Virus record (IMG/VR): IMGVR_UViG_3300047560_001508
Span: 1-45,105 of that record
DNA length: 45,105 nt
Reading direction: 5' to 3' (one strand)
From: a virus
Position numbers and translations under genes: made by a program. Of the stretch, positions 1 to 45,105 are shown piece after piece (positions within the stretch are counted from its first letter, which is position 1; every line of letters starts with the position of its first letter). The notes under the pieces were generated by a model, which searched no databases, was not told the DNA's origin, and was given only the letters and a program-made list of their open reading frames with translations.

Positions 1-728
1 ATGTGTCTGCGCTTATTACCGATAACAGTAATACGGCTGTTTCTAATAGTGAGGTAATATTATGGTTCAGCGGTATTGCTCAAGTAACTGGCGCATCAAC
101 CGTTCGCATTACAACTACTGGTGCTACTACCTACAAACTTCGTGCTACATCAACAACAAGCAGTTCTATTATCGCAAGTGATAACAACGGTCGCACTAAG
201 GTTGTATGGAAGAAGATTTCAGGCTTTACGCCATTAGCACCTAAGTCGTTTACAGAAACACTCACAATCGGCGCTACTACAACAGCACCTACTAAGGGTG
301 CTACTAAGGCGGTTGATTACATCAATCTAGTGGATGATAATTCGGGTTGGTGTCAGGTTAGTATGATGTATCGTCATACAAGTGCTGGTACTGCTGGTAG
401 TGGTGACTACTTGTTCTCCCTACCTGCTGGTTACAAATTTGATACTACTATACACCCTGGTTATACTTTTGTGGGTCAGAATAGTGCGGCAGATCCTGGC
501 ATGGTATCACACATTCCAGGTAGTAGAGGTGAAGTCAATGATTCCGCTACAGGTTGTTATTTCTTAGTAGTTGTTTATGACGCAACCCGTTTCCGATTAC
601 TACAAGAAAGCCAAGCAAGTTGGTGGGGAACTACTTCTCTCAGCCGCCAGCCTATAGGCAGCGGCCAATATGGGTTGAGTAACACTACACTAACCTTCAA
701 CGCAGGCTTCCGCTTTAAGAAAGGCTAA
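1..728 (+). CDS. C-terminal part of tail-fibre protein (5' end is at the window's right end)
   Basis: The frame is open from the first base. Bases 1-2 complete a codon whose first base is the last base of the window, so the protein that starts at 43416 runs on here without a break. The C-terminal part is rich in Thr, Ser and Gly and contains the segments YINLVDDNSGWCQVSMMYRH and ATRFRLL, and it ends in GFRFKKG. This resembles the C-terminal domains of phage fibre proteins I know from marine and cyanobacterial phages. The TAA stop is one base before the next gene, which uses AAGAAAGG inside this gene as its ribosome binding site. The GTG at position 3 is unlikely to be a real start. The probable role is the distal, receptor-facing end of a fibre; the receptor is unknown. 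Confidence 0.75.
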   Translation, partial: VSALITDNSNTAVSNSEVILWFSGIAQVTGASTVRITTTGATTYKLRATSTTSSSIIASDNNGRTKVVWKKISGFTPLAPKSFTETLTIGATTTAPTKGATKAVDYINLVDDNSGWCQVSMMYRHTSAGTAGSGDYLFSLPAGYKFDTTIHPGYTFVGQNSAADPGMVSHIPGSRGEVNDSATGCYFLVVVYDATRFRLLQESQASWWGTTSLSRQPIGSGQYGLSNTTLTFNAGFRFKKG

Positions 729-729
729 A

Positions 730-948
730 ATGTTAGAAGCATTCCTAACTTTTGTAAAAGGATTTCCATCATGGTTGTTCACCGTGGTGGAAGTCCTAGT
801 GGTAGCAGTGTTATTCTCTGCGGCGGTGTTGTTCCTGTTTGGCGTTTACATCGGCATCAAGATGATCGGTAGTAAAGCACCACAGATAAAGAAAATAATA
901 TTCTTTCCAATACCTAGTATTGAGTATTATGAAGAGGAAGACCAATGA
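730..948 (+). CDS. Small single-span membrane protein, holin candidate
   Basis: This 72-residue protein has a short N-terminal amphipathic stretch and one long hydrophobic segment at about residues 14-46. A Lys-rich stretch (KAPQIKKI) and an acidic end (YYEEEDQ) follow. It begins two bases after the fibre stop codon and overlaps the next gene by ATGA, so it is cotranscribed with the late fibre genes. Size, membrane segment and late position fit a holin or another lysis protein, but no family signature is visible. No endolysin was recognised anywhere in the window, which makes the lysis assignment tentative. Confidence 0.6.
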   Translation: MLEAFLTFVKGFPSWLFTVVEVLVVAVLFSAAVLFLFGVYIGIKMIGSKAPQIKKIIFFPIPSIEYYEEEDQ

Positions 949-1163
949 TAATGCCAACGGGACGTAAGGTAATAAGGGAAGGTATCGGATACGGTCCTTC
1001 CACTCGTCCACTGGCGGCACATCTACAAGCAAAGATAGTCACAGCAAAAGCAATTATGGAGGCTCGTGGAGTAGTAAAGCCTATTATCTACAATCTAACT
1101 AAGGGTGGTTGGGTTAGAATAGATACTAAAAAATATGCTCGTCGCAAACCCGAGGCTCAATAA
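945..1163 (+). CDS. Small basic hypothetical protein
   Basis: This 72-residue protein overlaps the previous gene by ATGA. GAGGAAG upstream serves as ribosome binding site, and two ATG codons (945 and 951) are possible starts. It is rich in Lys and Arg with no membrane segment, and has a C-terminal KKYARRKPEAQ tail. It is the last gene of the rightward late unit, since a strong intrinsic terminator follows at 1197-1229. I do not recognise the family. Its place next to a putative membrane protein at the end of the fibre cluster would fit lysis or a minor virion role, but nothing in the sequence proves either. Confidence 0.6.
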   Translation: MIMPTGRKVIREGIGYGPSTRPLAAHLQAKIVTAKAIMEARGVVKPIIYNLTKGGWVRIDTKKYARRKPEAQ

Positions 1164-1180
1164 TAAATATTGATTGAGCC
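1154..1180. repeat. Inverted repeat across the stop codon of the last late gene
   Basis: Arms GGCTCAA (1154-1160) and TTGAGCC (1174-1180) flank a 13-base AT-rich loop that contains the TAA stop and an ATAAATA string. It sits just before the terminator hairpin and could protect the 3' end of the late mRNA or act on the convergent transcript. Confidence 0.4.
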
Positions 1181-1196
1181 CGCCTAGACGGGACTT

Positions 1197-1229
1197 AGCC
1201 CATGCAGAGCAATCTACATGGGCTTTTTT
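1197..1229 (+). terminator. Intrinsic terminator of the rightward late transcript
   Basis: A perfect 8-bp stem AGCCCATG/CATGGGCT with a 12-base loop is followed directly by six T residues. A smaller CCCG/CGGG hairpin lies just upstream (about 1180-1192). The terminator separates the late rightward genes from the convergent leftward early genes. Confidence 0.85.
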
Positions 1230-1256
1230 AGGTGAGAATAGTAGTAGAAAAGTAGA

Positions 1257-1502
1257 TTATTGCTGACCGTTGTCAGGCGGTGCTTCTTTATCAGGCGGTG
1301 CTTCTTTATCTTTTTTCAGATATTGTAACACAAAATATAAGACAACAACCGCCGCAAGTGCTGGGCCGATACCTGCGCCACCGCCTGTTGGTGTTGGGGA
1401 GCAAATTGTTGTGCCGTTTGGTAGTGGGCGGCATGTTAGCGATTGTGCTTGGGCGTGTGTGATGGTGAAGGCTAGGATGATAGAGAGGATTATGGGTTTC
1501 AT
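1257..1502 (-). CDS. Small secreted, membrane-anchored protein with signal peptide
   Basis: This 81-residue protein has a clear type I signal peptide: MK, a hydrophobic core to about residue 16, and cleavage near AQA-QS at residues 18-21. Two Cys follow (TCRPL, TICSP), then a Pro/Gly-rich linker and a membrane segment at about residues 46-63. A charged tail contains a tandem KEAPPD repeat. That tail comes from two exact 18-bp direct repeats at 1273-1308. It is the last gene of the leftward cluster, preceded by AGGAAA. A spanin-like or superinfection-exclusion role is conceivable, but no lipobox or family motif is visible. Confidence 0.6.
   Translation of the reverse strand: MKPIILSIILAFTITHAQAQSLTCRPLPNGTTICSPTPTGGGAGIGPALAAVVVLYFVLQYLKKDKEAPPDKEAPPDNGQQ
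1273..1308. repeat. 18-bp exact tandem repeat, two copies
   Basis: The unit beginning TCAGGCGGTGC occurs at 1273-1290 and again at 1291-1308. The copies lie in frame in the 81-residue gene and encode the repeated C-terminal KEAPPD. Confidence 0.9.
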
Positions 1503-1518
1503 GGTGTTTCCTAGTAAA

Positions 1519-1538
1519 GAGAGAGCCGAAGCTCTCTC
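1519..1538 (-). other. Stable intergenic hairpin with UUCG loop
   Basis: On the minus strand an 8-bp perfect stem GAGAGAGC/GCTCTCTC closes a TTCG loop as C(UUCG)G, the exceptionally stable tetraloop form. It lies between the stop of the 94-residue gene (1548) and the start of the 81-residue gene (1502). Only a short TTTAC follows, so it is a weak terminator at best. mRNA protection or attenuation are alternatives. Confidence 0.7.
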
Positions 1539-1547
1539 GGTTGGCGA

Positions 1548-1832
1548 TTAGGCGATTACGATTGCTTTATCGAACTTCACTGGCACATATTCAGCGATGT
1601 TATTAATGATATATTCTTTATAGTCTTCTGTGCTATCGAATTCAGATGGGACACAATCTAAGGACATATCGAAGTTCATATAGAATCCGTCATCAGTGAG
1701 ATCCCAACCTGTGAACCATGAGTCGTAACATACAGTCTCAATCCAAGCATATTTAGAATCTTCTGACTTAGTGGTAATAACGAACACTTTAGCAGTGGCG
1801 TCAGCATCGATGGTGATTTTAGTAATCTTCAT
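1548..1832 (-). CDS. Hypothetical early protein, 94 aa
   Basis: This acidic 94-residue protein starts MKITKITIDADATAKVF and looks mainly beta in its first half (alternating hydrophobic residues). It has several aromatic residues and a Glu/Asp-rich middle. AAGGAAG lies 7 bases before the ATG, and a near-perfect σ70 promoter lies at 1896-1924. I do not recognise the family. Its size, acidity and strong private promoter fit an early host-takeover protein, which is an inference from context only. Confidence 0.65.
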   Translation of the reverse strand: MKITKITIDADATAKVFVITTKSEDSKYAWIETVCYDSWFTGWDLTDDGFYMNFDMSLDCVPSEFDSTEDYKEYIINNIAEYVPVKFDKAIVIA

Positions 1833-1895
1833 ACTATCTTCCTTTTAGAGAGATTGTAGTCGTCTGAACGAGCGTTCTTCTTCACTACAGATATA

Positions 1896-1924
1896 AGTAT
1901 AACAGGGGTGGGATTTATCGTCAA
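1896..1924 (-). promoter_or_regulatory. σ70-type early promoter P1
   Basis: TTGACG and TATACT are separated by exactly 17 bases on the minus strand. It drives the 94-residue gene (start 1832). The -35 box overlaps the first two bases of the inverted repeat at 1923-1961. Confidence 0.85.
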
Positions 1925-1961
1925 CTGTCTCATTCATGGGTGTTGTATAAATGAGACAGTT
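1923..1961. repeat. 12-bp perfect inverted repeat overlapping promoter P1
   Basis: Arms AACTGTCTCATT (1923-1934) and AATGAGACAGTT (1950-1961) are separated by 15 bases that include GTGTTGTA, the half-site of the palindrome found at other early promoters. It could be an operator, an RNA hairpin or part of an origin together with the adjacent 10-bp repeats. Confidence 0.85.
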
Positions 1962-1971
1962 ACGCTAGGCT

Positions 1972-2011
1972 TTTATACCAGTTTATACCAGTTTATACCA
2001 GTTTATACCAG
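1972..2011. repeat. Four exact 10-bp tandem repeats (iteron-like)
   Basis: TTTATACCAG occurs four times head to tail with a 10-bp period, i.e. one helical turn. On the minus strand the repeat also encodes the last residues and the TAA stop of the 134-residue gene ending at 1993, and extends past it. The array lies 10 bases from the 12-bp inverted repeat. Iterons of this kind often bind replication initiators or regulators. Confidence 0.85.
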
Positions 2012-2397
2012 TTTTTAGAGTAGACGAATGAGCCGCCGCCTAAATGATGACAGTCTGCTACCCAGTCGTCTCGGCGCTGATACGGTTTATTCGTAATAAA
2101 CTTCTCAACTAAGGCGTCTAATTCTGGTGTAGTCATTAGCTCGTATTCTTGAAACTCTTCTAAGAATCCGTCGATACAGGAATCATTCTGGTTAGCAACA
2201 GTAGTCAGACGAAGACCACGAGACTCGTCCCAGTCATGGTGATTAATTACTGTTGCTGAGCCGCCTACTACTGAATGATAGTAGCTAATCTCTAGTAAGT
2301 CATTAACTAATAGTTGTTGAAGTTGTGGGCGGCAGTCGTGTGAGACTGTAACTGTGATAGTTGTAAGATTACCGACTTTTGACTTAGTAATATCCAT
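1993..2397 (-). CDS. Hypothetical early protein, 134 aa
   Basis: This 134-residue soluble protein starts MDITKSKVGNLTTITVTVSH and has His- and Asp-rich patches (INHHDWDES, ADCHHLGGG). The ribosome binding site is AAGGAA and the promoter P2 is at 2456-2484. Its last residues WYKLV and its stop codon lie in the 10-bp tandem repeats, so repeat expansion or contraction would change its end. I do not recognise the family. Confidence 0.65.
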   Translation of the reverse strand: MDITKSKVGNLTTITVTVSHDCRPQLQQLLVNDLLEISYYHSVVGGSATVINHHDWDESRGLRLTTVANQNDSCIDGFLEEFQEYELMTTPELDALVEKFITNKPYQRRDDWVADCHHLGGGSFVYSKNWYKLV

Positions 2398-2455
2398 TTT
2401 GGATTCCTTTAGATAACTGACGTAAAGACTAACGCTTTATCGACTCAGTATTGGT

Positions 2456-2484
2456 AGTATAGCAGAAGTGGGATTTATTGTCAA
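2456..2484 (-). promoter_or_regulatory. σ70-type early promoter P2
   Basis: Consensus TTGACA and TATACT with a 17-base spacer on the minus strand. It drives the gene starting at 2397. The spacer shares ATAAATCCCA and TTCTGC with other promoters of this array. Confidence 0.9.
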
Positions 2485-2487
2485 ATC

Positions 2488-2964
2488 TTACAGGTCTAAC
2501 TTATTGGCCACGCTACGTGGCATATTGTATTGTGATACTAACAGATTACGGATAATGTCTGCCTCTTGGATATCACCGTCTTCCATTAGTTCTACCAAGT
2601 GTTCGTTATCATAATCATAACTGATTTCTACATCAACTTGACCACATTCATCACGGAACAGGGTACCATCAGCATTAATACGAACTTCGTAATCAAACTT
2701 GTAACCTTCGTGGCTAATAGCTCCACGCTCGAACTCGGTAGCAGTTTTAGTAGCGTCAAAAAGAGCATCATAGAAGTATTGCTCACGTTCACTGTATTCA
2801 CCACCACCTTGCTTGACGGCACGTTTTGCTAACTGTTCGCTAAGATCGGATACACAGTCGAACTCTTTGGTAAGAATGTCACCAGCGTAGGTCATCATAG
2901 TATCGATAGTTTCACCGATAGTAGAACAAAAAGCGGCGATTTGGGTGGCAGAGAGTTTAGTCAT
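2488..2964 (-). CDS. Hypothetical early protein, 158 aa
   Basis: This 158-residue acidic protein starts MTKLSATQIAAFCSTIGETI. Its first half looks helical and its middle is polar (YEVRINADGTLFRDECGQ). The start is preceded by GAAAGACCCTGAAA, almost the same leader as the gene starting at 5933, and its promoter P3 is at 2997-3025. I do not recognise the family, and no catalytic motif is evident. Confidence 0.65.
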   Translation of the reverse strand: MTKLSATQIAAFCSTIGETIDTMMTYAGDILTKEFDCVSDLSEQLAKRAVKQGGGEYSEREQYFYDALFDATKTATEFERGAISHEGYKFDYEVRINADGTLFRDECGQVDVEISYDYDNEHLVELMEDGDIQEADIIRNLLVSQYNMPRSVANKLDL

Positions 2965-2996
2965 TTTCAGGGTCTTTCTGTGGTTGGTAAGATTAT

Positions 2997-3025
2997 AGTA
3001 TAGCAGGGTTTTGATTTATTGGCAA
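2997..3025 (-). promoter_or_regulatory. σ70-type early promoter P3
   Basis: TTGCCA and TATACT with a 17-base spacer on the minus strand; one mismatch in the -35 box. It lies between the 47-residue membrane gene (stop at 3029) and the gene it drives (start 2964). Confidence 0.8.
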
Positions 3026-3028
3026 ATC

Positions 3029-3172
3029 TTAGATAATTTCTAACTTCTTGATTTCTTTACCAGTGATCTGGCAATAGGTAGCATAGATTGTTCCGGCTAC
3101 AGCGCCGACAATCATAGCAGTCAAGAACGCAATAAAGACAAAAAACAGAATGGTCAAAAGTAAAGTCAACAT
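3029..3172 (-). CDS. 47-residue membrane microprotein
   Basis: A short open frame encodes MLTLLLTILFFVFIAFLTAM, then IVGAVAGTIY and a polar end KEIKKLEII. It has one long or two short membrane segments. AAGGAA lies 7 bases before the ATG, and promoters P4 and P5 lie directly upstream, so the gene is very probably real despite its size. Small early phage membrane proteins often alter the host membrane or exclude superinfecting phage; that role is an inference. Confidence 0.7.
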   Translation of the reverse strand: MLTLLLTILFFVFIAFLTAMIVGAVAGTIYATYCQITGKEIKKLEII

Positions 3173-3206
3173 GATTAGTTCCTTCAGTTAAAGTTTCAAT
3201 ACAAGT

Positions 3207-3235
3207 ATTGTAGCAGAAAAGTGATTTATTGTCAT
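3207..3235 (-). promoter_or_regulatory. σ70-type early promoter P4
   Basis: ATGACA and TACAAT with a 17-base spacer on the minus strand, upstream of the 47-residue gene. The GTGTTGTA palindrome lies 6 bases upstream of its -35 box. Confidence 0.75.
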
Positions 3236-3241
3236 CTTTTG

Positions 3242-3261
3242 GTGTTGTATTTTTACAACAG
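3242..3261. promoter_or_regulatory. Palindromic operator candidate between P5 and P4
   Basis: Arms TGTTGTA and TACAACA (7 bp, perfect) flank TTTT. The same palindrome occurs at 6031-6050 and, degenerate, at 6392-6411, each time just upstream of an early promoter's -35 box. A dimeric repressor site is the simplest reading; an RNA hairpin in the P5 transcript is the alternative. Confidence 0.7.
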
Positions 3262-3295
3262 ATTCCGATATCTCGTTTTCCCTACCACAGAAGAT

Positions 3296-3324
3296 AGTAT
3301 AACAGAAAGGGGATTTATTGTCAA
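3296..3324 (-). promoter_or_regulatory. σ70-type early promoter P5 (tandem with P4)
   Basis: Perfect TTGACA and TATACT with a 17-base spacer on the minus strand. TTGAC recurs at 10-bp steps upstream (3329-3334 and 3339-3344 as CGTCAA on the plus strand). No gene lies between P5 and P4, so both serve the 47-residue gene or P5 makes a short RNA. Confidence 0.85.
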
Positions 3325-3359
3325 ATTTCGTCAATTTTCGTCAAATCCCGAAATGTAAC

Positions 3360-3452
3360 CTAAAGTATTCATTTTTTGAGCCCGTAGGAGCCGATTTACT
3401 GGCTAGGTTAGGGCTATCCTATCTACCTATTGGGAGACGGGCTAGGACGGGC
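3360..3452. other. Gene-free, repeat-rich spacer after the glycosyltransferase gene
   Basis: The whole stretch 3173-3452 has no gene. Besides P4 and P5 it holds GAGCCCGTA (3379-3387) whose complement TACGGGCTC lies in the end of the glycosyltransferase gene (about 3456-3464). Three ACGGGCT direct repeats lie near 3436-3463. The region can form an extended RNA structure on either strand, but no U-run follows on the minus strand, so I do not call a terminator. Confidence 0.5.
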
Positions 3453-4334
3453 TTATACGGGCTCAATATCGGTTCTTTGGACTATCTTCATGCCGTACTC
3501 GTTCGGCTCACTTGGCTCGTTGTAGTCAGGCTTACGAACTAAAGTATTCATTTTGAATGGGCGGTAATCTACTTCATGGTGGTGTCTGTTGAACTTCCAC
3601 ACTAGTTCTGTCACATCAGGATGAGCCAACTTTAGCATTTCGCTTTTCAATTTTGTTCCTTCACTCGCATAGAATTCTGTGGTATTTCCACCACTAATAC
3701 GCTGTGTAGTCAGCTTCTCTTGTAAGAAAGCATTGAACTGAATGGTACATAATCCAGCTTTGAGTATATCAAGTGAGAGAATGGTATCTTCATTGTATCG
3801 CCCACGCCACCTAAACGGCAAGTCGTTGCGTATCAAGTTACACGAGTAGATACGAGTGTTAGCGACGAATGGTGGCAACGTGGAGGCTCGTTTAGCGAAT
3901 TTACAATAGTTTGGTCCAGCCATAGCAATGTTATCGTATCGTAGCACAAAGTCTTCCATACAACGAAAGATTGTGCCGTCACCTACACGAATCTTTTGAT
4001 TTAGATATAGTCGTTCAAAGTGGTGGATATTATCATCACAGACCCAGTGCCACTCGTAGCCACTATCAATAGCGTGTTGCCATGCGAAGTTACGAGCAGG
4101 ACCAGGACCAGTTGACTTAGATAATCCTAAGTCATCAAGTAGTTCGTAGTCACGCTTGAATTGTGGGTCAAGTACAAGTATCTTGTCTTTGCTGATATGT
4201 TCGGCATACAAGTCATACTCTTGCTCTTCTACAATGATATGATATGGGACACCAATGCGGTCTAAGGCACGTGGTGTTATGCGTTGCTCATATCTTCCTT
4301 TAGATACAATGTAGATAGGAAACTGTGGATTCAT
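3453..4334 (-). CDS. TAGT/GREB1-type glycosyltransferase
   Basis: This 293-residue protein matches what I know of the TET-associated glycosyltransferase (TAGT) family of phage GT-A enzymes. The N-terminal strand is IYIVSKGR (residues 7-14), GPGPARNFAWQHA follows at 76-88, and the metal-binding DxD-like site is CDDN at 99-102. Downstream conserved parts include WRGRYNEDT. In characterised relatives the substrate is hydroxymethylated pyrimidine in phage DNA. No TET dioxygenase, C5-cytosine methylase or hydroxymethylase is visible in this window, so the acceptor is uncertain. It is the last gene of a six-gene leftward operon from P6 and overlaps the 85-residue companion by ATGA. The fold family is fairly sure; the DNA substrate is inference. 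Confidence 0.75.
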   Translation of the reverse strand: MNPQFPIYIVSKGRYEQRITPRALDRIGVPYHIIVEEQEYDLYAEHISKDKILVLDPQFKRDYELLDDLGLSKSTGPGPARNFAWQHAIDSGYEWHWVCDDNIHHFERLYLNQKIRVGDGTIFRCMEDFVLRYDNIAMAGPNYCKFAKRASTLPPFVANTRIYSCNLIRNDLPFRWRGRYNEDTILSLDILKAGLCTIQFNAFLQEKLTTQRISGGNTTEFYASEGTKLKSEMLKLAHPDVTELVWKFNRHHHEVDYRPFKMNTLVRKPDYNEPSEPNEYGMKIVQRTDIEPV

Positions 4335-4588
4335 AAATCACTCTTCCACTCTAAGTGAGCAGTGTGTACGATAATTCGCTCTGGATAACGAACACTCTTT
4401 GTCTTTAGTGTGATAGGCTGTCCTATGAGTTCACCAAAACGCATCAAGTCCTCTTCGTTAGCGAAGTTAATACGAATTTGCCGATAGGGTTCTAAATCGT
4501 CTTGGTGAAAGTCGGGCATATTACGCCACTCCCTTTTCCAGAGTGGCTCTTCTTCTTCAAACTCAAATAAATTATTTGGTTTGCTCAT
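4331..4588 (-). CDS. Small companion protein of the glycosyltransferase
   Basis: This 85-residue protein has a pattern I recall from many phage genomes next to TAGT-like or ParB-like DNA-modification genes. It has an acidic N-terminus (LFEFEEEEPLWKREWRNMP), then DLEPYRQIRINFANEEDLMR, then FGELIGQPITLKTKSVRYPE. The function of the family is unknown. The tight ATGA overlap with the glycosyltransferase suggests coupled translation and joint action. It overlaps the upstream gene by 17 bases. Confidence 0.7.
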   Translation of the reverse strand: MSKPNNLFEFEEEEPLWKREWRNMPDFHQDDLEPYRQIRINFANEEDLMRFGELIGQPITLKTKSVRYPERIIVHTAHLEWKSDL

Positions 4589-4847
4589 CTGCGAAGTCGT
4601 TTTTGATCATAGTAACAGCGTGTTCAGCACTATTGAATTTACCGCCTAGAATGATGTCACCAGTAGTAAGCGATTCTACTTCATAGAACATTTCGCCACC
4701 GTGTTCGAAGAAGATACACGCTAAGTTGTCGCCGACATCGACAACAACACGCTGATCGTCACCGACGATATCTAATTCTGCCGATGGTAGACCGATTCTA
4801 ATTTGTGCTACGGTGTCGTGCCAGTCGTTTAAGTTAGTATTAGTCAT
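4572..4847 (-). CDS. Hypothetical early protein, 91 aa
   Basis: This 91-residue acidic protein starts MTNTNLNDWHDTVAQIRIGL and looks like an alternating beta fold. It starts inside the end of the 96-residue gene (8-base overlap) with AAGAAAG as ribosome binding site, and its end overlaps the next gene by 17 bases. It belongs to the P6 operon. The family is not recognised. Confidence 0.6.
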   Translation of the reverse strand: MTNTNLNDWHDTVAQIRIGLPSAELDIVGDDQRVVVDVGDNLACIFFEHGGEMFYEVESLTTGDIILGGKFNSAEHAVTMIKNDFADEQTK

Positions 4848-5130
4848 GATAGTCTTTCTTTAAGTAGTTTGATTTAAGATTAGGATTAGTAGTCGAGTTT
4901 GCTTGCTTTCTTAACAAGTAAATTTTGGCTATCTGTTCACTTTTTTTTAGCGTAGCCTCGTCTATAGAACGCTGCAACAGCGCTCTTGGTGGCGGCGAAG
5001 GCGGCGGCATACGATCAATAGCAGTCGTAAGCGCTTGAACTACGATAGCGGTTGCTGTTGCTTCGCCGTAGATATCTAGCATACGAGCGAATCGATTGGT
5101 CAAAAAGTCTAAGTCGGCTTGTTCATTCAT
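4840..5130 (-). CDS. Hypothetical early protein with Pro-rich linker, 96 aa
   Basis: The N-terminal 40 residues look helical (DFLTNRFARMLDIYGEATAT). A MPPPSPPPRA linker follows at about residues 41-50, then a basic helical end with ATLKKSEQIAKIYLLRKQ. Of two nearby ATG codons only the one at 5130 is in frame. GAGAAAAAG lies just upstream. It is in the P6 operon and its family is not recognised. Confidence 0.6.
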   Translation of the reverse strand: MNEQADLDFLTNRFARMLDIYGEATATAIVVQALTTAIDRMPPPSPPPRALLQRSIDEATLKKSEQIAKIYLLRKQANSTTNPNLKSNYLKKDYHD

Positions 5131-5141
5131 GGCTTTTTCTC

Positions 5142-5378
5142 TTATTGATGTGCGAACAGAAGTTCAGTAGCGGTGGCGTCAGCTTCGTCTATGTGAGACA
5201 GCGCTAAGCGTAGTTGTACTTCTAACTCGTGAAATTGCTCACGCTCGTTAGCAGGTAGAACATGACAGTACTTGTCTGTAAAGTCTTTTAGGTCTTGAAT
5301 CAAGTCGTTCATGTAGGCAGGGATGTTGCTAACTTCGCATAGAAGTTGCTCTTTGTCGATATCTTTGATTGGTTTCAT
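5142..5378 (-). CDS. Hypothetical early protein, 78 aa
   Basis: This 78-residue acidic, helical protein starts MKPIKDIDKEQLLCEVSNIP. Its start overlaps the stop of the 51-residue gene by ATGA, which implies translational coupling, and GAGAGAAA upstream serves as ribosome binding site. It belongs to the P6 operon. The heptad-like C-terminal half could be a short coiled coil. Function unknown. Confidence 0.65.
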   Translation of the reverse strand: MKPIKDIDKEQLLCEVSNIPAYMNDLIQDLKDFTDKYCHVLPANEREQFHELEVQLRLALSHIDEADATATELLFAHQ

Positions 5379-5530
5379 AGCATTTCTCTCGCTAGTTGTT
5401 GTGCTTCAATGGCAGTATCGGTGCTAACATTGTATTCTGCCGCAATTTGAGCAACAGTAAGCCACGATATCTTGTTTCGGGTTTTAGGGTCTGCTAGAGC
5501 GTCTACTAGCAGTCGGATGGTGTCAGTCAT
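5375..5530 (-). CDS. 51-residue helix-turn-helix-like protein
   Basis: A short open frame encodes MTDTIRLLVDALADP, then WLTVAQIAAEYNVSTDTAIE at residues 23-42. That stretch has the spacing and residue pattern of a helix-turn-helix (VAQIAAEYNVSTDTA). It has the best ribosome binding site of the cluster (AGGAGA, 6 bases from ATG) and is the first gene after P6. A role as a small DNA-binding regulator, perhaps acting on the palindrome in P6, is an inference. Confidence 0.7.
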   Translation of the reverse strand: MTDTIRLLVDALADPKTRNKISWLTVAQIAAEYNVSTDTAIEAQQLAREML

Positions 5531-5564
5531 GTGTTTCTCCTATGATGATGCTTTATTTATCTGT

Positions 5565-5593
5565 ATGATACACTGACTCAACAAATTTGTCAA
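5565..5593 (-). promoter_or_regulatory. σ70-type early promoter P6 of the glycosyltransferase operon
   Basis: TTGACA and TATCAT with a 17-base spacer on the minus strand. Its spacer sequence differs from the other early promoters because it carries a separate palindrome (5571-5600). It reads six genes from 5530 to 3453. Confidence 0.85.
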
Positions 5594-5600
5594 GTCAGTG
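5571..5600. promoter_or_regulatory. 30-bp nested palindrome over the P6 spacer and -35 box
   Basis: Outer arms CACTGACT and AGTCAGTG are perfect complements, and the core ACAAATTTGT is itself palindromic. A protein bound here would block RNA polymerase at P6. The first gene of the operon encodes a helix-turn-helix-like protein, so autoregulation is possible. Confidence 0.7.
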
Positions 5601-5612
5601 GAAAGTATTACT

Positions 5613-5933
5613 TTACTCGGCAGTTTCTTCGATATCGTACTTAGAAGCAATACGACCTGCGCTCATAACTACATCAAAAGCACTGATGTTAGAGGCGTTG
5701 TGAAGTTCAGCGACGAGAGCCTCTACTTCGCTACGCAAGTCAAAGCCACTGTCATAGACAGGATTTTCAGCGCATACATCGTCATCACATTTTACTTTAC
5801 TCAACATACGTTGGATTTTGAGCTTTGTAGCAATCATTTGCTTGCGAAGAGCAATCATTTCTGCTTCGATTTGTGTAGCAGTATCAATATTGGTGATAGC
5901 GTTAGCGATGGTGGTGTCTGTGATGTAAGTCAT
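5613..5933 (-). CDS. Hypothetical early protein, 106 aa
   Basis: I start this gene at the ATG at 5933 (MTYITDTTIANAITNIDTAT) rather than an upstream TTG. The ATG is preceded by GAAAGACCTGAAA, the same leader as the gene starting at 2964. The middle is a Lys-rich helix (IALRKQMIATKLKIQRML) that may form a coiled coil, followed by an acidic C-terminal half. P7 is at 5989-6017. Family not recognised. Confidence 0.6.
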   Translation of the reverse strand: MTYITDTTIANAITNIDTATQIEAEMIALRKQMIATKLKIQRMLSKVKCDDDVCAENPVYDSGFDLRSEVEALVAELHNASNISAFDVVMSAGRIASKYDIEETAE

Positions 5934-5988
5934 TTTCAGGTCTTTCAAATTTCAGTGATCGGCGACTGCTTCTCTAACTGATGAATCT

Positions 5989-6017
5989 ATTGTAGCAGAA
6001 AGCTGATTTTGTGTCAA
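5989..6017 (-). promoter_or_regulatory. σ70-type early promoter P7
   Basis: TTGACA and TACAAT with a 17-base spacer on the minus strand, driving the gene starting at 5933. The 20-bp palindrome at 6031-6050 lies 13 bases upstream of the -35 box. Confidence 0.85.
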
Positions 6018-6030
6018 CTCTCTGCTTGTG

Positions 6031-6050
6031 GTGTTGTATTTTTACAACAC
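6031..6050. promoter_or_regulatory. Perfect 20-bp palindromic operator candidate
   Basis: GTGTTGTA and TACAACAC arms (8 bp each) flank TTTT. It contains the stop codon of the gene ending at 6042, so coding and regulatory functions overlap. This is the best copy of a motif also found at 3242-3261 and 6392-6411. Confidence 0.75.
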
Positions 6051-6296
6051 GTAATCGGTTTTGATTGTATTCACAATCGCTTGGTCAGCGAGTACGAAGC
6101 AGTTTTCAGACAATTCTTCAATCTCAATCTGAATCAAGTCAGCATCTTTGAACTGTTCAGTCAAGCGGCTAAAAGCGCTCTTGAGTTCATCACGAAACTC
6201 AACTAAACCAGCACGTTCGCTTGCTGTTGGTGTGCGACTCAGCAGTGCTTGGTTATCAATAAGAGTAGCGATAAGGCGAATGGGTGATTTTGACAT
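6042..6296 (-). CDS. Hypothetical early protein, 84 aa
   Basis: This 84-residue helical protein starts MSKSPIRLIATLIDNQALLS, with a mixed-charge middle (RDELKSAFSRLTEQFKD) likely to form an amphipathic helix. AGGAAA precedes the start. P8 and P9 lie upstream in tandem. Its last codons and stop lie in the palindrome at 6031-6050. Family not recognised. Confidence 0.6.
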   Translation of the reverse strand: MSKSPIRLIATLIDNQALLSRTPTASERAGLVEFRDELKSAFSRLTEQFKDADLIQIEIEELSENCFVLADQAIVNTIKTDYVL

Positions 6297-6355
6297 ACAA
6301 TTTTCCTATTTGTCAGTTTATGTGCTTTGAACGACTTTCTCAGCATCATGTAGAT

Positions 6356-6384
6356 ATTGTATTAGTTTCGGCATTTATCGTCAA
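6356..6384 (-). promoter_or_regulatory. σ70-type early promoter P8
   Basis: TTGACG and TACAAT with a 17-base spacer on the minus strand, directly upstream of the 84-residue gene. A degenerate GTGTTG palindrome (6392-6411) precedes its -35 box. Confidence 0.8.
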
Positions 6385-6391
6385 ATCTTGT

Positions 6392-6411
6392 GTGTTGTAT
6401 TTTAGCAACAC
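6392..6411. promoter_or_regulatory. Degenerate palindromic operator candidate between P9 and P8
   Basis: GTGTTG and CAACAC arms (6 bp) lie at the same spacing as the perfect 20-bp palindrome at 6031-6050, with two inner positions changed. The arrangement promoter-palindrome-promoter repeats that of P5/P4. The gene-free stretch 6297-6509 holds only P8, P9 and this site. Confidence 0.6.
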
Positions 6412-6457
6412 TCTACAACATTTTCTGACTTGGCGCTTTCTCTAACACAATGATGAT

Positions 6458-6486
6458 AGTATAGCAGAAATGACATTTTCTGTCAA
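6458..6486 (-). promoter_or_regulatory. σ70-type early promoter P9 (tandem with P8)
   Basis: Perfect TTGACA and TATACT with a 17-base spacer on the minus strand. No gene lies between it and P8, as with the P5/P4 pair. Confidence 0.85.
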
Positions 6487-6509
6487 ATCTGCTATGTAGT
6501 ACTAAAGTA

Positions 6510-6857
6510 TTACTTTTTCATCTTGCTACGATAAGCATCATTGTGTTGCTTACGCTTGGCTACTTCTAACTGCTGTGTAAGGTTAGAGTAAGGTTGGTCA
6601 GCGATAACTTGCTCGAACAAGGGTGCGTATGACTTACGCTCTACTTGAAAGAATGGCACTTTAGCTACTCGCATATCGTCGATAGCGTTGATAAGTTCTT
6701 GACTTGTAATACTAATGTATTCACTAGTCTTGGTGTCTAAGACATTCTTAGGGTTGAGTTTAGCGAACTCTAAGGCGTGTTTGAGACGCTTGCGAGTTTG
6801 AGCGAAGTCTTCGTTTTTGACGACGATAGGATTTACGATTTCAGTCGTTTTGGTCAT
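6510..6857 (-). CDS. Hypothetical early protein, 115 aa
   Basis: I start at the ATG at 6857 (MTKTTEIVNPIVVKNEDFAQ), preceded by AGAGGAAA. A longer frame to 6899 would run through promoter P10 and is rejected. The protein is basic, especially the end (VAKRKQHNDAYRSKMKK), and mostly helical. It is the first leftward gene, back to back with the sigma factor gene. Basic charge suggests nucleic-acid contact, but no family is recognised. Confidence 0.65.
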   Translation of the reverse strand: MTKTTEIVNPIVVKNEDFAQTRKRLKHALEFAKLNPKNVLDTKTSEYISITSQELINAIDDMRVAKVPFFQVERKSYAPLFEQVIADQPYSNLTQQLEVAKRKQHNDAYRSKMKK

Positions 6858-6889
6858 TTTTGAGTTTCCTCTAAGTTGATGGAAATAGC

Positions 6890-6918
6890 AGTGTAGCATA
6901 GGTAGGATTTTGTGTCAA
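6890..6918 (-). promoter_or_regulatory. σ70-type early promoter P10, divergent from P11
   Basis: TTGACA and TACACT with a 17-base spacer on the minus strand. Its -35 box lies 24 bases from the -35 box of P11 on the other strand, so the two form a compact divergent control region. Confidence 0.85.
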
Positions 6919-6942
6919 GTACTACAAAAGTATCTATTTTTA

Positions 6943-6971
6943 TTGACTTTTTCTATGGGAATTGTTATACT
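6943..6971 (+). promoter_or_regulatory. σ70-type promoter P11 of the late sigma factor gene
   Basis: TTGACT and TATACT with a 17-base spacer. Transcription should begin near 6978, only about 8 bases before the ATG at 6986, and no Shine-Dalgarno sequence is present. Confidence 0.85.
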
Positions 6972-6985
6972 GATAACTATTACCT

Positions 6986-7783
6986 ATGACTGATAAACCT
7001 ATAAATTACCTACAAAACAAGACCCTACTCGAAGAGATTCGTCTGTCTAAGAATACCTACTGTTGGTACAAGACACCCGAAGACAGCAAATACAATCACA
7101 TCATTGATGAACCGTCTTTGGCAGAGGGCTTAGCTAAAATCGAGCGAGTGATGGCGAAGTCTCGTCGTGAGTATCAGGAACAAACAGGCGATGAGATGGA
7201 TGCTACCCAATTTGTTTTTCGTGTAATGACTAGCGACCATATTCCACCAGAGGCGATGAAGTCCGCAACTACTAGAAAAAAAGCCAAGGCTGATCGTCAA
7301 CTAGAAGAAGACTACTCGGAAGACGATGAAGACGATGATATCAACGCTGGCGTCAACTTTCCACCATTTCAGCACTACCGATTTAATTCTATAGGCTCAC
7401 TAGTATGTGTTGGTAGATCACATTGGTTAGATGGTAAATTCTCTACTACTCATGGGAAAGTAACCAACAACTTGGCTCGTGCTTGGCTACAACTAGTAGA
7501 GCGCTATTCAACTAAATGGAACTTTCGTGGCTATTCGTATATTGACGAAATGCGAGCACAGGCTCTTATTCAACTAACACAGGTAGGCTTGAAGTTCAAC
7601 GAAGCAAAATCTGATAACCCGTTTGCTTACTTAACCGCTGTTGTAAACAATGCTTTCCTTCGCCAACTTAAAAAAGAAAAGCAACAAAGTGATATTAAGA
7701 ACGAGTTGAGAGAATACGCTGGGCTAAATGGCAGTTTTGACCGTCAGGCAGGTGGTGAAGTAGGCGAAGTTAGTGAGCGCTAA
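6986..7783 (+). CDS. T4 gp55-like late-transcription sigma factor
   Basis: This 265-residue protein closely follows the layout of phage sigma factors for late transcription as I know them from T4-like and cyanobacterial phages. The N-terminal pattern is NYLQNKTLLEEIRLSK..YCWYK. Then come VNFPPFQHYRF, GRSHW, TNNLARAWLQLVERY, FRGYSYIDEMRAQALIQLTQ and NPFAYLTAVVNNAFLRQLKK, corresponding to sigma region 2. An acidic insert (about residues 106-122) precedes the core. It should recruit host RNA polymerase to late promoters, and GATAAATA boxes close to the T4 late box TATAAATA lie before many late genes here. T4 needs gp33 and the gp45 clamp as co-activators; neither is visible. The gene has a σ70 promoter but almost no 5' leader. 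Confidence 0.85.
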   Translation: MTDKPINYLQNKTLLEEIRLSKNTYCWYKTPEDSKYNHIIDEPSLAEGLAKIERVMAKSRREYQEQTGDEMDATQFVFRVMTSDHIPPEAMKSATTRKKAKADRQLEEDYSEDDEDDDINAGVNFPPFQHYRFNSIGSLVCVGRSHWLDGKFSTTHGKVTNNLARAWLQLVERYSTKWNFRGYSYIDEMRAQALIQLTQVGLKFNEAKSDNPFAYLTAVVNNAFLRQLKKEKQQSDIKNELREYAGLNGSFDRQAGGEVGEVSER

Positions 7784-7827
7784 CTTACAATGTAAGTAGA
7801 AATACTTACTAAGTAGAAATACTTACT
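7782..7827. promoter_or_regulatory. Tandem palindromic operators upstream of P12
   Basis: ACTTACAATGTAAGT (about 7782-7796) is a palindrome. Two exact 17-bp direct repeats at 7794-7810 and 7811-7827 follow, each containing AAGTA-GAAA-TACTT. The second copy abuts the -35 box of P12. Three similar palindromes in a row suggest cooperative binding of a regulator. Confidence 0.75.
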
Positions 7828-7855
7828 TGACTTGGGCTTTTTTCTGTGTTATGAT
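7827..7855 (+). promoter_or_regulatory. σ70-type promoter P12
   Basis: TTGACT and TATGAT with a 17-base spacer. A GATAAATA late-type box (7862-7869) lies just downstream, so the small gene at 7892 may be read both early and late. Confidence 0.75.
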
Positions 7856-7861
7856 TACTGA

Positions 7862-7869
7862 GATAAATA
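7862..7869 (+). promoter_or_regulatory. GATAAATA late-promoter candidate
   Basis: The 8-base box matches T4-type late boxes at 7 of 8 positions. A normal Shine-Dalgarno leader (AGGAGA) follows, and the ATG is 23 bases after the box. Confidence 0.5.
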
Positions 7870-7891
7870 TCATATCACATAGGAGAACCAA

Positions 7892-8059
7892 ATGAAACCA
7901 GATTATTTTAGCCTATCACTCGCACAGCAAGCAGATTGGCACCTACAAGAATACATGAGACTGATAGAACTCGTAGATGACCCTACTATCAAGGCAGAAG
8001 AACTAGCAGACTATCACTTACAGATGATGGACAGCATCATGCGTGACTTGCCCCTATGA
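7892..8059 (+). CDS. Hypothetical 55-residue protein
   Basis: A short open frame encodes MKPDYFSLSLAQQADWHLQE, an acidic helix, and the end MDSIMRDLPL. AGGAGA lies 7 bases before the ATG, and the stop overlaps the start of the GIY-YIG gene by ATGA, so translation is coupled. No family is recognised. Coupling may only be a way to express the nuclease, but the protein may also be its partner. Confidence 0.7.
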   Translation: MKPDYFSLSLAQQADWHLQEYMRLIELVDDPTIKAEELADYHLQMMDSIMRDLPL

Positions 8060-8655
8060 GTGAAGTAGAGAAGAAGAAGTTCACGGCTGTTTATCAGTTA
8101 GAGTTCGACCTCAATGGCAAGACGATACCTTTTTATGTTGGTTTCTCTGGCGACACTCGGCGACGAGAAACAGAACATCGTACTCACCCATTCAATCCTA
8201 ATGCTACCGATTACAATAACTACAAATATCAGTGGATTAGAGAACTGAAGGCGGCTGGTATCGAATGGCGAATGAACATCTTATCACCAATGGTAGAAGA
8301 CGACGAAGATAGCGAATATTCGTGGGTATTACGAGTTGCTCGTAATAATCAGCATGATGGTATCACATTCTATAACGGTCTTCCGCTGACCAACATGCGC
8401 AGGGGTGACCTACTAGAAGAAATGTTAGCAGACCGATCACTGAATACTGCCGAACAAATTCGTCAATGGCGACAAGTAAGAGAACTGCGTAAGGCAGTAC
8501 AATATGAAGCCAAGCAGTTTGTAGCACCAGTGAATGACGCTTTCGGTCGAGTGATGTCTAGATTAGGCGGCACTTCGACAATAAAGAAAGGCGCTCGTGA
8601 GTGGCAGATGCCGAAAATGGAAAATAAGGTGAAAAAAAGTCGAAAAAAGACTTGA
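8056..8655 (+). CDS. GIY-YIG-type nuclease
   Basis: This 199-residue protein starts with a GIY-YIG-like fold. AVYQLEF at residues 11-17 stands for the GIY strand and IPFYVGFSGDTRRR at 24-37 for the YIG strand with the conserved Gly and Arg. A Lys/Arg-rich tail (KVKKSRKKT) may bind DNA. It overlaps the 55-residue gene by ATGA. It could be a free-standing homing nuclease or a nuclease acting on host DNA. It lacks the NUMOD-type C-terminal repeats seen in the second GIY-YIG gene of this window (39540). Confidence 0.65.
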   Translation: MSEVEKKKFTAVYQLEFDLNGKTIPFYVGFSGDTRRRETEHRTHPFNPNATDYNNYKYQWIRELKAAGIEWRMNILSPMVEDDEDSEYSWVLRVARNNQHDGITFYNGLPLTNMRRGDLLEEMLADRSLNTAEQIRQWRQVRELRKAVQYEAKQFVAPVNDAFGRVMSRLGGTSTIKKGAREWQMPKMENKVKKSRKKT

Positions 8656-8679
8656 CAAAGCACCGTTGTGTGTTATACT
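8652..8679 (+). promoter_or_regulatory. σ70-type promoter P13 of the replication genes
   Basis: TTGACA and TATACT with a 16-base spacer. The -35 box overlaps the TGA stop of the GIY-YIG gene. It drives the primase-polymerase through a leader of about 120 bases. Confidence 0.85.
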
Positions 8680-8685
8680 AAATAT

Positions 8686-8808
8686 ATTGCTGATGCTATC
8701 AGCAGTCGTCCTCCTAGATGACAGTCACGGTGCGTGAGAACACCGTGACACCCTTTCTCACAGGGTTAAATCATTTCAGGAGAGTCATAAGCAAAGGAGG
8801 CAAAATAA
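8686..8808 (+). promoter_or_regulatory. Structured 5' leader with three hairpins and complementary loops
   Basis: Hairpin 1 is GCTGAT/ATCAGC (8689-8703). Hairpin 2 is GTCACGGTG/CACCGTGAC (8724-8749), loop CGTGAGAA. Hairpin 3 is ACCCT/AGGGT (8750-8766), loop TTCTCAC. The loops of hairpins 2 and 3 are perfectly complementary over 7 bases (GTGAGAA with TTCTCAC), so they can kiss or refold into an alternative stem that breaks both hairpins. A full AAAGGAGG ribosome binding site follows at 8793-8800. No known riboswitch class is recognised. Confidence 0.65.
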
Positions 8809-9717
8809 ATGACAGATAATGAATTGAGTAAATTTACTCAATGGAGATATACAAACGTCCGAGCTGGAGATAAACGCCCATACCCTGACGCTTGGCAGAA
8901 TACACCACTCACTCTCGAACAAGTTGCTAGTACGAACATAGGCTTGATACTAGGCGAACACAGCGGTGGAGTTATGGCAATCGACTTCGATGGTGAGACA
9001 GCATGGCAGTGGTTTGATCGGGAGATTGGATGCCCATTACCACCAACAGCCTCATGGACTAGTGGAAAACCCTATCGTTGCCAAATGGCTTTCACGGTTC
9101 CACCAGAAGCATGGGAACTAGTACGCCCTAAAAAGATAGTTACAAAGCCACCCAGCGCCCCAGGCGCTGGTGATGGTGAAGGCTTCGAGTTTAGATGGAC
9201 TGGTGGACAAAGTGTTCTACCACCGTCTCGACTCAATGATGGCAGACAGTATATGTGGTTAGATACTAGCCCAGTAGCAGAAATACCTATTGAATTACTA
9301 GAAAAGTGGGTTAAACTAATCAATACTCACTCAGCCATACAAAATAAGCCGTACACACCTGTTGAAATAGAAGACTTAACAGAAGAAAAGTTTGAAGATG
9401 TAAAAGAGATTTTACTAGAACTGAAACAGCATTGTCCAACGCTAGCATATGACGATTGGTTTCGTGTAACTTGTATTGTCGCTAATGAACTCGGCGATGC
9501 TGTTGCTGAACATCTATTACAAGACATATGGGCTGAAAATAAGCGTGGAGAATACCGACAAAAAATGCGTAGTAGAAACCCTAATCGTACTGGCGGTGTT
9601 GGTGGCTTAGTGTATATGGTTAGACAGTATAACTCTAACTTTAGACGACCTAAACCAAAACCAACCGCATATTCGAAATTATTACAAGAGTTATCAACAA
9701 AATATAGAAAGGCATAA
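8809..9717 (+). CDS. Primase-polymerase (AEP fold) with PriCT-type C-terminus
   Basis: This 302-residue protein fits the bifunctional primase/polymerase family. The N-terminal region KRPYPDAW..TPLTLEQV is followed by the catalytic GGVMAIDFDG at residues 53-62 (Asp59 and Asp61 as metal ligands). FEFRWTGGQSVLPPS follows, like the nucleotide-binding part of the fold. The C-terminal third (YDDWFRVTCIVANELG to the end) resembles a PriCT-2 domain, which links primase to helicase. An excellent AAAGGAGG site precedes the ATG. The next gene encodes an SF3-like ATPase starting two bases after the stop, so the two probably make the replisome core with the host polymerase. Confidence 0.8.
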   Translation: MTDNELSKFTQWRYTNVRAGDKRPYPDAWQNTPLTLEQVASTNIGLILGEHSGGVMAIDFDGETAWQWFDREIGCPLPPTASWTSGKPYRCQMAFTVPPEAWELVRPKKIVTKPPSAPGAGDGEGFEFRWTGGQSVLPPSRLNDGRQYMWLDTSPVAEIPIELLEKWVKLINTHSAIQNKPYTPVEIEDLTEEKFEDVKEILLELKQHCPTLAYDDWFRVTCIVANELGDAVAEHLLQDIWAENKRGEYRQKMRSRNPNRTGGVGGLVYMVRQYNSNFRRPKPKPTAYSKLLQELSTKYRKA

Positions 9718-9718
9718 C

Positions 9719-11497
9719 GTGAACAATAATACAACAAATCAAGAGAAAAAACAATTAGAACAAATTGTAGATCAACTGAGACAAGACCTTAAAGTAGAAC
9801 AAGATAGACTAAACATCTTAAAAGAAGAGGCTCAGCATCTAAAGAATGTTTGGTTAACAACTAAGGCTGTACATGCGGCGGCAGAAAGCAAAGATAAATC
9901 TAAAACCAAGCAAGATATGGACAGAGCCAAAGCCGCTCTTGACATCAAACAAGATGAGGTAAAAAATTGCGAAGAAAAATGCGATAACATCTTCTTAGAT
10001 ATTACTAAATCAGAAAAAACTACAGACAAGGTAGAACGACAAGAAAACAGCGTAGAGAATGTCGAACGAGCCTTGGAACAACTAAATGCTCACTACATTG
10101 CTAGTGAAAGTAAATGGTATCTAATTTATTCTAACGGCATCAGATATCAGCCTATCGTAAAGTCAGTATCTAATGAAACTATGAAAGACTTGATTCTACG
10201 TGAAACTGGGTGGGTAGAACAAAATGAACTAACTATCAAAAAGATTGCTCAAGGATGTGGGCGTATGTATCGAGATGTTGAACGAACCTTTATGGAACCT
10301 CGTGAGGGTGTTCTGAATCAACTGATTGAACTGCGTGACAAGTTTTGGTTGAAACCTATCTTTGGACAGCCACATCACTTTTCGTTCGATATCTTATTCG
10401 ATAACTTAGTAGACGGTAACAAAGAATACAAAGATCAGATTCTGAAATACCTAGCATATTCCTATGTAAAGCCAGAAGACATCTTTGCTCCTAATATTGA
10501 TAGCAGTGCTGTAGGTGGTGCCGGTCGTGATACTATTTTTCGTATCATTGAAATTATCTTTACCGAAGAATGTTGCGGTGAAGCTAACGGTGAAACTTTC
10601 ACTGGCACACACAACGGTGATCTATGGGGTAAAGTATGGATCAAGATCAGTGAGCGTAATAGCAGAGCGATTGATTACAATGAATTCAAGAACTTAACTG
10701 GCGGTCACAACTTTAGACTCAGACGTATGGGAGAGAACGCTACTCAACAACCACGGACGTTTCGTTTCTTTATTATGAACAACGGCTACGGCGGTACGAT
10801 TCAGTTATCTAATAGTGGTAGTGCTAGCGAAGATCGCCGTGTAGAACCAGTTATTTCAAATACAAATCTACGAACAAGAATAGCCAATGAATTAAAACTG
10901 AACGATGTTAAAGGCGCTGATCAAGACGAACTAACAGATACTTTACAACGCTGGCAAGAGCAGTATTGGCAGAATGAGACTGAGATTGCTAAGTTTTTGG
11001 GCAATATCATCACCGAATTCAAACCCCAAGAGATTAATAAACTATTACCTCTACACGGCATTTACTACAACCAGCGACTTGAACGTCAAAAGAACGCTTT
11101 CAACCACTTTATGAATACAGTGGTAGCACTGACAAAAGAGAGTTCCTGCTATTCTGTACCTGAAATGTACAAGATTTACAAGATAGCCACTAATCAAAGC
11201 ATGGACAAGAATACCTTTGCTAAGCGTATGTGTGAATGGCTAATAACCCAAACTAAGAAAGAATGGGAGGTCAAGGTCAAGGACATTTACAAGAGCGAGA
11301 CAGATACCGCTGAACAGAGAGTTCGTCGCCAAGTGGTTTTCACTGGTGGGGATAGGGAGTTTAGTCACGAAGGTGACAAGGTAGATAAGTTGATTTTTGA
11401 CGTTTTTGACTTTATCGATGAGGATGTCAAGGACGACAAGGGTAATGATTTGGGCGATAAAGTCCATATCAACAACGTGAAAGGCGATTTACTATAA
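9719..11497 (+). CDS. SF3/D5-like replicative helicase with degenerate P-loop
   Basis: This 592-residue protein starts with GTG, preceded by AGAAAGG. The first 120 residues are a long coiled coil rich in Glu, Lys and Gln. The ATPase core follows: AVGGAGRDT at 264-272 in the place of Walker A, KVWIKISE at 305-312 like a Walker B strand, FIMNN at 351-355 like sensor 1, and EDRR at 371-374 as arginine finger. The P-loop lacks the usual Lys of GxGK(S/T), with Arg270-Asp271-Thr272 instead. Gene order directly after a primase-polymerase supports a helicase role. Loss of ATPase activity or use of Arg270 are both possible. Confidence 0.65.
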   Translation: MNNNTTNQEKKQLEQIVDQLRQDLKVEQDRLNILKEEAQHLKNVWLTTKAVHAAAESKDKSKTKQDMDRAKAALDIKQDEVKNCEEKCDNIFLDITKSEKTTDKVERQENSVENVERALEQLNAHYIASESKWYLIYSNGIRYQPIVKSVSNETMKDLILRETGWVEQNELTIKKIAQGCGRMYRDVERTFMEPREGVLNQLIELRDKFWLKPIFGQPHHFSFDILFDNLVDGNKEYKDQILKYLAYSYVKPEDIFAPNIDSSAVGGAGRDTIFRIIEIIFTEECCGEANGETFTGTHNGDLWGKVWIKISERNSRAIDYNEFKNLTGGHNFRLRRMGENATQQPRTFRFFIMNNGYGGTIQLSNSGSASEDRRVEPVISNTNLRTRIANELKLNDVKGADQDELTDTLQRWQEQYWQNETEIAKFLGNIITEFKPQEINKLLPLHGIYYNQRLERQKNAFNHFMNTVVALTKESSCYSVPEMYKIYKIATNQSMDKNTFAKRMCEWLITQTKKEWEVKVKDIYKSETDTAEQRVRRQVVFTGGDREFSHEGDKVDKLIFDVFDFIDEDVKDDKGNDLGDKVHINNVKGDLL

Positions 11498-11673
11498 CAG
11501 ATGAAGGGGTTTAGCGTACCCCTTCTGCTGAATAATCTGCTGATTTTCGACTTCAGTCCAGCCACCTCAAAGAAATTTTTTATTTTTTTTATTTGTCGGC
11601 AGACCGTCAACCTCAAATTACGCAGATTATTCAGCAGAAAATATTAGCAATAACTAAGAAAAGGAGCAAATTA
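11498..11673 (+). other. Gene-free leader with hairpin and 18-bp inverted repeat
   Basis: A GAAGGGG/CCCCTTC hairpin (11503-11525) overlaps the left arm of a perfect 18-bp inverted repeat (11523-11540 with 11622-11639). The two structures therefore compete over three bases. A T-rich stretch lies at 11574-11590, and two imperfect copies of a motif ending CCTCAAA lie at about 11553 and 11601. AAGGAG at 11662-11667 begins translation of the next gene. It may be a partial terminator or an RNase processing site between helicase and nuclease genes. Confidence 0.6.
11523..11639. repeat. Perfect 18-bp inverted repeat, 81-base spacing
   Basis: The left arm is TTCTGCTGAATAATCTGC (11523-11540) and the right arm is its exact complement (11622-11639). 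Such length by chance is very unlikely in a window this size, so structure or protein binding is selected. Confidence 0.9.
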
Positions 11674-12237
11674 ATGAGTTGGGCACCAATAGCCATAGGC
11701 GAAGATGGACTTCAATATCTTCCCTTAGAGGCAAAACAAGTTAAACAGAGATATCACAGCCCTGTTAATCAAGAAATAGAACTTATCCCAGTGGCAGGGG
11801 AGATAAACACACACCATTGGAGGTCTATTAATGGGGAATCTTATCAGCGATTAGGATACGAAATGGGAGAATGGCACCTTGAATGGCAGTTACATGGTCG
11901 CAAACAGTGGGGTTATCTATTAGAGCATAGAATCGATTACGATGGTGGATATTATGTAGCAGATGCTTATGATCCAGATACCAATACCATTATTGAATAT
12001 GTAGATACTCACTTTGATTCTGATAAAATAAACACCTATTTTGAACTAGGTTACAATCAGGAATGGGTGTTTAAAAGTGACTGCTCACGTGGATATGCTA
12101 CAGTAGAGCGATATCAATACATAGACCCATTATTCTTAGCAGAATTTACTAAAGACTTAGAAGAACCACTCGATGTACCTCTATTACCTAGTATATCAGT
12201 GATACATCAGCCAAAATTACCAAAGGAATACAAATGA
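11674..12237 (+). CDS. Possible CoiA-like/PD-(D/E)xK nuclease
   Basis: This 187-residue protein starts at ATG 11674 (MSWAPIAIGEDGLQYL) after AAGGAG; an upstream TTG frame through the inverted repeat is rejected. The central part GEWHLEWQLHG..YLLEHRID..YYVADAYDPDTN and IIEYVDTHFDSDKI resembles the arrangement of CoiA-like proteins: His-Trp, an Asp before a strand, then Glu-x-Val with a later Lys. That would make it a nuclease working on DNA ends or repair, which fits its place after the helicase. The match is by eye and weak. It overlaps the next gene by ATGA. Confidence 0.5.
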   Translation: MSWAPIAIGEDGLQYLPLEAKQVKQRYHSPVNQEIELIPVAGEINTHHWRSINGESYQRLGYEMGEWHLEWQLHGRKQWGYLLEHRIDYDGGYYVADAYDPDTNTIIEYVDTHFDSDKINTYFELGYNQEWVFKSDCSRGYATVERYQYIDPLFLAEFTKDLEEPLDVPLLPSISVIHQPKLPKEYK

Positions 12238-12854
12238 ACACAGTAGATCAAGTTAGAAGCTCAGTAGACGAGATACAGAAATATACATCTAGATTAGCTA
12301 GAATGGTTACTGACTGTCAAAAATACGTTGACGAAGCTAAACAACAGGCACGTGCCGAAGTATCAGCCGAGTTACGAAAAGCTAATGAAATTAAAGAGAC
12401 ACACCTTGACTACCGTGAAAAAGAGATTGCTCGTAAAACAGCGGAATTGCTAGAAAAGGAGGCTAATATCGATAAAATCACTACAGAAATGGCTGATAAA
12501 AAAATATCTAAGCAACGCCAAGAATTAGAATTGGAGCATCTAAAGAAGATGTCTGAGTTAAAAAGGCGAGAAAAAACACTTGCTGATAACGAGGCTTCGC
12601 TTGAAAAATTAGCGAATGAATTTTATCCAAAATATACGGAGATGAAGGAAAGTCATGAACTCATGACTAAGCAAGTTAAGTTATTTAACTCTAAAATCCC
12701 ACATGTTCGAGAAGGACTTGGTATTGTGGTAAATAAGCTAGACTACATTTATAAGAATGTCGCACCACTAACTCCATTTGATTTTGAGCGAGAAACCGTC
12801 AAGGAATTAGCGGATAATCTACATAAAACATTCATTGATCTACACCAACGATAA
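12234..12854 (+). CDS. Coiled-coil protein, 206 aa
   Basis: Residues 1-150 are almost all helix with heptad spacing (RKTAELLEKEANIDKITTEM, RRKEKTL-like repeats), rich in Glu, Lys and Arg. A shorter C-terminal domain (LNYIYKNVAPLTPFDFE-like) follows. It is translationally coupled to the putative nuclease by an ATGA overlap. The pair could form a nuclease with a structural-maintenance-like partner, but I see no ATP-binding motif. The last codons overlap a GATAAATA box. Confidence 0.6.
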   Translation: MNTVDQVRSSVDEIQKYTSRLARMVTDCQKYVDEAKQQARAEVSAELRKANEIKETHLDYREKEIARKTAELLEKEANIDKITTEMADKKISKQRQELELEHLKKMSELKRREKTLADNEASLEKLANEFYPKYTEMKESHELMTKQVKLFNSKIPHVREGLGIVVNKLDYIYKNVAPLTPFDFERETVKELADNLHKTFIDLHQR

Positions 12855-12857
12855 ATA
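12850..12857 (+). promoter_or_regulatory. GATAAATA late-promoter candidate before the small RNA
   Basis: The box lies at the stop codon of the coiled-coil gene and just before a σ70 promoter for the candidate RNA, so the RNA may be read by both polymerase forms. Confidence 0.45.
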
Positions 12858-12860
12858 CTA

Positions 12861-12889
12861 TTGACATTGTACTCAATGTCTCCTATGTT
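12861..12889 (+). promoter_or_regulatory. σ70-type promoter of the candidate small RNA, with palindrome in the spacer
   Basis: TTGACA and TATGTT with a 17-base spacer. A perfect palindrome GACATTG-TACT-CAATGTC (12863-12880) starts in the -35 box and fills most of the spacer, an ideal repressor site. Confidence 0.65.
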
Positions 12890-12894
12890 GACCG

Positions 12895-13118
12895 GCGGTC
12901 GTTAAGCGCCAGCAGATACCATGAACACCCAGGCATTTTCTGTATTTTGATTGGTTAATAGGTGTTCTGCCCTGTTTACTACCAGTAAACCTAGTTTACT
13001 ACAACGTTAAAGTAGTCCAACATTCTCATGTAGGTATTTCCGTAAAGTTGATATAACATTTTATGAATATTTCAGGTATCTAGAGCCCCTAACGTAAAAG
13101 TCGGGGGCTCTTTGCTTT
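12895..13118 (+). ncRNA. Candidate structured small RNA, about 220 nt
   Basis: The 311-base gap 12855-13165 has no open frame longer than about 9 codons but holds a complete RNA-gene layout. A σ70 promoter is followed by a 5' hairpin GGCG/CGCC (12894-12910). A long-range closing helix AGATACC/GGTATCT (12914-12920 with 13075-13081) encloses two or three hairpins: GAACACC/GGTGTTC (12923-12967), GTTTACT/AGTAAAC (12974-12990) and ACTAC/GTAGT (12998-13016). An intrinsic terminator (13082-13111) begins directly after the closing helix. I recognise no known RNA family. It could regulate phage or host mRNAs or be a protein-binding RNA. Confidence 0.6.
13082..13118 (+). terminator. Intrinsic terminator of the small RNA
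   Basis: Stem AGAGCCCC/GGGGCTCT (8 bp) with a 14-base loop, followed by TTGCTTT. It also insulates the methyltransferase cassette from upstream transcription. Confidence 0.75.
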
Positions 13119-13124
13119 GGTAAC

Positions 13125-13170
13125 CGCAAAATAAATAGGGTATCTAACTCTATGATAAATAAGATATGAA
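13125..13170. repeat. 46-bp direct repeat, copy 1 (upstream of methyltransferase)
   Basis: Starts CGCAAAATAAATAGGG and ends GATATGAA. It is identical to 14084-14129 at 45 of 46 positions (T13151 versus C14110). It contains two ATAAATA boxes and the methyltransferase ATG. Confidence 0.95.
13154..13161 (+). promoter_or_regulatory. GATAAATA late-promoter candidate of the methyltransferase gene
   Basis: The box ends 5 bases before the A of the ATG at 13166. A second ATAAATA lies at 13131-13137. No Shine-Dalgarno sequence is placed correctly for the ATG. Confidence 0.6.
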
Positions 13171-14128
13171 ACCATTGGACGAACACATAACTACCCAACA
13201 ACTAATAGATACCGACTACCGATACAACTATACCCATCAAGAACTCATCAATGATTGGAATAAACTTAGAACTACTACACACTATAAGACAGGCAGTCAA
13301 TTCAAACCTGGTATGAAGTTATGTCAGCATTTTTGTGATAATTTCTGGGATATTCAAAATAGTCAAGGCAATTCATTTGCCAAGTGTTGGCAAGATTATG
13401 ATAAGATGGATAAGATTAGGCAATGGGGTCTGAATTCAATGACTAATTTATGGATGAGCTGGATTCGCAGAGCAGTGTATATGGCTAATGGCTTACCTAA
13501 TAGCAGTTATTATCGACCACATTTCAGCAGACAGATTATAGAGATGACTAACAAAAAGCAAGGCGTCTTGTTTGACCCATGTGCTGGTTGGGGTGGCAGA
13601 ATGCTAGGCACTACCAGTAAAGATTGGCAATATATCTCTTGTGAGCCTAATATAGATACTTACAACAACTTGCTTGAAATCATCGCCTTTACTAATACAA
13701 ACCATTTAGTAAAACTACACAATCATCCAGTAGAAGAACTGGATTTCACAACATTACCTAAAGTTGATATAGTTCTAACAAGTCCACCATATTTCAATTT
13801 AGAAGTATATACAGGCGACAATAATCAATGCTACAATAAGTTTACTACATATGAGTTATGGCGTGATAATTGGTTAGTTCCACTAATTGAAAAATCAATA
13901 TCAATATTGAAAGACGACGGTATTTCTGCTTGGAACGTAATGAACTTTGGCGGTAACGATCTTAGTGGTGATGTTATTCAAGCACATAGTAAATTGGGAT
14001 GGACATTAGTAGATACTATTGGATTCAAATCACCACTGGCAAATATTCGTAAAATAAAAAATAAGGATGTGACTTATATATTTCGCAAAATAAATAGGGT
14101 ATCTAACTCCATGATAAATAAGATATGA
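13166..14128 (+). CDS. SPPY-type DNA methyltransferase
   Basis: This 320-residue protein has the AdoMet site FDPCAGWGGR at residues 136-145 (motif I) and the catalytic TSPPYF at 205-210 (motif IV), in that order. SPPY is typical of enzymes that methylate the exocyclic amino group of cytosine (N4) or adenine (N6), not of C5-cytosine methylases. The 130-residue N-terminal part may hold target recognition. The gene is enclosed by 46-bp direct repeats: its ATG lies in the first copy, and its last residues INRVSNSMINKI and stop lie in the second. No cognate restriction enzyme is visible. A role in protecting phage DNA or marking it is likely; it does not supply the substrate for a TAGT enzyme in an obvious way. 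Confidence 0.8.
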   Translation: MKPLDEHITTQQLIDTDYRYNYTHQELINDWNKLRTTTHYKTGSQFKPGMKLCQHFCDNFWDIQNSQGNSFAKCWQDYDKMDKIRQWGLNSMTNLWMSWIRRAVYMANGLPNSSYYRPHFSRQIIEMTNKKQGVLFDPCAGWGGRMLGTTSKDWQYISCEPNIDTYNNLLEIIAFTNTNHLVKLHNHPVEELDFTTLPKVDIVLTSPPYFNLEVYTGDNNQCYNKFTTYELWRDNWLVPLIEKSISILKDDGISAWNVMNFGGNDLSGDVIQAHSKLGWTLVDTIGFKSPLANIRKIKNKDVTYIFRKINRVSNSMINKI

Positions 14129-14129
14129 A
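14084..14129. repeat. 46-bp direct repeat, copy 2 (end of methyltransferase)
   Basis: Matches 13125-13170 with one mismatch. The ATG of copy 1 here begins a four-codon frame (14125-14139), and the same bases supply the TGA stop of the methyltransferase. Confidence 0.95.
14113..14120 (+). promoter_or_regulatory. GATAAATA late-promoter candidate (repeat copy 2)
   Basis: Second copy of the repeat-borne box. An ATG 5 bases downstream begins a four-codon frame that ends by overlapping the ATG at 14136. Confidence 0.55.
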
Positions 14130-14147
14130 CAAATCATGAGGCAACAA

Positions 14148-14537
14148 ATGACCAAACCAAATCAATCAACCACAGCAAATCAACCAAATCAACCAAATCA
14201 ACCCAACTGCCGAATTCATTTAGATACTGATACATTGCTTAAACTAGCACTGGTAAAACTAAAAACTACCCAACAACAATTCACCGAACAAGCCGCAAAG
14301 CAGATAGACTTAGCCAATGCCAAATATCTAGGCACTGACCGAAAAACTTTCAAGCAAATCTGTCCAACTACCCGTGAGCCCTACTACCGTGATGAATATC
14401 TATGGTCAACTCGTGATTACCTTATCAAAACAACCCAACACGGCAAAATCTTAGATGTCGAGCGGAAACCACAATCTATTATGAAGCCTATGAAGCCTAA
14501 GGTTATTGTAAAGAAAAAGAGGACATTCACCAAATGA
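14148..14537 (+). CDS. Hypothetical basic protein with NQP repeats
   Basis: I prefer the ATG at 14148, with GAGG 6-7 bases upstream, over the ATG at 14136. The 129-residue product begins with a low-complexity tract NQPNQPNQPN encoded by three AAATCAACC repeats. A central helical part (LKLALVKLKTTQQQFTEQAA) and a very basic end (KPKVIVKKKRTFTK) follow. No family is recognised. The basic tail suggests nucleic-acid binding. Confidence 0.55.
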   Translation: MTKPNQSTTANQPNQPNQPNCRIHLDTDTLLKLALVKLKTTQQQFTEQAAKQIDLANAKYLGTDRKTFKQICPTTREPYYRDEYLWSTRDYLIKTTQHGKILDVERKPQSIMKPMKPKVIVKKKRTFTK

Positions 14538-14908
14538 AACAACACAGATCACTAAAGGGAACAACACGATGGTATCGCATTGTTGATGGCGAGGTAGAAC
14601 GCTGTCATCGTAGACCTGATGAAATTCTTGATTCATCATGGCAGCGTGGTCTTGGTCCTATTGATAATGCGCACTGTGCGGCTATCAGTAGTTCTACTTT
14701 AAAAGGAATTCCTAAATCTCCGATTCAGCGAGAGCGCATGAGAGCAGCTAAATTAGGTATTACTAAATCCCCAGAACACCGTCAAGCAATGAGTCAAGCA
14801 CACATCAATCGCCATAAACAAATTCACCGTTTAATGTCTGAGCATGGTATTAAATGGAGTGATGCTTGCCAATTATATAAACAAAACAACAAACAAAACA
14901 ATAAATAA
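14534..14908 (+). CDS. NUMOD-like DNA-binding protein, possible homing-endonuclease remnant
   Basis: This 124-residue protein overlaps the upstream gene by ATGA. Residues 56-93 carry GIPKSPIQRERMRAAKLG and then ITKSPEHRQAMSQAHINR, two copies of the NUMOD3-type helix pattern found in homing endonucleases. The end resembles a short helix-turn-helix (HGIKWSDACQLYKQ). No GIY-YIG or HNH catalytic part is visible, so it is either a lone DNA-binding protein or a remnant. Confidence 0.6.
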   Translation: MKQHRSLKGTTRWYRIVDGEVERCHRRPDEILDSSWQRGLGPIDNAHCAAISSSTLKGIPKSPIQRERMRAAKLGITKSPEHRQAMSQAHINRHKQIHRLMSEHGIKWSDACQLYKQNNKQNNK

Positions 14909-14926
14909 TTTATAAATCTACTAATT

Positions 14927-15175
14927 ATGACAATAACTACCAACCCAACCTACTATGTTCGTCAGTTTGAAGACGGCACCGTTCAAGTTACTATGGATCA
15001 ACAAGGCTATCAGCAGTGGCAGAGTGATATTGAAGAACTACACCGCCTACGTCAAATGATCGACTACGCCAATAACCCACAACAATCTCAAGAGCCGCAA
15101 GAGCCGCAGGCTACCGTAGTTGAGCAGTTAATGAGCTTACCACTAGAAAAACCAAAACGAGCACGAGGAAAATAA
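14927..15175 (+). CDS. Hypothetical protein, 82 aa
   Basis: This 82-residue, Gln-rich protein (QQGYQQWQ, QQSQEPQEPQ) has a predicted beta start (YYVRQFEDGTVQVTM) and a basic tail KPKRARGK. AT-rich DNA including TATAAATC (14911-14918) lies directly upstream and may act as a late box; there is no clear Shine-Dalgarno sequence. The stop overlaps the next start as TAATG. Confidence 0.55.
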   Translation: MTITTNPTYYVRQFEDGTVQVTMDQQGYQQWQSDIEELHRLRQMIDYANNPQQSQEPQEPQATVVEQLMSLPLEKPKRARGK

Positions 15176-15453
15176 TGTCTATCTTAGAGAGCAAATACTG
15201 CGCACATGTAGCGCCGTCACCGCACAAGCTACATCGAGTCAAGCCTTTAAGCTTTAATACTAGAAGTGACTTGATTACAGACCCAGTTGAGGTTCTCCAA
15301 ACCACAGCGGTTAATGTCTGTGATGACATGATGACCAGGTTGGTAGATGACTTAGAGCTAGTTGATGACTTGTATCAATTTGTTAGAGAGCAAGGAATGT
15401 TACAGCATTTCGAGTACTGGCAGACAATTAATAGACTTAAGAAACCACTATGA
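15175..15453 (+). CDS. Hypothetical protein, 92 aa
   Basis: This 92-residue protein starts MSILESKYCAHVAPSPHKLH and has an acidic helical second half (LVDDLELVDDLYQFVREQG). It is coupled to both neighbours by overlapping start and stop codons (TAATG before, ATGA after). No family recognised. Confidence 0.55.
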   Translation: MSILESKYCAHVAPSPHKLHRVKPLSFNTRSDLITDPVEVLQTTAVNVCDDMMTRLVDDLELVDDLYQFVREQGMLQHFEYWQTINRLKKPL

Positions 15454-15725
15454 ACTACAAACTTGGACCTGGTCTACCAGAGGGATATCGCTGTAGTGAT
15501 GCTACTAAGATACAAGTAGCATACATGACAGCAATGACTGTACTTGCCGAACAAGCACAGATTATGATTGACCACTCTACACAGCCACAAAACATTCAAG
15601 CCTTTACCGAGCTTAAAGAGTTTGCTGATAACGGCTGGCTAGAAGCACTGGGTGGCACTATCACATGGCGAGACTTACAGTTCCCATTTGGGGAAAACAC
15701 ACAACCAGTTAAGGAAACAAAATGA
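15450..15725 (+). CDS. Hypothetical protein, 91 aa
   Basis: This 91-residue protein starts MNYKLGPGLPEGYRCSDATK, followed by a helix of small residues (VAYMTAMTVLAEQAQIMI). It overlaps both neighbours by four bases. It belongs to the run of small genes upstream of the terminase. No family recognised. Confidence 0.55.
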   Translation: MNYKLGPGLPEGYRCSDATKIQVAYMTAMTVLAEQAQIMIDHSTQPQNIQAFTELKEFADNGWLEALGGTITWRDLQFPFGENTQPVKETK

Positions 15726-15961
15726 GCAGATACCTAATCACCAGAGCCCCAGATGGCGAACATTGGATTACCTTAGACGCACTCTTACAAGATGTCTTAG
15801 AGCAGCTAGACTCACCCCAAGCAAGATCCAAAGACGAAGCCTTCTACGCACTTACTGTAGTAAAAACTTTCTTACAATCCCTAGTAGCCGAGGCACAGTT
15901 AGCCGATTATCTACATCCTAGTAAAGACGATGAGCTACCGTACAAAGACACACTCCAGTAA
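15722..15961 (+). CDS. Hypothetical protein, 79 aa
   Basis: This acidic 79-residue protein starts MSRYLITRAPDGEHWITLDA and is mostly helical. It is coupled to the upstream gene by ATGA. A 66-base spacer without a gene follows. Function unknown. Confidence 0.55.
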   Translation: MSRYLITRAPDGEHWITLDALLQDVLEQLDSPQARSKDEAFYALTVVKTFLQSLVAEAQLADYLHPSKDDELPYKDTLQ

Positions 15962-16027
15962 GGTGTGGTTACGACTATATCGTCTTCACTTGTATCAAAC
16001 TTATACTAAAATAATTGACTACTTAAA

Positions 16028-16381
16028 ATGAAACAACTAATAGACAAACCTAACAACCAAAACATTCGTGTGTTTGATCGCATGGTTGCTGAGCTCTCAC
16101 GCTGGATGACCGATGAGGAAATAGACAAGTGTGTTGGATTCTTAGATCAGATTGCTGGATCTCAGTGGGATATTAATCCTACCTTAGATGACAGCAAAAC
16201 ACAGCTTAAGATTATCTTAGGCGGTGATAGATATGAAGAGATTAAAGCACAGTGGAGCATCAAGAACCAACATCTCATCAAAGATGGCAAAACCAAATAC
16301 ATACACAAGACAACTAAAAAAGTGTATGATGGCTTAGACCCACATGATGATCCGCTTGACTATACTATGATAAAAATGTAA
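16028..16381 (+). CDS. Hypothetical protein, 117 aa
   Basis: This 117-residue protein starts MKQLIDKPNNQNIRVFDRMV and contains a helical N-terminal half and a polar C-terminal half (KTKYIHKTTKKVYDGLDPHD). No good ribosome binding site is seen. A TATACT string at about 16003 might be a promoter element, but no -35 box fits. No family recognised. Confidence 0.5.
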   Translation: MKQLIDKPNNQNIRVFDRMVAELSRWMTDEEIDKCVGFLDQIAGSQWDINPTLDDSKTQLKIILGGDRYEEIKAQWSIKNQHLIKDGKTKYIHKTTKKVYDGLDPHDDPLDYTMIKM

Positions 16382-16389
16382 ATATAACT

Positions 16390-16397
16390 CATAAATA
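16390..16397 (+). promoter_or_regulatory. CATAAATA late-promoter candidate
   Basis: The box ends 5 bases before the ATG at 16402, the same spacing as at the methyltransferase gene. No Shine-Dalgarno sequence is present. Confidence 0.5.
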
Positions 16398-16401
16398 ATA
16401 C

Positions 16402-16740
16402 ATGAGCACAACTACACCCGAATCTCAACAACCACCTAAAAAGCCACGTGGCTCTAGATTTACCTTATATCCAGGTGATATAAAACGCAACATCACTTAC
16501 AAGGACATGGCAGTTAGATTGTATTACTCAGTACAACACCTAGAAGCAGAAGAATCAATCATGCCGCATGTGCTGTTAGATGATGCTTATCAAATGGCAG
16601 GTATGCTCTTAGAAGCAGAGGGATTACAGCCTGATGAGACGGTATTAGATCGTGTAGTGTTTCATTATCTAAAACTTCGTCAGCAATGTGCTAATCAGAT
16701 TGTAAAAGAAATAACACCAACGAAGGCAGGTAAACAATGA
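16402..16740 (+). CDS. Hypothetical protein upstream of terminase, 112 aa
   Basis: The 112-residue product has a Pro/Lys-rich start (QQPPKKPRGSRFTL) and a helical body (MAVRLYYSVQHLEAEESIMP). It is coupled to the small terminase gene by ATGA and lies 5 bases after a late box. It may be part of DNA packaging, judged only by position. Confidence 0.55.
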   Translation: MSTTTPESQQPPKKPRGSRFTLYPGDIKRNITYKDMAVRLYYSVQHLEAEESIMPHVLLDDAYQMAGMLLEAEGLQPDETVLDRVVFHYLKLRQQCANQIVKEITPTKAGKQ

Positions 16741-17138
16741 CAATACAAATAGAAACTTTAGATAAACCTGAAAATAAACCTGAAAATAAACCTGAAAATA
16801 AGCCTAAGCGCAAACCCTATAGCGTGAAATCACCATCACGTGGCGGTGCTCGCAAAGGCGCTGGTCGCAAAAAGGGTAAGACTAATAAGGTACAATACAC
16901 TGACTTGTTAGAAGAACTACATCGGGCTACTGGTAAATCATTTGCTGAACTAATTGCAGATGAAGTAGTCAAAGCAATTACGGCAGGTGATTCACGCTTA
17001 GTTAAAGATTACCTAGACATGGTAGGCAAGAAAGCAATTGCTGATAAATCTGAGACTGATATCACTTCTAATGGTGAAACCCTACAGGCAGCGTTTCAGT
17101 TTGTTGCTACTGAGTTACCTGATTGGCGAAATGACTGA
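16737..17138 (+). CDS. terS: Terminase small subunit (probable)
   Basis: This 133-residue protein has three PENK repeats near its N-terminus (residues 10-23) and then SRGGARKGAGRKKGK, the Gly/Lys-rich stretch common to a family of phage small terminase subunits. A helical DNA-binding and oligomerisation part (YTDLLEELHRATGKSFAEL) follows. The large terminase starts 8 bases before its stop. It would recognise packaging DNA and feed it to the large subunit. Confidence 0.7.
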   Translation: MTIQIETLDKPENKPENKPENKPKRKPYSVKSPSRGGARKGAGRKKGKTNKVQYTDLLEELHRATGKSFAELIADEVVKAITAGDSRLVKDYLDMVGKKAIADKSETDITSNGETLQAAFQFVATELPDWRND

Positions 17139-18555
17139 ACTCAAATTATTCGGCGAACAAACAACTATTTTACAGGATTGGCTCGAAACAGACAAGAACT
17201 GTATGGATATTGTTCCCGTTGGTAGTGGTAAAACATTCTTAGCGTCCCTAGCGTTACCTATCTTCGCAAGTGATAGTCGTTATCACAAGGGCAAAGATGT
17301 TATCTATTCGGCTCCTACACGTGAGATGATTAAGACCCTAATATGGAGTCCACTTGTAGACTCTTGTAAATCATACTTCAATATTAACCCAAAAGATATT
17401 AACAACAGTGATCTGACAATCAAGTTTCCTAATGGAACGTATATTCGTTGTAAGTCAGCAGAACAAAAAGAAAACTTACGAGGTATTAACGCTGGTATTT
17501 GGGTAGCCGACGAAGCATCCTTATACAGTGAAGAATCCTTACTAGAAATTACTAACCGTCTGAGACCTAAAGTTGGTGATTATCTTAGTGAAGGTCGTAT
17601 GATTGTAATCTCCACACCTAATGGCGCTAATGCCCTGTTCACACTATTCTCTAATGCTAAGAACATGCCTGATCGTTGGATTGTTCGTCATCTTACATAC
17701 GAACAAATGCGAGCAGGTAATAGAGCATTCATTGAGCAACAGCGCAAGATTCTGTCTCCACTTAAGTTTGCCAAAGACTATAACTGTGTATGGGAATCGG
17801 TAGAGGACAAGTTCTTTATGGCTTGGAATCGTACCATGTGCGTAGAAGAAGTTATGGACCGTGGTGGCGACTTATATACCTTCCACGACTTCAACTCAAA
17901 GCGTATGTGTGCCATCGTAGCACAAGTTACTAACCCTGGAACACTACAAGGAACAATTGAAGTCTTAGGAACCTACGCTATCCCTAATTGTTCTACAGAA
18001 GGAATAGCACAAGCGATTCGCCGTGATTACTCACAGCGTAACATCTATGCTGTTATTGACGCAACAGGCTCACATAACAATCGCTCAACTACTTCTGCTT
18101 TTGGCATCACTGATCGTACTATCTTAGAGAAGTGGGGATTTACTATCTACAACAGCACACGCTCTAATCCACTGGTTAGAGATACTGATAACTCCGCTAA
18201 CGCATTCATTGCTCGTGGTGGTCTTAAGGTTAAGGCAAGTGAGCAATTACTGTTAGAAGCACTTGATAACTATCACTATGAAGATGCTTCACGCATTAAG
18301 CTAGTAAAATACAGTGAGCAACAATTCGCACACATGGATGCGCTTGGCGACTGCCTACGTTACGGTATTCATCACTTATTCTCCTTACAGCACAATGAGC
18401 GTCCTAGCAGTGCCAACTACATTACGGATGTTCAGATGCCACAGCACACACCTGGAGCTGAGCATCGCAAGCAGGGCGTTATGGGCTATGGCACTCCAAC
18501 TATGGAAGAAATACTAGCTGGATCTACCGAGAGCCCTAACTATGTTGTTTGGTGA
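17131..18555 (+). CDS. terL: Terminase large subunit
   Basis: The 474-residue protein starts at ATG 17131, which overlaps the small-subunit stop; the in-frame ATG at 17038 is too far upstream. The ATPase part has Walker A VPVGSGKT (28-35), Walker B IWVADEA (123-129) and coupling motif ISTPNG (160-165). The RNase-H-like nuclease has FHDFN (Asp253), VIDATG (Asp310) and MDALGD (Asp403/Asp407). It cuts and pumps DNA into the prohead through the portal. No good Shine-Dalgarno sequence is seen, so expression probably depends on coupling to the small subunit. Confidence 0.9.
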   Translation: MTELKLFGEQTTILQDWLETDKNCMDIVPVGSGKTFLASLALPIFASDSRYHKGKDVIYSAPTREMIKTLIWSPLVDSCKSYFNINPKDINNSDLTIKFPNGTYIRCKSAEQKENLRGINAGIWVADEASLYSEESLLEITNRLRPKVGDYLSEGRMIVISTPNGANALFTLFSNAKNMPDRWIVRHLTYEQMRAGNRAFIEQQRKILSPLKFAKDYNCVWESVEDKFFMAWNRTMCVEEVMDRGGDLYTFHDFNSKRMCAIVAQVTNPGTLQGTIEVLGTYAIPNCSTEGIAQAIRRDYSQRNIYAVIDATGSHNNRSTTSAFGITDRTILEKWGFTIYNSTRSNPLVRDTDNSANAFIARGGLKVKASEQLLLEALDNYHYEDASRIKLVKYSEQQFAHMDALGDCLRYGIHHLFSLQHNERPSSANYITDVQMPQHTPGAEHRKQGVMGYGTPTMEEILAGSTESPNYVVW

Positions 18556-18561
18556 TAAATA
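18554..18561 (+). promoter_or_regulatory. GATAAATA late-promoter candidate before portal
   Basis: The box overlaps the TGA stop of the terminase. Four bases after it, an ATG (18565) opens a four-codon frame (M-R-T-N) whose TAA overlaps the portal ATG at 18579. Confidence 0.6.
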
Positions 18562-18578
18562 ACTATGAGGACTAACTA

Positions 18579-20192
18579 ATGCTAAAGTCAATATTAACGG
18601 CAAAATGCGCACAGTATCTTGCCACCGAGTCGCAAATGACTAACTACCAACTTGCGTACTTAAACGGAGAGTTGTTCCGTAGATCTACTCGCAAAAAGCG
18701 TCCAAGCGAAGACGCTGCTATCTATACTGATGTTATTCAACATACAGTAGCAATTCCGCTTGCTCGTCACGTTGTTGATACTATCAATAACACAGTGTTC
18801 GAGCCTAAAATTACCCGAGACTTACAGTTTGTTGGTGAGAGTGGTACGGTTGTTGATACTACCACACAAGAATGGACCGAGCTTTTCTTGTTAGACGCTG
18901 ACTTATCTAATACGTCACTTGATGGAGTAATGGAGAACATTGGCGATCTTACAAGCGTGTTTGGTCATTGCTGGGTGTTTGTAGACATGCCATATAACGA
19001 TGGTATACCAGATCCAAGACTACGCCCCTATGTTATACCTATTTCACCCCTACATGTATGGGACTGGGACTTTGTTGCCGTTCGTGGTCAGCTTATACCA
19101 AAATACATTAAGGTTCTTGAGCATGAGGATGACGAGTGCTACAGATTCAAGTGCTATTATCTAGGAACAAGTAAATCACCAAGCTACTGGGAAATCTACG
19201 AAGTAGAAAAAACAACACAGCAAAATATCGTTGACCCTGATATACTACCAGTTGCTACTGGTGAGTTTCCCGTGGGTATGAGTATTCCTGGATTTATGGC
19301 ATTTACTCGTCGTGATCCACGCTCACTAACCTTAGGCATCTCAGACATTGATGTGGCAACAGACGTACAAAAAGAAATTTATAAACTTGAGGCAGAGGCA
19401 TATCAAGCTGTTCAGTTTGCTAGAACCCTAATTCGTGTTGATACTGGTAGTAATATTACGATACCTGCTCACGCTGGCGGCATTGTTAAGGCTAATGAGG
19501 GTCAAGTAGAGGCTATCAAGATTGATACTCAAGATGTAGCAACTATTATGGATAAGCAACGAGCACTGCTTGATGATTTCTACTCACTAAGTGGATTTGC
19601 GGGCATGCGTCAGAGTAAGTCACAGTCACAGAGTGGTATCTCTATTATTCAAGAGCGTAGAACACTACATCGCATCGCTGGCGCAAAAGCACGACTACTA
19701 GAAATCTGCGAAGAGAGTATTTGGACATTTGCCTCACGATACATGTCGGTTCGTTGGGCAGGTGAAGTAGCATATGGCGACGACTACGACTCACACGACA
19801 CTGACTATCGCATTGCTCTCTTAGAAAAAGCACAACAGATGTTACCTGGAAACCCTGTTATTAATGGTATTGTAGCAAGAGAGTTGATCAAAATGATTTC
19901 TCCAGAGAGTCAAGCGGAAGACCTTATCGCTGCTATGATAGATACACAAGTAGGTGAGTCAACAATACAGATTATTGAAGACACCAAAGACGAAAAAACA
20001 CAAACAAGAGACACTGGCGATCAAACACCTGAGTCTTTAGAAGAAGATAGTAAGCAAGACATGATTGAAGATAACGAACAGACTTCTAAGGACTTGTCTA
20101 ACAGCGGTATTAGATATACAGGTCAGAGCTACTATGGACCAGATGCTGTTGTAGCTCAGCTTGGTATGGCAATGGCAGGATCAGGAAGATAA
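18579..20192 (+). CDS. Portal protein
   Basis: The 537-residue protein follows the terminase and has typical portal features. These are a helical N-terminus, a beta-rich wing with P-Y-V-I-P-I-S-P, a KEIYKLEAEAYQ clip helix, and FAGMRQSKSQSQSGISIIQE before an aromatic C-terminal helix (WTFASRYMSVRW). The end is acidic and Gln-rich. It forms the ring at the capsid vertex for DNA passage. GAGGA upstream serves as ribosome binding site, and a four-codon leader frame overlaps its start. Confidence 0.85.
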   Translation: MLKSILTAKCAQYLATESQMTNYQLAYLNGELFRRSTRKKRPSEDAAIYTDVIQHTVAIPLARHVVDTINNTVFEPKITRDLQFVGESGTVVDTTTQEWTELFLLDADLSNTSLDGVMENIGDLTSVFGHCWVFVDMPYNDGIPDPRLRPYVIPISPLHVWDWDFVAVRGQLIPKYIKVLEHEDDECYRFKCYYLGTSKSPSYWEIYEVEKTTQQNIVDPDILPVATGEFPVGMSIPGFMAFTRRDPRSLTLGISDIDVATDVQKEIYKLEAEAYQAVQFARTLIRVDTGSNITIPAHAGGIVKANEGQVEAIKIDTQDVATIMDKQRALLDDFYSLSGFAGMRQSKSQSQSGISIIQERRTLHRIAGAKARLLEICEESIWTFASRYMSVRWAGEVAYGDDYDSHDTDYRIALLEKAQQMLPGNPVINGIVARELIKMISPESQAEDLIAAMIDTQVGESTIQIIEDTKDEKTQTRDTGDQTPESLEEDSKQDMIEDNEQTSKDLSNSGIRYTGQSYYGPDAVVAQLGMAMAGSGR

Positions 20193-20193
20193 T

Positions 20194-20673
20194 ATGCTAG
20201 AAAACAAAACACAAACAGAACAACAGGAAGCAGAGAGCCTTCCCTCCCTAATAGACTCACTAAGAACTACTCTAGCAACCTTAGCAGTCTTCAAGCATAA
20301 AACACACGCATTTCACTGGAATATCGTAGGCTCGAACTTTGTTCAATATCACGAGCTATTCGGTGACATATACACATACACAGACGACACTATTGATACA
20401 TTAGCAGAGTTTATTCGCCAGTTGGATCAATTCGCTCCTACTACACTAGCCTCACTCGTAGAGCTTAGTTTAGTAGACGAAGAGCCAAGAGTTCCAAAGG
20501 CAGAAAAGATGCTGTCTACTACATTAACAGACTTAGAAACTATCATTGAGCAAGTAGAAGAACTTGCTGATAGTGCTAATGCTGAAGATGAGTATAGCAT
20601 TGCTAACTATGCTGCTGATCTACAAGGAGCTTATTCTAAGTTCCGTTGGAAGATAAAAAGCACTCTAGCTTGA
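20194..20673 (+). CDS. Dps-like ferritin
   Basis: The 159-residue protein starts at ATG 20194. It carries the Dps signature FKHKTHAFHWNIVGSNF and then YHELF. Ferroxidase ligands by analogy with Dps are His41, His53, Asp68 and Glu72 (IDTLAE). The position four after His53, normally an acidic ligand, is Gly57, with Asp58 next to it. The Arg after AE is Phe. SLVELSLVDE also matches the family. Dps proteins oxidise iron with peroxide and protect DNA. It lies between portal and scaffold genes and so is expressed late, perhaps packed with DNA or protecting it from host peroxide. Confidence 0.8.
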   Translation: MLENKTQTEQQEAESLPSLIDSLRTTLATLAVFKHKTHAFHWNIVGSNFVQYHELFGDIYTYTDDTIDTLAEFIRQLDQFAPTTLASLVELSLVDEEPRVPKAEKMLSTTLTDLETIIEQVEELADSANAEDEYSIANYAADLQGAYSKFRWKIKSTLA

Positions 20674-20724
20674 TATCTCTAAATACACTACTCGACCGTT
20701 ACGTCACAACGAAAGGAAAATAAC

Positions 20725-21534
20725 ATGAGTGATTATATTGACAACCAGCCATCTGGTAATCAACAACCTGCTGACGCTAATCAGCAAAACCAACAACAAA
20801 ACCCACAAAACCCACAAGATACCCAGACAGACAATCCTGGTGTTATTCGTAAATCAACTACACAGAACATCTTAAACGCAGTTCGCAGTGCTGCTGGTAT
20901 TGAGGCAACAAGTGTAGAAGACCTAATCTCTACTGTTGCTGCTCTAAAAGCACAAGCAGCACAGGCACAAGCAAGTGGTCAACAGCCACCACAAGAAACC
21001 GCACAAGAAAAGAGCAAGCGCATTACTGGTAACGATGTCTTAGAGCAAATGGCTGCTCTACGAAAAGAAATGGAACAAAAAGAAGTCAAGATTCGTGAGC
21101 GTGATCTTGAGACAAGTATTCGTAATTCCTTAGGTGATCGTTTTGACGGTGATCTAATGGAGTACACAACAACTAAGATTAAAGAACAACTAGCATGGGA
21201 AAACGATACATGGGTAGTTGTCAACGGTAAAAATCAGCAACGCTACACAATGGACGGCACACCAATGACTGTAAAAGACTTGGTAGATGAGCTTGCTCGC
21301 ACCCAGCCTAAACTACTACGTCAACAGCCACCACAACAAGGCAGTGGCTTACGCCCACAAAGCGGCTTTCAGCAAGGTGGGTTTCCTGGAGATGAAGAGT
21401 TTGTTCCTGACTATCAGAAAGACCCAGCAGCATTTAAGGCTTGGGCACAGAAGCGTGGCTTAGGTAGAAACTCAGGCTTGAAGATGGTAGGCGCTACAAT
21501 ATCTACATCTTCTAAGCAACAAAAATTATTTTAA
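20725..21534 (+). CDS. Scaffolding protein (probable)
   Basis: The 269-residue protein has a Gln/Asn/Pro-rich N-terminal tract, a central Ala/Gln helix and charged coiled coil (ALRKEMEQKEVKIRERDLE), and a Gln/Gly/Pro-rich linker before a short C-terminal domain. These are features of capsid scaffolds, and the gene sits directly before the major capsid gene. AAAGGAAA precedes the ATG. TCTAAATA at about 20676 may be a weak late box. No protease motif is seen. Confidence 0.7.
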   Translation: MSDYIDNQPSGNQQPADANQQNQQQNPQNPQDTQTDNPGVIRKSTTQNILNAVRSAAGIEATSVEDLISTVAALKAQAAQAQASGQQPPQETAQEKSKRITGNDVLEQMAALRKEMEQKEVKIRERDLETSIRNSLGDRFDGDLMEYTTTKIKEQLAWENDTWVVVNGKNQQRYTMDGTPMTVKDLVDELARTQPKLLRQQPPQQGSGLRPQSGFQQGGFPGDEEFVPDYQKDPAAFKAWAQKRGLGRNSGLKMVGATISTSSKQQKLF

Positions 21535-21575
21535 TCAGTTTTATTGCGCTAGTACTAATACTATTAGCGCTAACT

Positions 21576-21583
21576 GATAAATA
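21576..21583 (+). promoter_or_regulatory. GATAAATA late-promoter candidate of the capsid gene
   Basis: The box lies after a GCGCTA/TAGCGC hairpin (21546-21570) and 137 bases before the capsid ATG, with a structured leader between. Confidence 0.6.
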
Positions 21584-21588
21584 TTATT

Positions 21589-21719
21589 ACTCGGTGACTC
21601 CGCATCGTCAACTCGGTGACTCCGCATAGTCAAAGTAGGTTACAAGGTGGAGTCACCTGTATTCCTGTTAGCGACAATGGTGTCGTTCTAACGAAAACAT
21701 GCTAACAAAGGAAACAAAA
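21589..21719 (+). promoter_or_regulatory. Structured leader of the major capsid mRNA
   Basis: Two 22-bp tandem repeats (21589-21610 and 21611-21632, one mismatch) each contain GGTGACTCC. A single complement GGAGTCACC (21649-21657) can pair with either copy. A further hairpin GTTAGCGACA/TGTCG-TT-CTAAC (21667-21692) stands just before the AAAGGA ribosome binding site. The leader may stabilise the mRNA or control the high translation the capsid gene needs. Confidence 0.65.
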
Positions 21720-22721
21720 ATGGCATATATCCTCGGTGGAAGCTCTGGCGAATCAAATGGCTTCGAGAAGGCAATCGCTAACTTCGCAATTATGGCAGTA
21801 CACGAATCTGCTGGTCTAGTTAATCTCACTAACGTTGTAACCCCAACACAGGGTAACACATTTGAGATCCCAATCTTTGCTCCAATCACATATCAGGACT
21901 ACACTCCAAGTGGTACTGGTGGCTCTACAGGCTTCGGTGATGCTAACGAGCAAAACCCAAGTATCTCTCAGAACAGCGTAACAGCAAGTCCTGCTGTTGC
22001 TATGACTGCGTTCGACGTATTCTACGGCTGGACTACAAGTTTCTCACTAGCAAGTTCGCTAGGTCAAGAACTAGGTGGCTCTTTTGCTGAGAAGGTTGAT
22101 CAACGTGTCGCTGCTGGCTTCTTGTCATTCAAGGCTACAGTAAGTAACACATATTACACACCAACTCCTGCTGACGGCTTTGCTCGTGCTACAGCTCTAG
22201 GCGCTATGGAACTACGTGAGAGTGGTGCTACTGGTGGTACAGCAACAAGCGGCTTCACAGCAACTTCTGTTCTAGAACTCATCCGTAACGTTAAGCAAAA
22301 CTGGAAGGCTAACCGTCTACCAGGTAACCCAGTTATCGTTCTTGATGTTCAGTCAACACAAAGTCGTCTATTAGGCGAACTAACTGGTGGTGCTATCTCT
22401 CAGAGTGGTGGTAGTAACCTAAGTGACTTGGGTAACGAGTTGCTAGCTACTGGTAAGATCGAGTCTATGTATGGCTGTCAGATCATGTTCTCTACATTCC
22501 TACCAACAGCATCACGCACAGTCGCTGGTGTTGCTGCTCAGACATGTAAAGTCGGCGCATATTTCGGCGATAACGCAGTTTACACCGTTATGAAAGAAGG
22601 CTTAGAGATCAAGATGGGTGAAAAGCCAGGTGGTCTACAGCAATGGATGACAGGTCTAGGCTACTTCGGTAGTGGTGTCGGCGATCTACGTCGCGGCGGT
22701 GCTATTAACATCAAGTCTTAA
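21720..22721 (+). CDS. Major capsid protein
   Basis: The 333-residue protein starts at ATG 21720 after AAAGGA; the ATG at 21699 is upstream of the ribosome binding site. It follows the scaffold gene and has the composition of an HK97-fold capsid protein. The N-terminal arm is MAYILGGSSGESNGFEKAIA, the body is rich in Gly, Ala, Ser and Thr, and the end has GYFGSGVGDLRRGGAINIKS. Position, size and its own promoter and leader make this the clear candidate for the main shell protein. Confidence 0.85.
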   Translation: MAYILGGSSGESNGFEKAIANFAIMAVHESAGLVNLTNVVTPTQGNTFEIPIFAPITYQDYTPSGTGGSTGFGDANEQNPSISQNSVTASPAVAMTAFDVFYGWTTSFSLASSLGQELGGSFAEKVDQRVAAGFLSFKATVSNTYYTPTPADGFARATALGAMELRESGATGGTATSGFTATSVLELIRNVKQNWKANRLPGNPVIVLDVQSTQSRLLGELTGGAISQSGGSNLSDLGNELLATGKIESMYGCQIMFSTFLPTASRTVAGVAAQTCKVGAYFGDNAVYTVMKEGLEIKMGEKPGGLQQWMTGLGYFGSGVGDLRRGGAINIKS

Positions 22722-22736
22722 GATTAAGGTCATAAA

Positions 22737-23255
22737 ATGAGTGTTCCTTTTACAAGAATCAGCAATGCCACAAGCAATGATATTCTATTCTATGACCCTG
22801 CCGCCGAAAGACGAGCAGCAAGTTTAGATGTAGAGTGGGACACTTATTTTAATGTCGGTAGTCAGCAACTGTTGTATCAGTTAGAGTTCTCATGGTGGCC
22901 AAAGTATGTAGAGGTTGCTATTGGTGCTTGGTATTTTAAACAAAACTCACAGAATCAAATGGTTACTGCCTTTGATCCTACAAAGTTAGACTTAGATAGC
23001 CAAATACTAATACAGCTAGACACATTCAAGGCAGTAGAACTATTTTACAGTACCCTTGTCACTGATGTCTCAAACATTAACGAAGTAGACGCAACAAACT
23101 ATAAGTTTGCTAAAACTCGCTTTGATACTGCTTGGACTCAGGCTGTTCAGCTAGGTAATTTCTACGATCTTAATAAAGATGGTATTATTACTAAGCTAGA
23201 AGAAAACTATAAGCAAGACTTACAGTTTTACAATAGCGACCGTAGGTACTTCTAA
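22737..23255 (+). CDS. Head-tail connector with EF-hand calcium loop
   Basis: This 172-residue protein directly follows the capsid gene where head-completion or adaptor proteins lie. Residues 144-155 read DLNKDGIITKLE, a perfect EF-hand loop: Asp144, Asn146 and Asp148 as ligands, Gly149, Ile151, and Glu155 at position 12. The rest is aromatic-rich (SWWPKYVEVAIGAWYF) and helical. Calcium may stabilise the neck of the virion. Its stop overlaps the next start as TAATG. Confidence 0.7.
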   Translation: MSVPFTRISNATSNDILFYDPAAERRAASLDVEWDTYFNVGSQQLLYQLEFSWWPKYVEVAIGAWYFKQNSQNQMVTAFDPTKLDLDSQILIQLDTFKAVELFYSTLVTDVSNINEVDATNYKFAKTRFDTAWTQAVQLGNFYDLNKDGIITKLEENYKQDLQFYNSDRRYF

Positions 23256-23656
23256 TGGCTGCTCCACTAATCTCTGCTGCTAAAGTAATCTCTGCCCTAA
23301 AGAGGTCTGCTCCAAAAGGTATTGAGTTCTTTGATGAATTTCCAAGCGACATGAAGAATGTCAGACATGGGGTTTATGTAAATGACCCAACACCACAAGA
23401 GCGTACACCGTATAGATTAGGCGTTCAAGATAATGCTCATATCTATACAATGATAGAGAATATGATTATCATTCAGGTTAGTTTTCAAGGAGACAAGAAT
23501 AAGCAAGCAGTTAGTTTGGCTATTCAAGGTCTTGTTGAAGACAATCTACTAATGGATGGTTATCATGAGCGAGATTATACAATGGATCAGACCTATCAGA
23601 ACAGAGCCGAGTATCGAACATACAACTTTGATCTAAAAAGAATTGAGTTTCAATAA
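23255..23656 (+). CDS. Tail completion/neck protein (probable)
   Basis: This 133-residue protein lies between the connector and the tail tube gene, with a size common for tail terminators. It has the beta pattern YTMIENMIIIQVSFQGDKNK and ends in NFDLKRIEFQ. The assignment rests on gene order and size; there is no unique motif. Confidence 0.55.
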   Translation: MAAPLISAAKVISALKRSAPKGIEFFDEFPSDMKNVRHGVYVNDPTPQERTPYRLGVQDNAHIYTMIENMIIIQVSFQGDKNKQAVSLAIQGLVEDNLLMDGYHERDYTMDQTYQNRAEYRTYNFDLKRIEFQ

Positions 23657-23680
23657 TAGCCAACTACACAAGGAGAAATC

Positions 23681-24154
23681 ATGGCACGTATTACTAACAC
23701 TACAACTGGAACACAACCAGTTATCACTATCAAAACATCTTCAGGAGATACTGGTCTGACAATCCCGTTCATTCAGGATATCACAGTTACTAACTCTACT
23801 GGTGTTTATAGTTACACAACCTTCAGTGACATTGACACACGCAAGTTGTCTACACCAGCTGACAACGAAATCTCTACTAACATCGTTATCGATGATACTG
23901 TATATTTCGGCGACAGCGCAGCAACAGCAGGCTCAGCTGCAGCTTCAGGTCTAGCAAAACTATCTACCGATAAAGTATCTATTCTGTTTACAGTATACTG
24001 GGCAGGAAACACTTCTTCATCAACAGATCGTATTACTACAGGTAGCGGCTTTATTAGTTCGCTAGCACCTACAACATCTCCTGATGCTCCTGTATGGGTC
24101 ACTCCATTAACTATCGCAGTTGATGGTTCAATGACTACAACTACAACAGGTTAA
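23681..24154 (+). CDS. Major tail (tube) protein
   Basis: This 157-residue protein is rich in Thr, Ser, Gly and Ala and largely beta, as tail tube proteins are. It comes after the completion protein and before the chaperone genes, and is followed by a strong terminator, which fits a need for high expression. AAGGAGA lies before the ATG. No Ig-like extra domain is seen. Confidence 0.75.
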   Translation: MARITNTTTGTQPVITIKTSSGDTGLTIPFIQDITVTNSTGVYSYTTFSDIDTRKLSTPADNEISTNIVIDDTVYFGDSAATAGSAAASGLAKLSTDKVSILFTVYWAGNTSSSTDRITTGSGFISSLAPTTSPDAPVWVTPLTIAVDGSMTTTTTG

Positions 24155-24177
24155 TCTTCCTAGGGATGGGAAGGCAG

Positions 24178-24209
24178 GGGAGGCTATTCACAGAGTAGTC
24201 TCCCTTTTT
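24178..24209 (+). terminator. Intrinsic terminator after the tail tube gene
   Basis: Stem GGGAGGCTA/TAGTCTCCC (8 pairs plus one G-T wobble), 9-base loop, then TTTTT. It separates the highly expressed head and tube genes from the tail chaperone and tape-measure genes. Confidence 0.85.
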
Positions 24210-24216
24210 AACAAGT

Positions 24217-24224
24217 GATAAATA
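24217..24224 (+). promoter_or_regulatory. GATAAATA late-promoter candidate of the tail assembly genes
   Basis: It lies 7 bases after the terminator's T-run and ends 3 bases before the ATG at 24227. The next transcript therefore starts almost at its first codon. Confidence 0.65.
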
Positions 24225-24226
24225 GT

Positions 24227-24424
24227 ATGAACAAAGATAATAGATGGCTTACTGATGAGGGTGAGATACTCGCATCACTTATCGCCGATGAAGCAAAAGC
24301 CAAAGCAATCTTAGTTGATATGGAGAGTTCGCTTCGTCAACTAAAAGCAAAGTCCAGTTTTAGACTGGCACTACTTAACAGCCTTGCTGAAAGTAGAAAC
24401 AAATCACAGAAAGAAAACAAATGA
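24227..24424 (+). CDS. Hypothetical 65-residue protein
   Basis: The ATG at 24227 lies 3 bases after a late box and has no Shine-Dalgarno sequence; the GTG at 24215 is inside the box region and unlikely. The protein is a charged helix (EILASLIADEAKAKAILVDM) with a Lys-rich end. It is coupled to the tail chaperone gene by ATGA. Function unknown; a tail assembly role is suggested by position. Confidence 0.55.
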   Translation: MNKDNRWLTDEGEILASLIADEAKAKAILVDMESSLRQLKAKSSFRLALLNSLAESRNKSQKENK

Positions 24425-24717
24425 AACTACATACCTTGGCAGCCAAACCACAACTCGTGGAAATCACACTAGATGACGAATCGACTATTCAAGAGTTTGG
24501 TGAAGCAATCACATTTATGACATGGGACAGACAGCCAATGTCTGTCTTTATGCGCTTAGCCCAAGCAACAGATGGTAACGCTGAGGGCGTTATTTCTATC
24601 GTCAAAGACCTTATCTTAGATGATCAAGGTAAATCTATTATTACAGAAGACACAATGTTACCAACGCATATTTTAATGCGTGCTATAGCAAAGGTAACAG
24701 AAACTCTGGGAAAGTAA
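24421..24717 (+). CDS. Tail assembly chaperone, short form (G-like)
   Basis: This 98-residue protein precedes the tape measure and ends KVTETLGK at a -1 slippery site, as the λ gpG-type chaperone does. Acidic and hydrophobic stretches (VEITLDDESTIQEFGEAITF) fit the family. The short form ends at TAA 24715-24717, and a fraction of ribosomes should slip into the long form. Confidence 0.75.
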   Translation: MKLHTLAAKPQLVEITLDDESTIQEFGEAITFMTWDRQPMSVFMRLAQATDGNAEGVISIVKDLILDDQGKSIITEDTMLPTHILMRAIAKVTETLGK

Positions 24718-24962
24718 CACAGCAAGAATTTATAGAAGGCAGTAGAGAACTTAGTATGATACTCACACTCGATAATTTAGGTGAAAGATACGGTTTATTG
24801 CCTTCAGAAGTTCTTGCTCGTGGAAATACGCTAGATATTATGGTAATGGACACTGCTCTTACTTACAGAGATTATCAGCAGAAAAAAGCTGAGGGGAAAT
24901 ATGCAGAAAATCATACTACTAGTGAGTTACAGGAGATTATGCGAAAGGCAAAGGGCAAATAA
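24421..24962 (+). CDS. Tail assembly chaperone, frameshifted long form (G-T-like)
   Basis: Ribosomes that slip by -1 at GGGAAAG (24708-24714) leave the 98-residue frame and read on without a stop to 24962. This adds 82 residues (GKV-TQQEFIEGSRELSMILTL and on) for a product of 180 residues. The second frame has no well-placed start of its own until ATG 24756 and lies in exactly the -1 frame. It ends one base into the next gene (TAATG). In λ the long form binds the tape measure and recruits tube subunits. Confidence 0.8.
24708..24714 (+). promoter_or_regulatory. -1 ribosomal frameshift site GGGAAAG
   Basis: The zero frame reads CTG GGA AAG TAA, so the heptamer is in the G-GGA-AAG phase needed for tandem slippage. 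It is the same heptamer as in phage λ G/T, and the stop codon directly follows. Confidence 0.85.
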
Positions 24963-25267
24963 TGGCACAATTTATTGATGTTAAATTTAAAGTAGATACT
25001 GCTGTTCTTAGACAAAAGCTAAAGAATCAGCAAAAAGCTGTTGAGAAATTGCCAGTGCGAGCAGAGCAGTTCTTCGTCTCCCAAACTCCTATTGATAAGG
25101 GCAATGCTCGTCGCTCAACTAAGCTAGGCAAAGATAATGTCATTCATGCTAACTATGCTTATGCTCAAAGATTGGATGATGGATGGAGTAGTCAATCACC
25201 TCAAGGTATGACTAAGCCAACAGAAAAGTGGTTAGAAAAAGAATTCAAAAAAATATTCAAGAAATAA
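24962..25267 (+). CDS. HK97 gp10-like virion protein
   Basis: This 101-residue basic protein has the family pattern FFVSQTPIDKGNARRSTKLG, then VIHANYAYAQRLDDGWSSQSP. That is the short beta fold of HK97 gp10-like tail or neck proteins. These usually lie in the head-completion cluster; here the gene is between the chaperones and the tape measure. It overlaps the frameshift product's stop by one base. Confidence 0.65.
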   Translation: MAQFIDVKFKVDTAVLRQKLKNQQKAVEKLPVRAEQFFVSQTPIDKGNARRSTKLGKDNVIHANYAYAQRLDDGWSSQSPQGMTKPTEKWLEKEFKKIFKK

Positions 25268-25276
25268 GAGGACAAG

Positions 25277-27805
25277 ATGGCAGATATTAATGTCTCAATG
25301 GGAGTTGATAACTCTCAGGCTCTCAAAAGCCTTAAACAGGTCGAAGATGCTGTTGGTAAAGTTACCAAAACATTCGAGGGACTACGTAATGCCATTGCTG
25401 GATTAGCATTAGGTTCATTTATTTCTAATGCTATTAAAAGCGCCGATGCTATTAGTGACCTAAGTGATACAACAGGTATAGCAGTAGAACACATTTTAGC
25501 ATTAGGTACAGCATTTACTGAAAATGGCGGAAATGCCGATGACGCTAATAAGTCAGTACTTAAATTTGCTCAAACAATTGGTGATGCCATTGATGGAGCA
25601 GATAGTGCTCAAAAGGCATTTGAACAAGTAGGAGTTTCTCTCAAAGACATTCAGACAATGAGTGAGCAAGAGTTACTCAAAAAGACTATTGATGGCCTTG
25701 GTAAAATGGAAAACGCTTCCATGCGAATAGCAACTCAAACTGCGCTATTTGGAAAAAATGCTAGAGCTATAAATTTTCAGGGTGTATCTGCTGGAATGGG
25801 AGCTGCCGTAGAAAGTAGTGCTAAGTACGCTGATGCAATAAAGAGTGGAGCAGCGGCACAGCAAAGTTTAGAAGTCAATATGAAAAATTTGACTATTGCT
25901 CTACTTAAAGTTATTCAACCATTAAATGATCTCGTATCAAAAATCAATATATCTGTTGAGGCATTTGAAAGTCTTGTTAAAGCAGTTGGTTATGGCTTAG
26001 CAGTATTTTTAGCATTCTCTAGAGTTCTTCCTGCTATTACTGGGGCAGCAAATGGAGTAATTGGCTTCTTTAGTAAAGCTGGTGGAGTTATAGCAACACT
26101 TGGTGGAATACTTGCCAGTGTAGGTAAAGAATTGATGGGATTTGTTAATTTATGGATTAGATTTTTATTTACTGGTGGTGGCGCAACCTCAGTAATTAAT
26201 GCTATTACTGGTTCATTAGCTCTATTAGGCAGAGCATTCGTTAGATTGCTAGGTGTAGTTGGAATTGTTATGACTGTAGCAGAAGCAGTCAATTTTCTTT
26301 CTATTCAATTCTTAAAATTTGATATTATTGATTGGGTAGTCAAGAAGTTTGTTGCTCTTAAAAACGCAGCAATGGATTTCTTTAACATTAAACCAGATGC
26401 TACAGATGAAACAGAGGCTGAAACTAAGCGTCTGAAAAATCAAGCTCAAGCATATGAAGAGAACAAAGCTAAGTTAGAGGAGTTTGCCAAGCGTAGAGCG
26501 AAACTTCAACAAGAAATCTCTAAAACAAGCGATGCGCTAAAATTTGAAAATGAACAGCAACTAAATGCTTTAGCATTAGAAACACGCTTAGTAGGCAAAA
26601 CTGATGAGCAACAAGAGAGTGTTCGTGCTGTCGCTGAACTATACAAGAAACAAGACGAAGCTATCAAAAGCTTACTTGACAAGAGAAAAGAATGGGCACA
26701 AGGAACAGAAGAGCAAAAAGCTAATCTTGGTGTCATTGATGAAGAGATTGCTAAAATCAAGGAATTGACTAAGACTCAGGTAGACAGCGTTACTGAATAT
26801 ATTGGGCGTCTACAAGGAGCAAGACTACTTGAGCAAGACAGAGTAAACACTCTACAGCGTATCACCGACCAAATGGAGAAACAAAAAGCATTAGATGAGG
26901 CTATGTTACAGATTCGTCAGTCTACCAAAACTCAGTTAGATACAGTTACGTTTCAAAAATCTCAAGTAGGAAAGACACCTTTAGAACAACAATTAGCTCA
27001 AATTCAAGAAGAAGCTAGATTAGCCGCACTAGAGGCCGGAAGAGCATTCTCTTCTCAGTTTACCGCTGAGGATATGGGAGCTGATGACGCTAAGAAGCTA
27101 GCAGATGGCCTAAATCTGATTGCTGAAAAATATAAAGAAGTTGCCGATGCTAAGACTAAGCTAGTTATGGAAAGTAGAACATTCTCTTATGGCTGGACAG
27201 AGGCATTCAATGCGTATGCTGATAGTGCTACTAATGCTGCTATGATAGCAGGAAATGCGTTTTCATCTGTTACTCGTGGTATGGAAAATGCTATTGATAG
27301 ATTCGTTGAAACTGGTAAGTTCTCATTCAGTGACATGGCAAGCTCTATCATCAAAGACCTAATCAAGATTGAGATGAAGGCGCAAGCTATGGAATTATGG
27401 AAGATGTTCCGTGGTGGCATGGGCGGGGGTGCTGGCGGAGGTATCATGAGTGGTATCGGTGGTTGGTTAACTGGCTTACTAGGTTTCGCAGATGGCGGGC
27501 AACCGCCTATGAACCGTCCATCTATTGTTGGTGAGAACGGTCCTGAATTGTTTATGCCTCGCAGTGTGGGTACTATTATTCCTAATAGTCAGCTTGGTGG
27601 AAATAACCCATCTAACCCACAGCCAGCCGCCGCACAGAGCGCACCTAAACCACAGCAGATTATTACACACAACACCTATGTGACAAACAACGTAAGCGCC
27701 ATAGACGCCAAAGGCGTAGCACAGCTGTTTGCTGAGAACCGCAGATCACTGTTTGGAGCAGTAGAGACAGCTCGTCGTGAGATGCCAAGTGGCGCAAGAG
27801 CATAA
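25277..27805 (+). CDS. Tail tape measure protein
   Basis: The 842-residue protein is the longest helical gene after the chaperones. The N-terminal part is GVDNSQALKSLKQVEDAVGK. Several hydrophobic segments lie at about residues 235-350, coiled coil at about 380-520, a Gly-rich stretch (GGMGGGAGGGIMSG) at about 713-726, and a FADGG...SIVGENGPELFMPR motif near 735-755, common in tape measures. It sets tail length, is the scaffold of tail assembly, and is injected with DNA. At about 1.5 Å per residue the tail would be roughly 125 nm. Confidence 0.9.
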   Translation: MADINVSMGVDNSQALKSLKQVEDAVGKVTKTFEGLRNAIAGLALGSFISNAIKSADAISDLSDTTGIAVEHILALGTAFTENGGNADDANKSVLKFAQTIGDAIDGADSAQKAFEQVGVSLKDIQTMSEQELLKKTIDGLGKMENASMRIATQTALFGKNARAINFQGVSAGMGAAVESSAKYADAIKSGAAAQQSLEVNMKNLTIALLKVIQPLNDLVSKINISVEAFESLVKAVGYGLAVFLAFSRVLPAITGAANGVIGFFSKAGGVIATLGGILASVGKELMGFVNLWIRFLFTGGGATSVINAITGSLALLGRAFVRLLGVVGIVMTVAEAVNFLSIQFLKFDIIDWVVKKFVALKNAAMDFFNIKPDATDETEAETKRLKNQAQAYEENKAKLEEFAKRRAKLQQEISKTSDALKFENEQQLNALALETRLVGKTDEQQESVRAVAELYKKQDEAIKSLLDKRKEWAQGTEEQKANLGVIDEEIAKIKELTKTQVDSVTEYIGRLQGARLLEQDRVNTLQRITDQMEKQKALDEAMLQIRQSTKTQLDTVTFQKSQVGKTPLEQQLAQIQEEARLAALEAGRAFSSQFTAEDMGADDAKKLADGLNLIAEKYKEVADAKTKLVMESRTFSYGWTEAFNAYADSATNAAMIAGNAFSSVTRGMENAIDRFVETGKFSFSDMASSIIKDLIKIEMKAQAMELWKMFRGGMGGGAGGGIMSGIGGWLTGLLGFADGGQPPMNRPSIVGENGPELFMPRSVGTIIPNSQLGGNNPSNPQPAAAQSAPKPQQIITHNTYVTNNVSAIDAKGVAQLFAENRRSLFGAVETARREMPSGARA

Positions 27806-27813
27806 GGAATACT

Positions 27814-28503
27814 ATGAGTCTACAAACAATAATAAACATCAGTGATCAAATAGAGATTAATCGTCGTCGTGTTGTTGGTATTATGTACACACGCAACGAG
27901 ATTATTAGAACAGCAGAGACACCAACACGCAACCCTTGGAAGATTACAGTTCGTGCTACAAGCTCACTTAAGTATAGTGACGCAAGAAAAGTATTAGAGA
28001 CGATTGATCATTTAGATCGCTCGACACCTAGCATCATTAGTTTTTCTAGTTTAACTAATTTTGCTTGGATGTTTATGTATCAAGGTGATCTTACTGCCGA
28101 GCAGAGAGCAGCAACAACGGTGTTATCATTTACTGGTAACCAACTGCGACTACAGCTTCCTAGTAATACCTATTCATCAACAACAAAGATATTTGCTGCT
28201 GGTGATATCGTACAGATTACTAACTATCCTTACCCAATGACTATAGTAAACGATGTGTTTGGTGTAGCTGTTGATAACTCTAGTCGTGTTACAGTTACTA
28301 CACATCGTGGAAACTTTATGGGTAACAATGTTATTGGGCAAACACTAAACTGGGGTAATGATGTACAGTTTAAGGTAGTGTGTGTAAACATGCCAACATA
28401 CAAACTTCTGCCTGGCGCTTATACAGTGCTGAATGGAGTGGTCATAAATAATGCTAGAATAGAGTGGTCTGACAACTTCTCACTTGTTGAGTATGTCGGA
28501 TAA
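27814..28503 (+). CDS. Minor tail protein (distal tail region)
   Basis: This 229-residue beta-rich protein follows the tape measure. Features are RRVVGIMYTRNEIIRTAETP near the start and repeated Val/Thr-rich strands ending in WSDNFSLVEYVG. Position matches the distal tail or λ M/L-type genes. AAGGAA precedes the ATG. Confidence 0.65.
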   Translation: MSLQTIINISDQIEINRRRVVGIMYTRNEIIRTAETPTRNPWKITVRATSSLKYSDARKVLETIDHLDRSTPSIISFSSLTNFAWMFMYQGDLTAEQRAATTVLSFTGNQLRLQLPSNTYSSTTKIFAAGDIVQITNYPYPMTIVNDVFGVAVDNSSRVTVTTHRGNFMGNNVIGQTLNWGNDVQFKVVCVNMPTYKLLPGAYTVLNGVVINNARIEWSDNFSLVEYVG

Positions 28504-28512
28504 AGGAAACAA

Positions 28513-29115
28513 ATGACAACAGTAATCAATGAAGTAAACAACAAAACCTCAATCAAGTCAGCAGAGTTCGTAGAGTGGATTAAGTACGATCTTGCTACTG
28601 ACCAACCAACTCGCTACTATTTCAGCACAGCATACAAAGACGAAAACATCATTGTTGATGGTGTTAATCGTGTATTTGACAGCTTAGGTGGTCTAGTACA
28701 GATAGGCACACAGCAGCGAGATATTAAGGCTACGCAGTTTGAGACTAGTATTATCTTAATGGGTGTTGATCCAGAGAGTGTGTTTCTTGTAGTAGATAGA
28801 GCAACAAAAGGCAGCTCTATTCGTATTTGGCGTGGATTCTATGACGATAATCTAACTCTTACTAAGACTTATCTGCGCTTTACAGGCACAGTTACCAGCT
28901 ACACTACCGATGAAGAGTATAAGCTACAAGAAAACACAATGAACTTGGTTCTAAACTGTAGCGCTAACAAATACCTACTAGAAGGTATGTTTAGCGGCAG
29001 GAAAACAAACACAAATAGTTGGGCACAGAAACTACCAAGCGGAGTTACTGATACTGCTATGTCCCAAGTAGCCTCACTTAGCGGCACCGCCTTTGACTTT
29101 GGTAAAAAAGCATGA
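28513..29115 (+). CDS. Minor tail protein (L-like)
   Basis: This 200-residue protein has patterns of hub-connecting minor tail proteins: VEWIKYDLATDQPTRYYF, IKATQFETSIILMGVDPESV, then IRIWRGFYDDNLTLTKTYLR and FTGTVTSY. These resemble λ gpL-type or DUF2163-type proteins. The stop overlaps the next gene by ATGA. No Cys-rich iron-sulphur motif of λ gpL is seen. Confidence 0.65.
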   Translation: MTTVINEVNNKTSIKSAEFVEWIKYDLATDQPTRYYFSTAYKDENIIVDGVNRVFDSLGGLVQIGTQQRDIKATQFETSIILMGVDPESVFLVVDRATKGSSIRIWRGFYDDNLTLTKTYLRFTGTVTSYTTDEEYKLQENTMNLVLNCSANKYLLEGMFSGRKTNTNSWAQKLPSGVTDTAMSQVASLSGTAFDFGKKA

Positions 29116-29528
29116 TAACAGACGCCGTAAAATCAATCATCAAGGCAGACTACGAGAGAAATCACGGTGGTAGAGACTACTCTTTAGAAGAGTACACTAA
29201 CAATGTTAGTCGCTATCTTACTAATCTTGGTCGTGCCGTAATCAGTAGCAATGTTATTATTATCTGGGATCGTCTAACAACACAAGACATTGAGTTTCAC
29301 ACAATCAATGGTGGAACACCAGAGCAGCTGGTACACGAGGTAGTCAAACAGTTAGAGCTATGGAGTATAGATAACAAGTCAGCGTGTACCTACTACGATA
29401 ATCCTGATATCTCAGCGCTAGTAGAGCTACAATCATCACACTATCCACATCTTAAGTATACTATTAAAAAGGTTGACTTAGGTGAAGATATGACCTACTG
29501 TCTAACCTTTCACTTGGAGAACAAATAA
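29112..29528 (+). CDS. Tail-tip associated hypothetical protein
   Basis: This 138-residue protein is coupled on both sides (ATGA and TAATG). It starts MITDAVKSIIKADYERNHGG and lies where λ has gpK and gpI. No peptidase motif (JAMM or NlpC/P60) is present, so it is not a K homologue. Function unknown. Confidence 0.55.
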   Translation: MITDAVKSIIKADYERNHGGRDYSLEEYTNNVSRYLTNLGRAVISSNVIIIWDRLTTQDIEFHTINGGTPEQLVHEVVKQLELWSIDNKSACTYYDNPDISALVELQSSHYPHLKYTIKKVDLGEDMTYCLTFHLENK

Positions 29529-32500
29529 TGGGTGCCGTTAAGAAAGTTGCCAATGCTGTTGTTGGTACAGTAAAAGCCATTATTAGTAATCCGCTAACCG
29601 CTATCGCTGCGGTTGCTCTTGCTATCTACGCACCTGGACTTGGCTTACGCTTGCTAGGGTCAATGATTGTTAGTAGTATATTCGCACCAAAACCAGAAGA
29701 CCCTAAAGACGGTGCTAGTAACGCAGATCCAGGAAATCGACAGCAGCTACCACCTGCTACAGATAACAAACTACCTGTAGTATTTGGTACAGCATGGGCA
29801 TCACCAATCATTACTGATGCTAAGATATCAAGCGACAACCAAACCATGTGGTATGTTATGCCTATCTCTGAGGTTACGGATGGCGGTACTATTACCTTTG
29901 GTGATATGTACTGGGGTGACAAGAAGTGTAACTTTGGTACTGGAGCAGATGTTAACAAGGTTGTTAGTTTTACTGATGGTACTGGTGTAGTTGATACCAA
30001 AATTAATGACAATATGTGGGTATACTTCTACAATGATGGTAGTAGTAGCCCAACTCGTGGAACAACAGCAACTGCTATTGAGGTAATGAATCAGAGTGGT
30101 ATTCCAGAAGCACAGCGTTGGGATAGTACCAAGCGATACTACAAGACAGCATTTATTATTGTTAAGTTGGTGTATAGTCAAGATGATAACGTTACAGGCT
30201 TGTCTAAGGTTACCATTCAGACAATGAACACACAGACAGGACTAACCACTGGCTATCGACCAGGTGCTGCTATGTATGAGTATCTAACTAATAGTCGCTA
30301 CGGTGCTGGACTACCAGCTTCACAGGTCAACAAGGCAAGTTTTGATGCGCTTGATGTGTATGCTGATACTCAAATAACTTTTACTACCTACGACAATCAA
30401 ACATCCACTTTCAACAGATATCGTTTTGATGGTGTCTTAGATACATCTCGCTCAATCATGAGCAACCTACTAACAATGGCAGAGTGCTGTGATTCGTTTG
30501 TTCAGTTTAATGAAGGATTAGGGCAGTGGAGTATTATTGCTAATCGTCAGTATCTAAGCGATAGTTATCGCAATCGAGAAGCAACTGACGCAGAGAAATT
30601 ACAACTATTCCAGTTCACCGACAGCAATATTATTGGTGGTATCTCTATCACTCCGCTTGATATGAACAGCACACCAAACAGTCTTGAGGTAAGTTTCCCT
30701 AATACTACTATCAAAGACCAAGTTGATTTTGCCTATTCATACACAGGCGCTAACTTGCGTAATAAAAACGAGCCAGACAATCAGATTCGTGTTAGTTTAC
30801 CGTTCGTTAATAACAACGCTCGTGCTCAGTATGTTGCTAACAGAAAACTAGAGCAGTGTCGTGCTGACTTTATTATTGAGCTTACGGCAGACTACAGCGC
30901 TATTCAGGTTGATGCTGGCGATGTAGTGTGTGTAACATACGCACCCTTTGGTGGAACAGGACTAAGATGGGATTTGAAAGAATATCGTGTCTTACAAGTT
31001 CAAGAAAACACTGGTACTGATGGTACAGTTATCTGTAAGTTTCAGCTTAGTGAGTATACATACAAGGTATATGACGACAAGAGTATCAGAGAGTACACAC
31101 CACCACCTGCTAACCAAGTTACTGACCCTAATAACCTAACTAAGCCTCTAACACCAACAATCAGTAATATCATCTCAACTGCTGCTGCTCCGTCATTCCA
31201 AGTTAACTGCTTGACATCATCTACTGGTGTAACCTCAGCAATGGAGTTTTGGTACTCGACTACAAGTAACAACACCAACAATAGTTACAAGCTGTACGCA
31301 ACACAGTATCACAGTAGCAACAGCAACTACAAAACCAGTGATCCAGAGAGCACAACTGTTCTTGGATTACCACAAGGAACTTACTACTGGCGTGTTCGTG
31401 CCGTTGGTTTCCAAAAGAAGAGTGAGTTTAGTGATCCAGTATCAATCAACTGGAACCCAACAACGGTTGCTAGTGGAACAAGCGGAACTACCTTTGAGTG
31501 GAGTCCAACAGCACTATTCTGCCCTAGTGATAGCACAGGTACCGTTACAGTTATTGGACAAAAGGGCGCAGTTAGTCTTAAGATAGGAACAGAAACTGTG
31601 CCTGTGTGGACATACAGCGCAGTTGGAACACAGCCTAACAATACTTGGACGCTATCTGCGATAAACATATCATCAGGCATTACAGTCAGTGCTCCTATCT
31701 ATAGCACTGCTAGTAATAACATTGGCTTTACAGTAAACTCTCTAACTACGGATCAAGCAACCGTTACTATGGTAGGGTGTACCTACAAAAATAGTAGTGG
31801 GGCTATTACTTTATTACCAACTACAAGTATTCAAGTTACAAAAGTAAAGGCTGGTACTAAAGGCACAGATGGTGGTAGTGGTAGTCGTGGTATTGTCGCT
31901 CTAGCATATGTACCTGTTACATACAACCCTACTACTGCTACGGACTCATCACTAACTACTTCTTTCTGCTCAACAACAGGGTATAGTAATCCTATTGATG
32001 GTGATGGTGCCTACTTTGTAAACACAACTAGTGGGATAAGCAGTCCAAGAAAGTTCTATGGAGCATCTACTCCCCAATGGTCTGTTGCTGTGTTTACAGT
32101 TCCAGGCGAGTCAATATCAGCAAACAGCTTGGTTGGTGATCAGATCAAAGGTAATACTCTTACTGGCAACAAGATTGTTGGTAATACTATTACTGGTGAC
32201 AAAATATCTGGTGCCACAATCACTACTGACAAACTTGCTGCTAATATTATCACAGCAGACAAGATTGCCGCTAATGCTATTACTACAGACAAGCTGGCTG
32301 CTAACACAATCACCAGTGATAAGATTGTTGCTGCCTCTATCACTAGTGACAAACTTGCTGCCAACGTTCTTACAGCAGTAACTATTCAGGCTAACTCTAT
32401 CACTAGTAATATGATACAGGCAAACGCTATCACTACTGATAAGCTGGCTGCTAACGTTATTACCAGCGACAAGATTGCTGCTAACTCAATTACTAGCGTT

Positions 32501-34942
32501 AGTATCGTTGCTAATGCTATTACCAGCGACAAGATACTTGCTAACTCAATCACAACAGACAAGCTACAGGCAAGATCAGTTACAGCAGACAAGATTGCTG
32601 CTGGCGCTATCACTACCAACTCACTTGCCGCTAACCTGATTATCTCTGGTGATATCTACAGTAACAATACCGTTACTATTAACTCGATTACGCTAGGAGC
32701 AGCAACAACCGTAACTGTCGCACAAGGTTCATTCCCTACATGGAGTGGCAAGACACCACCTAAGGTAACTATCCCATATAACGCACCAAGTTCGTCTTGG
32801 ATTGGACAGGTGTTCTATGCTAAGGTTATTAGTGTTACTGAGATTGGCTTATTCCTTAATAGTGCCCTAACTATCCCATTTGCTTCACAAGCAACAACAC
32901 AGGTATGGACACCTAATCCAGCAAGCAAGCCGTACTTACAGTTCGTTCTTGGTGACAACAGTAGTCCAGGCTACTGGCTACAAGCTAACACAGGTAATGC
33001 TCGTTTTGGTGGAACCGTTAGTATTGGTAACTCACTGTATGTAGACAACTTGATTGAAGCTGGCGCACTGATTGCTAATAGTGTTACTACAAGTATGCTT
33101 GCTATTGGTACTGCTCAGCAGAGCCGTAGTAATCAAGACGATCCTGCTATTGCTATCGCTCCATACTATAACTGGGGAACTGCTAGCCCTATGTGGCCAG
33201 CAAACACACGCTCAATCATACCAGCAGGCGGCGTTACAATCAATACTACAACCGATGGTGATGTTACAGGTAATACCATGTATACAGAAGGTCCACGAAT
33301 TGAAGTTCAGATTTCTTGTAGTATTGTTGCTGAAGGTAACGCTAACACTACCTACAACTTTGTAGAAGTATGGAAGAGTAAGCCAAGCTCATACTACGGT
33401 AAACGAGTTTTAAGCGTTAAGCACAGTTATGATGTTGGAACATACAACGGCTCCATTCCCATTAGTACTACAAACGCAAATACTGCTAATCCAGTAGTTA
33501 CTGCTGTTGGAACAGGTGGGCTTGACTACATCAGTTACGATGGCGGCGTTACTTGGTCTCAGTATCGTAATGACACAGATAACGTTACTATGAACAGCCA
33601 TGTTACACTCTTAGCAGACTCAACATACACAACTAATGGTACTGGTCTTGTTATGGGTGGTGACTATGTTGGTCCATCTCAGAAGATTGAGACTCACGGG
33701 TACATCGGCGCAGTCAATGCTGGTGCTCGTAGACAGTCTAAGGATCCAAATTTTAGACCTATCTGGTGGAATCCAAGTCAGTCATTATGGAACCCCGTCA
33801 CAAATTCTGTGTATCCATCGTTTAGTATTTCGGACGCAAAACAGCCAACTATAAATGATATTCAAGTAGCAGTCAATCCAGGAGGTCGCACTCTGTACAA
33901 TAAGTTCTCCAGTAGTCCTTCCGCATATCATCTTTACTATTCTGTAGGTGATGCGGGAACTATCTTTGCTACATATAGAACTGGTATGCTTAGCCCTGAC
34001 AATTATGGCGACGAGTCTACTAGTGTGCTGTACAACTACTATGGTAGTGCGAAAACTAGAAAAGAAAACAGCAATACGCTACAACCACTTCGTGGTGTGT
34101 ACAGTAACGCACTTGATAACCTTAGAAACTATACAGTTGTTGTTGTCGGTCACTCATGTACTATTCTTGTTAGCAGTAAGAATGCTGACTTTGAGCCATC
34201 ATACTCCACTCCGTTTATTCAATGGACACAAAAGCGCATATATGTAAAAGACGCTAACGGTAATGATACAACAACACCACTACTAAACGACTTATACAGT
34301 GTCGCTGGCGATAACAAGATAAACTCTAGCTCATGTCGCTGGGTTGCTGTTGGTAAAGGCGGTTTTATTGTAGTATCTACAGACAACGGTGCTAACTGGA
34401 CACAAGTAACAAGCCCTACTACACAGAACCTAAACCAAGTTCGCTATCACAGAAACAGCGCAACTCAGTCAGCAGGTCGTTGGGTCGCTGTTGGAGATAA
34501 TGGAACTATCATTACTGCTCGTGACGATAATATTACCTCTTGGTCTGTAGTCGCAAGTCCAACAACACGACACCTAAACACCATCGACGCCGTACCTGTA
34601 TGGAATCGCTGGAGCGTTGGTGGTGATAGTATCATCCTTACAGCACAAGAAGTAGCATACCAAGTACCAACCTTTACGATTACCAACCTGAACTTTGGTG
34701 CTGACGAGAGTTTTGACTACCAGCGTATTTGGTATCGTGGCAGTAATATTCTTGTAAACGACACCTCAGCGACTACAACTACACAGCAGATTCTGAACGG
34801 TGAGTCAATTACAGCAACTATTATTGACCATGACTACAAGAAGGACACTACTGTTACCTACTGGTTAGTTCTAGGTAATCTTAAAGGCGCTCGTATCTGG
34901 ACTGGTGGTCCATTCATTATGGTCACAGAGTACAAGCGATAA
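29528..34942 (+). CDS. Tail tip/host-specificity protein (J-like)
   Basis: This 1804-residue protein has an N-terminal hydrophobic segment (LTAIAAVALAIYAPGLGLRL), then LPVVFGTAWASPIITDAKI. These are typical of λ J-like tips, followed by the conserved hub region. Fibronectin-like beta domains lie at about residues 540-700. Residues about 864-1037 are many copies of AITTDKLAAN-type 11-residue repeats, likely a trimeric stalk. The C-terminal end has RWVAVGKGGFIVVSTDNG and RWVAVGDNGTIITARDD, two clear propeller-like BNR repeats plus weaker ones. It contacts the host and closes the tail. The stop precedes a late box. Confidence 0.8.
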   Translation: MGAVKKVANAVVGTVKAIISNPLTAIAAVALAIYAPGLGLRLLGSMIVSSIFAPKPEDPKDGASNADPGNRQQLPPATDNKLPVVFGTAWASPIITDAKISSDNQTMWYVMPISEVTDGGTITFGDMYWGDKKCNFGTGADVNKVVSFTDGTGVVDTKINDNMWVYFYNDGSSSPTRGTTATAIEVMNQSGIPEAQRWDSTKRYYKTAFIIVKLVYSQDDNVTGLSKVTIQTMNTQTGLTTGYRPGAAMYEYLTNSRYGAGLPASQVNKASFDALDVYADTQITFTTYDNQTSTFNRYRFDGVLDTSRSIMSNLLTMAECCDSFVQFNEGLGQWSIIANRQYLSDSYRNREATDAEKLQLFQFTDSNIIGGISITPLDMNSTPNSLEVSFPNTTIKDQVDFAYSYTGANLRNKNEPDNQIRVSLPFVNNNARAQYVANRKLEQCRADFIIELTADYSAIQVDAGDVVCVTYAPFGGTGLRWDLKEYRVLQVQENTGTDGTVICKFQLSEYTYKVYDDKSIREYTPPPANQVTDPNNLTKPLTPTISNIISTAAAPSFQVNCLTSSTGVTSAMEFWYSTTSNNTNNSYKLYATQYHSSNSNYKTSDPESTTVLGLPQGTYYWRVRAVGFQKKSEFSDPVSINWNPTTVASGTSGTTFEWSPTALFCPSDSTGTVTVIGQKGAVSLKIGTETVPVWTYSAVGTQPNNTWTLSAINISSGITVSAPIYSTASNNIGFTVNSLTTDQATVTMVGCTYKNSSGAITLLPTTSIQVTKVKAGTKGTDGGSGSRGIVALAYVPVTYNPTTATDSSLTTSFCSTTGYSNPIDGDGAYFVNTTSGISSPRKFYGASTPQWSVAVFTVPGESISANSLVGDQIKGNTLTGNKIVGNTITGDKISGATITTDKLAANIITADKIAANAITTDKLAANTITSDKIVAASITSDKLAANVLTAVTIQANSITSNMIQANAITTDKLAANVITSDKIAANSITSVSIVANAITSDKILANSITTDKLQARSVTADKIAAGAITTNSLAANLIISGDIYSNNTVTINSITLGAATTVTVAQGSFPTWSGKTPPKVTIPYNAPSSSWIGQVFYAKVISVTEIGLFLNSALTIPFASQATTQVWTPNPASKPYLQFVLGDNSSPGYWLQANTGNARFGGTVSIGNSLYVDNLIEAGALIANSVTTSMLAIGTAQQSRSNQDDPAIAIAPYYNWGTASPMWPANTRSIIPAGGVTINTTTDGDVTGNTMYTEGPRIEVQISCSIVAEGNANTTYNFVEVWKSKPSSYYGKRVLSVKHSYDVGTYNGSIPISTTNANTANPVVTAVGTGGLDYISYDGGVTWSQYRNDTDNVTMNSHVTLLADSTYTTNGTGLVMGGDYVGPSQKIETHGYIGAVNAGARRQSKDPNFRPIWWNPSQSLWNPVTNSVYPSFSISDAKQPTINDIQVAVNPGGRTLYNKFSSSPSAYHLYYSVGDAGTIFATYRTGMLSPDNYGDESTSVLYNYYGSAKTRKENSNTLQPLRGVYSNALDNLRNYTVVVVGHSCTILVSSKNADFEPSYSTPFIQWTQKRIYVKDANGNDTTTPLLNDLYSVAGDNKINSSSCRWVAVGKGGFIVVSTDNGANWTQVTSPTTQNLNQVRYHRNSATQSAGRWVAVGDNGTIITARDDNITSWSVVASPTTRHLNTIDAVPVWNRWSVGGDSIILTAQEVAYQVPTFTITNLNFGADESFDYQRIWYRGSNILVNDTSATTTTQQILNGESITATIIDHDYKKDTTVTYWLVLGNLKGARIWTGGPFIMVTEYKR
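32150..32640 (+). repeat. Tandem coding repeats of the tail-tip stalk
   Basis: Repeating 33-base units encode I-T-[TS]-D-K-[LI]-A-A-N plus variable residues, about 14 times. Codons vary between copies, so selection keeps the protein pattern. Such repeats are common in phage J-like proteins and fibres. Confidence 0.8.
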
Positions 34943-34954
34943 AACAATCACAAG

Positions 34955-35029
34955 CTACGGTCTTTTTTCAAACTATGATAAATATTAGTATGAGTAGACC
35001 GTAGTCCCCTCAAATCGAGCCGTAGCTCG
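34955..35029 (+). promoter_or_regulatory. Late-promoter region with inverted repeats before the fibre genes
   Basis: A GATAAATA box (34977-34984) lies in the loop of a perfect 9-bp inverted repeat CTACGGTCT/AGACCGTAG (34955-34963 with 34996-35004). An ATG 6 bases after the box opens a four-codon frame (34990-35004). A CGAGC-CGTA-GCTCG hairpin (35016-35029) precedes GGAAAGG, the ribosome binding site of the gene at 35042. Confidence 0.65.
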
Positions 35030-35041
35030 GAAAGGCATCCA

Positions 35042-35512
35042 ATGAGTTTAAAACTCAGCAACTTTAAAAAGCATATTGTCGGTGGCGTAGAGATCTCAAT
35101 GATCGAGATCCGCTTAGGCGAACAGTATGTTTTACCTGTAAGCATCACAAACAGCGATGGCTCACCAGTTGACCTTACCAACTGGACTTTCACAGTAACT
35201 ACCGATCTATACACAGCAACTACCTCTTACAGCGGTGATGGCTCACTAGCGTCTATCTCATCATTTACAGACCAAGGCAGTGTTGGTACCTCATATAGTG
35301 GTCTTGAGATCACTAATGTTACCCCACTTGCCGGAACAGCCTACTTAACTATTCCCGCTGGAGTCAACCCTAATCCTAGCTCCCTTGTCACCGCTGATGG
35401 CGACAACACTATGCTTAACATTATTACAATCAAGTGCCAGTATCCAAGCGCAATCTCAGGTTTTAATAATGTACGCAAACTGCTAGTTGGTATTGTTGTG
35501 AGGTTCGGATAA
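35042..35512 (+). CDS. Baseplate/fibre-attachment beta protein
   Basis: This 156-residue protein contains RLGEQYVLPVSITNSDGSPV and DLTNWTFTVTTDLY, the pattern of BppU-like N-terminal or Ig-like domains that begin fibre operons. A related layout occurs in the gene at 39026. It may link fibres to the tail tip. The next gene overlaps its stop as TAATG. Good ribosome binding site GGAAAGG. Confidence 0.6.
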   Translation: MSLKLSNFKKHIVGGVEISMIEIRLGEQYVLPVSITNSDGSPVDLTNWTFTVTTDLYTATTSYSGDGSLASISSFTDQGSVGTSYSGLEITNVTPLAGTAYLTIPAGVNPNPSSLVTADGDNTMLNIITIKCQYPSAISGFNNVRKLLVGIVVRFG

Positions 35513-38500
35513 TGAGCGACATTAATTTCTCTCTAGGCGTCTCTGAAGGCGTACAAGCTAATCTTACTATTACCGATAACATGTCGGTAAACTTTGTGTT
35601 AGGCGAGTTTAACACTAATAGTGTTGTTGCTGGTAATGTTGGTGAGATACAATACAAAGGCTCTACCAATGACTTTGCTGCTTCACCTAATCTAACATAC
35701 GCAAACGGAGTCGTAACTGCTGGTAATCTTACTGTCAGCGGTAAGTCTACTCTAGGAAACATTGGTAATATCTCTATCACTGGCGGCACCGTTGGTCAGT
35801 TTATTAAAACAGATGGCGCTGGTAATCTATCATTCACAAGTGCTACAACAGCAGCTGGCGGCAGCAACTCACAAGTACAGTTCAACAGCAACGGTGCTTT
35901 TGAAGGTAGCAATGCCCTAACTTTCTCATCATCAAGCAATACCCTAACAGCAACTAACTTCGCTGGTAATGGTGCCGGTCTCTCTGGATTAGCAGCAGCA
36001 AATATCTCTGGTAGTGCTAACCTAACTGGACTTATTGTTACTGGAACAAGTGTTCTAGGTGATATCACTAACGTTCGTGTTACTGGTGGAACTAATGGTC
36101 AAGTGTTACGCACAGACGGTACTGGCAACTTATCTTGGGGTACAGGCTCAACAGGCAATATTGGCGCAACAAACCTAGATGGTAACGCTAACACTTATCT
36201 AGCTGGTGACGGCACATGGAAGACATATGCTACTGGCAACATCATCTCTACCAACCTAAACGGTAACGCACAAGAGATTCTAACTGGCGCTGGCACATAC
36301 ATCGCAGCAGCAAATACTGGTGCTACTGGCAATATTGCGGTACTAAACCTAAGCGGTAATGCTAACACATATCTAGACGGTAGTGGTAACTGGACTACCT
36401 TAGTCATCCCTAATATCGGCAACATTGCTAACCTAAGCTTAAGCGGTAACGCTAACACATATCTAGATGGCAGCGGTAACTGGACTGCTATTACACTTGA
36501 CCCAACACGCATTGTAAATGGTAATAGTAATGTTAGTATCACCAGCAATGGTGGTAATGTGACGGTTGGTATCAACGGTACCGCTAACATTGTACAAATA
36601 CACGAGGGTGGAGTAGCTGTTGATGGCTACCTAGAGACAACTAGTCGTGTATACCCAGAGAGCTTAGAAGTAGTGAACATCGCTAACCTAATCATTCCTG
36701 GCGGTAATAGCGGTGAGGTATTAAGCACCAACGGAACTGGTGTCTTATCTTGGAAGGCAGTAGCAAATGGAAACATTGGTGCTGTTAGTTTAACAGGAAA
36801 CAGTGGACAAGTGCTGTTAGGTAATGGCACATGGAGTACCTATCGCAGTGGCAATATCGGCGATATCAATCTAACTGTCGCATCTAATACTGCTACTTCT
36901 AGCGTTCTATCAGCCAACGGTGCTTGGACAGCCTTAGGCAATCTATCATCTAGTAATCTAAGTGGTAACGCAGCACAGTATCTAGCTGGCGATGGTACTT
37001 GGAAGGCTTCACCTACTGGCAACATTGTTTCTACTAACCTAGACGGCAACGCTAGTAATGTCTTGCTAGGCAATGGTGTGTTTAGCAGTTTTGATGGTAT
37101 CTTGGCTAACAACACAGGTAACATCACTGCTAATGTTGTTACAGCAAATGCCGTACAGCTACAAGATACTACCGAACCAAACAGTACTATCACTATTACT
37201 GCTAATAGTAATGGAACAACCTACACACTAACCTTGCCTATCACTGGCGGTACTGCTGGACAAGCACTATTCACTGGCGGTAACGGACAACTATACTGGG
37301 GTACTGCTGGTGCTAGTGGTAATACTGAGACCATTGTTGATACCTTCTTTACTGGAACTACAGCTACAAGTCTCACCAACACTGACGAGATTGTTACTTG
37401 GACTTTTGATAATACCTACTCTCCATCAGCCGCACAGTTTGGTAGTTTCTCTAACAGCACTCCTAACTATGTCACATACAATATTGGTAGTGGCTATGGT
37501 AGTAATACTGTATATCTTGGCGCTGTGTATAATAACACAACTATTGTTATTCGCAAAACCACTGATGGCGCAAACTGGGAAGGCGTAAGTGCTGCTACAA
37601 GAAACTATACAATGAGTGGCGATGGTACTAGTGCTATGGTTAGAAATGGTAACAATCTTGCTTTCTTTACCATAGAGAATCTAAATGGCGGATCCCCACA
37701 GCCTAAAGTTACCAACATTAATCTGTCTACTGGAAATATTACTTACGGCAGTATTGGTAGTGCTGTCTCTTCTGTACAGTTTTACTCTATGGGCTCTGTC
37801 GGTAGCAGTGGGTATCTACTTAGTAGATACTTTGCGTCAGGAGCAGGGCAGTATACTTCTACTATTACTAAACTTAACAACACTGGTGATCTAAGTCTAG
37901 GAACTACAGTGTTCTCTCTTACTGGTAGTCAGGCTCACTTTATTAGACCCGACTATGTATACTTTGCTGCGGGCGCAGACGGCTACAAGTATTTTATATG
38001 TATGGCATATGACCCTGACGCCATACCTGCTGGATACAGTATTAGGTCAAGTAACACAGAGAATAATTTTGTTGTAAGAACTACTCCTGGTATATCAAGC
38101 TACACAAGAATGTGTGCTAGCCCAACTGCTATGCTGCTGTCGGCTTCCTATACAACAGACCCTGGAGTAAGATATTTGTTTAGATCTACAAATGGAGTAG
38201 ACTGGTCTGGGGTTAGACCGTTTGATGTAAATCATATTGTGTGGGACGGAACACGCTTTATTATTGATGGAACTGATGGTGTTAATCTTGGTCTATTTAC
38301 AAGCCCAGACGGACTAACATGGACATATGCTTCTTCTAGAAGAATGTCACCAGACACACAAGGTAGTGACTGTATTGCGGCAACAGAGACCATTGAGGTT
38401 CTTGGTAGCACCGAAGTTACTGGCGCATCATACGCACCAAAAATACAACAAACAAGCTACAGTATTGTCCTACCAGCACACGCATCATACTCACAGCAGA

Positions 38501-39024
38501 CACTAACCTACACACCTACGCTTGGTGCTTCTACAGATATACAAGCACAGACACTAGGTAATCTAGTAATAGCCGCAAGACCTACTTACACTGCCAGCTA
38601 CCCATCAACTGGCGTAGTTACCGTAGACACAAACAGTGGAGGTGCTATCGCTGATGTCAGTCAAATACAAAACGGTATGGCACCTACTGGAAACTTATCA
38701 CTAAGTATCACACAAGGCACAAGTGTTGCTGCTTCTACTAGAGATACAGTTATCTTTGTTGATCAGGGAAGTGGCTCTACCTACACATACTCACCTGCTT
38801 ACAGTGAGTCCTTATCTACACTTGTAAATAATGTGGTTGCTGGCGAGACACTAAGTAATTGGAGCGCAGGTGTACAGAGTGCTACTGCTAGTAACGCTAC
38901 TGCTCGCTGGACAAAGACCTCAAGCGGATACAGCGCACCAGACAAACGAATTGCCGTCACAGTGTCTCCAGGCACAAGTAGTACCTTAGCAGTTGCTACC
39001 TACACAATTAACACAGGATCATAA
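35512..39024 (+). CDS. Tail fibre protein 1
   Basis: The 1170-residue protein is made of Gly/Asn/Thr-rich repeats with the pattern LSGNANTYLDGSGNWT and GGTxGQxLxTDGxGNLSW, typical of trimeric beta fibres. NIVQIHEGGVAVDGYLETTS and SRVYPESLEVVNIANLIIPG at about residues 357-405 recur almost unchanged in fibre 3 (43416). The C-terminal 550 residues hold BNR-like strands (FTSPDGLTWTYAS). It is probably a receptor-binding fibre. Confidence 0.8.
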   Translation: MSDINFSLGVSEGVQANLTITDNMSVNFVLGEFNTNSVVAGNVGEIQYKGSTNDFAASPNLTYANGVVTAGNLTVSGKSTLGNIGNISITGGTVGQFIKTDGAGNLSFTSATTAAGGSNSQVQFNSNGAFEGSNALTFSSSSNTLTATNFAGNGAGLSGLAAANISGSANLTGLIVTGTSVLGDITNVRVTGGTNGQVLRTDGTGNLSWGTGSTGNIGATNLDGNANTYLAGDGTWKTYATGNIISTNLNGNAQEILTGAGTYIAAANTGATGNIAVLNLSGNANTYLDGSGNWTTLVIPNIGNIANLSLSGNANTYLDGSGNWTAITLDPTRIVNGNSNVSITSNGGNVTVGINGTANIVQIHEGGVAVDGYLETTSRVYPESLEVVNIANLIIPGGNSGEVLSTNGTGVLSWKAVANGNIGAVSLTGNSGQVLLGNGTWSTYRSGNIGDINLTVASNTATSSVLSANGAWTALGNLSSSNLSGNAAQYLAGDGTWKASPTGNIVSTNLDGNASNVLLGNGVFSSFDGILANNTGNITANVVTANAVQLQDTTEPNSTITITANSNGTTYTLTLPITGGTAGQALFTGGNGQLYWGTAGASGNTETIVDTFFTGTTATSLTNTDEIVTWTFDNTYSPSAAQFGSFSNSTPNYVTYNIGSGYGSNTVYLGAVYNNTTIVIRKTTDGANWEGVSAATRNYTMSGDGTSAMVRNGNNLAFFTIENLNGGSPQPKVTNINLSTGNITYGSIGSAVSSVQFYSMGSVGSSGYLLSRYFASGAGQYTSTITKLNNTGDLSLGTTVFSLTGSQAHFIRPDYVYFAAGADGYKYFICMAYDPDAIPAGYSIRSSNTENNFVVRTTPGISSYTRMCASPTAMLLSASYTTDPGVRYLFRSTNGVDWSGVRPFDVNHIVWDGTRFIIDGTDGVNLGLFTSPDGLTWTYASSRRMSPDTQGSDCIAATETIEVLGSTEVTGASYAPKIQQTSYSIVLPAHASYSQQTLTYTPTLGASTDIQAQTLGNLVIAARPTYTASYPSTGVVTVDTNSGGAIADVSQIQNGMAPTGNLSLSITQGTSVAASTRDTVIFVDQGSGSTYTYSPAYSESLSTLVNNVVAGETLSNWSAGVQSATASNATARWTKTSSGYSAPDKRIAVTVSPGTSSTLAVATYTINTGS

Positions 39025-39025
39025 T

Positions 39026-39535
39026 ATGAGATTTTCACAAAACACAATCAATCAAGTAGCTGGGTACGATCAACCAATCCTAGCAGAAGAACTAGTATGG
39101 CGTACTGATGACTACTGGGACGTAACCTTTACAAACTCATCAACAGATCAAACAGCAGTTGATCTTACAGGCTGGAGTTTTTCACTACGCTTAATTCGCC
39201 GTCTTGTTGACGAGATTGTTGATGTAAGAAACAAAGGAATAGAACTAGTAAATCTTAGAGCAGCAAGTGGAGCAACAGAGATTGTGCTTGATTCTAACAT
39301 CAAACTAGTAGACCCTGCTAACGGACGTATTCGTATGCTGATCAACGACGATATGTTTGACGAGATGAAGCCTGCTATTGATTCTGTTAGTCCACCAGTC
39401 TACACTGGATACATTGGTGCTACTATGCCAGCAAGTGGAACCGTAGGATCAGAAGACTACATCCCAGAGCAAACTAAAAAGATATTGCTGTTGTTTATCG
39501 TTTCCTCAGATGGAATCTCAGCACAGACAACATAA
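39026..39535 (+). CDS. Fibre-cluster beta protein, second copy type
   Basis: The 169-residue protein starts at ATG 39026, directly after fibre 1. ELVWRTDDYWDVTFTNSSTD and AVDLTGWSFSLRLIRR match the layout of the 35042 gene (domain entering DLTNWTF). It probably joins the second fibre to the tail. The following gene is an endonuclease, so the fibre cluster is interrupted here. Confidence 0.6.
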   Translation: MRFSQNTINQVAGYDQPILAEELVWRTDDYWDVTFTNSSTDQTAVDLTGWSFSLRLIRRLVDEIVDVRNKGIELVNLRAASGATEIVLDSNIKLVDPANGRIRMLINDDMFDEMKPAIDSVSPPVYTGYIGATMPASGTVGSEDYIPEQTKKILLLFIVSSDGISAQTT

Positions 39536-39539
39536 ACAT

Positions 39540-40121
39540 ATGAACAACAACATCTACTACATATACATACATGAGCGCCTAGATACTGGTCTGCCTTTCT
39601 ATGTTGGTAAAGGTAAACGTGATCGAGATACCTCTAACAACAGTAGAAATAACTACTGGCACAACATTGTCAATAAACATGGGTTTCGCTCACGCAGAAT
39701 ACAGGAAAACATGTCTAACACACAGGCTAATAATGCTGAGAAGTTAGTTATTGCTGCTATGCGAAAAAGATACAGTCTTGTAAATATTACCAACGGTGGC
39801 GAGGGAGCTTCATTTAAGAGAAGTGCTGAGACTTGTAAAAAGATTAGAGATGCGTGTATAGCCAGAGGTGCTGGGCGAAGGGATTTTGGGGACATATCAA
39901 GAGCCACCGCAGCGCAGAGATCTGTTACTCTTAGAGAGGGCTATAGAACAGGGAGACTCAGATCACCAACACTTGGAGTTAAACGAGATGATCTAGCAGA
40001 GAGAAATAAGCTCGGTACTGGAAAGAAATGGTACTCGTTTGATGGTAAGTCAAAACAGTTCTTTCCTGATCAGGCACCAGAGCCCTGGGCTCTTGGAAGA
40101 ATCTACAAACGAAAGAAATAA
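39540..40121 (+). CDS. GIY-YIG homing endonuclease
   Basis: The 193-residue protein starts at ATG 39540. NIYYIYIHE (4-12) and LPFYVGKGKRDRD (18-30) are the GIY and YIG strands, and NNAEKLVIAAMRKRY holds the likely catalytic Glu. The C-terminal half has SFKRSAETCKKIRDA, a NUMOD-type helix, and a region ending WYSFDGKSKQFFPDQ like modular DNA-binding repeats. It lies free-standing between fibre genes with no Shine-Dalgarno sequence, a usual place for a homing gene that spreads by cutting fibre genes of rivals. Confidence 0.8.
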   Translation: MNNNIYYIYIHERLDTGLPFYVGKGKRDRDTSNNSRNNYWHNIVNKHGFRSRRIQENMSNTQANNAEKLVIAAMRKRYSLVNITNGGEGASFKRSAETCKKIRDACIARGAGRRDFGDISRATAAQRSVTLREGYRTGRLRSPTLGVKRDDLAERNKLGTGKKWYSFDGKSKQFFPDQAPEPWALGRIYKRKK

Positions 40122-40130
40122 GGAAAACAA

Positions 40131-43100
40131 ATGGCAACAGCAAACTCTGTTAGTATGAAGTTTGACAACGGCAAGAACTTCAACGTAACAATCAACAAGA
40201 GCGGTGTGCGAACATATAGTCACGGCTCTACTGGCGAAGTTCAGATAGCCGCAAACGGCGGATTCAACAGTAGTGGGTATCTTGTTTTTGATACAACCAC
40301 AAACACACTTACTGCGCAAAATATTACTGTAACTGGTAATATTACCGTTCCTGCTAACAGCTTCAAACTTGCTGGCGGTAACAGCGGACAGCTACTATCT
40401 ACAGATGGTAGCGGTAATCTTACATGGATTGATAATAGCAGTGGTGCTAGTGGCTCTACTGGACAAGTTCAGATTGCTGCTGCCGATGGCTCACTTGCTG
40501 CTAGTGATCAACTGTCGTTTGCTAGTCAAACACTAACCGTAGCTGGCGCAGTAGTTCCATACACAACACTAACATATGACTTAGGAAGTCCTACACGAAA
40601 GTGGAAGGATATTCACTTAAGTGGAAACACCATTTATCTTGGCGAGACATCTATCAGTGCCGATCCAGATGGTGGTATTCAAGTTCCAAGTCTATCAACC
40701 AGTGGCGCTATTCAAGCAGGTAATATCTCTGTAAATGAGATTGTTACAAACACTATTGCTGGTGTACTAACAACATCAGATCAGCCAGGCATTACATCTG
40801 TTGGCCCACTAGAGCGACTAGTTGTTAAGCAAGAAGTTGAGTTTCAAGCTGCTAACGTTGTTACTGCTAACTACTTCAGCGGTACTATTGACTCACTAAG
40901 TGGCTATCAGCCAAACATTACAAGTGTAGGTACCTTACAAGGTCTATCTGTTACTGGCACTATTAGTGCTACTGGTGGATTCTCAGCAAGTAGTATCAAC
41001 ACACCAGAGATAACAACTGGCGCACTTAATGTTAGTGCTGTTGGTACAAGTAATCTTGGTAATGCTGCTCACGCTGGCTTCTTTGTTGGTGATGGTCGCT
41101 ACCTAAGCAATCTACAAGTTGGTAGTTATGTAAGTAACGGCAGTAGTAAGGTTGAAGTTTTACCTAACGCCGCAATCACCTTTAGATCCAACGGTGTTGC
41201 TAACGTTATGGTTGTTGACAGCACTGGTGTCAACATTGCTAGTAATGTTCAAGTACCTAATGTTAACACTACTACAGTAACTGCTACTACTGCTAATGTT
41301 AGAACACTTAATGCTAGCGGTAATGTTAACGCAACAGACTTGTATGTCAGCGATAGTACTTTCTTTGATGGTCCAGTAGAAGCAAACTCAATCTCTACAA
41401 CACACCTAAGTGCTCGCTTAGACGCACAGGTAGATGGCACACTCACCGCACAGCGAGCAACTATTGTTGATTTTACAGTTCTAGAACAGACAGACTTAAA
41501 CTCACTTGGTAATATTAAGATTACTGGTGGTGCTAATGGTCAAAGTATTGTTACTGACGGTCGTGGTGGTTTACGCTGGGAGTTCACAAGCGGAAACTTA
41601 GGAACACCTAACAGCATCTTTGGTGGTGGTACTGCTATTACGATTCTTAATGATGGTAATATTGCTGCTAACGTTAATGGTGTTAGTAATGTTGTTACCC
41701 TATCAAACTCAGTACTAAAAGTCAACGCTATCAGCAACTTAGGTCTTGCTAGTAATGTCAAGATTGGTGGTGGTATGAGCGGTCAGCAACTCACAACAGA
41801 TGGTACTGGTAATCTACGCTGGTCATCTCCACCTGTTGGCGTAGTTACAATTAAGTTTGATGTGCCATCTAATGCTAACAATCAATCGTTTACATCAGAT
41901 CTACTACGAGCATACAACAGCAGTAACACAGCAGTTACCGTTACAAGAAACGGTGTTGTTGTTGACCCAGAGAACTATACAGTTGTTAACAACACACTAT
42001 ACTTAAATACCGTTGCGTACAGTGGAGATGAGATTATTGTTCTACCAAGTGGTCCAACTAGTAATGTCACTGGGTCTAGCGCATCTGGAACCGTTACCGC
42101 AGTTACTGGTACAGGTGGCGGTCTTGGTTTCTCATTAGATGGATACATTACAGATAGTGGAAATATTACGCTAACCGTTCCATCGGCTGCTAATCTTCGT
42201 CAAGACTTAGCACTTGGTAATATCTCTACAGTTAACTTGGTTGGTAACAGCGCCAAGTATTTGCGTGGTGATGGATCATGGAGCACTATTGCTGTAAGTG
42301 GTAGTAGTGTAGTTGGTGAGGTTGCTAACGCTGCTTTTGCTACCGCTACTGATCTTGCGGCTCGTGCCAATGTAGCTACCCTAGCAGATGTTGCTACTAC
42401 TGCTCTTGGTGTTAATGGTAGTAATGTAAGTGGTACTGTCGCTAGTGCTGCTAATAGTGTCTATGCTGATAATGCTGGTAGTGCTTCTGTAGCGGCTGTT
42501 GCTAATCTTGCTACTGTCGCAACAACTGCCTACTCTGTTGATGCCGCAAACATCAATGGCACAGTTGCGTACAGTGCTAATAGTGGAACAGCCGATGTTG
42601 CTAAGTCAGTTGCTGGCTACAATGTTACTGGTAATGTTGCTTTCGCTGAGGTTGCCAATAGCGTAGCACTAGCCAATGTAGTTGGTGCTGGTAATATCGC
42701 AAGCATCAACATCACTGGCAATAGCGGTCAAGTATTTTTAGGCAATGGCACATTCGCTGCTGTACCAGCTGCTGGAACAGAAGGACAGCTACAGTTTAAC
42801 AGCGGTGGTACTATTAATGGGGCTAATATTACATGGACTGATAGTGTGAGACTATCAGTTCGCGGACAAGTAACCAGCAGTGCTGAAAACTTATCTCCTT
42901 TTTCTGGATATAGATACAGCAACGATACCACACAGTCAGTTATGTTCTTAGGTAAATCTCGTGGAACTCGTAGTGTTCCTGCTTCTATACAAGCTGGAGA
43001 TCAGGTAGCTGGTGTAAGTAGTGCTGCTTTTGTTGGTAACACTCTTGGTACAGTGACGCTCGATGGATCTAATGGATGGACACCATCATTTGGTTTGTTT

Positions 43101-43403
43101 AGTGCCAACGTTACTGCCCTTCCTACTGTTGCTGGTGGTTATCCAGATACTCTTACTGCTATCATTACTAGCAACTCAGCAGCAAACCTTAGTCGCTATA
43201 CAGCAGTGTTTGATACCTCACAGCAGTCCATTATGTACGGTAACTTAGTTATGAATAGTGGTGGTGGACAAAAAGCCACACAGTACATACCAACAACCGC
43301 AACATCTGCTGGCGCTAAAGGACAGATTGCTTACGACACTAACTATGTGTATATCTGTGTAGCCGCAAACACATGGAAGCGCTCGGCACTAACAACTTGG
43401 TAA
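40131..43403 (+). CDS. Tail fibre protein 2
   Basis: The 1090-residue protein starts after AAGGAAA. It has the GGNSGQLLSTDGSGNLTWID and GGMSGQQLTTDGTGNLRWSS repeat types shared with fibres 1 and 3. A stretch of Ala/Val/Asn-rich repeats (AANSVYADNAGSASVAAVAN) at about residues 735-860 looks like a trimeric stalk. The end (KGQIAYDTNYVYICVAANTW) is a common C-terminal tip motif in phage fibres. Confidence 0.8.
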   Translation: MATANSVSMKFDNGKNFNVTINKSGVRTYSHGSTGEVQIAANGGFNSSGYLVFDTTTNTLTAQNITVTGNITVPANSFKLAGGNSGQLLSTDGSGNLTWIDNSSGASGSTGQVQIAAADGSLAASDQLSFASQTLTVAGAVVPYTTLTYDLGSPTRKWKDIHLSGNTIYLGETSISADPDGGIQVPSLSTSGAIQAGNISVNEIVTNTIAGVLTTSDQPGITSVGPLERLVVKQEVEFQAANVVTANYFSGTIDSLSGYQPNITSVGTLQGLSVTGTISATGGFSASSINTPEITTGALNVSAVGTSNLGNAAHAGFFVGDGRYLSNLQVGSYVSNGSSKVEVLPNAAITFRSNGVANVMVVDSTGVNIASNVQVPNVNTTTVTATTANVRTLNASGNVNATDLYVSDSTFFDGPVEANSISTTHLSARLDAQVDGTLTAQRATIVDFTVLEQTDLNSLGNIKITGGANGQSIVTDGRGGLRWEFTSGNLGTPNSIFGGGTAITILNDGNIAANVNGVSNVVTLSNSVLKVNAISNLGLASNVKIGGGMSGQQLTTDGTGNLRWSSPPVGVVTIKFDVPSNANNQSFTSDLLRAYNSSNTAVTVTRNGVVVDPENYTVVNNTLYLNTVAYSGDEIIVLPSGPTSNVTGSSASGTVTAVTGTGGGLGFSLDGYITDSGNITLTVPSAANLRQDLALGNISTVNLVGNSAKYLRGDGSWSTIAVSGSSVVGEVANAAFATATDLAARANVATLADVATTALGVNGSNVSGTVASAANSVYADNAGSASVAAVANLATVATTAYSVDAANINGTVAYSANSGTADVAKSVAGYNVTGNVAFAEVANSVALANVVGAGNIASINITGNSGQVFLGNGTFAAVPAAGTEGQLQFNSGGTINGANITWTDSVRLSVRGQVTSSAENLSPFSGYRYSNDTTQSVMFLGKSRGTRSVPASIQAGDQVAGVSSAAFVGNTLGTVTLDGSNGWTPSFGLFSANVTALPTVAGGYPDTLTAIITSNSAANLSRYTAVFDTSQQSIMYGNLVMNSGGGQKATQYIPTTATSAGAKGQIAYDTNYVYICVAANTWKRSALTTW

Positions 43404-43415
43404 TAAAGGAAAACA

Positions 43416-45105
43416 ATGAACAAGAATAATCAAATCATCAGTAACTTTCCACAGATCACAACAAGTGATACGAACGGAAACATTACTGGTCTACAAGTAG
43501 CCAATATTACCGTAAGTAGTGGCGCTAATCTTGGAAACATTAGCGGTGTCAAAATCGGTGGAGGTGCTAATAGACAGGTGCTAGTCACTGACGGTGCTGG
43601 TAATCTTAGTTGGACAGCAATGGCTAATGATGATGCTAACTATGCTAACTTCGCTGGAACCGCTAATATAGCAAACACTGCCAAGAGTGTAGCACTTGCT
43701 AATGTGTCGGGTGCTGGTAATATCGCTAACATCAATCTAAGTGGTAATGTAGGTGACTATCTCTCTGGTAATGGTAGTTGGGTAGTATTAGACAAGACCT
43801 CAATAGCAAACGGCGAAAGTAATGTAACTGTATACGCTGACATAGTAACAATGAGTAGCAATGGTGTTGCTAATATCATGGTGATTGATGGCGACAGAGT
43901 ATCAGTAGATGGTACTTTACAAGTAAATGTAAATGCTTATGTCTCTAACTTCATAGCAAACGGCAGTGAGGTATCCCTAGGTAATATTGCTAATCTACAC
44001 ATCTATGGTGGCAATGCTGGTCAGTATCTACAAACAGATGGCACTGGCACACTACAATGGGCTACTGTTGCTAGTGATGGTATTTCTAATGGCACCTCTA
44101 ATGTAGCGATTGCGGTGGCAGATGGTAATGTTACCGTTGGCGTCAACGGAACTGCTAACATCGTACAAATACATGAAGGCGGCTTAGCACTAGATGGTTA
44201 CTTAGAAACAACCAGTAGAGTGTATCCAGAGAGCCTAGAAGTTGTTGATGTAGCAAATATCATTATTCCTGGTGGAGCAAACGGACAAGTTCTCTCTACT
44301 GATGGTAACGGCGTGTTATCATGGACAGCAACTGCGGCACAAAATGCTATCGTAAATGGCACCTCTAATGTTAATATCTCTAGCGCTAACGGCAATGTTG
44401 CGTTTAGTGTAGGTGGTACTACAAACACTGCTGTATTCTCTAATGCGGTAACTACCTTCAACACTGACTTAGTTGTCACTGGTAATCTAGACATTCAAGG
44501 CAATATTACATACATAGAATCCAATACAGTAAACATCAATGACAAAAATATTACACTTGCTAATGCGGCTGCTAACTCCGTTCAAGCAGATGGCGGTGGT
44601 TTTACTATTGCTGGCGCTAACGCTACTTTCGTATATACTAACAGCAGTAACTCATTCACTTCCTCTCATTCCATAGCGGCTCCTGTCTTTACTGGCATTC
44701 ATCGTGGTGCTTCACAAGACCTAGTAGTTAATAAATCTGGGGGTGCGCTTGTTATCGGTGATGCTGTTTATATTAGCGGTGCTCAAGGTCAGCGTATTGC
44801 TGTTGCTAAGGCAAGTAATGCTAGTGAGGGTCTAAGTGCTGGCACAATCGGTATCATTGCTATAGGCGGAGCTGATAACTCAGAGTGCTATGTTCAGTAT
44901 CATGGCGTTTTAAGTGGAGTAAATACTGGTGGATTAACTGAAGGTGCTCCTGTATTCTTAGGAGCAACTGCTGGTACTTGGACTACTACTGAACCTATTT
45001 CACCAGCACACTTAGTTGTCATTGGTTTTATTCAACGAGCACACGCTAGTCAGGGCGAGATTTACATTGATGTAAATAACTTCCAAGAGTTAGCAGAATG
45101 TAGCG
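43416..45105 (+). CDS. Tail fibre protein 3, N-terminal part (continues at position 1)
   Basis: The frame is open for 563 codons to the last base. If the genome is circular it runs on to 728, giving 805 residues. It has GGGANRQVLVTDGAGNLSWT repeats, the IVQIHEGGLALDGYLETTSR module also in fibre 1, and INDKNITLANAAANSVQADG with VYISGAQGQRIAVAKASNAS. These last are modules known from phage fibre and structural proteins. In relatives I recall, an EL-x-ELHDV motif follows the DAVYIS-type domain; here ELAECSDV spans the window junction. AAAGGAAA precedes the ATG. Confidence 0.8.
   Translation, partial: MNKNNQIISNFPQITTSDTNGNITGLQVANITVSSGANLGNISGVKIGGGANRQVLVTDGAGNLSWTAMANDDANYANFAGTANIANTAKSVALANVSGAGNIANINLSGNVGDYLSGNGSWVVLDKTSIANGESNVTVYADIVTMSSNGVANIMVIDGDRVSVDGTLQVNVNAYVSNFIANGSEVSLGNIANLHIYGGNAGQYLQTDGTGTLQWATVASDGISNGTSNVAIAVADGNVTVGVNGTANIVQIHEGGLALDGYLETTSRVYPESLEVVDVANIIIPGGANGQVLSTDGNGVLSWTATAAQNAIVNGTSNVNISSANGNVAFSVGGTTNTAVFSNAVTTFNTDLVVTGNLDIQGNITYIESNTVNINDKNITLANAAANSVQADGGGFTIAGANATFVYTNSSNSFTSSHSIAAPVFTGIHRGASQDLVVNKSGGALVIGDAVYISGAQGQRIAVAKASNASEGLSAGTIGIIAIGGADNSECYVQYHGVLSGVNTGGLTEGAPVFLGATAGTWTTTEPISPAHLVVIGFIQRAHASQGEIYIDVNNFQELAECS

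Follow-up and report, generated by a model that had tools for sequence, protein, structure and literature searches.

The window, i.e., the whole stretch of 45,105 bases analysed here, is an IMG/VR virus record with a siphovirus-like late block that contains the terminase, portal, major capsid, tape measure and tail genes. No close relative of this phage was found among annotated phages, its capsid protein had no match in phage records, and a capsid scan of genome contigs for host assignment found no relative. The window encodes a homolog of the T4 late sigma factor gp55, which matched 592 phage records in a tblastn search:

6986 to 7783, + strand: T4 gp55-like late sigma factor of 265 amino acids, presumed reader of the late boxes (phrog_12791, E = 2e-58; phrog_234, E = 8e-26)

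Along with this homolog, ATAAATA boxes were present on the late strand with an AT-rich flank, as in T4-type late promoters. A second gp55 homolog was found in the related contig G003 (1220 to 2068), and a search of the relatives' available sequence gave matches only in the window and G003. Many of the other contigs are fragments that possibly do not include the region, but some long contigs, e.g., G009 and G016, were also negative. We infer that gp55 reads the boxes in this phage; in the relatives with no gp55 match it is a candidate reader.

The gp55 of the T4 type ends in a hydrophobic clamp-binding tail (PMC2988020), whereas both homologs found here have hydrophilic residues at the C-terminal end. 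The T4 late system also uses gp33 and gp45, and neither turned up in a PHROGs scan that covered 30 proteins, with part of the small early ones among them. Given the hydrophilic ends and the scan result, late transcription in these phages may not need the sliding clamp.

Spacing is given below as d, which counts the bases that separate the final A of ATAAATA from the A of the ATG. Since the T4 late promoter box spans -13 to -6 (PMC2988020), a d of 5 puts the A of the ATG at +1. The start positions given below are predictions transferred from T4 by homology, and they are indirectly supported by the peak at d = 5 described below.

Upstream of two early genes, an ATAAATA box lies 4 to 7 nt beyond a sigma70 promoter and is itself followed by a strong Shine-Dalgarno (SD) sequence. 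The promoters are TTGACT-17-TATGAT at about 7830 to 7892 on the + strand and TTGACA-17-TATCAT around 5560 on the - strand, and the pairs are possible tandem early/late promoters.

Late boxes with a nearby ATG

The initial annotation had pointed to six ATAAATA boxes that closely precede an ATG with no SD sequence upstream. All six were confirmed in both respects, with d ranging from 2 to 5:

13155 to 13161, + strand: late box, d = 4 to the ATG at 13166
14114 to 14120, + strand: duplicate late box within a 46-bp repeat, d = 4 to the ATG at 14125 (MNKS, then stop)
16391 to 16397, + strand: late box, d = 4 to the ATG at 16402
18555 to 18561, + strand: late box, d = 3 to the ATG at 18565 (MRTN, then stop); the predicted start, G18567, lies within this ATG
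24218 to 24224, + strand: ATAAATA box, d = 2 to the ATG at 24227, which lies upstream of the predicted start
34978 to 34984, + strand: late box, d = 5 to the ATG at 34990 (MSRP, then stop)

The ATGs at 13166, 16402 and 24227 open genes of 320, 112 and 65 codons, and those at 14125, 18565 and 34990 open frames of four sense codons each. The stops of the 14125 and 18565 frames overlap the next ATG (TCATGA and TAATG). The arrangement ATAAATA-N2-5-ATG was expected 0.76 times in the window and seen six times, a count reached in none of 100 shuffles. When only the 30 nt after 11 boxes were shuffled, the mean was 0.73 (P = 5e-5). Boxes 13155 and 14114 are not independent, because both lie inside the 46-bp direct repeat, and the result holds with the duplicated promoter counted once. 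Several further boxes in the window, e.g., 12851, 14901 and 21577, have no near ATG.

Spacing between box and ATG in related loci

A related capsid protein was found on 269 IMG/VR contigs, and further relatives were collected through the terminase, the portal and other proteins; the comparison set consisted of 133 related IMG/VR loci (1.4 Mb). Non-redundancy was set by 60% context identity, under which distant copies of one ancestral start may be counted repeatedly. Such repeat counting does not carry the spacing result, because several gene families contribute to it independently according to the ortholog tables. The boxes in these loci had a clear strand bias (237 vs. 23, non-redundant), and the logo of their flank, ATAAATACATTATA, resembles that of T4.

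In the frame test, we asked for 553 non-redundant TAAATA sites whether an ATG at a given d opens at least 50 codons. At d = 5 it did so in 22 of 27 cases (P = 9e-9 for the enrichment), and at d = 4 and d = 6 the counts were 13/25 and 8/13. The proportion was 1/19 at d = 3 (P = 2e-7 for d = 5 vs. d = 3) and 9/57 at d = 8 to 13. Other sense codons at d = 5 opened such frames in 117 of 450 cases, and GTG and TTG were at this background level (4/17). AUG was thus preferred over GUG and UUG, as is typical of leaderless mRNAs. The number of ATGs at d = 5 that open at least 50 codons was itself raised: 11 were counted where permuted heptamers gave an expectation of 1.35 (P = 2e-7), and a larger set had 14. 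The variant boxes CTAAATA, GTAAATA and TTAAATA, which had not been used in discovering the pattern, repeated the d = 5 peak.

T4-type promoters need an AT-rich stretch downstream of the box, with the consensus CATTATA. The near ATGs could be a by-product of this stretch, in which TATG is frequent, with a few of them gene starts by chance. The flank consensus makes an ATG at d = 3 to 4 common, a spacing at which the family set has 22 short frames, and in view of the AT-rich flank we adopt this account for the three four-codon frames of the window. For the pattern as a whole it is unlikely, as it leaves unexplained the contrast between d = 5 and d = 3, the absence of SD sequences and the null result for GTG and TTG. 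An ATG at the predicted +1 is nearly always a start, and an ATG two bases nearer, which transcription would cut, is not. Leaderless translation fits these observations, and we see no simple alternative.

The gene-opening ATGs fell into two groups, one at d = 4 to 7 without SD and one from d = 15 upward mostly with SD. The gap between d = 8 and 13 was nearly empty (2 vs. 10.3 expected, P = 0.002). SD-led genes followed the same promoters at 15 to 30 nt, and the leaderless candidates across the family, like those in the window, lacked an SD sequence. Binding of ribosomal protein S1 to AU-rich sequence ahead of genes without an SD has been discussed (PMC5397173), and TAAATA might be a translation enhancer of this type on longer mRNAs instead of a promoter. 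This we consider highly improbable, because the same heptamer is found 15 to 48 nt before SD-led genes in the family, and because the distances peak at the +1 of T4 and are nearly absent from d = 8 to 13.

A test that made no use of the boxes gave the same signal. Among 882 non-redundant gene starts, 370 had no SD, and the top 6-mer-by-offset in these was TAAATA at -11 (13 vs. 1.3, P = 2e-9); SD-led starts carried TAAATA at d = 15 to 22. These counts also bear on the host sigma70 polymerase as the source of the leaderless mRNAs. TATGAT or a similar hexamer overlaps several boxes (13151, 34974), and CTATGATAAATA contains TATGAT with an ATG about 9 nt on. However, sigma70 -10 hexamers, unlike TAAATA, have no preferred distance from SD-less starts, and TATGAT is missing from the leaderless cases in which the -12 base is C, G or T, making a sigma70 origin quite improbable.

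Several individual gene families kept the leaderless spacing, which again points to gp55-type promoters with leaderless starts. In the YRYHRYD protein family, d = 5 was found in four lineages and d = 8 in a fifth, while the spacers varied and the first letter of the box was A, C or G; a near-identical copy in L089 reads TTAAATA. In the pair L219/L240 the spacing was kept while the spacer and the -12 base changed. Several of the leaderless candidates are short or homing-endonuclease-like genes. The terminase small subunit genes are predicted to be leaderless at d = 5 to 7 in several contigs and are SD-led in others. With the promoter unchanged, orthologous genes thus appear to switch from one kind of start to the other.

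We also considered that leaderless late starts are general to gp55 phages, and this was rejected: T4 has none, and S-PM2, P-SSM2 and part of Atu_ph07 were near chance. In PA5oct, four ATGs were at d = 5 of ATAAATA boxes against 0.4 expected, with no excess for TAAATA. The 33 gp55-bearing IMG/VR loci gave two non-redundant d = 5 cases (20 of 36 at d = 4 to 6 before dereplication).

Genes and leaders behind the six boxes

The features downstream of the six boxes are as follows:

13166 to 14128, + strand: DNA methyltransferase of 320 amino acids, predicted leaderless from geometry (PF01555, E = 7e-7)
14148 to 14537, + strand: gene with its likely true start after box 14114 (d = 27, SD GAGG at 14138 to 14141; alternative start at 14136)
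16402 to 16740, + strand: gene of 112 amino acids, the first of the terminase small/large subunit operon, with an in-frame TAA (16396 to 16398) just upstream of the ATG
18579 to 20192, + strand: portal gene, SD-led (AGGA at 18568 to 18571), d = 17 from the box
24227 to 24424, + strand: gene of 65 amino acids, incompatible with a leaderless start from box 24218
34990 to 35041, + strand: 52-nt leader with the hairpin CGAGCCGTAGCTCG and the SD GGAAAGG before 35042
35042 to 35512, + strand: gene of 156 amino acids after the tail gene, SD-led here

The best leaderless case in the window is 16402. Its ortholog in L003, at 48% identity, has CTAAATA-N4-ATG, and this conserved spacing, along with the family spacing statistics, supports the prediction that 16402 is leaderless. 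Both 16402 and 13166 have d = 4, which is one base less than the most frequent spacing, d = 5, and places the A at -1.

For the methyltransferase gene, an in-frame TAA 6 nt upstream of the ATG leaves no upstream start. No homolog of it was found among the family loci, and from its geometry alone (d = 4, no SD, upstream stop) 13166 is probably leaderless. The gene is bracketed by the 46-bp direct repeat (13125 to 13170 and 14084 to 14129, 98% identical), which carries the promoter and in its second copy encodes the C-terminus and stop of the methyltransferase. This arrangement suggests an inserted promoter-gene unit. The real gene after the second box probably starts at 14148; its orthologs are SD-led at d = 20 to 24, with L130 and L132 among the SD-led loci, except for a predicted leaderless start at d = 5 in L123.

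The third gene that had been proposed to open at a late start site did not hold up. At 24227 the predicted start lies past the ATG, the orthologs have d = 2 or an ATG overlapping the box (d = -1), and in the wider family the gene is SD-led, after a terminator and without a box. A leaderless start was rejected on these grounds, and the position of the ATG together with the SD-led wider family makes it probable that a longer mRNA carries 24227, or that box 24218 serves the next gene. A strong terminator hairpin at 24154 to 24225 (folding z-score -5.1) ends the upstream tail gene region directly before this box.

The three four-codon frames had been viewed as possible leader peptides, and with the leaderless genes as one specific late device. 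Our analysis supports the leaderless start as such a device, and gives no support to the short peptide. That start-site ATGs open either leaderless genes or functional four-codon leader peptides coupled to the next gene has in its favor that the three frames are exactly four codons long (chance of a shared length about 0.002, calculated post hoc) and that two of the three stops overlap the next ATG. We nevertheless regard it as very unlikely. None of the orthologous promoters of the portal gene (18579), 14148 and 35042 keeps a start-site ATG with a short frame, the next genes have their own SD, and short-frame lengths in the relatives extend between 1 and 42 without a peak at four. Furthermore, 14125 lies in the repeat and duplicates the methyltransferase start, and the predicted start at 18565 cuts the ATG. 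In the latter promoter, ATGAGGACTAACTAATG supplies the SD of the portal gene, and the portal orthologs are SD-led at d = 17 to 31, with no ATG at the start site in close relatives.

The leader from 34990 begins with ATGAGT, the same as gene 35042 itself. The orthologs of 35042 lack this leader element and are mostly SD-led at d = 15 to 20, with a predicted leaderless start at d = 6 in L131. That 34990 is a relic of a leaderless 35042 start is disfavored, as the close orthologs are SD-led. An inverted repeat, CTACGGTCT / AGACCGTAG at 34955 to 34963 and 34996 to 35004, flanks the late promoter 34978. SD-led mRNAs of E. coli with a 5'-terminal AUG can bind ribosomes at both sites (PMC4965119). 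By analogy, 14125 and 34990 might act as weak ribosome entry points, and nothing suggests selection for them.

A pseudoknot-like element in late leaders

The late leaders of capsid and scaffold-like genes contain a further, very small element, CG[GT]-5 nt-[AC]CG. Its loop pairs 3 to 5 nt downstream, in many cases immediately ahead of the SD:

21592 to 21632: two copies of the element, between box 21577 and the capsid gene at 21699
L055:102, L064:9181, L123:17782, L130:14638 and others: the element in relatives

Of the 30 distinct elements close to a late box, 22 could form at least four such pairs, compared with 5.4 in shuffles. Many compensating changes were seen in the pairing (TGACT/AGTCA, TAGCT/AGCTA, TGATT/AATCA). 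The element looks like a conserved pseudoknot that regulates late translation. A search of Rfam gave no match, including for this element.

Discussion

We consider it likely that this large family of uncultured tailed phages recurrently makes leaderless late mRNAs at gp55-type promoters, with 16402 as one case and 13166 very probably another, 24227 not among them, and the four-codon frames incidental. According to this proposal, a T4 gp55-type late sigma factor would read ATAAATA at -12 to -6, and transcription would start about six bases downstream. Most late genes would have an SD in a leader no shorter than about 10 nt. A minority would lack an SD and have their transcript begin on the A of the ATG, to within one base of +1, and ribosomes would initiate on the 5' end of the leaderless mRNA. 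The three four-codon frames would be incidental 5'-end AUGs on ordinary SD-led late mRNAs.

To our knowledge, what is known of leaderless mRNAs in Gram-negative phages comes mainly from single cases, and here a phage-specific late promoter seems to give them recurrently. A literature search, with subscription papers mostly outside its reach, returned no earlier report of leaderless late T4-type genes. Since orthologs appear to use either kind of start, what a leader costs and what it gains could be compared gene by gene. Gene callers that rely on the SD may misplace such starts, and a TAAATA-N4-6-ATG rule would correct them. It is conceivable, though rather unlikely, that the leaderless late genes are a translational class of their own, that the phage or its host shifts initiation late in infection toward 70S ribosomes on 5' AUGs, that switching between leaderless and SD-led starts sets timing or amount, and that start-site AUGs on SD-led mRNAs are extra entry points.

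The late promoters of phiKZ have TATG at the transcription start, are read by a phage RNA polymerase and start at the G (PMC4666361). TATG coincides with the start in both systems, with no homology or common mechanism. The 5'-terminal upstream AUGs of E. coli (PMC4965119) resemble 34990 and 14125 in that an SD-led mRNA has an AUG at its 5' end or close to it. Ribosome binding has been demonstrated for them, whereas the AUGs at 34990 and 14125 are not conserved and are putative binding sites. Compared with the T4 late promoters, which work with gp55, gp33 and the gp45 clamp, the promoters here share the 8-bp TATA-like box at -13 to -6, the AT-rich downstream stretch and a gp55 homolog. However, none of the 64 T4 boxes has a gene ATG nearer than d = 12, so that T4 shows no leaderless class, and the family described here appears to have one. 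The cI mRNA of phage lambda has been named as a naturally leaderless phage mRNA (PMC4965119). The late mRNAs here are like the cI type in their predicted 5'-end AUG, the lack of an SD and the preference for AUG, and they differ from it in that many late genes, including the terminase operon, are involved at a phage-specific late promoter.
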